Part shown: one piece after another, positions 1 through 64,000 of the stretch
Layout: each line of letters begins with the position of its first letter
Numbering within the stretch: position 1 is the stretch's first letter
From: Urechis unicinctus
Lineage: Eukaryota > Annelida > Polychaeta > Xenopneusta > Urechidae
NCBI GenBank assembly: GCA_034190875.2
Contig: CM067346.1
Location: 40,460,199 to 40,524,198, forward strand
Reading direction: 5' to 3'
DNA: 64,000 nucleotides
Notes under the pieces: model-generated
Databases searched by the model: none
What the model saw: the letters and a program-made list of their open reading frames with translations, nothing else
What the model was told of the DNA's origin: nothing
Translations under genes and position numbers: made by a program

Positions 1-1450
1 TATTTTACAGACCGTGCAGATATTGCTAGTGTGTCCTTAGTGCAGAATTGACAGCAATCAATACTCGCCGCCATCTTGATATTAGGCCAGGATATTGTGC
101 ATGTGACTAACACTATTGAAGTTTGCAATCAACTTTATGTGCTGATTTATGGTTGGTTTAGATTGTTGCATAGACAGGCTTGTTCTTCGTTGTAGCAACA
201 ATGTACACGTATCTTATGTGATGGTCTGTTTAAACGTGATATATGCCGTCAACGCGTCACATTTGGCTCATTATCATGGTACATTGTAAAGCAGACTTTG
301 ATGGTATTCCGTCATTTTGTAGCAGCGTTGTTTGTTAATGACAAGGCGTATACTACCACCTCAAATGAGGGCAAGATATTCACTTAAATATCTATGTTAG
401 ACAGCCACAGCATAACATTTCACAAAGAATTTATTTCTACATGAGTGTATTGCTCCACACTGCACTGCATTAAATGTGGAGTTTTCAGAAAATATAATGT
501 ATTTATGACATAGATTTACGAGCTGGTCAAGTACATGCGAGAGCTGAGTATTTGTAAAGGTCAGGCACTATTGAATAAATATCTTGATTTTGTAACAGGA
601 TAAGATCGTAAACAACACATTAGTCAGGTCCCCGCTATAAAAATAGCTGCGTTACCGGCTATTGATATGCTTTTAAAAAGATATCATTGATACTGTACTC
701 AATCTGACGACCGAAAAGTAATCAGGACTGAATGATCAGATTCCTTGACCTGTCAGGGTAAGGTCACGTTCTAGTACAAGGGGAAAGTCTTCAAATGCAG
801 CATCAATTGAGTGAACGATGCTCGTTGCTGCTCCACGGTGTAACCAGTGGGTGCTGAATGTGAAATCATCTGCGTTATAACTACCGACCACAGGTCGTCA
901 ATAGCCATTTCACATAACATGAATAATGCGTGGGACATTTGCCTCAGTCTATAATGCTGTACGCATGCAAAAGCATGTCATCAAAAGCTGCATTGGATTA
1001 GCTGTGTAAAGGTGGCATCTCGGAAACGATGCATTGAAGAGCGAAAATCACATTTACAGCATATCTATGCAACAAACAAGATGCAAGTCGGCTCTCTTCA
1101 TAATTAACCTCGTTATAATAGTACCTAATTATAATTGGTTCTGCACACGATCCTGGGCGGAACACGTGAGTTGCTGCTTCAATTAATTATCGGCTTATCA
1201 ATCTAATTGTCACGATCTTGCATATCGTATCTCTGGGAAAGTGTGTCTCACTCCCGTCAATAAGAATATAAATTCATATAGAATGTTTGGAACTAGATCT
1301 AATTCAACAGACATGTATTTATTGGTCAACTGATCAGTTCCTAACTGAGAAAGCAACGCACCATTTACCTACCTGAAGAAGTAGGTGCTGTTTGCACTCG
1401 TTTAAAGTATATAAGTGCACCATTAGGTCATGGATGCATACCTGCATAAC
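1..1450. other. Non-coding, no gene recognised
   Basis: AT-rich sequence with frequent stops in all frames and no recognisable exon, RNA gene or intact mobile element. A stretch near 1205-1260 ('cacgatcttgcatatcgtat' and the 'aaagtgtgtctcactcc' that follows) resembles one near 4175-4225 and, more weakly, one near 61320-61385. This makes it a probable degenerate member of a dispersed repeat. The rest shows nothing I can name. Confidence 0.6.
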
Positions 1451-1639
1451 TACATACACATATACATACATACATACATACATACATACATACATACATA
1501 CATACATACATACATACATACATACATACATACATACATACCTACATACTGACATACATACATATGGGTACATACATACATACATACATACATACATACA
1601 TACATACATACATACATACATACATACATACATACATAC

Positions 1640-1670
<31 letters not shown>

Positions 1671-1898
1671 CATACATACATACATACCATACAGGTCACA
1701 TACAACATACATACATACATACATACATACATACATACATACATACATACATACATACATACATACATACATACATACATACATACATACATACATACAT
1801 ACATACATACATACATACATACATACATACATACATACATACATACATACATACATACATACATACATACATACATACATACATACATACAAACATAC
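1451..1898. repeat. (TACA)n microsatellite, interrupted
   Basis: About 450 bp of tetranucleotide TACA/CATA repeats. It is interrupted near 1541-1568 (cctacatactgacata, then catatgggta), at 1640 (a dinucleotide slip) and at 1684-1708 (taccatacaggtcacatacaac). The repeat lacks stop codons in all six frames, so it creates long false open frames of Tyr-Ile-His-Thr or Met-Tyr-Val-Cys type on the two strands. The interruptions divide it into segments of different apparent age; the segment after 1708 is the longest pure run. Confidence 0.98.
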
Positions 1899-4800
1899 CT
1901 AGTTTTGCGCCATGGAGGGATAAATCGTACCGGAGAGTACGCGCAGTTGAGTGGCATATTAAATTACCGCCAGCAAGCGGTCATTTGTTGGACTGTCGTC
2001 AAACTGTCACGATGCTGAAACTGTAATATGTCATGAATTAGGATTGTGAAATAAGGTTTTGACAGGACGTGATATGCAAGGGCTTATTTCGAGCCATGAA
2101 TATTTATCACCTATCAGAAGGCCCAATGTGATTGATAATATACGCCTTCGTGCGCAGCGTTCACGATGAGGCGATGAAAAACGTGCGCCCATGCATATGC
2201 TGGAGAGGTGGGCCATGATAAATGCGAACCTTCAATCACAAAGTTTTAACCCGGACTTGAGTTGACGTGGTAAGGATTAATTACTGCATGATTATCGCAA
2301 TAAATTGTGTGCGTATTTTGTCTTCAGAATAATCATGGTACAGATATATGTCAGTAAAAATGAGAGCATGGACACCTGGGGTGTTGTTTGCCATTGATGT
2401 TTACGACTGCATGCCACATCATTCACCTGGCTGCTGGTGCAAATATACCGCACGATGCTCATTTGGGACACGAAAATTGCAATGATATACGTGGGTGCCC
2501 AGGTTTTGGTTCTCTCATAGTTATTGTATTATCATGAACAACGCTTTGTAAGGGTGGATGTCCCACACGATGCCATCGAGTAACAAAACAGTGACTATAG
2601 TTGCTGGGGTTACCCCTGTTACAATAAACAGATTCTTTTGGAAAGGCTTTTGTTACCTAAAGTCCTATTTTTTAGTACAGTGCGTGATGAAATTTGTGTC
2701 GAGAATTGCACAGAATTATGTAGAATGACTGCTATTTAATTTGCTATGGAGAGCCGTTAAGGCAGATACTCGAATCATATATATCCCTCGGTGCGTACAC
2801 GTTTGTATCAGAGGCGCAAGTCAAGGCAAGAGCCATCAATCATTTTGCAATTGAGCTGAATGATAAGGCTGAGAAAAGCCGGATTGGGATGTCTCAAATT
2901 AATGATTGGTGTTCCTATTGGGGCCGTCACTGAAGTCTCGTGTGGTGTTGGGGGAGATGCATGCAAGCCACCCGCTACAGATAGCGTGCCATGCCATAAG
3001 TTACGGGAGGAAATTATACCGTTGCACGTGGGAAGAATCAATTTCTGACAGAACGCCCATTGGCGTATACAGACTAGGTTACAAATGGACAGAAGCTGGA
3101 ATAGGAAAGATATTGCAACCAAAAGATATATTCGTTATGTATTTATGTTGTTACATTCTAGTTTTCTGTGCCGTATGTGGAACTTGGGGCGCAAATTACT
3201 TTCGCTGTCAGTAAATATGTCGGAAGGTGGTTATTCATTTCATGTCCGGAATAATGTAGGAAGTTGGTTATTCATGTGTGTAGCGACCAACATTAAGTCA
3301 TCCCGGCGGCGGGTCGTTAAAACGGGAGCACTTCATTTGCAATAACCGCATAACATACGTGTTGTGCGCAAAGATGTTGTTTGGTTTGAAACAATACTTA
3401 AGGATAACCTGTTGACAATATGTGTAACGCAACACTTACACTATGGCTTCATAAAGCAAATTAAATCATTTAACATTTACGTAAAGCTTGGATGTTTAAA
3501 AAGGCCGATGTTCATCTGTTTAGTAATAAATAACGACCTAATTGATATGTATGTGATGAAATGCTTGATTAAATTAAGTTAAGATAACATTGACTTTACG
3601 AATCGAACTACAATGAAGGTAATCGTATCGTTAATGTCTTCGATATCTGCCCGATGGTAATCCATCCATGCATTGAATTGCTGCAATAATAGAGCTTGAT
3701 GAGTAAAAACAACACACATCTTAGGTTAGTGGTTCATAGATTGTCAGAGATAGCCAATCACACAGATGACTCAGACCCAGGAATGGATGGATGGCGATCG
3801 AATACAGCGTTGTTCTTCTTAGGCGACGCACATGGTGTGTGCTGCATTCTAGCTAACACATCGGTAATACCAGCAGGCAACAGGTACTCAGTTTGCTCGT
3901 TGCATTTTATGAAAGGTTTGCATGGACCTACAACAAGAGAGATTACATTTGAAGCTTTAATGCAATGTTCGTGTTAAACGTCGATTCAGATAACAGGGCC
4001 TTGGAAATAGCAGTGGCAGCTCGGAAGCTGTCAATGAGCCAATTATTCGGATAAACATACCTCGTTTGTGATGTATGCTGATCAGATTGTGACAATATAG
4101 TAGACGGTCTTACCGTTTGTTCTTTGAGAACAAAGCATTTCGCGAGAGATAAATGTTAGGTGATATACCATATTAGCCGCGATCTTGTATATCTGATGCT
4201 AGGAAACGTGTGTTTTACTCCTAACCTGTGAAGCACGTGTTCAAGAGGTAGTATGGCTGCTTGCTGTACTACTAGTACAAACATTAATAATATATTATAG
4301 AACGACGTAATTATTTTAAGACCGGGAAAAAATTACCTGAAGGGAATCATTTTTCCAACACGCATTGGTCTGAAGCGAGGGTAATGTATGATCCTTGTGC
4401 AGCAGATAAATTAAGCCCAAAGGTTTAAACGTTTGCTGTTGAAGATGATATGCTGTGTATGATGTCGATAGCGTTCAAATGCTTTGGAATTGAAAATGAC
4501 AGCATTTGCACATACAATGAAATGGGCTCTGAACTCAGAATTCTCAATTGTGACTGCTGATGGCAACGTCACCCTATGATATGTCACACAATCACGTTGC
4601 AAAGTCGTATGTTCAAGGATTGCTGCTTGTCTGTTATGAAGCTGCAGTTCCATCGTGATGGCAGCATATAACCAACCACCATATCATACATATTGATCAT
4701 TGTACATCACGCGTAGTCGGTTCCTAGCTACGGATATTGGTCTACTGCTTGTCACACAATGAATCATGGGAATACGTGAACACATTATAGCTACATGAAC

Positions 4801-7800
4801 CAACCATTGTATAGTCGACGTGCTGTGTGCAACAAGTTCGCTGTTAAGCATCCATATGTGCTCATATATCCTGCTGTTGGCAATGCGCCATAAAATGTTA
4901 CCTCTCACGTGTAGTACATCACTTTCTAAATATTAAACCATCCATTGTGTGATTTCGAGGCTTGACAAGATCAGTGCGATACCTGGATATGAGTTTAATT
5001 AAGGTGGCTTGGAAATAATTGGAATCGTCATGTCAATGGCTGGAAAGCAACACTTGAATAGGTTGGATATGCATACATTGAACATCATAATGAAATCACA
5101 ATATTAAATTATTACATCATTTTACTGCTGAGCTTGCAGTAAGCAGAAGTACGATTATGTAAAACCTGTCTGCTTTCTCGGTGCAAGGGGAAGTCCGTTA
5201 TTGAGAAATTAATTTCTTTTCCGGAGCACGATTACGGAATCGAATTACACAATATCGGTATGTTGACATAAGTAATCAGAGGTTTGTGTCCCAAGTTGGT
5301 TTAGGATTGAAATATACATTTCTGAAGGAATTTACCTATGCACCATGGCATATCAAATAGTCTGTAATGCTTGTTAAAATTAGGAGCAAGCGAAACAAGC
5401 AGCACGGGTAGAGATATAGCACTAACACAGAACACGCAGCAGCAAAAGACTTAATTGTTCAGTTATCGTATTAATTACGGCATATTATGACTCATACCCC
5501 GAACTATTGCAGTTATTACACTATATTCTGCCGTTGTTTATCCTAAAATTTAGATATCCGCCTACATGAAATTCGAAGGGCTAACCATCATGCAATGACA
5601 ACGTACATGATTTGTATATTATGCTTTTACACCATGACTTCATTTGAGGCCAATCAAAATTGTCGACTAGAAAATAAGGCAATAGAGTCAAGCTGTAGGT
5701 ACACCGTCGACTATTTTGCCGGTTGTAATGCAGCTATGCCATCATTAACCACACACCATCCCCTACAGCGCTAAACCGCGTCTCTAGGCACAACGATTGG
5801 ACGAATACCGATCGACATAGCGCCGATCTTTGGTTCGTCCCCTGCGTGGATGATACCGATCTCACTGATATGCATGACATAATTTCACGCAAAACCTACA
5901 CTCAATTCGTCGTGTTAATTTCTGCACGTCGCAACGTATACGAAAATGGATCAATTAACCCTTTATGTGTAACCTACTCCTTGATTATTTCTTGTCACAA
6001 CAAAGTTTGTTTATATGCCACAGGTATAGATTGCCGGGTTACCACCACTGCCGTGTACCATACTGGTCTATCCTAATATTGTCGTTTCCAGGAATTGGCA
6101 GTGAACGAAAGCTTGCTGATTGTAGCGGAAGTACGCTGCAACTAATAAAGCTCATACTTATATTTAGCTGATAAACATGCATCACATATATCAGTTCCCA
6201 ATGGGGCCGTTGCTATGAAGGACCAGCTTCAGTGATGCATAATATAGAATCACGACGAACCAGTCAGCTTTTCACACCTCAAGATCGAACTTACAACCTC
6301 TGGATCGAAAGACGACATGGCTAACCACTACATCATATGTATTTGCTCCACTAGGAGCACCATTAGTACATACGGGCTAAATTCATACAAACATTTACAT
6401 CCCAACATGAATATGTTGTATTGTATACTCTAGGTATAGCTTAATCGCGAATTAGACCTGCTGATTACATACTTTAGACGACCGTACTGTTGCACAAAGA
6501 AGGTATTACTTCCTAGGCGTTTACAGGCTAAATAGACACGTCAGAATCCTCGCAAATGTTAGACAGATTCATATGTCCATGGTTATTTATAATGATTCTT
6601 CCATGGGGGCTTTGCGATGTAAACATAATGTTAATGGGCGGCAATTGTTAACGTGCCATCACCAACAGTGAGGTTTGCATTATTGATGTCTAAGAAGAAT
6701 GATGACCAGATGCGATATTTCAGCATTACCGCATCGAGCAGGTTAAGCAGTTGATTGCTCAATGTATGTTTATGTAATCCAAAGGCTCCTGAACAGGAGG
6801 CGATAAAACCTTTGCTTTTCAGGAAGCTTCAATTTTTATAGCAACCCGAACATTCAAGATGTATATACATATAGATAAACCTGGTGTGGTGATACGCTAT
6901 AATCATAGCTTGTCAACATAATGATTTACTTGGTTTTCTACACAAGCTATCCGATTTCTGCAAAATTTAATCACATTCAGGCCACAAAACCCAAACCAAG
7001 ACTTGACTACCAATACGATTTATTTGATATTCATGGAGTACTTTCCGAAAGTGTAAATTATGATATGGTTTACCCGAGCAGCAGACGAGTTTGATTAAAA
7101 GGGATATAAGATAAAACTGTTAGATTATCCAGCTTTTCGTAGACTTATGTCCACGAAAGGATATACAACCATGTCAACATAACGTTGATGCACTTTTACT
7201 TTCGTAATGTTTACAAATATTTTGGTTTTGACCATTTTAATATGATAGTCTAGTCTTAATAACGTACAAAGATAATCTTTTAGGAATGATTTCGTTGAAT
7301 TTTTAATGTTGTAGCGAAATTAAAATCTAACAACTAACCATTCGTTCACATTACCTGATAGCCTAAATATCTTCCTTACAACCATATACTTTAGACCTTA
7401 TGGTCAAAATAATCTTTAAACATGAATGTATTTTAATTTTTTAAAGATATTCAGCTGAATAACCAAGCAGCTATGACGAACAGTGGGAGCTCATCTATGG
7501 TAAACTGACTGACAAAAAAGCATATTCGGTCGGACACGACGAAATGTATCTAGGTTCCATATGTCCACTGACGCACGTAATAACTATGTGCGGTAAATTG
7601 ATATGTTTATTTGCAAGTAACCCATCGACTGGAAGTGTACGTTAATTGAATTAACAAAGCTCCCTCCGGGGAAAGAATTGTGTATCACACGATATAGGAT
7701 ACTTTGAGCTAATCAAATCATATCTTGTAGCCCATCAGCCTGCATCCTCACCACGACTAAAATCCTCAACAGCAGCTCAATCATTGTTGGTTGTTATCAT

Positions 7801-9164
7801 AGCAGCTGATTACTGTATATGCAATTATAAGAATGCACTGAGGGGTGTAGTCATTCACAAACAACATTTGAGAGTACCATGAAATGAAGGGTTATGTACG
7901 AATATATAGTGCATATTAGCTAAAGTATATAACCTTTCTGATTCCATCAAAGGAAACTCAGATGATCCATCAGGCTTGAGGTATAATATCACAAGAGTCG
8001 TCTGGTGTGTATTACACCTGCGTTTTGTTTTGTAAAATCTGCAGCCAGGTGGTAAATGGATTTATCAAGCGTTTCGTCTTCGAGGAGTGCGAATATATAA
8101 ACGTAAGGCACAGCCTTAGCTCTGTCGGTAATACACCTTCTCGCTTACCCATTAAGACGATTAACAGGACTTGATATATTAGGCGATAGCAGGTAGCGAT
8201 TTCTAATATTCCCCCATGTACAGATTGCAAACGTTCGCCGGTCTCGTCTAAGGCGAAGTATATCTCTTCTCTATTATAAAACTATGGTAAATTTTATCAA
8301 TATTTGTGGAAATACAATAAAGGCATTATTCCATCTACATACTTTGAACGAACAGAATACACGAGTAACAATAATGTCTTATCTTGGTAATACAGAGTCA
8401 GACAGCTTAAATGGTGTGGCTTTTCACAATTGGTAACATACTATTGGTAGGATATTAATAAATATGCTCTCTATGACACACGTTTAACAATCTGATTAGG
8501 TACGCAGTTTTACAAAATTTATATTAAAAATGAAAATTTACAATAAAGCGAGACACATTTATATAAACCGTATGTTGGATATATTACAGAGATATAAAAT
8601 AGAACACTGATCGCACTCGGAACGCACCTGACATCACAGCTGCTCATGAAATAGAAATAGTTACGCGGTGAATTCTCGATACATGCATGCTTTATATGCT
8701 TCCGTACGCATTATTAGTAGCAGACCATGTTATTATTAAACGAACAATACATTGGCGTTAAACGCGACATATTCTATGCTTAACATGTGATCCAGAACCT
8801 CTTTGCTTTTTCCCCTGATGAATATGTTTTGATAAAGGTCCTACCATTGATCAGAGATAACATACATAACTCGTCATATTTTATTGACCAGGATGAGAGT
8901 TAATAAATTTCGAATTGCGACTTAGCGTGTGTTTAGAATAAGTTCACCTTGGCGCACTAGCCTAGGCAGGAACCATTTTCTGTGAACTGAAACCGAACAA
9001 AACCAGAGCTCTATTGCAAGTCAGGCCATTGCCACAAATTGTCACCATATTGTTTCCCAGTGCGAAGTTCTCAAGGATATGTGAGTTGCCAATAACCCAT
9101 GATCGGAAGAACATGCTCAAAATTACTGTGTTGACCCAGCAGGTGTACGCTTTACACAGATAAA
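1899..9164. other. Non-coding, no gene recognised; scattered diverged repeats
   Basis: No open frame here has a recognisable domain; the longest are about 60-104 codons. Traces of dispersed repeats are visible. 2812-2873 (key words 'gccatcaatc' and 'atgataaggct') matches 38185-38245. 3300-3340 ('cgggagcacttca') resembles 38600-38635. 4150-4225 resembles 1190-1260. The part from about 6700 to 9100 is more AT-rich and shows nothing identifiable. Confidence 0.55.
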
Positions 9165-9576
9165 TACATACATACATACATACATACATACATACATACA
9201 TACATACATACATACATACATACATACATACATACATACATACATACATACATACATACATACATACATACATGCATGCATACATACATACATACATACA
9301 TACATACATACATACATACATACATACATACATACATACATACATACATACATACATACACATACATACATACATACATACATACATACATACATACATA
9401 CATACATACATACATACATACATACATACATACATACATACATACATACATACATACATACATACATGCATACATACATACATACATACATACATACATA
9501 CATACATACACATACATACATACATACATACATACATACATACATACATACATACATACATACATACATACATACA

Positions 9577-9608
<32 letters not shown>

Positions 9609-9771
9609 CATACATACATACATACATACATACATACATACATACATACATACATACATACATACATACATACATACATACATACATACATACATACATA
9701 CATACATACATACATACATACATACATACATACATACATACATACATACATACATACATACATACATACAC
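9165..9771. repeat. (TACA)n microsatellite, about 607 bp
   Basis: About 150 units of TACA/CATA, longer and cleaner than the array at 1451-1898. Point changes or 2-bp slips occur near 9271-9279 (catgcatgcat), 9357-9362, 9467, 9508-9512 and 9604-9608. The slips shift the phase, so the array is made of several in-phase blocks. Long open frames across it on both strands are artefacts of the motif. Confidence 0.99.
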
Positions 9772-12679
9772 CAACACTTTTCTTGCTTTCGATATGGTAA
9801 ACATGCATCCCTAATACTAATGCTTTGCTAAACATCCTGCACAAATATATGTTATCCAAGTAATTGTAAGTAGCTGTTGGCGGATGTTCAAAGTGCAACC
9901 AAACTTGTGTTCGGTAGAACATGTGTTATATCTAGTAGATGTGACTGTACCACCGGTTAAGTTGGATTTACCTAGCTATTGTTGTTATTATGGTGCGTGT
10001 GGAGGGTATTTACCTAGAACATATACACATGAACTCCGTGTTGGCTCTGTTGTACAGAATTGACATGATAAGCACAATAAATAATTGCACCAAAGCCATG
10101 CCTGTCGCAATATCAACATGCTATTTTTGATTCACAACCCCGGTGTAATTACCTATTTGTGATTATGATTTCAAGTTGCCCGCGTGGAGAAATGCAAGAG
10201 GCTATGCATTGACATATTTGTGTAACAGACCGTATTTTCCTGTTCGTTTCGCTTTAAAACAGAAGAGGCTTATTTATTACAACCGCTTATAATAATACCC
10301 AAACATTGTTGATTGACAATTAGCCACTTCATTTATAATTCCCGAAAACTCCCGATACGTTTCCAAAAGCTACAAAACACTCCATGCTTAAATTACAGGA
10401 TACTTGGCCTGAGATGGCAGGCGGGGTAAGCACATATAAATATAGTTCACAAAGGAAGAAAGAAAGACCAACCTAAAATTGCAGCTACGAAAGATAGTGG
10501 CACAATACTTAAAGATTATAACGAGTCTGGTGCTTAATGATCTGCTCTATGATTGGATTTCTTGTGTATTTTCATGAAAAACCTTTCCAATTGGACAGGT
10601 AGAATTGCTACATATCGGCGATCAAAAAATACGGACAACCATACGGGGGCTATCAAAGCAACAATGTCATTGTGAATTTGGGCGCTAGCTTGACATTGAT
10701 ACATTATTTATCTCAGCGCACCATTGAGGTACCTCCACGTCGGTAAGAAGTACTGGGCTATACAATCACGCGTCGTCGTCATACATCCAACAAGTCAGGA
10801 CTCAGAGTGGAACTTATTTAGAAATTATAGCATCATCTAACGTTTATCCAAGGTAACGGACAAAAGACCGCTGCACTTTACGTCCGTGTAATTACATAAC
10901 CAGGCTGTTTTTCCGGTAAGGAACTCTCCAATAGCGCCAACATGTGTCAGTGGATATCGCTAGTTCTGATGAGGGCCGATGACCAAACTGAAACATTATT
11001 CACGTCTATACTCGACTCGTGCGTACGTTTCACATCAATGCCATTCTTGCAATTATAAATCAATCATTACAGTGAGCAGGAACAAATCAACAAATATATT
11101 TGTCAGAAGTATCATCATTTAGTGTCAGCCAGGGGATACATCCAAATTTGTAGGTTAATTTATCATACATAGACATAGGAGGCATGACTAGTGTTTCGAC
11201 AAAACGAACCTGACAAATAGCAGTGATCGATCATGTTTTGACTAATAGCGCCGAAGCACAGACAGGGTACCTTGGTGAACAGGATCATGTCAATCAAGAT
11301 GAAAATTCAGTTTGACACCTCTTCAAAAGCCTATGATAAAACCCGATTAGCTGATTGTACTCCTTGAATACGTCAATTTCTCTTCGTTGTTATATGACTG
11401 TTGAAAGATATATTGGTGTTGGTGGAATGTACTAAGATTACCAGGCAAGAATCTCAAAGTTGAGGAATGCTTCTGATAAGTGTTGTATGAATTATTCATT
11501 CGTCATCAGGTTATAAAGCAGAAAGTGCTCTGCTTCTTCATCCCACAAATTGCGTCCAATGATCAAGACATTAAATCGCCCACAGCGACTTCCGTCAAAC
11601 GATGAATGAGAGAAGTTTACTGACGATGATGGGTGCTATTGGTCAATGCAATGTTTATGACATGGTCAAGATTGAGAATATGTAGATTTTGGTTAATAAT
11701 AATTCGAGCATCATGGCTATGCTATGACCAATCAGTACAACAATGAAGCACGTCATATTGTCATATTGTCGTTTGTCAATATTCTGAACCATATACTCGT
11801 ATTCACATATTACTGGTCTAGATAAGACCACAGCCTCAATCACCCGCTATCCCATCTCTCATCTTATTAATACCTCACAATCCTAATGCACGGTTTACGA
11901 TGAACTCACTGTGACAATTAACGAAATTGCACAAAATGACTTTCTTCTGATGGTGTTAAAATGTACCACAACAGAGAGATTCCTTTCATCTCACGCATTT
12001 GCCACTCATAGCAGTCAAATTAGCAATGGAAATCACAGATTTGTTTTGTTGGCTTGGTCTGGCTTTAGAATTTTGATTGACACCTGTACAGAGCTCCGGG
12101 GTCACCAGGTAAATATCAACCGCGTTAATAATGAGGGATGAGCCAAGTACAATATGTTGTGCATACACATCCTGGCATAACAATCATGAGAACGCCAACG
12201 TAATTGAGTCATACCATCAAAGTGTAACGGGCAAATGAACAGATGAAAGACAACATCAAAGCATCGAGGAATCATTATTAACTCTATCTTCGAATGGAGC
12301 TGGTCTCGAAGAGTCTAGCAACGCAAAATTCTTTGTTAAAATTGTTAGGGAAGAAACATTTAGGTTATCGCTAACTTAAGAGATAACCACATCACTGAGC
12401 CAGACAGCTTTGCCTTTTTTGGGTTCGCCGTGGTAAGTTAGTAATAGAGATATACAATTGGTGCATAGCCCCATGTGGTAGATTAACGAGTTTTAAGTTT
12501 GTTTTATATATTAGCATAAATCATCGACAGGAATCGTCTTTGGCAATCATCCGATGAAATCTGTATCATTAATCATCCTGTATCTTTATCATTTAGGTTT
12601 GCACAGTATAAGATATCTCAAAGAGCAAAACAAAGCAAACTATGGCATATTAGGTTGAGAGCTTCATCCAAATTTAGTC
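9772..12679. other. Non-coding, no gene recognised
   Basis: Mixed-composition sequence with normal CpG content and stops in all frames. The longest open frames are under 80 codons and have no recognisable motif. I see no tandem repeat, inverted repeat or RNA gene that I can support. Confidence 0.55.
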
Positions 12680-13600
12680 TTTTTTATTGTGAATATTATC
12701 TGCATTATATATTTATCATAAAACCGGAAATAGCGATGCTTGTTTCTATGTAAATTCATATATATGCTATTTTCCCTCATCAGTTATCATTTTTTTATTC
12801 AATATTCTTTGATGCCACCCTAGAAAACCCCCACCTTCGCAATAAAAACGTATGAATGGATATCAGAAATGCTTATATAACCGATAAAACGATAAAATTA
12901 GCTCAGAACTTAGAACAAATATTAATAGATACAAGTTTATTAATAACGACCATTAAAATATCTTTCAATCATTCAATAACATCTTCATTTAATTACATAA
13001 GACAAAGCGCATATGTAATGACAGATTTATTCATTTTTCTAAAGAAACACGTACATATGTCGTCATTACCTTTACTCATCAAAGGCAGATGTGGTCAGAT
13101 GTTGTTTAGGAGCATTCTTTCCAATAGAGGTATCAATCATAACATCCATCAATCGGTCATAACATTTACATGACACAATCTTGCATTCAAAATCGGTCAA
13201 ATCCTTGAAATACTAATTTGTCATTGAATTGGTCTCCTTGAGAGAAGGCCCAGAAGTACAGTGGTGGTCGTACGTAAAAACATTTCCAGGGTACTGACGA
13301 TGTACGTAATTCTATACATTATGTCTTCGAATGAGTTATAATGTAGTTCATACTCAAACTGCCCGAGCACACAGTGGATATGAGAAGGTCATTAAAAGTC
13401 TGCGTCTTGGGCACATTGCATTTAAATAACACTTCCAATGTGATATTCTATGTCTAATTACTGACTGACCTTTTGTCATGGAATTTCTCTGGAAACAACT
13501 GTTTTTGTGTGGAAATCTACTGCAACGCAGTAAGAAACATTGTCATATGATGACTATAATATTGCATGAGACTGTCAGATTCAATTAACACGCCACACAA
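12680..13600 (+). repeat. Diverged direct duplication, left copy
   Basis: Colinear by eye with 16525-18060. Shared landmarks in order: 'ttttattgtgaatat' (12685 / 16531), 'gatgccaccc.agaaaac' (12811 / 16678), 'aatggatat' followed by 'aaatgct' (12853 / 16719), 'gcattct.tccaatag' (about 13113 / 17090), 'gtcaaatccttgaaa' (13196 / 17192), 'attatgtcttcgaatgagtt' (13318 / 17264), 'attgtcatatgatgac' (13538 / 17955). The offset grows from about 3.87 to 4.4 kb, so the right copy carries extra sequence or the left has lost it. Divergence looks like roughly a quarter to a third of positions, with many indels. No gene is recognised inside. Confidence 0.75.
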
Positions 13601-16524
13601 TGACATATTGTGGTGAAATTCCCCAACAATCCCCGAATGCCTGCACTGTGACATCAGCCTTTTTCATTTTACAGCAGTACTTAACTGCATTAACCAGTGC
13701 TTGGCGGCAGTCCTTCTTACCATAATAGATCGTCTTTTGCGACAGTTATCAATCAAACAAAAGCCATGAACCTTTCGTCATAGACTAACGTTAATTTCGT
13801 ACAATTTTCCTACTACAAGACTATAAGTTGATGAATAGTTTCCAGTCAGGCATCGGAGGCAGCACTATACAGCGACCAAGTTAGCTATTACTGGTGCGCT
13901 TCAGTCTGGTCTCAGCTATGAGAAGATGCCATCTGTCTACATAATCCCGTGACTTGGTCTCCTTCGTCTGCGTAATTTCAGTATTTGTTGTCCCAGAGAT
14001 CAACGACCTCCCGCCACAGCCTTTGTAATCGCGTAAATTCATTATAATGTTGATGAAACAGTTACCTACGCAAACAGAATGCCTATGTTTTGTCCTTGGG
14101 GTAACATGGTTTATCAATTGATATCGAATATCATTAACATATTCATATTCAGTGTGTTGTACAACAGCTGCATTCGTTTCCAGTGATGTCTGCCAAAAAT
14201 AAAGATGCTTGTGATGGGCACATTACTGAACACACACTGCCATAAGCAAAACCTAATTTCTAAAGTATGGTATACAGTCATCGATTATAATTTGTTAATC
14301 TGCGGGTATCTGTAATCATATCTTGATTATTGTAGCTATTGACATGGCTATCATTGGTCGACAGGGGCGTAGTTCATTAATTATACGCATACATTTGCAA
14401 GTTAACATAGGCCTTAGATGCGAACAAATGTCTATGGTTTACGTTTTCTTTTGGTTTAATGCAACAAAGAACCTCTTTTTGGCATTGTTATTATAACCAC
14501 TAAATGTTGTTACTTTCCTTTGAGGCTTCCGCCTTCAAGATAACAATAGGAAGATAGTTCACCTCCTTATCTTGTTATTGTCGTGATATGAGCAATAGAG
14601 GCTTAACTGCGCATCGGCACAATTCGTGGACAGAGTGAATGTTACCCTCTTTCTGGATTATTGGGTCACTCGACTGACTGACTGTCACTCAGCAGTGCGC
14701 ATCCAGTAACGCATTATGTTGACGGGATCTATCCATCGACAAGGGATGTAAACCCAGGGTCCTCATCATTGGGGTCACATGACGTAACTAAGGTCAGAGA
14801 CAATGCAACCCATGTGCTATCAGCTGGATGTTTTTTTCTAGGCTGTATGGTGGAGTCACATAACATAACTGCTAGCCGAGATATACAAAGCCTCTCTATT
14901 TTCTATTTGTAGCTGATGTGTTCTATTAAATGACATACTAGTGCGGCATATTTGATCTTAAAGTATTTTGATATTAACCAAATATATCCCTAATGTGGTT
15001 TACATGACAATATGATATGGGCGGCTTGAGTAGACCACTGCAGCCAATACTCAACAATGCTTGCGTACCTTCTTCTTATATATTATGTGCCAGAAAAGGG
15101 CGCGTTTGATGACTATAGCGCCTGTTGCAGCACAGTGGAGCATTTGTATGCAAAAAGTGATGTCATTGCCTGGGGCTGTCCTCACGTAAAGCAGATAAGT
15201 GTGGCTGTAGCATGTCGCTAAGCACGACAACTGCGGCAGTAAATACAGAAGAGGTACGCAAACCAAACCTCACCATGGTTGGAAGGACACCAATCGAGAC
15301 GCAGGTTATGAACACGCATGGCCTTCATTTGCTACATCCTAAACTGCGAGTACTTTATGTAAATATCAATCTCAGGAAAGCCGTTAGCCCTACAAGACGT
15401 CTTACTTTCTCTTAAGCCGACGCAATGTAAAAATCTTGAGATCGATTCAGACAACTACCAAACACCAAACATACACAAGTGATGGAGTTTTAGAATGCAA
15501 TGATGTTCACCGACAGTTTTAACCCTTTGTGGCGGGGGATTTCATCCATGGTCATTAGTTATAATTCGATCTATTTGGAAGCGGTAGAAAGTCCCAAAGC
15601 ACCACCACGTTTGTTAACAAGTTCAAGCCCACGTACATCGCACATGCTCAGAATGACGTGACCCATCGATGACTAATGCTAAGCCCAAGTTGGGGCAGCA
15701 CTTAAGTGTGTAGAGGTCTATCCGAGTTAGGGCCAAGTGCCCCCCCCCCCCCCCGGGATGCTAAGGCAATGCGGATGAAGTGGCAGGAAATCCCGCGACC
15801 CAATATGTTCCAAAATGGCGGTCATCGTATCGCGATTTTTCAGAAATGATTTATCAATGGCATTTCTTGAAGAATAGCGTCGAGTAGGGGTAAGTTTTTG
15901 GGTGCGTACAGGATCTTGATATACATTATTTTCTAGAGGCGTAGGGCAGCACTTTAACCAAACGCGTTTTCTTGGACGCGCGGACAATGTTGAAGCAGAT
16001 CGGTATATATTCATATTACCGTTCGACCGGAGCTAGCAAGCTGTAAGCCACTAAGCAGGAACGAGCGCACCTGTACTCATATAGATTTGTAATTGTAGGA
16101 ATTATGTTTATTGTTGGACTTCAACAGCCGAATCATCCCCAGCATTGGTGATTATTCAACACATGTATATTAAGCAATCATAATCTGAAAGCAACCTGCA
16201 ATAATAATAATCAAGTAAAGCAAAAGGATATAGCTATCAAACGCTATAGTTTATGTTTATCTTCACTCTTTTGTTCTACACCTTCAGAGACATTCTGTCG
16301 ATTTTATTTCATGCCAAGCACATGGGTCACAGATTTAGGTTATCAAGCGCAAATCAATGACAACCATGTTACCTACACTAAGTAAATATTTAGATATTAA
16401 AGATATTTTATGATATTAGACAAATACCAGCTTTTGCAAATTTGGTGTAGGTGAGCTTGTACTCTTCCACTGTCCAGCCATATTGGACACATTGTCAGTT
16501 AATCTGCTGAGTGTCTGTTCCAAA
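13601..16524. other. Non-coding spacer between the two copies
   Basis: No gene recognised. It contains a run of 15 C at 15740-15754 that passes directly into GGG. The section 15800-16020 is somewhat CpG-rich. A minus-strand open frame of 95 codons covers 15727-16014, but it reads through the C run and shows no domain. At 14362 there is a 'caggggcgtag' word like the head of the short element at 26826; the similarity stops after about 12 bases. Confidence 0.5.
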
Positions 16525-18060
16525 TTCTGTAACTTTTATTGTGAATATGAGTCTGCATATGAACTTCAAATAATCCGGGGATGGAAAAGCTTGTTTCGAT
16601 ATGAATTAATACACGTGACATTATCCTACACACAGGTAACAATTCAGCATTCAATATCTACAAATTCAAGCCTTATTGATGCCACCCCAGAAAACACTCG
16701 CAGCCACGGCAAAGGCGTAGGAATGGATATGATAAATGCTGAAAAAACGGATGAAACACTAAAACATGTCTATAACTTTTGTTTTCATTTTTCACAGCAG
16801 ATTTAATATTACACCCTTTGAATCATCCCGTGACGGTATATGTAAAATTGATTAGCTACACGTGTCACATAGATATGAACAGAAATACGTGTATGATACA
16901 ATGACCATTACTATCTACTATCAATGAAGGACCTCTTTGTTTCATTGCGTACAATAATTTGCATATGTAATGAACGAATGTTTTGCGTATGCAAAACGTA
17001 CAAATGTGCTCATTCCCTAAATCAGCACGTTAATATGTTGCCATGCAAGTTGTTGCTGAGGAACACTTTCTGTGTTTGCCTACAATAAAGCATTCTGTCC
17101 AATAGTGGTAACAGCAATGATAACCGTCTGTCGGTCGTAATAGTGTCCTGTTACCAATCTTTCACGCATAATATGTCTGTAATGGGTTTTAGTCAAATCC
17201 TTGAAAAAGTAAATAGGTTCCAGACCCATCAGGTCGTATGTGAAGATGTCTGGAATTCTATATATTATGTCTTCGAATGAGTTGTACTATGTTCATACTT
17301 ACACAGCTTGAGCCCACACAATGCATGAGATGGTGTGCGTCTTGGAAAAAATGCATTTAAACTTAGCATGTGATGATTTATCTTATTATCCACAAATGGC
17401 AAGCAATTTTCACCATTTGGCATCCACAGCATTGTCAGTTTCCATCTAAACCACTAATGATATGAAACGTGACTGACTGTGCTTACTATATTTTATTTGA
17501 TATGGGGGATATTTGTGAATATCAATATCCAAGGTCAGAAATCACTAGTTACAATGAGGAAGTGATTCGTATAAAACCATGTTCGGTAACGATGTGATAT
17601 GGTTATTTTCCTTTCCATAAAGCGAGATGCTCCTCTTTTGTTGTGCATCAAATTCTACGCCGCTAAATGATGATCACCATCCAACCAACAATGTACTAAT
17701 GAGCTCATTGTCTTACCAATGAGGTCAATGGATTTGTGCCAAGCGTGTATTGATGATTAAAGGAAGTTTGCAAAGTGCGGTAGTAATCCTCTTCCGCAAT
17801 CAGCTTGGTCCTGTAATATATGTGAAACCCCTACATCACTTCATATATAATTGGCATATTTAGTGATACTTTATCAATTCAAATGATATTCTATTCCAAA
17901 TAGTTGCCACGTTTATCTTGTAATTCCTCCGTCTGATGCGACGAAGCAAGAGGCATTGTCATATGATGACCATTATAGTGCAATAGACGGTCAGAATAGA
18001 ATACCAGACTACACTGTGTACTGTGGCACTGAACTTGTTCATGCACTTAAGTACTGCTGT
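16525..18060 (+). repeat. Diverged direct duplication, right copy
   Basis: Partner of 12680-13600, with the landmarks in the same order and strand. Two length differences stand out. About 300 bp around 16800-17050 aligns poorly. About 500 bp at roughly 17380-17880 has no counterpart between the left-copy landmarks at about 13430 and 13440, so it may be an insertion; I saw no terminal repeats or target duplication that would identify it. An open frame of 107 codons begins at 16483; its middle part is in the same frame as an open frame in the left copy (see findings). Confidence 0.75.
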
Positions 18061-19144
18061 CGAATTACAAAGACGTGTGTAACGAACAGTTTGGGCATTC
18101 AAGGATTGTTTGTATCTTTCACCTCAATATGTCATAGTGTCGTCCTTGATTGGGCAATAATGAACTACATACATGTAGTTTTATTGACAGTATTTGTTAT
18201 AATTACTATTGCAATAGATGCTGACTTATAAATGTACTCACAGAAAGTTGGCGTCTAGGGTAACAAACCATGGATATTAACTGAATATAATATATAACCA
18301 GCTCAATGACGATATAGGGTGGCATAACAAAACCGACACACAAACGTCATAATGCAATTACCCACGGCGTCAACATTTTTAATGTATTTGATTTTATCCG
18401 TATGTACTATGAAATGTGTTTGTCGTAGTATTTGGCATTTAATCCCCATGGTAATAATTGATGGCCGCTCCTGTGGTCATCTCAGGGATCATAACCCCGC
18501 TTGCTCCAGTGGGGTGTTTTGTATTTATGCAGCCCTGATTTGCAGCAATATGATGCAGTGATCGTTTATCTTTTGTTGGGTATCAAAAGGACGTAATAGC
18601 CGCTCACACCAGACTTACAATTGTTAGAATGCACTTGTTAGTACAGCCATGCATTATCAACACTTGTCTGGTTGGTAAAGAAAGCGAGGCACACCAGGCG
18701 AAAGCGTATGATGACAATGCTCACTGTGGTGAATTATTTAGGGCCAGTGTTCTAGTAGGTTATTTGTGTTTACGTGCAAAATATAGCGGGAAATAATCAT
18801 AATGGTACCCGAACTTGCGTGCGTTGTGTCAGTTCCAGCCGTGTGCTATGTTTTATTCATATATTAATACAACGATGACTTCATGTAAACGTTTAGCCTT
18901 GACACGGCAAGTAGGTGCCATAGATGTAGCTCGTTAAGTGTATAAGGAAGGTTGCTTTAGCCTGTAGTGGGAGTGATATTTCATCTCAGGTTCGTATATG
19001 CAGCTGTGATGCGAGTTGCTGTTTTCATCACGATGTAGTGGTTTTCTATACAAATCAATGCTTTGAGCCATTGATCATCATTAATACAAGCTTCATCAAA
19101 ACGAAAACTGAGTAAAAGCATTCTTTAAAGAATATAGCTTTGCT
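18061..19144. other. Non-coding, no gene recognised
   Basis: Nothing identifiable except a near-palindrome at 18164-18181 (8-bp arms aactacat / atgtagtt around a 2-bp centre), which is too short to assign a role. Confidence 0.5.
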
Positions 19145-19363
19145 GGGATACATCATATTGTTACAGTTGCAGGATTGGCAGGTAGCAGGTGCTAGAAGGG
19201 GTTTTTTTATGATTCAATTCACCAATATTTTGATATGTGTTAGAGAGAAGAAAACTTCACAGCAGACTATATGGGATATCATATTGTTACAGTTGCAGGA
19301 TTGGCAGGTTGCTAGAAGGGGTTTTTTTTGTCAATCAGGCTAGAGAGAAGCCACAGCAGACAT
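19145..19363 (+). repeat. Local tandem duplication, two units
   Basis: Two direct units, 19145-19267 and 19273-19363. Both contain 'catattgttacagttgcagg', 'attggcaggt', 'gctagaaggggttttttt', 'tagagagaag' and 'cacagcagac' in order. The left unit has an extra 'agcaggt' and about 30 extra bases (around 19209-19240) between the T run and 'tagagagaag'. The similarity is high, so this duplication is fairly young. No coding content is recognised. Confidence 0.93.
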
Positions 19364-21650
19364 CTGCTTTGCGTTTTGTATGTGAACACGTGTACATGTA
19401 ATTTGTGACAAACGGACTTGATATGTAGCAATTCTCGACCGACAAAATAATGATTTTTTTATACTTGAAGCAGATACATTTTCGGACATAAGCCTAAGCT
19501 AATGTTGTGCGGGTAGATGAATACCCCAGACGACAAACACTGACAGATTTGAAAGCTGAACTAACTTACAGGTAGAAGATCATTATTCAGCGGGCAGATG
19601 CATTTTTTGTGTGCAAGGAAATATATATTTGCATTTCCCAAATTATGCGATAAGATTCGACCATTACAAGCACCTCCGCAACTGCGCAAAATTACTTTAA
19701 TGTTGGTAAACTGTACAAACTATGCAAAACATTCGGTAGCAATTGAGAGACATTAGCAGCATGGTATCATGGATATTGGCTTACGACGTAGATGGTTTGT
19801 ATCCTGTGGGAGAGAGAATAGAGTCATTTGATCATCAGTTCTGTCATTTGTCTTTACAACCAAATCGCTGTACATTCTTCGCGTGCCACATGAAATTTTG
19901 GTATGATGAGCTAATGACTGCTGTTTGTCGGTCCCAGTGAAAACGGGTCTTTGTCAAATAGGCACATTCATCGTCATCCATTACGGTCGCTATATCACCG
20001 CTCCTTTAAAAGTATTGCATTTCATTTAAAAACATTTCACTTTGTGCTTAGGAGTATGTTGTTATAGACTATCGATGATCAACACGCCAAAGTTTCTCTT
20101 CAAAGTGGGGTGTGGTTTTCATTCCAATAGCAACATACTGCGGTAATTCCATGCGTTAATGGGTAGCCTCCAGGCTGATATGAAAGACAGTAATGTACAT
20201 CGAAGATATAATTACGCCTAATGCACTATAAGCATGACGGTCCTAATGAAATTTGATCTGCCTGCATAGGAGCAACGATCGTCAATAAAAGCACGGTGAA
20301 ATGCATCTCCCTAATGCATATCTAAAGCTCTATTCAAGGAATGTTGTTCACCATTTACAACTTTGTTTGTGTCATGTATCTGAAACATAATTGCATGCTG
20401 TATTGCAATTAAGTATTAAGTAGAATACATGATCTGTGAACAAGACATGCAGTCGTCCATAGCTAGCGGTTTTTAGAGGACCTCACACAGGTAATTGTTT
20501 TGGCAATGGGAAGGTGTGAGCAGAAGTGGAAAGTGAAGAAGAGTTAATTATGGTTACCACAAAGTGGTGCCTGTCACTTGATCTGTGGTGGTCGAACATA
20601 AATCAGCACATATAAAAGATATAATGATACTTGCTTGTATTGTTAATGAAACTAATGCCATGATCTATTTTCTCACTGTGGCACATATGGGTACTTTTAA
20701 ACCCCAACATAATTTTAAGATTAATTCTCTGGCAACAACCTTATAAGCAGTGGAGCTATTATTCGGTATCAACGTGGTACATAATGTATGTCTCCAGTCT
20801 TGGCTGGCGTCAAAGAGGTGGACACATAATAGCTCGCAGCATAGGCCCGTTGTTACCAAAAAATTAAACATTGCAAATGCATCAGAACAAGGTAACACTC
20901 GATCTTTTCCAATTCAAAATACAACCCACCTCAGAATATATTGGCTACTGATCAATCGTCTCCTAAATGATGCTGCTGGGTATCTGATGTTTCAGTCTTT
21001 CATGGAATATTACACTGACTCTAATCCTGATATAATTGCAATCTACCATTTGTTGTGCTATAGGTGTTAACTGTTATTCAACATTATCTATGAATAATAG
21101 TATATGCATATTGACTGAAGCTTTGAAAGTAGATCAAGTAATATCGGTGGAGATTGTAGCCAGTAAAACCAAGATATGTAGCTTAAAACGTATAGCTATA
21201 ATCATCATCCTTCACTGCGTTTGGCGCAAAGCACTAGCACGTTCATATAGCCCCTATATGTTAATAACGCAGTTAACAAGTTAGTCCAAGATGCTGAATG
21301 CAGCTTGCATATAGTTGATATTATGTCGCCCATTTTGCCAAGGATCGATAACATTAAAGAAATTATCCGCTAAAGCTTGTGTTGCCAAACGCACTCACTC
21401 CCCACGGCTCGTGCCACATCTTTGGTGTTTTGCATGACCATTCTACGCCAACAGGATTGCATCGCTATATGAGTGTTTTGATTCATAGTAAGCCTCATTT
21501 AGCAGTGCAACATGAGTTATCTGCTTATCCCCCGATTGCTGCAATATGATTATGTATCCTGGCAACGCACTTATCTAACTGCAAAGCAACTATTTACTTG
21601 GTAATTTTCTTCTTTTAGTTCATACTATCAAGGGCCACTCACCTTTGCTT
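19364..21650. other. Non-coding, no gene recognised
   Basis: CpG-normal sequence. Open frames of up to 106 codons (for example 20750-21070 plus) have no recognisable domain. At 21600-21619 there is a pyrimidine-rich run ending in 'tttag', which resembles a splice acceptor, but no supporting exon could be identified. Confidence 0.5.
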
Positions 21651-22789
21651 CCTCATCGATTTGTATAGAAAACCAACATGAATGCATCCATGCAGGCCCT
21701 GTCTGCATCAGATGATGCATAACTCACCAGTGAACGAAAGGAGCCAAAGCTTTCTTCGATGGAATCCTGCTGGCAATTTTTACAGCGTAAGTGCCAGCAG
21801 TTTTGGAGAGCTGGTCCTGTGTTACAAATTCTGTTTTAAGGTATTCCACAAAGGATCCTAGCAGTGGCTACAATAACAAGTCCCATTTTTTTCCGTAACA
21901 TTCACAAATATCTAATGTATTTCAAAATATTGAAGTATAGATTAAACCAAAAGAACCTGAAAACTTCACTTTCCTCTAAAGTTAATATCAAGGGATATAT
22001 GTCATCTGTGTATTAAACAGCATAATGTGTGCTATAGATTATAATATGTCCCACATTGGTTCAAAACAACACACCCCTGTCTTATTGTTAATCACAAAAT
22101 ACACAACACACACACACACACAGCATTTCTGTGTTATTGAGACTGTAAGCACTGGCCAAATTAGATCTACAATTTACATGCACAGACAATGCCTTGTGAT
22201 CCAGTCAAGCAGTCATTGAATGGATGATCACTAAAGTTGCTTCAAAGGATGTCTTACTTTCCAATGCCCAAGTATGGAAAGTTAACCTATAGCTTCAATA
22301 AAGACTAATTACACAATATGAAATGTATAGAAAATCAAACCCATGACGACTGTAAAAGATGATTTGTGTTTGTTGATTAACCAGTGGCCATGTACCCTTA
22401 TGATTTTCCTCGTGCCAGGTGGGAAGTCATGTCTCCTCCTTGTACACCTGTTTATTTCTGTCTCCACCCTACAGCACAAAATAGGATCAAATATTGACAA
22501 AATATGAAGGAATAATGGATATGTTGGCAAGAGAGGTGGGAAGGAAGTATCAATTAATGGATAAAACATATGCATCCAATCACAGATTATTTCTGGTCAG
22601 TAATTGATAGTACACTCTTTTATTTAAGGGCAAATAAGTTAATGGTGACTGACCAGATATTTAGACAATGTGTAATGAGGAAAGTTCTCAAAGTAAATAG
22701 TAACAGCAATCCCCTACAAAGTCTCCATCACACACTGATGTATGACTGGAATTGCTTAATATATTCCAGAAAGTCTGACAATATTTCTG

Positions 22790-23875
22790 CTCCTATTCAA
22801 ATGGAGCAAAGTTTCAGAATAGCCATATGCCACATTTCAATGGGCTGGAGTAGCCATTGATCTTATTTCATTGGACTAGAAAAATAAGTATAGGGTTTAA
22901 CGGTAAGCCAACACTGGTGTTATATTGTGCCAAGAAAGGTTAACAGAGAACATTGACCTGATTAAGCAGCCGCCTTCTAGTATAAGTAAAAATGTAGATG
23001 GAAAAGATAAAAATGGAAAAAATTATTCTAGGGCAAATCGCCACCAGCCGATGGGAGTAGCAATACACCATTTAGTAGCCGTACACCATATTTCAATGTA
23101 ATGGTGGGTGTAGCCATACACCATATGTCAATGGTCTGGAGTAGTCAGGGTTCATAATTAGATAGACTTGAGTAGCTGTACACCATGTTTCCATGGAATA
23201 GACCAGCTATACACCATATATCAATAACCTGGAGTGGTCAGGGTTCACATTTAAATGGACTGGAGCAGCCGTACATCATATTTCAATGGACTGAAGTTAC
23301 CATACACCATATTTCTAGTACTAAATAAAAATGTAGATGGGACTGTATATAAAAATGGGCTGATGTACAAATAGGGCATCTAAATGGACTGGAGCATGCC
23401 ATACACCATATTTCAATGGACTTCAGTAGACGTATAACATATATTCTAACGCAAAGGAGTAGCCATTCACAATATTTCAATTGACTTTAGTAATGCACCA
23501 TATTTTAATGGACTGGAGTAATTAGCCATTTTTCATGAGTTGAGTAGCCATTCGTCATAATTTCAATGGAATGTATTTGTACACCATATTTCAACGTACT
23601 GGAGTAGCTGTACGCCATTGCAATGGATTCAGTAGTTTTTATAAATGGACTGGGAAGTATGGTTCCAATGGACTTGAGTAGCTGTGCACTATATTTTGAT
23701 GGATTTCTATGACCAATTTTAATGAACTGGGGGTAGCCTTACACTTATTTCAATATCTGTACTTCTTATGAACTGGAGTGTCTGTAAACTCTATATCGAC
23801 AGACTGGAATCATTGGTGTTCATTTTTTTTCAATAGACTGGAGTAGCTGTACACCATATTTGAAAGAACTGGAAT
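22790..23875 (+). repeat. Degenerate 31-bp minisatellite, left domain
   Basis: Imperfect tandem units of about 31 bp, built from 'caatggactggagtag' followed by 'c' + CG/TG/CA + 'tacaccatattt'. The clearest run is 23041-23870; isolated units occur at 22795-22885. Many units are damaged by substitutions and indels. A longer period is also visible: 'taaaaatgtagatgg' occurs at about 22988 and 23323, about 335 bp apart and followed by similar sequence, and 'gtcagggttca' at 23145 and 23238 is spaced about three monomers apart. Higher-order units were therefore copied after the monomers diverged. Confidence 0.9.
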
Positions 23876-24960
23876 GAATAATCACCATCAGAGGGCTTCA
23901 TGTATGATGAGACTTTTAACTTGCTTTACAAGAAAACATTGATTTAAATTTTTTTTTTCTTTACAGTTTTAATGGTTTTATCAGTTTTGTATCTAATAGA
24001 CCATCTAGTTTAATTATGGTTTTCAAGGAGCCATCAATGTAGGCAGGAACCATGTGTAATGTGAGGAGAGTAGGAAATGAACTATGTACTATTTGTAGTA
24101 ATAACTCAAGTGTCTTAAGTCATGAAGTGCTACATTTTATATTACTAGTTGTCATCAACAACAGAGGGGTCCATGTGTAATTTGGAGCAGCTCAATTATA
24201 TCTTTTTTGAAAATAGTACAGAGATTTTATACAAGTTTTTCTCAACTAATTTAGGGGTCAAATGTCATTAAGGGCTGATTATATATGTCGCGTAACCATC
24301 AACATCAGAGGGGTCCATATATATTATGGAAAAGCTAGCTTGCTTTATAAACAAGCATGCCATCAAAAGGTATTCTCTGTTGGATTAACTTAGGATGATT
24401 TACATGTGCTATTTTTCTCAAATAGCACATGAGTCAAATGTCATAATGGGCATTTTGTTTAGATGGCAGAGAAACATCAACATCATAGGGGTTCATGTGT
24501 TATTCGGGACAGCTAGCTCACTTAATAAGAATACATGCCATCAAAATCAAAAACAAATTTCTCCATTATGTAAGCATCAATATTTATTTTATAACTTTTA
24601 GTCAAATAACTCAGGGGACAAAGGTAGTAATGAGCTATTTTTTTATGGCAATAAGCCATCAAATCACAGGGGTCCATGTATTATTTTGGGCAACTAGCTT
24701 GGCTTATAAGGAAAGGTGCTATCAACAGTTATTGTCTATTTGATTTAGACAGGACAAGAAGTTGTATCCTATTAACTTAGGGGTAAAAGGTCAGAAGGGT
24801 CATATATTTCATTGTAGGGAACCATCAACATCAGAAGAGTCCATGTGAACTTCAGGGATTAATAAGAAATGTGCAATCAAATGTTTACCAGCTGATGAAT
24901 GGATAGAGGCTGAAGCAGAGGTATATGATAGACTCTGCTGACCAGTAGAACTAATAAAAA
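23876..24960 (+). repeat. Tandem repeat of about 145-180 bp, about 6 units
   Basis: The phrase 'catcaacatcagaggggtcc' (with variants) recurs at about 23886, 24153, 24297, 24475, 24657 and 24823. Each later unit is followed by words such as 'agctagct', 'ttataa', 'gccatcaa', and 'aggggtcaaa' plus 'gtcataatgggc' before the next unit. Spacings of the last five are about 144, 178, 182 and 166 bp. The first interval is longer and poorly conserved. The array sits between the two domains of the 31-bp minisatellite. No coding function is recognised. Confidence 0.85.
24403..24431. other. Perfect 12-bp hairpin
   Basis: The arms are catgtgctattt (24403-24414) and aaatagcacatg (24420-24431) around a 5-base loop. 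It lies inside one unit of the 145-180-bp repeat, where neighbouring units do not have matching arms, so it arose in this unit. I cannot assign a role; the stem is too short for a microRNA precursor. Confidence 0.7.
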
Positions 24961-25290
24961 AGAGTGGTCATGCACCATATTTTAATGGGCTTTTAGTAGC
25001 AGTGCACCACATTTTGATTGACAGGACCCACTGTTCACAATATTTCAATAAACCTACTACCATATACCAATACACTAGAATGCACTTCAAGGGAATGTAG
25101 TAGTCATGCACCAAATACCAATGGACTGGATAAGTCATGCACTACATTTCAATAGACTGAAGTTGCATAAAAAAAATTTGAAAGGACCTCAGTAGCTTTA
25201 CACTACATTTAGATGGAGTAGAGATGCAGTACATGATATTTCAATGGATTAAAATGAGCAATCACTATTTTGATAAGCATAATTTTAGTG
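24960..25290 (+). repeat. Degenerate 31-bp minisatellite, right domain
   Basis: The same monomer family as 22790-23875, recognised by 'gcaccatattttaatggg', 'atgcaccaaat', 'caatggactgga' and 'caatagactgaagt'. Units are more eroded than in the left domain, and exact copy number cannot be counted by eye. Its presence on both sides of the 145-180-bp array implies one original minisatellite that was split. Confidence 0.75.
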
Positions 25291-25700
25291 TCAGGCTCAA
25301 TGTTTTAAAATGCTTCTGTTATTCCCCTATTGAACATTGTGTAGAACAATAGAGAAATGAGTGATGACTGTCAAGTGACTACTGGTGCACTATTCCATTA
25401 TGTGTGCAATTCCATAATCACTAAGTATTATTACCCTAATGCTTCTGTTTTCAGCTTCTGTCTAGGAGCACCTATCAGGTGTATTTGGGTTATTATTTGC
25501 ATCCTTAAAAAATAAGAAATTAATCCTAACAACTACCTTAGAAATATCATCGGTCAAAGAGTAGATTCATTTTAGGGAAATTGTTTTCATGAATTTTGTT
25601 CAGATGCGCCTTTAAATTGATTTGAGCAGCTATTGACCATATTTCAGAAATGGAGTATTAACCTCAATTGATCATGCTGATAAAACACAGATCCACTGAC

Positions 25701-26823
25701 AATCTGATTTATGATGTAAACAAAGTATTGGAGTTCCGTTCTGAGCGGCTCGGTTGTAATATTACCTAAATGTTAATTGTTGCATGTAAGTATCGTGAAG
25801 GGCACTAGTTGTAGGAGCATAATTGCATCAAACCATTATACAGTAGATTTACCTTCGGCCGCTATGTTTACAGGGACTAACAGAGAGACAACTGTAATTT
25901 GATATAGTACCGGGCTATGTTTAAGTCAATATCTTCCAGTAATGGAGATGCAATATTTCCGTACATCCACCGATCAAGAGCTATCAAGCTGCTGCCAGTG
26001 GCTCAACTGACCAACAGTCGATCGGGTACTCCCTTGTTGAGCGCAAGCTCCACTTGGTTCAAAAGAGCTAGCTGGAAGTGCTGTTGCCAACGAATAACCA
26101 AAACATTTATGTGAATCATAATTAGGCTCAGCCCTACCTTTGATGGTTTAATAGAGATTCAGTCATCGGCGAGTAATTCTGACAACATTACAAGAAGGCG
26201 GCTACCGTAGAATGTAATCTCGAAGGCGCCTCGACCGTACCATTGCAATCGATCGTCGCCTCCACGCGTGACTCAGTCTACCCGGCCAGGGCGGCGGGGC
26301 TGTGTATTTTCCAACGACTGTTTTAAACAATGATACATGATAAAAGTTATTCTACTTTGAAATAATGATTTCGATATCGAGTAAGAAATATCAGTGTCTT
26401 GAATTTGCAACTCGAATGTAATAACTGTTAAAATCCCTTTTGAGGATTAGGTCATGCCGGAAAACAGACAGTAAAATTACCAACAGAAATACGTTAATTA
26501 ATGTGCTTGAACTGTTGAACATACCGAATTATCAATGAATTGCTTACCTTTTTTACTCTCGAAATATGCGAAAAGCGCCAGAGCTATGATAAGATATGAA
26601 ATTACACCGTATTTGTTTTTACTACTGTCATATGAATATAAACCACCGCGTTATAGTCACCACGTGCGATGGCGATAGCCCAGGAATCCGCAGTTCACAA
26701 GTAGAACGTAGAAATTTGCAAAATCATATGTATTTAATACCGGCGTATGTTCGATAAAAATCAGCGTAAAATGTATAATATTTGCACTGTGGTTAATTAT
26801 TAACACTAAGAGGTGAAACATAC
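25701..26823. other. Non-coding flank with a CpG-dense patch
   Basis: No gene recognised. The segment 26166-26315 has 17 CpG in about 150 bp and is more GC-rich than anything around it. It includes the run 'ggcgcctcgaccgtacc' and ends in a 'cagggcggcgggg' tract. It could be a small CpG island, a promoter remnant or a repeat fragment; no adjacent exon supports the promoter reading. Confidence 0.5.
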
Positions 26824-26892
26824 GACTGCCAGGGGCGTAGCTGGGCCTATTACGAAGCATAGGCCCACTTGGTATGGGGGGTTCGGGGAGCC
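26824..26892 (+). mobile_element. Short interspersed element fragment ('ggggcgtagc' type)
   Basis: It begins 'ccaggggcgtagctgggcc', then has 'gaagcataggcccacttggt' and 'ggggggttcggggagcc'. In my recollection this head and the G-rich middle are typical of short non-autonomous repeats in many invertebrate genomes. It runs into the (CT)n tract at its 3' side. No internal promoter boxes, target-site duplication or tail could be shown, so the exact class (SINE or MITE) is open. Confidence 0.55.
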
Positions 26893-26911
26893 TCCCTCTC
26901 TCTCTCACACA

Positions 26912-27002
<91 letters not shown>
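26893..27002. repeat. (CT)n-(TA)n microsatellite
   Basis: An imperfect (CT)n run with a short (CA) interruption near 26906-26911 becomes pure from about 26930 to 26983. A clean (TA)10 to 27002 follows directly. It immediately follows the short interspersed element and may have grown from the end of that element. Confidence 0.97.
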
Positions 27003-27554
27003 GAAAGCCAAATTTTTCAGTTTTTTTCATAATAACTCTCATTCGATGCACATTTAGGCTACATATATCTAGCAAAAATGCATTCGAAAAAAGTCTGTGT
27101 TAGTACAAAATTATTTAATTTGAATAAGATAATTACCTGGGAATCTATATTACAGCTGCTTTATTACAATATATGATCACATTACAAACATTACACCCTG
27201 ATCGAAACTAACTACCACTAGCAACAACTTGCAATTACTTATCTTCGGTATCAACATGACTGGCTGTATATATTACATTCTGATATAATAGTTTGAACCA
27301 TACTGGCGGCATGAATGATAACTCACGCGGCTATTGCATTTAATTGCCTTTGATCTGTCACAAGTGGAAATCCATTAAGGTGACTGTCAATATCGTGGGT
27401 CAAAAACCACCAATAACCTTAATATAATCATGTCTTGTAACAATATGTTACATCAATGGGCTGTCTCCAGTATGCATTGAAGGATGTATACTACCACTAG
27501 CGAAATATTGACCTCTATTGTATAGTCAATTTTCCAACTCCATTTATCCTACAA
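27003..27554. other. Non-coding, no gene recognised
   Basis: AT-rich, stops in all frames. Nothing identifiable. Confidence 0.5.
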
Positions 27555-27740
27555 AAACCTCAACGGAAATATGCATCTGCACGGAATAAATAATAAGTTA
27601 TCAACGGAAAATATGCATCTGCAAGAATAACTATCAACGGTCATGTTTCTAAAGCTGATAAGAGCAACTAAAATCAACGGTCATTGCGGCAGTGGAAAAG
27701 CTGGCAAAGAATGCCATATTTGCAGCAATCAACAGTCATA
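27555..27740 (+). repeat. Short imperfect repeats around 'atcaacgg'
   Basis: 'caacggaaatatgcatctgc' at about 27562 is repeated as 'caacggaaaatatgcatctg' at about 27603. 'atcaacggtcat' follows at about 27628 and 27674, and 'atcaacagtcat' at about 27728. The spacing is irregular (about 40-55 bp). It looks like a small, partly decayed tandem array. Confidence 0.7.
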
Positions 27741-28279
27741 AGCTGGATAATGTAACATGTATTGCTAATCATCAACATGTTTACTCGATTCGAGTAGGAG
27801 AGAGACAATAACAGCATTTTGTGGAGCTATGAGATCACTGCAAAGAAACAACAGCAAAAAAAAAAAAATGAAGTGCATTGCTAATTGCTTTTGCACAAAC
27901 AATTCTGCACATTCCGTAAGCACCACATACCATTGCGATGATCCCGGGATTATAAATCCTCTTGTACTTATCACTTATACACACATATGCTTGTCCGCAA
28001 CATGCAGATCTTCGAACTAGGTGAACGTTGGGGCAAACGATGTATCGTTCTACCATCACTATCACCTGCTTCTATCGCCGCCACGATATAGCCTCACTGT
28101 TGAAAATTGCCTCACTCTCCTCCATAGACCCCACACCCCAGAGAGCTCTCACCAGAAATGCCAAATAAATACACGTACAAGCTGCTTATTAAACATTATT
28201 CGATGCGAGACTTTTGATAATACATGACCTTGACTCAATGTTAAGTTCATTCCACCCCAGATAGAACGTATTTGTGAAT
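27741..28279. other. Non-coding, no gene recognised
   Basis: Contains a poly-A run at about 27856-27868. No recognisable gene or repeat otherwise. Confidence 0.45.
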
Positions 28280-31200
28280 AATAAATAATTCCCTTTACTG
28301 ATACCTGTAAGGCATTCACCATCTGTTTTTGTCAGATAATTGACTCAATAGCCACCACCTCTGACATATTTCGTTGATTCGTTGTCAAAAGTGAATACAT
28401 ATTATTCATTTGGTTCGATTAGAGTTCCATATGTACTAAAGGTACGGGCATATTGAATGACACGAAGATGTTTTTGAAAGATGAGCGATACACACGTAGC
28501 CTTGTATGTGGTAACGTTATCAACTCTTTTCATCCGTTTGGCCTTATGCGCAGTCATGCGCATGAATTTGTATGTAATGCACTTTGTAGCACCGACAGCT
28601 TCATCCATGGGGCTGTTTGCAGCTTACGAGTAGCTGAAAGTTAAATTTTTTCTCGCCCCGTTTTGTCATTATGTTCATCGGAATAGCATCGTGTAGTATG
28701 CAATGTCGAATTTCGAACTGAGGAAACAAGTCGCGATTACAATTTTATTTATTAACTTAACACGTAGAGGTTACCAATGTCATAAGCAACACACTATGGC
28801 TACATGATCCTAAACCCCATAGCGTGAATCAGATCACTGCTGATTGTTGCGAATGTTTATAAGATAAGTATTAAGGGCTCTGACTTCATAGTAATGATAC
28901 CATGATACATCAGCAGTGAACCAGAGCTGCGCAGATGGCAATCAGTTGTGTCGCTGTGCATTGCTTTCTACGAAGCTCAAACGATAGCAATCCACCACCA
29001 CACGGAACCGCTCAGTTATAGAGCATTGACAGATGCAAGACTATGTTATCATCTATACATGATTCTAAGGATTAGTAGGCGTCGCAAATGAGATACGAGT
29101 CGCGACTTGATTATGAGATGCACAGTCTATTATCAGTTCCGAATCACAAAGCAAGAAATCCACAAGCATGAATGACATACCACTGCTTTTATGTATGATG
29201 ATGGGGCTGCACATTGATATGCAGCTAAATGAATTGGAACTATTGAGATAGAAGTTGGTACTGCAATTGACACAGCATTCTATGATTTTATGTAATATAT
29301 GGATTCATTAGAGAAATGGGCAATGCCGATGTTGAGAATCAGGAAATCGAGTCACAGGAATTATTTTGGCCTCATGGGGATTCCAATATGTAAGTATTGC
29401 ATTCTTTTAAACCGGAGCCATTATCAGTGTATTCGCAAATTTCATTTAACTGGAACTTTTAGGAAGCCAATAAAGTTTCTTTTTTCATAAATACGAGTAA
29501 TGATCAATTCCTAATCATTTAACTAATTGCAATCAGTTACCCCGGCTTATAATATGCATTTGTACCGTCCTGTGGCTTATTGGCATGGGAAATGGTACAT
29601 ATATCAATTAATTCACGTAATAGACCCAATGACACATCCGAAGCAGCAAACCAGTTAGCTATAATGATAACGTATTGATCAGGCGAAAATGCTGGACCCG
29701 CTAGCTACTCGCTCGAGGTCTGCCTTCAAAGCATCAATATCGAAAAATCACCGATGAATTCCGGTAACCGATATAAGTTGCGCCTGTTACTGAGTCCCAG
29801 GTCTGCCATGCATGACGAATATTACCATTTGCATGTATAAATGGTTTCAGTCGAACTTTATATGCAATCGAAAAGAGAATATGCAATAACGAAAAGAGAA
29901 TCATATTAGAGATAGGGTCAAATTGCGTGAAATTGCCGAACATTTCATCTTTAGAAATACAAAATGGCAGAGTCAATCATGAAACATATCCTTATGTTTT
30001 AATGCGAAATGTTGAATTGTTTTGGAGAGTGCAATATTGTTAGGCGATTTCGCCAAACGTACGAAGCTGTCGTTAGTCTAATTTCTTATCGGCGAGGTTA
30101 AGTAAAAAACTGCTTATGAGAGATTGCGTTAAGCCATTTGGTAATGGAAATGGCACCTGAATTCATAGTAAACAGTGAGGCGATCAAAATGGCACTATTG
30201 AATGAGGTCTTGGAAATATATTGTTTACTATTCTTCATGAAGTTTCAGACTACTCTTCAGGCCATTAGCTACCCCGTGCCTTTGTCAGCTCCGCTTATTG
30301 GATTGCTTATAAAATGAAGCATCGACTGTGAGCCATATCAGAGATGTTAATGTATATGAAGATTGCTTTCATGAATTAGTCAGTCACTGTGTTACTGTGT
30401 GTAATGTGGACCAATTTTCGTGTTTCATTCCCAGAGAAAAATAAGACATCATGACAATATCGATGTGTAATAATCACATAAATGCCCAGTGTTTTTTTAT
30501 TCAGTGACTATAGACACGCGGAACGCCCAAGATTCAGCTATAGCTATTGCTAGCACAGCATGTTTTCAATTGATTTATCGGCTTGTTTACAGGAAGCTTA
30601 ATTAAGATTTATATTGTATCTGCATGAATTTATCAATTTTATTATTTAAGGTCATGATACAACTGATATCGATCAGGATTATTGCACATCGAACATTCAC
30701 CTTGTTGCAATAAGGCTAGATAAAGTAAGATAACCCTGCATCGATTTGCGGTTTATGGCTCGTCAGATATTGATAATGATACCCGTTGTTTACAGCACGT
30801 AGACATTTGACGATGGCATTACAAATGTAAACTAGGGCAGAGTAAAGAATCGAAGCACGTATAGCTGCTCACCCGAAAGTATCATTGTTTAGCACCGTCT
30901 TTGGCATGTCTTGCACGATAAACACTGCCTTCAAAGGCATAAAGCACATATCATCTTGCGCATATATTCTTGGCTCTTTATTGTACAATGGGTTGCATTA
31001 TTTCACTAAACGGCTATTATTTATATCTATAAGAAAATATCTCTCTGGTGATGACTGTACTTGAGTTACTGCTTGTGTTGGGAATGGCAGTACACTATGA
31101 GCTGTATTAAATACTACGATTCTGCAATATTACTCGAATTAAGTTCAACATTGCCACCTAAGAGTATGCCACCATCATACTGCGAGGCACTGACCTGCCC

Positions 31201-34200
31201 TAGCTGTTTATTGCATTAGTATTGCAACAGTGGGCCTGCTACATCAAGGAATGCAATATCTTACATAATGAGGCCTAAGTATTTGCCCGCATCATCGATG
31301 CTGAGGGTTCGTTCTGGTAGGCTTCCATAGTTCACGTGTGGCTGGTACTGACGCATGCATGCCATAATGTCAGAATCCCAGGCAGCGCAACGCATGTAAA
31401 TGAAAGGATGCGCCGACTATGGACGATTGTATAAATTCACATTGTTAGACATAAATAACTATGCTCGTTTGTCACGTAACGTATGCAATATGATTACCTG
31501 ATTGGACGTTAATTCAGAATGAGCGAAGATGCAAATTAACAAAAAAATATCACTGCTGATGAGCCTGCAACCATCCGCAATAACAGTAGATCCCTGCTAT
31601 CGCTTATATTAATTCATTTTAGGACAATGAGCCGGATTGACACGAAGGAAGTTGGAAGTTTGAAATAGCTGTTGTATATGTTTATAACAGGGGGTACAAA
31701 TCCCCGATATTGGGCTTTTGTGATGTATAAGAGCGTGTGAATAACGCCGCATGACCATTTACGACTGAACTATGTAACCAGATTTTAAACAGATAACTTG
31801 CCCGATAAAAACAGTGTACTGGAAAATGTCCATGATGGGAGTAAGAGGCAAGCGCTCAGTGATCTGGATATCTAATGCGCGCGATTTTTCGCAATCCTGT
31901 AACAATTACTCGTTACAACCAAGTACTATGCCCTGCACAAACCAGAAAACCACCTCGTACATATAGCCACAATCGTCACGTATTCCATATGATGTAGGGT
32001 CATGGGAATACCTCCGTTTGTTCGCTCACCAACAAATGACAACTCCAACAACTGAAATGCTATTTAATGTTTTCATGGTTTAGCAACAGCCTCCATATCG
32101 AATTGATTGTACATTGTAGCTTTACATGTTCGCCCTTCACGTCTTCACGTGAAGACACTATGAATATCAATACATGTATTACACACAATTTGTGATCTTT
32201 GTAGTTATTTCACATCGGGGATATACTGTTCTGTACGCACCAGGTACGCTGTCCAGCAGAGCAACAACGAGCAACTGTGAGTTCATGGATGCAGCATTTG
32301 AACAGGTCAAGCTTCCTGGTTGTTACTGCATAAAAGTGTATGTTCAGTGTTCAGGATATTAGTAAGATTCCTGACTGGTGATAAGGCAACAAACACAAAT
32401 CCCTGGCCGGATGCGTATTGTTAGTGACTGTAAATGTTGGATAGTAATAAATGTTTGACCAAGTATGAACGCTAGCATCCCCAGAGGAATGATCTAAGAT
32501 AGATAAGGATGTAACCGCTTCGAGTAATAGCGAACGTCAAGTCAGGCGCCAGAGTGACGACAAGGTCCAGACGTATAACATCCGCTATCCTTTATTCGTT
32601 AATTGTCGCTGTCATTGAAACCCATTAAGGTGCCCTGCAACTAATGAGTGTTCCGTAACCACTATCACCAGACAACAAGACAGTCGCCGATAAAAGGCGA
32701 ATACTATGGAACAAGGAATAGAGTGCTTGCTTCATTTTACAAGTTTGCTTTAGGCAATCAATCAATCAATTAATTTTTGTAACTGTCACTATACAATTTA
32801 AAACGCTTCCATATGCTATACCCATTTCAATAATTAACCGTTACGGGATGGCTCATTCAGGCATCTGTAATAATGATGGTTGCCAGTCAGGACCAAGGGC
32901 ATGATCCAGAAAAGTAGCAGCGATATGGTAATGCGGTTTATTTGTTCCATAATGGTTAGAGTAGGCAGGATGGTTTAAGCATACCACACGTATGACAAGG
33001 AAACTAAGGCAGAGTCGGGCATTCGGAGTGGATGCAGATTACATAATTGTATATGCGCATCAACTTCGGACATGACTATCAATAGACTGTTATGACCTCG
33101 TGACTTTAATAAGTTAATAAGCCGATTATTATCTGATGCAATATCTGCTCGCCTTTACCATCGATGGTATAAAAGCACAGTCAATATAAACAAGAGTGGA
33201 ATAATCAGCAATGTACAGTACATTTGAAGTGGGATCGTATATAACAGAAGCATCAGCATACTTATCATGATAATTGTAACTGTTCAGAATTTCATGGCGG
33301 TCATTCGCCCATTCCGCTTAACTCAATCAAAGCATCCAAATCGTTCCTCATTAATGACATTAGTCTTAACTAGACGTATTGATATTGAACACGCTTGCCT
33401 ACCTATTGTTAAGGCAAAGTAAACATACCGCGATATCATTATTGAATCAAAGTATTGTTGTTGAATCTGAAGAAGTATTCTTTACTTCTATCTACAGTCA
33501 GCCGGTCATAATAAGAACACATACCATGTAATGCGTAATGTGCCGTCATCCCGCACCACTGTGAGGGCAGCGACCTCCCTTAGCTGTTCACTGCATTAGT
33601 AATTCAAGAGTGCCTCCTATAGACATCGTTGCACAATCTTATATAATGAGACGTATATTTGCCGGCATTATGGTTGCTGGGTGTGCACCGATGATTTGTG
33701 TTGGCATGTTTCCATCGTTCACTGCATTCGTGGTGATCCAGCTAACCCTTATAGTAAGACATAGGACAGAAACGCACGTAACTGAAATGTTACTCCGACA
33801 AAGGACGATGACACATTACTAGCTGTTTTATGTTAGTGCAGCGATTTCACGTTACAGCTTCAGGCATCATATAATGATTCGCGTAACACTATAGATGTAG
33901 GCCATAACGCCAAATTCTCTTTACATCACGAAAACAATACCTCATGTTCTCATTTCTCGCTCATGCATGAGAACAAGCGCATATTTTCATGCAAATGCTG
34001 ACAGTTGTTCTGAGTATAGTGATATACACATCACACCGTGAGGTAACATGATCAGGTGTCATTCGTTGTCCTGCCAAGTTAATATCAATTAACTATGCTA
34101 TTAGCATATGGATATGGAAATACGTAGCATTTGGCACGGTTTGTAATGTTGACAAACCCTCTCGATGCCTTGCTCCTTTTCTATTGCAATTTGTCTTAGC

Positions 34201-37200
34201 TGCTTAATTTAACGCGTTCATTGAAACCCCCTATACTCATACTTCGCCTTGAGCGAGAGCCAGTGACTATCACCACATGACCATTTAAGACTGCATATCC
34301 CATATGATGTAACTTCTTGAGTACATCTCCGTTTGTTTTCTCCCGAACAACTGACGAACTGCCTCATAACAACAATACAAACCGAAATGCTATTAAATCT
34401 GACTAAATGCTTTCATAGCTAATTACCCTGAGATTCAACATTGCATAGATTGAGCAGTTTAATTCTAAATGCCGACCCCAACATGTGTAGAAACTATGAA
34501 TAATGGTGGACGTATATGTATATAATTCATTATACAAGCTGTCTGTGGTCATTTCACATGAAGGGTTGCAATATTCTGTGCACATCAGGTACGCCAGCCG
34601 AGCAGAGCAGCATCGAGACACATCAGAGGATAGATTAAATACCCAGTTTTCTCTGGAATTTCATCGTTAGTCCATGTATATACATTTAGTACATGGACAC
34701 TCAACCTAAAAATATTGATAAATACTGCGCTGGTCACCGTCAATTACAGTGAATATAGAGGCCGATTCTGCTTGTGGTATGAATATGTCAAAGGAAAACG
34801 CGCCTATTGCCATATAACATTTGATGTATGCAGATTGTGTCGGTGATCCAGAGTAGCTTCTTACGAGACCGAATACAGGGAGCGGACTATTGCTATTGCG
34901 TATTTAATTATTCCTTCGTGTGACTGGAGCCTAGAGGGTTGGATGCCTTATTTAAATAGATAGTGATACATTGTCGGTATCAGATCGTCATACGAATAAC
35001 TACATCCCTAGAAAAGAATACTGCCCTTACAGTCGTACAGATAAAGGTTCCGTGCACAATCCTTGAGCTATGTACATCACTAATGCCTTTGTCAATTGTT
35101 ATTGTATCAACTAGGTGGATGAAACTAAACCATATCAAATAATATTCGTGGAATGGGGCTACCGAATTGCTTCGAAATACTGCATCGCATTTTGTTTTTA
35201 AAAGGAGCCAACGTATTTATCCAGACTCGTGCTGCATTATAAGAATCATGTGCACTTGAGTAGAAGGTATTGAAGCAAGCACCCGGTTTGTGGGAAACTT
35301 TGGATCTTAATAGCGTTTTTGAATTACCTTCGAGATTCCATCGAAGATCACAAGAACGCTATGGCTCGGTTGGAATCTGTGTATTATCTTATATTGAGTG
35401 ATTCTTCAACCGTGAGATTAATATATTTATTTATCTGCTTTTCTATTGGAATGTCGTTCAATACACAAAGGGGTGTTATTTGCTCGTTTGTTTATATGTA
35501 CAAAGCGATGATGGAAACCACATTTTTGATCCAATAATCACAAAAGCCGTATTATGGCCCAGCACGAAAAAGAATGGACAGCTGATTTGAGTTTAGCCTT
35601 GGCTCGCCAAGCTTGGCATCACCGTTATGATATCATCATTAAATATAATCTTCATCAAACCGGTGTCGTCTGTGTTTCAAGTTATCTATGTTAGTGCTGA
35701 TGATAATGTCGGACCAGTGATTTTGGATGAAGACGAACCTTTCATTTACTTTCTTTACAATTTATGCCATCTTAAACTTAAGTCAAGCAAAGTTTTTGGG
35801 GTTTTTTCCACTAAAGGGCTAAAGGACAGGTGAAATGATATTAGATCATCAATCATGATTAACGAAATTGGAATTCATCCGGCGACCCCTGTTTGACAAT
35901 CGAGCTTCTTTTGTTCACATCAAGACAATAGTCAGGCACAACTGCGTATTGTCCCTGTGGAACTTTGCGCCTAAAATATAAACTCCAGATACCCTTTGAA
36001 TGGCTTATCACATCGAAGCTGGTAGGCAGTCATTTAGTTTAATGTCGTTAATGTGCCACAATACAGAAACTGCAGTTCTTCGTGAAGGAGGAGTAGAAAT
36101 TTAGTTATTGATAGGATGTGACATGTAAGGCCATCCATGGTGGAACAAAAAATATTAAATAATGGGATATCAGAAGACTTCTTCATCTGCAACATAACAT
36201 GCGAACATATGGCTAATATATAGCATAGATATTGCCTTTGCTACAGTTGAATAACGTCATATACTGCACATATGAATTTGAACGAGTATTTTCGGCAAGG
36301 TATAGGAATGAAGCAGGACAATTCTAGACATACACTGCATTAATATAACATCTACGGGGCCACTAGGAGAATACGGTCTATATCAACCACATTGCGATGC
36401 TTTCCACTTTCTATCAAAGGTTACTTGGATGTATTTGTTCTGTCGGAGCTGATTAATTATTCCATAGCGACAGAATGATATAATTTATTGCTGAGTAGTT
36501 CTTTATCTTCAATGGAATGATTAATTGATTGAGAGAAGATCTGGTTGCTCTCATTAGTTCACTTAATTATCCGTTGGGATCCATGGGTTCTCAAACTTGT
36601 ATGGTGCCCTGACTTAAAGCCAGTGACATGACTAACTGTAGGACAAAGAAAAACCATGCATAAAAGAAACAGTATTCCGGCCATGGGGATTACCACGGAT
36701 TATACCAAAATGCCTAGTCTTGCTTTGTGTATTTCAAAAGAGGTGTTGCACTATCCCATTGTTGCTCGGTCCAGGACAGCTTACGAGCAGTAGAATGGTA
36801 TTAATTACTTACATCACGTTCGATAACATGCCTGCTACATAACTGGAAATCAATTGTGTTGCCGCCGTAGGCGTAATGCATTGGGCACCTGAATTGGGGT
36901 AATGAATCCGCAATAAAATGTTCTACATTTACTACTAAAACCATAGGTCATACATTGTGCTTTAATGAAGTTTCAGTCAGCACATTATATGCACAGTCTG
37001 GGAGCAGTATGGCTTCCTCAGTAGCTGATTAAATGACAACTCATAAAATAGCAATGTTAATCCGTTGTTGCGTGAGTCAGGGGTATCTGTTACGTTAAGT
37101 CGGGAATATGCGTTGTTGAGATATAACAGACGGCGTATATTCCGTAATTTGTCACATAACATATTTGTCGACGACCATAACAGAGCGTCTATTGCCTGAT

Positions 37201-40200
37201 AGCCGCTACTTTTCCGACAATATATGTCACATGCCTTACGCAGATGCCGGATACAAGGCCTGGTAATTAGGGTGTATGAAATACTATTGTACTAAAATGT
37301 GTACTAAAACTGTAACTAGATCTACTTATTTCGTCATTAAACAGTTCCTCCATGAGAAACTGCCTCTCCCAACGTGATCGCTTCAAATGTGGTATGAAAG
37401 TGATTAATATATTTGACACTAATCTATATAGCTCAGCTATACCACAGAATAAGCCTGGCGACGATAAATCGTAAAACACGTTGTCTGTGGTATTAAGTGG
37501 CACAAGGCAAGCGTTTAATAATAACTGCTCATATGTTACTTTGTTTGCACAAACCCGAGACCAGCTTCCTTAGCTTGAGTATGATAAATAAGCGAGCGAA
37601 TATTGATATATAGTGTACTATCAAGTGATGATACTACCGTCAAATAAATATGTTCTTTCAAATTTGATGTGGGTGATCCCAGACGTAATTACGTCCAGAG
37701 CAATAGTTTAACCTATGGCCACGTGCAGATCATGGCAAAAGTGGTTACTACATTTGATGGTAATTATGCTGCCACAAATGTATTATAACGCCTAGTAATT
37801 CGACAGCAACAATGCAAGTAGTTATTTAGTTTATATAAATTTAAGTTATACGACAAATGTTATGAAACTAAAATGTTATGCTACTTTGACATCGCCATTG
37901 AAATACTAGCGCTACAAACCCTGTACCCACACCGTTAAGGCGGATTTGGAACACACCCTACGTCACAAAATAAGGAATACGGTTGCGAATTGATTATACT
38001 TTTCCTTGTTGCAATTTACCGAATCTCACCAAACGGGTTTAATAATGCGTTCTGAATATTGCCGATACAGCCTCGTTTAATACTACAGAATAAGAGCTGC
38101 TTTATTTCTTTATTTATTTCATGAAAAATATCATTGAGATTTACTGCCGAATTTATTATGACTCTCTTCATTTACATTCGCGGCGCCTGCCAAGGCACAA
38201 GCCATCAATCGTGCTATAATTAAACTAGATGATAAGGCTCCAATGAATCAAACTAAGCATTGTCCCTGCATTATGGAACGTTTGGTTAGCTAAATGTTTA
38301 CTACATATAGATTCCACACTATTGGGGGTGTCTGGAATGCAGCCTGACGTATTTTACGAATGCCTCAGATGGCATTGAATTATTACTGCTCCATAACCTC
38401 GTGGCGATAGCAGAGACAAAATATAACGGATGGCAAGTGCGTGAGAAATAATTGATGATTCCACCAAGTTGTTACTTTCTCTTTATTCCGGTCGCAATTT
38501 ATACTTATTTCATGTTCTGCCTAATGCCATTGTTATAGGAAAGTTGGATATTAAGATGTACATTACCACTATTGATATTGACAAGACAGCCGCCTTTTGT
38601 GGCGCCCGTCAAGGCGGGAACACTTAAACTACGGACTAGAATTGAAGCCAATAACAGCATCATGGCATACAAAAGCTGTTGCCAGAAAATGATGACGTGT
38701 TAACCACCTTGGACGTCGATAGTGTAGACAAGTACATCAGGCGGTTTTGCTAAATCTATTGTGTTGGTTGGTTATCGTCATGGTTTATGTGCATCAATGT
38801 CGTTGTTGTCCTACATATAAGGGTGTGTGCTACTGCACGTAATCCTTCCGGACAATTAAACAGCTAACAGCTATGTTTTAAAAGAGCTTATTGTGGGTAG
38901 TTGACATTTGATATGCAAAGCAAATAAAGAGATACGACGTGTTACAGGGCTGCTAATAGGGATGGCGGTGAAGCGTCAAGCTGGTATGGAACATACCAAT
39001 GTTAGCACTTTTCAGTACAAATGTAGTTTCACAAGCTGACTCGAGTTAATTAACATATCATCCATCTATAGCAAAGCAAGCTAATTCTGATCACCACCAG
39101 GATGCCCCCTTGACTGTCAATCATTCACAATCGTGGGCAATGTGCTAACCGTGGCGATTTTTCTCCTGACCAGCAAAGCATTTAGCTCTACAAATAACTG
39201 CTCCCGCCCAAACAGGCAGAGAACGGGAAAATTAATTTGATATGATTTGATGTCGCCTTGGCAACATGAACAAGCCTTGTATTTGCTGCCATGACGCATC
39301 GTCATATGTACATTTTGTTGAGTTCTTAAAGCTGACAAAAGTGGATGTCTATGATATAAAAGATACTGGTGGTACAGCACAAGGCTCCCATCAGATCACT
39401 GATTCAACAGGTTCATGTGGACACATATGACTGTTGTTAATCATACAGCGTATTCAGAGTGAATGTTGGTTAATTCTTGCAAATGGAATGCAAAGAAATT
39501 ATCCATTTTAATCCAACAGTAATGACTAGAATGGGTCTTATCTAACAAAATGAGTGCATTCGTCAAGGATAAATCCGTAGATAGATAATATAATCGAATG
39601 AAATGAACACACAGCAATATTCAGACTCAAGTTAAAAGGTACACATACTTCTGAAATGAGCAGCTTTTGCCATAAGAAGTCTGACAGGTCTGTTAACTTC
39701 ATAACCAAGTGAAACATTATAAACTGAGTTCATGGAATGTTGTAACCCGACTTCTTCTGTTTCGTAAATAACATCATCCATGATGCAAAGGATACCCATG
39801 CATGGATTCTATAGAACGTAACTCAGCTGTATTGGTTCAGTCGCAACTGACGAATTAATCCGCAAAGACAGACCGGTATGTCTAACACCTGAGCAATGTT
39901 ATATCTGCAGTGGGGAAGTGTATGGATTTATCTATCTCGGAGAGATGCGACATATCCATTGTATGAACTATCCCAGTACAGGCTTATAATATGTTTCTCA
40001 CAGAGCATCCATCTTTGTTAAAAAAGAAGCTGTTGACATGGTTAGTCTGTCTGTGGTATTAAATGGCATTAGGCATTTTAAGGCGTTGAAAAGTACCCAC
40101 CATCGAAAGATTGGCAACTGCAAATGATGCTGATATAACGCTACAGATGCATCATAAAGACCAGTTGTTCCATAACCTCGTTCTATTAGGTTGTCTTCAA

Positions 40201-40701
40201 TTTCATAAATCCGGGAAATGATATGAAACACTGGTGTTTAACATCTTGTTCAACAACGAGGTAATATGGTTTAAACGCCGTCGCTCAAATTACCCGCGCC
40301 CGCTTTGCACAAACCCATTCCCCACACTCCTGGGACGGAAGTCCAACACGTGCTACCGAATAGGGACATCTCATAGGTTATATTTACCCTGGTTGCAAAG
40401 AACCGGTTCTAATATAAAGACCTATATAATTCGCACTTTATATTGTTGATAGGACCATATCAAATACTCGAGAATAACTGCGTTCTTTACGTCTTTACCT
40501 ATTTAATGTAGCAGTGTAGTTGAGTCGCATGTATTTGTTATCACTGTTCGTAAGACTGAATAAGTATGATTACTACAGCGGAACATATTTACAGTTATTG
40601 AGGATGTCACAATCACATACTAAAAACCAATTCAAGTAATTAATGATACTGAATTGCTACATTGTATTGATGGAATGACATAATGGTGCTGCACAGCATG
40701 T
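28280..40701 (+). repeat. Diverged copies of a long modular repeat
   Basis: Many pieces match elsewhere in the same orientation. 28298-28420 matches 55270-55385 ('tgtaaggcattcac', 'gttgtcaaaagtgaa' versus 'ctgtcattagtaaa'). 30890-31000 matches 43985-44060. 31180-31290, 33540-33680, 40785-40880 and 60800-60900 share the 'gtgcctcctatag' module. 31975-32300 matches 34275-34620. 32547-32690 matches 57306-57440. 33200-33420 matches 60240-60440. 35790-36110 matches 45630-45925. 36540-37260 matches 52125-52650. 39830-40450 matches 52030-52080 and then 42330-42740. Divergence is roughly 20-35%. No protein-coding frame is kept across copies. Confidence 0.75.
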
Positions 40702-43700
40702 AGTCGCATAAATTAAATAATAGCAAAGTGGAAGAAGTAGATAATGTGACAGTATCCAATCAGCGACTGTTTACTACAACAGTACTACAACAGAGTGCCT
40801 CCTATAGAAAGCCACGCAGAATCTTATATAATGAAGAGTAAATATTCGCCCTGCATCTTCATTACTGGGTGTGCAACTCTGATGGGTTTGGCATACCGTT
40901 CACTTCCGGGCGTAACTGGCGAATTCATGATGCCCCAGAGAACTCTAAGTGTAAGATGTAACACAATAATGCATGTCAATTGAAGGTAACTCCGACGTTT
41001 CTCACGTCATTTATGCAAAACGATTATATACTAGGAACTGAATTCAACTACTTCGACGGACAATGGTCGTGAAGGCTAAATCATGACAACTTTTGGAACA
41101 GAAAACACTTAGATTGCATAGTATGAACACGACTACAAAGCCTCGTTGTTGGATCTAGTTGAAGGTTTCTTCCACTTTTTTCAAGCGTTCGTTGTCAACA
41201 CGCGCTACATTGTCTTAACGCGTACTAACATATGTTGTCACTTCCGATGTCGAATTGCTTCATTAGCATGGCACCAGACCGTTTCTCGTTTCTACCGTTT
41301 GTTAAGACATAGATGAGTTTGTACAAGTGTACTAGTAATAAATAGGTTTCCTCACTCTTGATGAGGGTGTTAATAAGATAAAGGATATCTTGCAATGGGA
41401 AGAGCAGTCAGCATCGTTCTAAATCTAAACGGGAAAATTGTATGCTGGCATGGCGTGATGCGACCAAACCATTGTGTAATAAAGTTCCAAAGTGAGTTAT
41501 CTTTAGCCACGTCGTTGGTGTCACGAACTACAGGTACATTTTGTACATCAGTAAATAAATATTGATGCGCTCCGTGATATTCATCGTCCAGTACAGTGAA
41601 TATATCGGGCGATGAATTTAAAGGAACGACTATAATCACCACCACCCACGTATGGGTGCGTTAACGTGTATCTATTACCATATAACAATTATTAAAATAC
41701 ATACCGATGCACAAAGACTTTGTCAATCCTTTTGAATAGCTTCTTAATAATGAAAATTAAAGGTACCTACACCTATCTGCTCCAATGAATACTTTATACA
41801 GCTGATTACTATTTGACCACTAATGGACCATATAACATCCTCACACGAATGATGTAGGGCTCATAAGGAAGTAAGCATTTTAAGTAATTGCGCGTGTCGT
41901 GTATGGTGCCAGGAAAACTACAGTGTCCAGACATGCAACATCTATTGTCATTAATGCGATGATTGCATGCCACCAGGGTACCGCTCGCGTTCGTCAAGAA
42001 CTTTGGTTAATAGAAGTAAAGCGTTAAACAAAATTAAATGAACATTAAAAATTGAGATAAGAGTTTGTCTGACGTGAATGTATTTTCACTCGTGGTTTCA
42101 GTGTTAATGACTCAGATGAGTGTTCGAGAAATTGCAATTCTACGTCCCAATTTATCAATCAGGTACTTACATCGTGAATCACAACGAGTGGAAGGAGCAG
42201 GGTTGAAGGAGTCATCCAGTATTTTCCATATCAGCTATATGATACCACCTGATGCTCTCAGTATCCTCATTTATGGGTTGCCGTAAAAACGATGAAAACA
42301 TACATAAGTTGAAGCAACAACACGACTTGAAAGAGACGATCTTGTGGAAGTCCTAACCCCCATTAAGAAGTTGAAATTTCCGTACCATTGAAAAAAGAGG
42401 TATATACATATGATGGTCATATAGAGCAACAAATACATCATAAAGTCGGGTAGCAGTTTTTCCATAATTTTGTTTTAAAACGTTTTAAAGACGTTTGTTA
42501 TTTTTGCATTGATATGAAATACTTGGGTTTAACATCTCTTTCAACAAGGAGGTGATAATGTTGGACGCTTTCATTAAGATTGGCAGGGCCCGTTTTGCAG
42601 AAACCCATCGCCCACATCTCTAGGACAGATGTCCATCACGTTCCACATAATGCAGCAGCCCATAGGTTATGTTTACTGTTGTTGCAACTAACCAATCTAA
42701 GATGACTTGTATAATACGCGCAAAATATTGCTGAAGAAATCATGTGAAAAACAATAGAATAATTAGTTTCTTCAATACTTTACTCCTGGAAAAACCCATC
42801 ATTGTTAACTTTTAAATAAGATCAATATAAAATGTAACTATACATGCACAAGTGCTATATGTTATGGATAAAAATGGCATTGTATTGGCTGTAGGTGTAT
42901 TTTAGCATTGGAATCAATTATGAAGGACGCAACAAACAACAGCTGTATTATTCGCATCAATAATAGATATTTCTAAGTTCGGGTGGCCTGATTATGATTT
43001 TTAGAATAAATCAGTGGCTGAGTCAGGTATGGCGAACATACCAAGATTGCAGCTTGTAGCTGTACTAATGCTGTAGAACAAACAATGAAAAATACTTAAT
43101 TTGTGTGGCAATCGCTACAAAACTACTGCGTGATTCGAAACAATTGTGGATATTTCTACGTTTGTGTGGTACAATATTGATTTAGCAAGCTGTACTATAG
43201 CTCAGTCGTTGAGCATATTTCGACGACGATATGAAGATACTGGTAGCAGTTTATATTATCTGGATGTAGATGGGTACAGTCGTGGGTACTTGTTATAACT
43301 GTTCAAAATACTTAGTATACGCTTATCTCATTATGGTGTTCACACTTGAAGCTCATGGTCCTATAAAAGCAATTGATAATCACCTCACAATACCATTCCC
43401 TCGATCCAATCACAACTAATAGCCTCACGTCTGTCATTCATTTGATGCAATCGCGAGGGGCTAGACACGGGTAAAATTGGTTATGCCATAATGGATGAGT
43501 AATAGGGAATTGCAATTATGATTTAAATCATCATCCTAAGTCGGATCGGAGTAACCTTTTATTGTTCAGGTATTTCTATGCAACGACTTTCCCTAACTGG
43601 AGCGCGATGCATGCTTCGGTTACGCCCCAAAACAAACCATTGAAACGACCAAGACCACACCACCTGCAGTGATGATTTGATCTATGACTTTCCGAGCGAT

Positions 43701-44413
43701 AAGCCCACTGGTTATGAGCTAACAGGCCGATTGTTTTCTGTTGCACTAATTGCTCGCCTGTGTGATGGTTTGAGAGGACAATCAATTATAACCAATAGTG
43801 GAATATTCAGCAATTGCATGGTACATTTGACTTCCAAGGTTTTCCAAATTAACGACACTAGTCCTATGTAGACGCATTCGTATTGCAGATTCTAGCATAC
43901 CTCAAGTTAACGCGATTTCGACATTTTGAGGAATCACAGTATTGCTTTTTATCTGGAAGGCCACTCACTAATGTTATCTTCAGCAAGTCGTTCACGATTA
44001 ACACTACCTTGAAAGGCATGTATCGCTTATTTATATTTAGGGTATATGCACGGTTCTTAATTATTTAAATTATTTCACTATTCCCATGACCGGCAAACTC
44101 TAAGAAAATACAACTCAGATGACTTTCATTGGTTCATAATGCAAAACAGAGCTAGTTTACGTACCACACTCTTACATCAATATTCAACATCCAGCCAGTG
44201 GTGTCATAATAAGAACATACACCATGTTATGCGTAACATGATGACATCTCACCCCACTTTGATGTCAGCTTACTGCCTTGGGTGCTAACTGTCTGAGTGG
44301 TACACACACAACTAACATCAAAAGAAAAGGACAAAGAAGAGGTTTAGTGTTTTATCCCCATGAATAAAACACTAAACAAACGCACACACACAAAACACAC
44401 ACAAACGTATATA

Positions 44414-44580
<167 letters not shown>

Positions 44581-45116
44581 GGTGTGGGTGTGTGCGTGTA
44601 TATAAATATAAATACATTGCCATTTCTCCCTCAAGTTATAAAGTGGATACGACCATCACGTAGTACAGCTTAAGATGTAGAGGTGTTATTCATTTTAGCT
44701 ATATGATAAAGCGTCACGATGAACTGATAACTACTCAAACAACACACCTGATAATGTTATTATTCTTCGTGTATACAACATAAGAGCAGTGTTCCCGTAT
44801 GAACGATGAACATGTGTTTAAGCACCATTACGCAGTGTTATGAGGGAGCTGGCTGCCAAGGTGAGAGACATTAACTGGCCCTTATTAAAAAGCCTCTTCA
44901 GAGCGCAGCATATCGGTTTGATACTTCAATGACCTTGTCAAATTGTGTAACGGTACCAAAACAGTGACATGGTTAGATGCGTCAAAAGTTACAACACATA
45001 TGGGTTAAGGGTCTATGCATACAAGCACACATAAGAACACGCATGCGCGATTATATATGGTTTTTAAGGTCCGTACAAACACACACTAATTCACACACAC
45101 CTATGGACATACAATC

Positions 45117-45421
<305 letters not shown>

Positions 45422-48400
45422 TTACAATTAATGCATGTGATCTGATGACGACTACCAGTTATCTGCTGTAATATACGTCGAGTCTAGACCCACGCCAACC
45501 GACTAGAAGGTCTAACGCCTTTTTTTAACTGTAATTATGTGATATCAAATTACTGTTTTTTAGTATCATTAGTATAAGCCTTATTCTAGTGAATACTTCC
45601 GAATCTGTCGATTAGGATTCCTTTTCTATTTTGGCTAAAAGGCCAAAGTTCCATTATCAAAGTTTATTTGGATCATCAATTATGATATCGAGATACGCCA
45701 TTATTCACGTCGTCCTGACGATAGCCGGATAGAACTGCTAATTCCATTGCTTATTGACCCACTTTACATCTAGGCCTTGATGAGAAAACCCTAGAGATCC
45801 TTGGAATGGCATATTTTATCGACACTACCAGGAGGTCATTTGGTTCAATGTCATTAAACTGTCACAATGCAGGAGCTGAATTTCGCCGTGAAAGAGGATT
45901 GGCAAATTAGTATTTCATGCGATGTGATTTGTGAAGGTCTCTGTAGTGAGACGAAAAATATAATGACGACCTGCAGCGATTATGATGAGGCAGTGAATTA
46001 CAATAGGCCACTTCGATCAACTGAATATCACTTTCGACGCATGGTACAGCAGGTGACGTAATGTTGGTACAGCTAATATACTCACTGCTTCTCTTACAAA
46101 TGTTATTCAAGGACTCAGGTGGAGGTGGTAAAGATTGATTATTGGGGAAATTAATTGTCTATTTTAGTAGTGAACGCAGTTTGTCTTAATATAAGTCATT
46201 GTACAGATACGTAGCATGAAGGCTCATGGCAGTCATTCGGATCATTGAAATAGGATACATATTCCACCAATCTGAAAATATACCACTATATGCACTATTG
46301 GAACGCGTGAATTTTCCATCATTCCCCATAAGAAGGAGCTTGAGTCGCATAAATTAAATAATAGCAAAGTGGAAGAAGTAGATAATGTGACAGTATCCAA
46401 TCAGCGACTGTTTACTACAACAGTACTACAACAGAGTGCCTCCTATAGAAAGCCACGCAGAATCTTATATAATGAAGAGTAAATATTCGCCCTGCATCTT
46501 CATTACTGGGTGTGCAACTCTGATGGGTTTGGCATACCGTTCACTTCCGGGCGTAACTGGCGAATTCATGATGCCCCAGAGAACTCTAAGTGTAAGATGT
46601 AACACAATAATGCATGTCAATTGAAGGTAACTCCGACGTTTCTCACGTCATTTTATGCAAAACGATTATATACTAGGAACTGAATTCAATTACTTCGACG
46701 GACAATGGTCGTGAAGGCTAAATCATGACAACTTTTGGAACAGAAAACACCTAGATTGCATAGCATGAACACGACTACGAAGCCTCGTTGTTGGATCTAG
46801 TCTGTTTTCAATCGTTCGTTGTCAACGCGCGCTACATTGTCTTAACGCGTACTAACATATGTTGTCACTTCCGATGTCGAATTGCTGCATCAGGTGGCAC
46901 CAGACCGTTTGTCGTTTCTACCGTTTGTTAGGGCATAAATGAGTTGGTACAAGTGTACTAGTTATGAATAGGTTTCCTCACTCTTGATGAGGGTGTTAAT
47001 AAGATAAAGGATATCTTGCAATGGGAAGTGCAGTCAGCATCGTTCTAAATCTAAAGGGGAAAATTGTATGCTGGCACGCGTGATGCGACCAAACCATTGT
47101 GTAATAAAGTTCCAAAGTGAATTATCTTTAGCCATATCGTTGGTGTCGCGAACTACAGGTAACTTTTGTACATGAACACTATCAGTAAATAAATATTGAT
47201 GCACTCCGTGATATTCATCGTCCAGTACAGTGAATATATCGGGCGATTAATTTAAAGGAAGGACTTTAATAACCATCACCCCCGTATGGGTGCGTTAACG
47301 TGAATCTATTACCATATTACAATTATTAAAATACATACCGATGCACGAAGAGTTTGTCAATCCTTTTGAATAGCTTCTTAATAATGAAAATTAAAGGTAC
47401 CTACACCTATCTGCTCCAATGAATACTTTAAATGGCTGACAGCTGATTACTATTTGACCACTAATGGACCATATAACATCCTCACACGAATGATGTAGGG
47501 CTCATAAGGAAGTAAGCATTTTAAGTAATTGCGCGTGTCGTGTATGGTGCCAGGATAACAACAGTGTCCAGACATGCAACATCTATTGTCATTAATGCGA
47601 TGATTGATTGCCGCTTTCATTGCATGCCACCAGGTCACCGCTCGCGTTCGTCAAGAACTTTGGTTAATAGAAGTAAAGCGTTAAACAAAATTAAATGAAC
47701 ATTAAAAATTAAATTGAGATAAGAGTTTGTCTGACGTGAATGCATTTTGCACTCGTGGTATCAGTGTTAATGACTCAGATGAGTGTTCGAGAAATTGCAA
47801 TTCTACGTCCCAATTTATCAATCAGGTACTTACATCGTGAATCACAACGAGTGGAAGGAGCAGGGTTGAAGGAGTCATCCTGTATTTTCCATATCAGCTA
47901 TATGATACCCACCTGATGCTCTCAGTATCCTCATTTATGGGTTGCCGTAAAAACGATGAAAACATACATAAGTTGAAGCAACAACACGACTTGAAAGAGA
48001 CGATCTTGTGGAAGTCCTAACCCCCATTAAGAAGTTGAAATTTCCGTACCATTGAAAAAAGAGGTATATACATATGATGGTCATATAGAGCAACAAATAC
48101 ATCATAAAGTCGGGTAGCAGTTGTTCCATAACTTTGTTTTAAAACGTTTTTAAAGACGTTTGTTATTTTTGCATTGATATGAAATACTTGGGTTTAACAT
48201 CTCTTTCAACAAGGAGGTGATAATGTTGGACGCTTTCATTAAGATTGGCAGGGCCCGTTTTGCAGAAACCCATCGCCCACATCTCTAGGACAGATGTCCA
48301 TCACGTTCCACATAATGCAGCAGCCCATAGGTTATGTTTACTGTTGTTGCAACTAACCAATCTAAGATGACTTGTATAATACGCGCAAAATATTGCTGAA

Positions 48401-50067
48401 GAAATCATGTGAAAAACAATAGAATAATTAGTTTCTTCAATACTTTACTCCTGGAAAAACCCATCATTGTTAACTTTTAAATAAGATCAATATAAAATGT
48501 AACTATACATGCACAAGTGCTATATGTTATGGATAAAAATGGCATTGTATTGGCTGTAGGTGTATTTTAGCATTGGAATCAATTATGAAGGACGCAACAA
48601 ACAACAGCTGTATTATTCGCATCAATAATAGATATTTCTAAGTTCGGGTGGCCTGATTATGATTTTTAGAATAAATCAGTGGCTGAGTCAGGTATGGCGA
48701 ACATACCAAGATTGCAGCTTGTAGCTGTACTAATGCTGTAGAACAAACAATGAAAAATACTTACTTTGTGTGGCAATCGCTACAAAACTACTGCGTGATT
48801 CGAAACAATTGTGGATATTTCTACGTTTGTGTGGTACAATATTGATGTAGCAAGCTGTACTATAGCTCAGTCGTTGAGCATATTTCGACGACGATATGAA
48901 GATACTGGTAGCAGTTTATTTTATGTGGTATCTGATGTAGATGGGTACAGTCGTGGGTACTTGTTATAACTGTTCAAAATACTTAGTATAAGCTAATCTC
49001 ATTATGGTGTTCACACTTGAAGCTCATGGTCCTATAAAAGCAATTGATAATCACCTCACAATACCATTCCCTCGATCCAATCACAACTAATAGCCTCACG
49101 TCTGTCATTCATTTGATGCAATCGCGAGGGGCTAGACACGGGTAAAATTGGTTATGCCATAATGGATGAGTAATAGGGAATTGCAATTATGATTTAAATC
49201 ATCATCCTAAGTCGGATCGGAGTAACCTTTTATTGTTCAGGTATTTCTATGCAACGACTTTCCCTAACTGGAGCGCGATGCATGCTTCGGTTACGCCCCA
49301 AAACAAACCATTGAAACGACCAAGACCACACCACCTGCAGTGATGATTTGATCTATGACTTTCCGAGCGATAAGCCCACTGGTTATGAGCTAACAGGCCG
49401 ATTGTTTTTCTGTTGCACTAATTGCTCGCCTGTGTGATGGTTTGAGAGGACAATCAATTATAACCAATAGTGGAATATTCAGCAATTGCATGGTACATTT
49501 GACTTCCAAGGTTTTCCAAATTAACGACACTAGTCCTATGTAGACGCATTCGTATTGCAGATTCTAGCATACCTCAAGTTAACGCGATTTCGACATTTTG
49601 AGGAATCACAGTATTGCTTTTTATCTGGAAGGCCACTCACTAATGTTATCTTCAGCAAGTCGTTCACGATTAACACTACCTTGAAAGGCATGTATCGCTT
49701 ATTATATTTAGGGTATATGCACGGTTCTTAATTATTTAAATTATTTCACTATTCCCATGACCGGCAAACTCTAAGAAAATACTCAGATGACTTTCATTGG
49801 TTCATAATGCAAAACAGAGCTAGTTTACGTACCACACTCTTACATCAATATTCAACATCCAGCCAGTGGTGTCATAATAAGGACATACACCATGTTATGC
49901 GTAACATGATGACATCTCACCCCACTTTGATGTCAGCTTACTGCCTTGGGTGCTAACTGTCTGAGTGGTACACACACAACTAACATCAAAAGAAAAGGAC
50001 AAAGAAGAGGTTTAGTGTTTTATCCCCATGAATAAAACACTAAACAAACGCACACACACAAACACAC

Positions 50068-50246
<179 letters not shown>

Positions 50247-50780
50247 TGTGGGTGTGTGCGTGTATATAAATATATATACATTGCCATTTCTCCCTCAAGT
50301 TATAAAGAGGATACGACCATCACGTAGTACAGCTTAAGATGTAGAGGTGTTATTCATTTTAGCTATATGATAAAGCGTCACGATGAACTGATAACTACTC
50401 AAACAACACACCTGATAATGTTATTATTCTTCGTGTATACAACATAAGAGCAGTGTTCCCGTATGAACGATGAACATGTGTTTAAGCACCATTACGCAGT
50501 GTTATGAGGGAGCTGGCTGCCAAGGTGAGAGACATTAACTGGCCCTTATTAAAAAGCCTCTTCAGAGCGCAGCATATCGGTTTGATACTTCAATGACCTT
50601 GTCAAATTGTGTAACGGTACCAAAACAGTGACATGGTTAGATGCGTCAAAAGTTACAACACATATGGGTTAAGGGTCTATGCATACAAGCACACATAAGA
50701 ACACGCATGCGCGATTATATATGGTTTTTAAGGTCCGTACAAACACACACTAATTCACACACACCTATGGACATACAATC

Positions 50781-51079
<299 letters not shown>

Positions 51080-52000
51080 TTACAATTAATGCATGTGATC
51101 TGATGACGACTACCAGTTATCTGCTGTAATATACGTCGAGTCTAGACCCCACGCCAACCGACTAGAAAGGTCTAACTTTTTTTTAACTGTAATTATGTGA
51201 TATCAAATTATCGTTTTTTAGTATCATTTGTATAAGCCTCATTCTAGTGAATACTTCCGAAACTGTCGATTAGGATTCCTTTTCTATTTTGGCTAAAAGG
51301 CAAAAGTTCCATTATCAAAGTTTATTTGGATCATCAATTATGATATCGAGATACGCCATTATTCACGTCGTCCTGACGATAGCCGGATAGAACTGCTAAT
51401 TCCATTGCTTATTGACCCACTTTACATCTAGGCCTTGATGAGAAAACCCTAGAGATCCTTGGAATGGCATATTTTATCGACACTACCAGGAGGTCATTTG
51501 GTTCAATGTCATTAAACTGTCACAATGCAGGAGCTGAATTTCGCCGTGAAAGAGGATTGGCAAATTAGTATTTCATGCGATGTGATTTGTGAAGGTCTCT
51601 GTAGTGAGACGAAAAATATAATGACGACCTGCAGCGATTATGATGAGGCAGTGAATTACAATAGGCCACTTCGATCAACTGAATATCACTTTCGACGCAT
51701 GGTACAGCAGGTGACGTAATGTTGGTACAGCTAATATACTCACTGCTTCTCTTACAAATGTTATTCAAGGACTCAGGTGGAGGTGGTAAAGATTGATTAT
51801 TGGGGAAATTAATTGTCTATTTTAGTAGTGAACGCAGTTTGTCTTAATATAAGTCATTGTACAGATACGTAGCATGAAGGCTCATGGCAGTCATTCGGAT
51901 CATTGAAATAGGATACATATTCCACCAATCTGAAAATATACCACTATATGCACTATTGGAACGCGTGAATTTTCCATCATTCCCCATAAGAAGGAGCTTG

Positions 52001-55000
52001 TGGTTTATTTCAACCATACGGTATTGCATTTTGGATTATATCTAAGGTGACTCCGATGCAACTGACGAATAATCCATAGAGATATAGAGGTGGGGGGGGG
52101 GATTCATCCAACCCGTAGTAAGTAAACATTTGGTTGTTCTCACTGGTTTGCAAGTGTTATGGTGACATGACGTTCAGTCAGGGATATGGCGAACCGCAGG
52201 ACAAAGAACAAAGATACTTAACATAATCTAAAGATACTACCAAAATACACAATCTTGCATAGTACAGCTCAATCAGAACACTAGGGAAGTGATGCATAAT
52301 CACATTGCGTCATGTAACATGCCGTGCAGTAGATGTAGGGGATTGAACTCGTAAATGACATTATATTCGTCAAAAAATTAAATGTTCTGGAGAGCAACTG
52401 TACTTACTACATGTACCATATACACTACAAGAGAGGCAGTTTTGGCTGGGTTAGGGGTTTCTGTTAAGAAGAGATTATGCGTAGAGACATGGCATATGGC
52501 CCGGAATTTCGCGCTCGTCACATTTGTAGATGAGCATAACCGAATGTCTTAGAGTCAAGCAAAGACAAATTGTTACTGAGAATATTCGTAAGCCATGCAG
52601 ATGCCTCAAGCAGCTGCCGGATACAAGGCCTGGTTATTTAGGGTGGAACGAATTAGGCTGGTTGCGATAAATCTTTAGGCAATATGGCTGCAACAGCCAG
52701 GCTGACAACGATATATAATATTATAACAGAACAATGAACAAATTCAGTATATGCACCAGTTCAGGGAAGCCTTTTTATTCGCTTCGAACAGAGCAGCCAA
52801 TTTCATTATCAAAACAGTCAAGGTTATCGTTGGTGGTTGGTGACGGAAGCAAGTATTGATTACTGTATGAATGAAGGCGCAATCTAAATTGTGTACGTGC
52901 CTTGTCTTAAAATAATTTAGTGTGTAGATATAGGCCAATTGAAAAGGAAGATGAGTAACTTTGGGTCTTGAAGCTATTAAAATAGGCCAAAGCACATGGG
53001 TGCCACATCATTTAACTGGCATTAAATATATACCATTTGAAATAGTGTTAGTATACGAATGTTTTCCCATTAAACACGTATTATTCTGCAACAAGGTATA
53101 CCTGATACGCATTTGGCTGTAATGTCGATACCAAAACTGACGATGTATAGAAATAAACATGAACAATTCTGGAGTAATTTGCAATCAACGTCAAAAATGT
53201 ACCCCCTACAATGATAAGCAAAGACAATATAGGTCTATGTGATACAATGTACGATAGCGTCACATAAAAACGATACAGAAAGAACTCGGCGACAGAAGAG
53301 CTTAATAGTTTTGACAATGGATACTAATGGATTTTAGAGCAGTTACCTCATTATGCATATGTGTATAGCAAGCTATCCAGTTGACAAAACCCGTCATCTT
53401 CTTTGGTGATATTACAAAAAGCTACCAAATTATCTTCGGATGTACGCAGGGTTTTCACCATGCTTGCAGCTTATTTCTCGAAACAATCAACATGATCGGT
53501 GGAAGATTTGTACACTGCAGGAACTTTTATACTCAAATACAATTCAGTGTCTTCATTTATTGCAACAAGATATTATCATTTTTTAAATGAACTGGTGTAT
53601 TTTTGCTTCTAGATGTCTGTGATATTTTTGGGACTGTAACCAGGCATGTATTGATGGTAATGTTTACGACTGAAGCACACTGTGAGGCATTTATTCTATG
53701 ATAAAACATTAATCCTTTCTGTGGGTGTATGACCCCCTGAAACAAGAGACAACAGCTTGCAATACTAACGAACAACAGCAGCAACGCCTGTTTCTGAGAT
53801 GCAGCATTTATCACGCAATGATTGACGGTAAATAATGCAAACAAGTGTGCATTCGCAGAGGGGTTCTCGGTGAATATCGCGAAGTCAGTTTGTACAAGTT
53901 TCTCTACACGCACGATCTATAGTCTCGTTTTTATGTTAGTGATATTTACGCAGCTGTTGCACGAGGCAGAGGCCGCTCATGGTCCTCATATTGAAACGCC
54001 CCTTTTGTCACATTTAACATATTTCAGCATTGTATGCACGTCATTATTATCGTCACTTTAAATATTCGTCAATATTTATGTTTGTCGAATTTTCAAACGT
54101 ATAGTGCATAATTTATAATTGAGAATCAGTCAATCAAGAAATCAGATGTTTGACACTATCGGGATCTGGTCTGATAAGATATTTATGCGAAATGTTATAA
54201 CCTAAACGGGTGGATATATACATTTTACCGCACAGTCAGTCACCAGTTCAATATCTCAAGAGGAGCAACTAATCAAATTTCAGACCAATGGCAATGATTG
54301 TTGTATTGCATGTCATTCGAGCAGGAGAGGCATTGTTAGCCAATTAAAATATGCATCCTGACATACGTCCAATAAAATATCAATATAATGAGACATCATC
54401 CTGTAGAACATTAATGTTAGCGTAGGTATCGGTCTTCTAGTCAATATATGGCCTTTACTTATCAAGCAATGACAATGCCTAAGGCGCGTTATAACAAACC
54501 GCTCTGCATCCTTAAGTGGGTTGCGACCTGCCCCTACCAATGACCGCGCTGGTATTCAGCAGGTAGCTTTAATGCCGACAGTCATGTAGTGTCATACATA
54601 ATCAGGCGTATGTATGCGCCAACCCTGTCATTGTTGATTAATCAACACTGATGGTGTTGCGTTACTCTCTAATCTCTGTCCTAATGTCGATGGAGCGCAT
54701 GACCCGTTTTTAAATAATTGCAGGCTTGTTGATCCAGCTAATCCTTAAAGGTTGGCTTTTCAAGGAAATACACAAAGCAGAAACATATCGCTGACAAGAA
54801 GATTCTTCAGATCCACAATCATGAGAACAGCCGGATGATATCCTTTTGTTGTGCATTACCTGTTATATAATTGTTTACTGGCAAGAATAAAATTCGATGA
54901 GGCTAAATAACGATGAACATGGCCGATGTTGGACGCCGATATGCCGCCGGTTAAAAAATATAGTTGGTCTGCCTTTATTGAACAAGACCCTGTATACGAA

Positions 55001-55782
55001 AAGTGACGTGTTATAAAAGTGTGCATAATTATGTGAATTGTACAAAGCTAGTGTTTAAGTCGTCCATGTTGTCGTTTTCAATGTGCTTATATGTCTATTC
55101 GATACCGTGAATTTGGACCCAAACCATCGGCGCTTTGGCCAAATTGGTCGTGTTGCACCGTCGGGGTCGGGCATATAAGCTGCAGTTTCGGAATCTGGTT
55201 GTATCATATGCAAACTGCAATCACATGACAGACAAAACTTGTCTTACTATAGTGGAATTGTTCCCTTCAATCTGTAAGGCATTCACTGTCTGTCATTGAC
55301 AGCACGTTGACAGTAAAACAGCTTTCTCTCTATGATATTTCACTGACTCACTGTCATTAGTAAATGCAAATAATTCATCTGGTATGGTAAGTGTTCCTTA
55401 TGACTCAAAATATTCTCAAACTAATGGTGTAGACATACTGAATGGAACTTTAATTCCTTGACGTTTTGAAAGTCGAAATAATCGAACGTGGATGTGTATC
55501 AAATTAAGATACTTAAACGCTTTATCTGAAGTTAACGTAAAGAGTACTGGTGGCCATTCGCCAATTCCGCTAGACTCCAAAAAAAAAAAAGTCTCTTCCT
55601 TAAAAGTACGAGGAAAAAACAATTGAAGCGAATCAACTTCAATTATAGTTGCATGCTGCCACTGATCACGGCTTATTACTGCAATGCACATAATAAATTC
55701 ATTGTGTGAGGCCTTTAACCCTCATGTGGCGAAAACCTCATTCTGCACAAAGTTTCTTATCAGAATTATGTAAAAATATATA

Positions 55783-55858
<76 letters not shown>

Positions 55859-55870
55859 TATATATATAAA

Positions 55871-55910
<40 letters not shown>

Positions 55911-58849
55911 ATAAATTTGAAGGGAAAGTATTTTACATTTAATATTTAATGAGGTACATTGCCTGTTTCAGTTGTAATTGAACATGACATTCCAGCATGA
56001 TTACCAAATATAATGAAACCGTGTTCTTTCACCCTAGATATATAAAACATGACCGATGGCTCACACTCACATTGTTTACTTCGATAGATTTTAATACTGT
56101 AAGTTAGAATGATCGTAAATTAATCAATTATGTATTTAAAGCTGCATAGGAATGGTTTTTAAATTTTAAATTGATCTAAGCATCAACCGTGAACCATTGT
56201 AAACGACAAAACAGATTGTTACGATGTTTCAGTTGATTACCAACATGTGCTGTGTGGTACAAGCATGCAACCAAGTATATGCTTGTTGGGTTACACAATA
56301 AGGAAATAGCAGAGGGAAAGTAGAACAGAAGTAATCGATATCTCCACAAAGTCGTTACATTCTTTGATTGCTGAAGCTCTGTCCTCTAGTTTCATTTTTT
56401 TAGCAGTTTGTGTTATTTTCACTCTGAAAGATGAATATTAACGTCCACATAACCGCCATTAATATGTGCTACACATCCGCCTTAACGACACCTATCAAGA
56501 TTGGAGCCTATACATAACGAGCTAAATAAAGTCTTTGCTACAAATTGATGACAAGTGGACAAAGATTGCCAACATGCTTCGGGATGAATTTGAAAACAGT
56601 CATTTGCACAAATTGACTGTTACATGCTGATTTGGGAGAAGTCCGGATAGCACGAAGGTGTAGCGGAAACAATCATCTGGAAATACCGCAATGAACCCAC
56701 CATCACACTGCAGATTTGCCCCTCTCCTTCCAGAATTTACCAGGCAGCCGTATCATTGACCTGCTTATTTGATGGCAAGCTGTACCATGGCCTGTCGTTT
56801 ATGTTATAATCTATGGACATTGTTTCAGTCGTGTGCTACACTTTTGTAACAGGTGTCCACTATTGGTTCTGCTGCATATAGTCGACAACAAGCATATATT
56901 GATGGTAATAGGTATCGTACTGTTACAATTTTAGCGATACAATCAAGTGCATATAAATAAATTCTTAGCGAAGTACAAGAGCAAAATGAAAGTGCTTTGC
57001 CTACTGAACTATTGCAATCCGCATAAGTTATTATACTAATGTAACCGAACAAATACTTATTGTGGCACTTGAGATAATTATGTAATATTTGCCAGCAATG
57101 CTCTTGTCAGGAACATATGTGTTTTCCGTGCCTGTCATTATAGCTGACGTGATAAATAATGCAATTACGAGTGCTATTCAGCTGCCTTCACAAAATCACA
57201 AATAAAAACACGCCATTTATATAAATAATGGAACTGATATATGCAATATGTGGATTGTCAATAATCTACCGTTATTAGTGATTAACCAAAACGGCACTTA
57301 GAAGGTGGCGCCACAGCGGAGTTCCAAATGAATCACTTAATATCCGTTATCCTTAATGAGTTGTAATCGTTGTCGGTGAATCCCATGCAAATGCAATCAT
57401 TACCGTCATCAAAATATTATCCTTACAAAACTTGCACCACGCTGGGAATTCAATACCGCAACGCGCCTAACTAAATAAAAATACCATTGAGGTGTGTGCA
57501 AGAATGAAACTGAAGTGTGATACTAGTGCGGCAATCGGATAGGGTAGGGCCCTCTGTTCACGGTGCATTTTGAGGACGTTACATGAAACATTTTTTGAAG
57601 TGAAACCGTGGTATTGCGCTTTGTCCGAATACGATGCGGTAAGAGGATATCACCAGATGCAGCCCTTGCGGGATTTAACGCCTAACAGCGGCATTGATAT
57701 TAGACAATGTACACAGTGAGTGATCCTGCTTCAGTGGGTATAACTTTACATAACAACGTATAGTCAGGTCAGCTTCTTTGTTCAATAATACCAGGTTATG
57801 TCAACGCCTGGTGATTTGTGCTGCAGTTATTGAACCGATTCAGTCCGTCACTAATACCCGTTCAACCTAATAGTATTCGCCGGAGAAAATGTCTGCTTTG
57901 CCCCTCATTAGAATGGGGCAAGTTCTGGTCATGTACGGGATCGGGTATGGGGGCGGTGGAAGAAGATACGTTATGGAGAAGTACTGCCTCATTAGTGTCA
58001 CTTCAGTTTTGTAAGTGTGCATCCGGGGTGCGGCAATTCATAATTGGATCACTTTTTACCGCTTGATATCGTGCCTATAATCATGTTCCACTGTCGCATG
58101 ATATAGTTAGTCATGCGCCTTCTATCACTCGGCAGCACTTAGGATTCTCAATTATATGGCATGATCCGAACAACCATCATCCAGGTGAAGTGTCTAACGC
58201 AACGTTAAAGGCCGACTTTGCCGATTAATGTATCAGAGATAACAATTCAGAAAATTTTATCAAGGGAGTAACAAACGATAAGTTCCCATCGTGCTTACTC
58301 GTAGAACATCTAACACCTAATCACTATACTCAAATCGTCATGACCCAGATGGCAACTATTGTATTTCATGGCCAGCACCAGATAAACAACCTATCTGGTG
58401 TAACTCAAACACGTATTTCATAGAAATGCCAAGCTACACCAATATTTCAGCGTTATCATGCATGAAACAATTGCAATGTGCATGTTAGCTCCATCATGGA
58501 AATTGTTCTCTACAAACCGTTAAGAAATACATCAACTGAACATCTCGTATCGGCAAACGCCGACAGCCTATTGTAAACGTTTCAGACTAAGCCATTCCGT
58601 CCTAATCCTAGTCAATACACTCATTTACTTCTTATCTCTGACTGAATAAACGTCATCTAAATATCTCGAGATCATCAGCATTATTTGGTTAATATTTGTT
58701 CAGTGGGTCGCATCTATCTATTGTCTTTAACAGCTAAAGCAGAACGCGCAATCAAAATCATGGCAATCTACTGAAATTATATAGCAAAACCCATGTGACT
58801 AACTTTGCTGTACATTGTCCTTATAAGCATTACTTTGTAGCTGGATATT
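52001..58849 (+). repeat. Diverged members of the long repeat, with unassigned sequence
   Basis: 52030-52080 matches 39835-39880. 52125-52650 matches 36540-37260, with 'ggatacaaggcctggt' shared near the end. 54715-54800 matches 33730-33800. 55270-55385 matches 28298-28420. 56770-56800 resembles 43180-43215. 57306-57440 matches 32547-32690. A run of 10 G occurs at 52092-52101. Between these, especially 52700-54600 and 57500-58850, I see no repeat match and no gene. A plus-strand open frame at 53822-54061 has a hydrophobic stretch (FMLVIFTQLL) but no other support as a secreted peptide. Confidence 0.55.
55774..55915. repeat. (TA)n microsatellite with TTTA/AAAT interruptions
   Basis: Mostly (TA)n, interrupted near 55786 (tttattta), 55853, 55868 and 55897. 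It lies in the unassigned part between diverged repeat pieces and is unrelated in flanks to the microsatellites of the recent duplication. Confidence 0.96.
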
Positions 58850-60840
58850 TATCAGTGTAAAGCAACCATAAGACTTGAAAGAGAACATTTTGCGAAAGTC
58901 CTAACTACTTTAAGCCGTTGAAATTTCCACACCATCGAGAGAGTGGTAATTACATATGATGGTCATATAAGGCATCAAATCCATCATAAAGACTGGTAGC
59001 AGTTGTTCCATAACTTCGTTCTAATACGTTTCAAAGCCGTGTGTAAATTTTGCAAATATGGAAAATGATATGAAACACTTGGGCTTAACATCTCTTTTAA
59101 CAAGGAGGTGATAATGTTTTACGCCGTCATTAAAATTGCCAGGGCCCGTTTTGCATAAACCCACCTCTAGGACACCTCCACCACGTTCCACAGAATGCAG
59201 CAGCTCATAGGTTATGTTCACTCTTGTTCCAACTAACCGGTCCTCATAGCAAGGCTTAAATAATACGCGTTAAATATTGCCGAGAAAACTATGTGAAATA
59301 CAATAAAATAACTGTTTCTTCACTACAATTCTACTGAAAAAAACCGTCATTGCAAGCTTCCAAATAATTTAAATATTAGATATAACTGTACATGTTTGCA
59401 TATAATGCATAAAGTGACGCGACTGGTGACGGATGAATATGGCACTGTATGGGTTAAAGCTGTATTTCAGCAATGGATCAATTATGAAGGACACAATATA
59501 CAACAGCTGCTTTATTCGCATCGATAGTAGATATTACTAAGTTCGTGTGACGTGATATTGATGAATAAAATAGATCAGTGACTGAGCTAGGTATGACGAA
59601 TATATCAAGAGTGTGGCTTGTAGCTGCATTATGCTGTAGAACAAACAATGAAAAATACTTGGGCTTAATTTGAGTTGCAATTGCAAACAACCGCGTGATT
59701 CGAAACAATTGTGGATATTTCTACTTTCGTTTGGTATGATATTGATGTAGCAAGATATACCATAGCTCCTTCGCTGAGCATGATTTGACGACGATGTGAA
59801 GATACTATTAAGTATACTTTACATGTGCGGGTAGCTGGATGTAGATGGATCGTGGGTACTTGTTATCACTGTTTGAAAGACTTAATATACGCTTATCTGC
59901 ATTATTGTGTGCACACGCGAAGCTCATGGTTCTATAAAAGCAGTTGATAATCACCTCACGATACCATTCCCCCGATTTAATCATAACCTTTCTTTTGCAG
60001 GTATTTCCATACCACGTCTTTCCCTAACTGGAGCGCGATGCATACATCGGGTACGCCCGAAAACGAACGGTTTAAACCTGCTAAAACGACCAAGACGGCA
60101 CACCCTGTAATGATGATGTGATCTATGAAATTCCTAGCGAACAGTCCATCGGTTATGGGCTAACAGGCAGATTGTTTTATGTTGCACTAACTACTCGCCT
60201 GTGTGATGGTGTGAGATGACAATCAATCTAACCAATAGTGGAATAATCAGCAATGGCATCGTACATTTGACGGGGAATCATATATACAAGTATCATCAGC
60301 ATGTTTACGATGAGATTTGTAGCCGCATGAAATGCTATGGCGATCATTCGCCCATTCCGCTCAACTCAACCCAAGCTGCCAAAGCTTTTCAACTTAGCGA
60401 AACTAATCCTAAGAAGATTCTTGCATTATCATAGTTAAGTCGACGTGGACATTTAGAGAAATCACAGCATTGCTTTCAATTCAAAGAACTATTCGTTAAT
60501 GCGATCGTCGGCATGTCGTTCACGATAAAAATTACCTTGAAAGGCATGTATCACTTATCAAATTTCGCAGTTATGCACTGTTCTTAATTATATCAATAGT
60601 TTCACCATTCCCATCAACTGCAGTCACTCGGAATATACTAGTCTGATGCAGACTTCATTGGTTCATATCTTGGCAATGGCAAAACCGAGCTATTTTACGT
60701 ACCACACTCTTACATCAATATTCAACATTCAGCCAGTTGTGTCATAATAAGAACACGTGCCATGTAATGCGTGATATGATGTCATCCCACCACACTGTGA
60801 GGTCAGCTACCTCTCCTAGGTGCTAATTGTCTTAGAAGTA
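58850..60840 (+). repeat. Older third copy of the duplication core
   Basis: Colinear with 42320-44300 (copy 1) and 47965-49970 (copy 2). Shared blocks include 'acttgaaagag', 'caaggaggtgataatgtt', 'agggcccgttttgca', 'ccctaactggagcgcgatgc', 'gggctaacaggc' / 'gagctaacaggc', 'ttgaaaggcatgtatc' and 'cacactcttacatcaatatt'. I estimate 15-20% divergence with indels. It lacks about 130-150 bp present at about 43420-43555 in copy 1. Relative to copies 1 and 2 it has about 100 extra bases near 60270-60380, which also occur at 33215-33340, so those bases were lost from the recent copies. Confidence 0.9.
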
Positions 60841-62080
60841 CAACAGAATGCCTCCCATGGAAAACGATTCAGTTCCCGGAACCATTTAATGATTCGCGCG
60901 ACATTGTATACCTTGTGCTCCGAAACCACTATCTTCAAACGGAAAGGGAAAAGCAAGACGCTTTGTGTTTTATTTCCATATATTTTCCGTGTGACTTACT
61001 CCTCGTGAGTTGGATGTCGGCTTGGAGCAAATATGCCAAGCGACGAAAAGGACACAATGATCACGGAAGAGAGTATGCCGAAGCAGTTGTGGGCCATATA
61101 ACAATAACTTCAAAAGGCTTGGACACTTTCGTCCAATCCCTGTACCCTACAAAGCTCCTCTTAGCTCAGGAATCGTTCATCAATCCGCCAAATTAGTTAA
61201 TTCTTTTTGGTTATAATTTCTGGTTTAAACTTGCCTTAGCTATGCTTCAAAAGCATAGTTAAGGGTCGTGTAATATAATCAGTTATTTGTTTTCGGTTTC
61301 CAGGGCATGAGTAATTTGTGTTAGACGGTAATATACCATGATTGACAGGCCACGTATCTTGTAGTTTCGTCAAGCGTGTATCACTGTCTCTTTTATCAGC
61401 AAGTGATACATGAACCTGTTAACAATGTCCCAAGTGGTAACATTTGGTGCATCAGAAATAATTGTTATGCATTGACTCCGTCATGGTTGACAAAATTACC
61501 ACGCTCTCGTGTAGTTTATTCATTACGCAAATTCTGGCGGAAAGTAGTGAGCGTTACTCTGGGTATCTAGTTCAACTATGATACAGCATGAATTAGATAT
61601 CGAAGGATATATGAACAGACGATCAACCCAGGTACGACCCCCAAGTGGTTGTACGCCAGGAACAATGCCCAACATCAACAAACTAAATATCAACACCAAC
61701 AGATATTCTGCCAACGCGGATATTACGTCACACGCATCATTCATTAAGGTAGTTTATGTGCAAGTATAGTAACTGCAAATATAGCAAGAGATGCTGTAAT
61801 TTGTTGGAAATATATCAGCTACCATATGACCGGAAAATATTAGTATGTCCGATAATGCTACAAAACAACAAGTACTCAAACTTATGATGTCAGATGTTTG
61901 ACTAGGTTGTTACATTCTGACCGAAATCATCCTCCGTGTCTGTTTTTATCCGCACATATGCTCTTCAATCGAAGCATCACAAGGTTTGCATAGGCTTATG
62001 AATGTGACATGTTGATGCTGGTGAAAGCGCACAATACTTGCTCAGGACAATCGATTATCAGACTCTCCGTTGCCACATAT
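60841..62080. other. Module remnant, then non-coding sequence
   Basis: 60838-60910 starts with 'caacagaatgcctcccat', matching the 'gtgcctcctatag' module that also follows the core at 33540-33620. In this position it shows the original order of modules. 61315-61385 resembles 4145-4215 weakly. The rest shows no gene or repeat I recognise. Confidence 0.5.
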
Positions 62081-62200
62081 GTTATATATATATATATATT
62101 ATATATATATATATATATAGAGAGATATATATATATAGATATATAGATATATATATAGATATATATAGATATATATAGATATAGATATATATATATATAT

Positions 62201-62296
<96 letters not shown>

Positions 62297-62300
62297 ATAT
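62081..62300. repeat. (TA)n / (TATAGA)-like microsatellite
   Basis: The left half mixes (TA)n with TATAGATA and GAGATA words (about 62100-62205); the right half is nearly pure (TA)n up to 62294. It is a composite array with two stages of growth. Confidence 0.97.
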
Positions 62301-64000
62301 CGCCTTGTATACTAGTATGCTGTTCTCAAGCTCATAAAAAAGTGCGGTCCCTTAGACAGTGGCATTAATGATGGCCTAATTACATTCCGACGAGTAGCTG
62401 CGAATAGGCGGTTGGCGCATCTTGTTGTATTAAATGTTTTGCAGTTTACATCCACTAGCAGCCAACAACGAGAAGCCTGTTAACCCCTGCCTATGAACAA
62501 ATCGCAACATGTGTACGCGATTCATACACAGTCTTCTTAAATATGTATGCCGTAATAGAATTGTGATGATCAACATTACTAAACGTTAGTTACCACCATT
62601 GCTTTGTACATTAAAAGTTCCTAAATACCACTTGATGCACATTAATCTTCACTCTCCGGTCAAATGGGATGGTGTATCGAGTCAGATGTGTTTTATAAGG
62701 AAGAATACATCACAAAGTAAGATGTGTTTTGACGTACATCCTTCTAAAGTAGACCAATGTGGATCATTACACACATGCACATCATATTTGTTATGGCGAT
62801 AAAGCATCGATACTTTTTATTGTAGAGGTGAGATGATTTTGGTGAACAGCATGCATGATAAGTTAGTTTGCATGTTTGACGTCATTTTCTAAGAATAATC
62901 AATATAGCTGAAGAAGCTTCGTTGCACGCCAAGTCTTGAGCCAACATATTGTAAAAGCCATTCCGGTTCCAATTATTTGTCGATGAGATAATTCATCAAT
63001 TACGACTGAACCCAAACGTCCGAGGTACATTTGATGGAATCCAGAAGGCAGCACAATATTATAGATAAGAACCACATGCTTCTTCTTAGCTTGCACTTAT
63101 GTTTCGTGTTTCGGTCTATGCCTTGTATTTACGAAAACAAATCCTATTCCTCATGGTTAACTCATATGTTGGGCATAAAATGAGATTGTACCACAGATCT
63201 ATGCAATTATCCTCATGTTTGCATGCTCAAACATCAGTGTATGCTTTCGTATGAATGATCCTCTATACAGATGAAGCACCCACAATTTGTACCATTGGCA
63301 ATACACGGGCTCTACAAATTCATTGCAAAAGAATAAGATATGTAACTTGCATGTATAATGCTTTTGAACCTGAAATTCATGTGAAGGGCAGGATAGTAGA
63401 TTAAGCGCTGGTGAAATATCCTATACAGGTTAATAACACCTTAACATGCATCCTGCCACTTTGTACCCCCAAGCAAGTCGTTTCATTGCAACACAGGTAC
63501 AGTTTACAATACTGTGCATTATTTTACTCACATACCTTACGCGGGGATAAATAAGGAGACAGATAATGCTCCGCGAACCTGACCCCAATCCGTAACAGCT
63601 GTTGCCTATGCTCATCCTTACTTCCGAATATTGCACATACACGGTTGTAAAAACAAATTCACGCGCACAAAATGAACATGGCGTGGTATATTTTCAAAGC
63701 TGTAGCCAGGTAAATGTTGCGGCCTGACCACATAAAGGCTTTATTTATCCAGAAATATATGCTTTACCCCCTTCACTCGAGCATATTATAAGAGGCTGTA
63801 GATTGTTCATCAGCCCCCTCCCGTCCTCAACTCCAGCAACCTTGCTCGCTAATCATCTGAAGCAATATGCTGTTTTTCGCAGTCGTTTCACGTAATTCAT
63901 CGCCTCATGAAAACGCCCTACATGAAAACGTATATTGCTAATCATGTTGCGCCTTCTGATATGTGATGCGAAAGAAACCCTCCTGTATCACATATCATCT
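62301..64000. other. Non-coding, no gene recognised
   Basis: Stops in all frames, longest open frames about 70 codons. No repeat match to the rest of the window was noticed. Confidence 0.5.

Follow-up and report, generated by a model that had tools for sequence, protein, structure and literature searches.

What kind of locus is formed by non-coding segments that resemble each other over tens of kilobases, mostly in one orientation and in a recurrent order? The question is raised by a stretch of 64,000 nucleotides from Urechis unicinctus (hereafter the window; C5:40460199-40524198, where C5 is contig CM067346.1), in which an earlier sequence-only reading had described an ancient, decayed array of such segments. 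Based on the analysis presented here, the locus is interpreted, with a probability of roughly 0.8, as a mosaic of local segmental duplications, nested in one another and widely different in size and age, in apparently gene-free animal DNA. The duplication cluster is probably without function.

The genome comprises 1,190,315,542 bases in 926 contigs (1.19-Gb). The surroundings of the window were analysed as 304 kb of DNA (C5:40360199-40664198; 24 fetched stretches plus the window), some parts of which are N.

Copies within the window and its surroundings

Eleven modules (g, h, c1, c2, k, p, x, y, z, v and u) were cut from the window and sought across the 304 kb. The following features were identified; positions are those of the window, and the type of evidence is given in brackets where several were combined.

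12648..13460, plus strand: local duplicate outside the 28-61 kb interval first described, matching 16500-17388 at 62-66%
28230..28459, plus strand: copy of module z, 65% identity to 55199-55426
30852..38700, plus strand: oldest recognisable run, c2-g-h-c2-g-h-p-x-c1-v (self-comparison, module map)
40075..40498, plus strand: truncated c1 copy preceding copy A, about 68% identity to 42363-42783
40702..46342, plus strand: first of two young tandem copies (A), 5641 bp, with modules g-h-c1-c2-k-p (self-BLAST, alignment, module map)
42298..44310, plus strand: core modules c1 and c2, the "core" of the earlier reading (self-comparison, genome search, module map)
44408-44577 and 45157-45420, no strand assigned: two AT microsatellites within copy A, with counterparts in copy B at 50072-50243 and 50821-51078
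46343..52000, plus strand: young tandem copy B, modules g-h-c1-c2-k-p as in A (self-BLAST, alignment, module map)
52003..58850, plus strand: x-y-z-v-u modules, which separate p from the following core (module map)
58845..60867, plus strand: older core copy, in which 80% of ungapped columns match 42298-44331
28230-28459, 30852-31241, 31082-32290, 33107-33799, 35939-36157, 36445-36670, 37021-37282, 37702-38165, 38393-38640 and 40075-40498: older segments (self-BLAST)

Copies A and B lie head to tail and were paired at 97.2% when the window was compared with itself by BLAST. Over 5607 aligned letter pairs they differ at 82, and these mismatches are very unevenly placed: runs of 300-600 identical bases adjoin others that are about 5% different. 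The oldest run has a sub-period of approximately 2.38 kb (at 31204/33584).

In the self-comparison of the window all matches within 28-61 kb were on the plus strand, microsatellite hits excepted; one weak opposite-strand match, 37478-37658 against 11085-11268, reaches outside this interval. The 304 kb gave 1328 same-strand versus 257 opposite-strand directed hits at E 1e-4, most pairs being counted in both directions, and no hits were obtained with the reversed 304-kb sequence as control. A same-strand copy within the 304 kb was found for 98.2% of unmasked 28280-61200 and for 91.4% of the unmasked window, while 83% of the unmasked 304 kb has a same-strand copy elsewhere within it (87% on either strand). 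The coverage of 98.2% and the empty control bear out the earlier description of recurring non-coding modules at 28-61 kb, nearly always in one orientation. The limits then given to the feature did not hold, as most of the window and flanking DNA on both sides are included. DNA of the same family, at 58-75% identity, persists at C5 40.310 Mb (largely on the opposite strand) and at 40.700 Mb, and the cluster, of which the 304 kb and these two points were read, spans at least 304 kb and probably about 390 kb or more.

Order of the modules

Module matches in the 304 kb numbered 173 on the plus strand and 13 on the minus strand; 147 and 11, respectively, were left after overlaps and reference copies had been removed. 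Among 96 neighbouring pairs made up of two different modules (reference copies excluded), 71 kept the reference order. Across 5000 shuffles of the labels the share averaged 12% and never exceeded 22%; some of the copies counted in this comparison are duplicates of each other and hence not independent. A consistent module order, as previously noted, was thus recovered. The remaining 25 pairs were chiefly skips or returns: h to c2 (four), h to p, x to c1 and u to x (three each), c1 to v, v to c1, x to v and v to c2 (two each), and four singles.

The run c2-g-h-c1-c2-k-p-x-y-z-v-u-c1 is present in the window and recurs, with losses, at C5 40.381-40.390, 40.440-40.455, 40.549-40.560 and 40.637-40.651 Mb; its x-y-z-v-u portion was likewise recognised, with losses, at 40.381-40.390 and 40.549-40.560 Mb. 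The older form c2-g-h-c2-g-h-p-x-c1-v occurs at 30.8-38.7 kb of the window and has two further copies to the right, the second of which lacks v. An inverted piece lies at C5 40.428-40.430 Mb.

Ages and sizes of the duplications

Copy identity ranges from about 55% to 99.7%. Five young local duplications were identified in the 304 kb, with unit lengths differing between 2.3 and 6.7 kb and with varying unit borders; two of them start directly at a run of N. Three are pairs with offsets of 2284 (98.0%), 2468 (97.2%) and 5642 (97.0%), one is a trio with an offset of 3205-3245 (three copies, 99.1-99.7%), and one is a pair with an offset of 6669, matching at 97.5% over 4.7 kb with about 2 kb of each unit outside the alignment. 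A larger and somewhat older duplication also involves the window:

27004..39850, plus strand: block with a second copy 49 kb to the right, at C5 40.536-40.549 Mb, 90.7-92.1% identity

This block of at least 13 kb itself contains older copies. The piece that follows it, 40.2-44.4 kb, shows 95.9% identity to the corresponding DNA at the second site. Older pairs, with identities of 73-89%, are separated by up to approximately 265 kb.

The locus had been read as an ancient decayed array. Old local amplification, decay and consistent order were all found, and this part stands; a single long-period tandem array with one re-expansion does not, because there are several offsets, five young duplications, inverted pieces, the 49-kb-distant block and probable exchange between copies (described below).

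Confinement of the core to one locus

A search of the whole assembly had been suggested to distinguish a local array from a mobile element. It was run with the 2-kb core, the sole module searched genome-wide, and the resulting repeat counts are lower bounds. Matches were found at 30 places. Of these, 22 fall within C5 40.38-40.65 Mb, including one on the minus strand. The other eight, on C6, C9, C13, C14 and C16, are 38-51 bases long and fall within the same 52 query bases. Long matches are confined to C5 40.38-40.65 Mb, which marks the core as local; other modules may be dispersed. A dispersed mobile element was ruled out for the core because all long matches lie in one 270-kb interval.

The short matches, at 85-92%, correspond to a piece of about 50 bases in core module c1 (42514-42565), of which a 30-base part recurs in the core copies of the region and is absent from two control stretches. 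This piece is likely to be what is left of a dispersed repeat, and it appears to us to resemble a repeat common in molluscs.

The two control stretches, on C9 (63% N) and C13, gave no matches to the region. Local repeats are nevertheless present in each of them: an array of short units in the C9 stretch, and in the C13 stretch a pair of 1555 bases at 99% (L034:30-3731). Local duplication may thus be frequent in this genome and the locus possibly unremarkable there.

Search for coding sequence, RNA and constraint

Mismatches between copies did not follow a codon pattern with any regularity. In the alignment of 42298-44331 with 58845-60867, 4 of the 24 gaps had lengths divisible by three. Multiple alignments were made for nine modules, x and y (one copy each) being left out, and the longest frames open in all copies were of 14-63 codons. 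Compared with the reversed alignment, shared open frames were longer in seven of the nine modules (1-18 codons) and shorter in two. In block shuffles the frames of h, c2, k, z and v were at or near the maximum (reached by 0-2 of 60 shuffles). When gaps were kept, h (8/200) and v (13/200) were somewhat long and c1, k and u ordinary; for g, c2, p and z this shuffle was little or not informative, nearly all shuffles returning the observed length. Two of the frames were as follows.

42088-42240, plus strand: frame of 51 codons in h, open in all aligned copies, dN/dS 1.50, 8/200 shuffles
56878-57066, minus strand: frame of 63 codons in v, open in all aligned copies, dN/dS 1.04, 13/200 shuffles

Pooled dN/dS in the longest shared frames was 1.50 for h, 1.54 for k, 1.06 for z, 1.04 for v, 0.92 for p and 0.68 for u. 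The short shared frames of g (14 codons) and c1 (29 codons) gave 0.54 and 0.38, and c2 was not computable. The longer shared frames thus showed no purifying selection, and the short c1 and g frames lean to constraint. The median dN/dS over 870 open-frame pairs chosen by protein similarity was 0.75, which leans the same way as c1 and g; the 40 lowest values, 0.12-0.25, belong to short, similarity-selected pairs and were not taken as genes.

Pfam searches covered 170 of the 188 open stretches of at least 60 aa in the window, the other 18 being situated in copy B, at its junction, or beside microsatellites. No match was found in 93 of those searched and one, at E 0.0088, in the other 77; the latter was taken as chance. 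No family was detected in 155 of the 191 stretches of at least 78 aa at neighbouring loci, the mobile-element stretch excluded, nor did one open stretch compared with PDB sequences give a match. The excluded stretch lies outside the window at C5 about 40.411-40.426 Mb (L014-L015) and contains several long open frames that look like those of a Maverick/Polinton-type element (polymerase, packaging ATPase, capsid-like); it was masked afterwards. A 576-aa open frame without a Pfam match at E 0.01 is located at L017:5468-7195 on the minus strand.

Rfam gave no match at gathering score in the window, and a known RNA family or tRNA was rejected by the RNA searches. Conserved islands were sought in h, c1, p, z, v and u, with copy B excluded. 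The least variable 60-column window had a shuffle p of 0.07-0.83 and the most variable one of 0.02-0.54. Islands were rejected, variable sites being evenly spread along the six modules, and this even divergence fits neutral decay. A coding family is considered unlikely. The earlier statement that no reading frame is conserved is largely in line with these results: a few shared frames exceed their shuffles, but none is convincing, there is no codon pattern, and the longer frames show no purifying selection.

Probable exchange between copies and the A/B junction

Exchange was investigated with copies A, B and E (49 kb away) and with F (C5 40.636-40.641 Mb) as outgroup. At 40702-41108, A shares seven derived sites with B and none with E. 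The relationship changes in the adjoining tract:

41109..42218, plus strand: tract of about 1.1 kb in A in which the closest relative switches from B to E (shared derived sites)

Here 14 derived sites are shared by A with E and one by A with B. Further on A again groups with B, by six sites to none at 42219-43400 and two to none at 43401-44400. In a second alignment of the tract, 37 sites had A equal to E against B; F carried the letter of B in 17 of these, that of A in 16 and neither in 4. Beyond about 45.7 kb E aligns poorly, and sites shared by A and B carry no weight there. Since the closest relative switches along A, no single tree fits. The simplest reading of the switch would be conversion or recombination between copies; recombination between alleles or mixing during assembly could produce it as well.

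At the A/B junction (46342/46343), the sole p-to-g junction in the module map, the breakpoints have no shared bases. For this reason the tandem copy was probably not formed by crossing over between old repeats.

Alternative explanations

A remnant of a large mobile element family, inserted many times at one place, would account for the many copies and for the matches of the 50-base c1 piece on five other contigs. Against it are the restriction of all long core matches to the 270-kb interval, the dominance of one orientation (147 plus versus 11 minus module matches), and copies that start and stop differently without common ends; this explanation is very improbable. The previous opinion that the segments are not a mobile element is upheld by the same undispersed core and missing common ends, and by the lack of an element protein in the 170 of 188 open stretches searched. 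Homogenisation of a long-period satellite or a higher-order array by unequal crossing over, perhaps near a centromere, would agree with the same-strand order, the nested periods and the confinement of the core to one place. There is no fixed period, the copies are mostly far from identical, microsatellites, unrelated pieces and inverted segments intervene, and long core matches are missing from other contigs, all of which makes such an array improbable. Uniform tandem units of fixed period are absent, and a classical satellite, already discounted in the earlier reading, was ruled out by the absence of a constant unit or period.

The locus may also be viewed as a tandem lncRNA gene family, or as a decayed protein gene family of which introns and spacers are seen. 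Long persistence of order and sequence, shared open frames that in some cases exceed the shuffles, and the dN/dS of the short c1 and g frames (0.38 and 0.54) are in its favour. The even divergence without islands, the lack of codon pattern and domains, and a dN/dS that approaches or exceeds 1 for the longer of the shared frames (h, z and v) speak against such a family, which we regard as unlikely. Misassembly of two haplotypes as a tandem is somewhat less improbable for the young pair A/B and perhaps for other young pairs, the patchy A/B divergence being haplotype-like. It leaves the copies at 55-92% unexplained and is still unlikely. The mosaic of nested local duplications remains the preferred interpretation.

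Comparison with known systems and proposed mechanism

Segmental duplications are usually defined as copies of at least 1 kb with at least 90% identity. Alignments of 8.7 kb at 90.7%, 4.7 kb at 97.5% and 2.9 kb at 99.4% reach these values, many older copies being below 90%. Copies of this length and identity, no high-copy dispersal (of the core) and nested mosaic subunits were found, and the cluster was therefore filed with the segmental duplications or low-copy repeats, a class whose 90% threshold only the young copies pass. Clusters of this kind are known best from primates and around genes. None of the titles retrieved in a literature search dealt with such a cluster in an invertebrate.

Tandem gene clusters under birth-and-death or concerted evolution show local duplication, decay and exchange between copies. 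The present locus shares these three properties and differs in that no gene was found within it. With satellites and higher-order repeats it shares head-to-tail copies in one orientation, but it has no constant unit, no homogeneity and few copies. According to PMC3040729, the LCR22 repeats of human 22q11.2 are a mosaic of duplicated subunits, some with local and potentially tandem expansion, and their clustering is linked with "duplication shadowing". The present locus resembles LCR22 in its one-region subunit mosaic, local expansion and clustering. It differs from LCR22 as described there in that no gene was recognised here, the copies are far more diverged and the core is restricted to a single site; the LCR22 duplications are associated with Alu elements.

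Multi-kilobase non-coding segments were copied repeatedly to nearby positions, mostly in the same orientation, and a mechanism can be proposed. New tandem copies would start at unrelated breakpoints, through replication slippage or end joining, as suggested by the one young junction worked out, which has no shared bases; the joining step rests on this A/B junction. Existing copies would then exchange sequence through conversion or unequal crossing over, and all copies would decay neutrally. The cluster may persist since duplicated DNA tends to duplicate again, and not through a function of its sequence. A long-lived, gene-free duplication hot spot of this kind, with non-homologous joining, sister copies as little as 55-60% identical and conversion refreshing some of them, is put forward tentatively and as a possibility.

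A gene-free cluster with copies of all ages would allow the rate at which duplications start, the speed of decay and conversion to be measured without selection on genes. Should the pattern be general in this genome, it would speak of the duplication rate of the genome and not of the locus.

Base composition and minor repeats

The G+C content is 0.35-0.41 per 2-kb block at 28-62 kb, except for two blocks of 0.31 that contain AT microsatellites. CpG is mildly depleted over the whole window (0.83); the observed/expected ratio is 0.40 at 20-24 kb, 0.59 at 24-28 kb and 0.75-0.99 in the other 14 blocks. A decayed short-unit tandem repeat with units near 28-31 and 93 bases was observed at 22582-25399, and long microsatellites of the type (TACA)n/(ATAC)n are located at 1451-1898 (about 450 bases) and 9160-9770 (about 610 bases).
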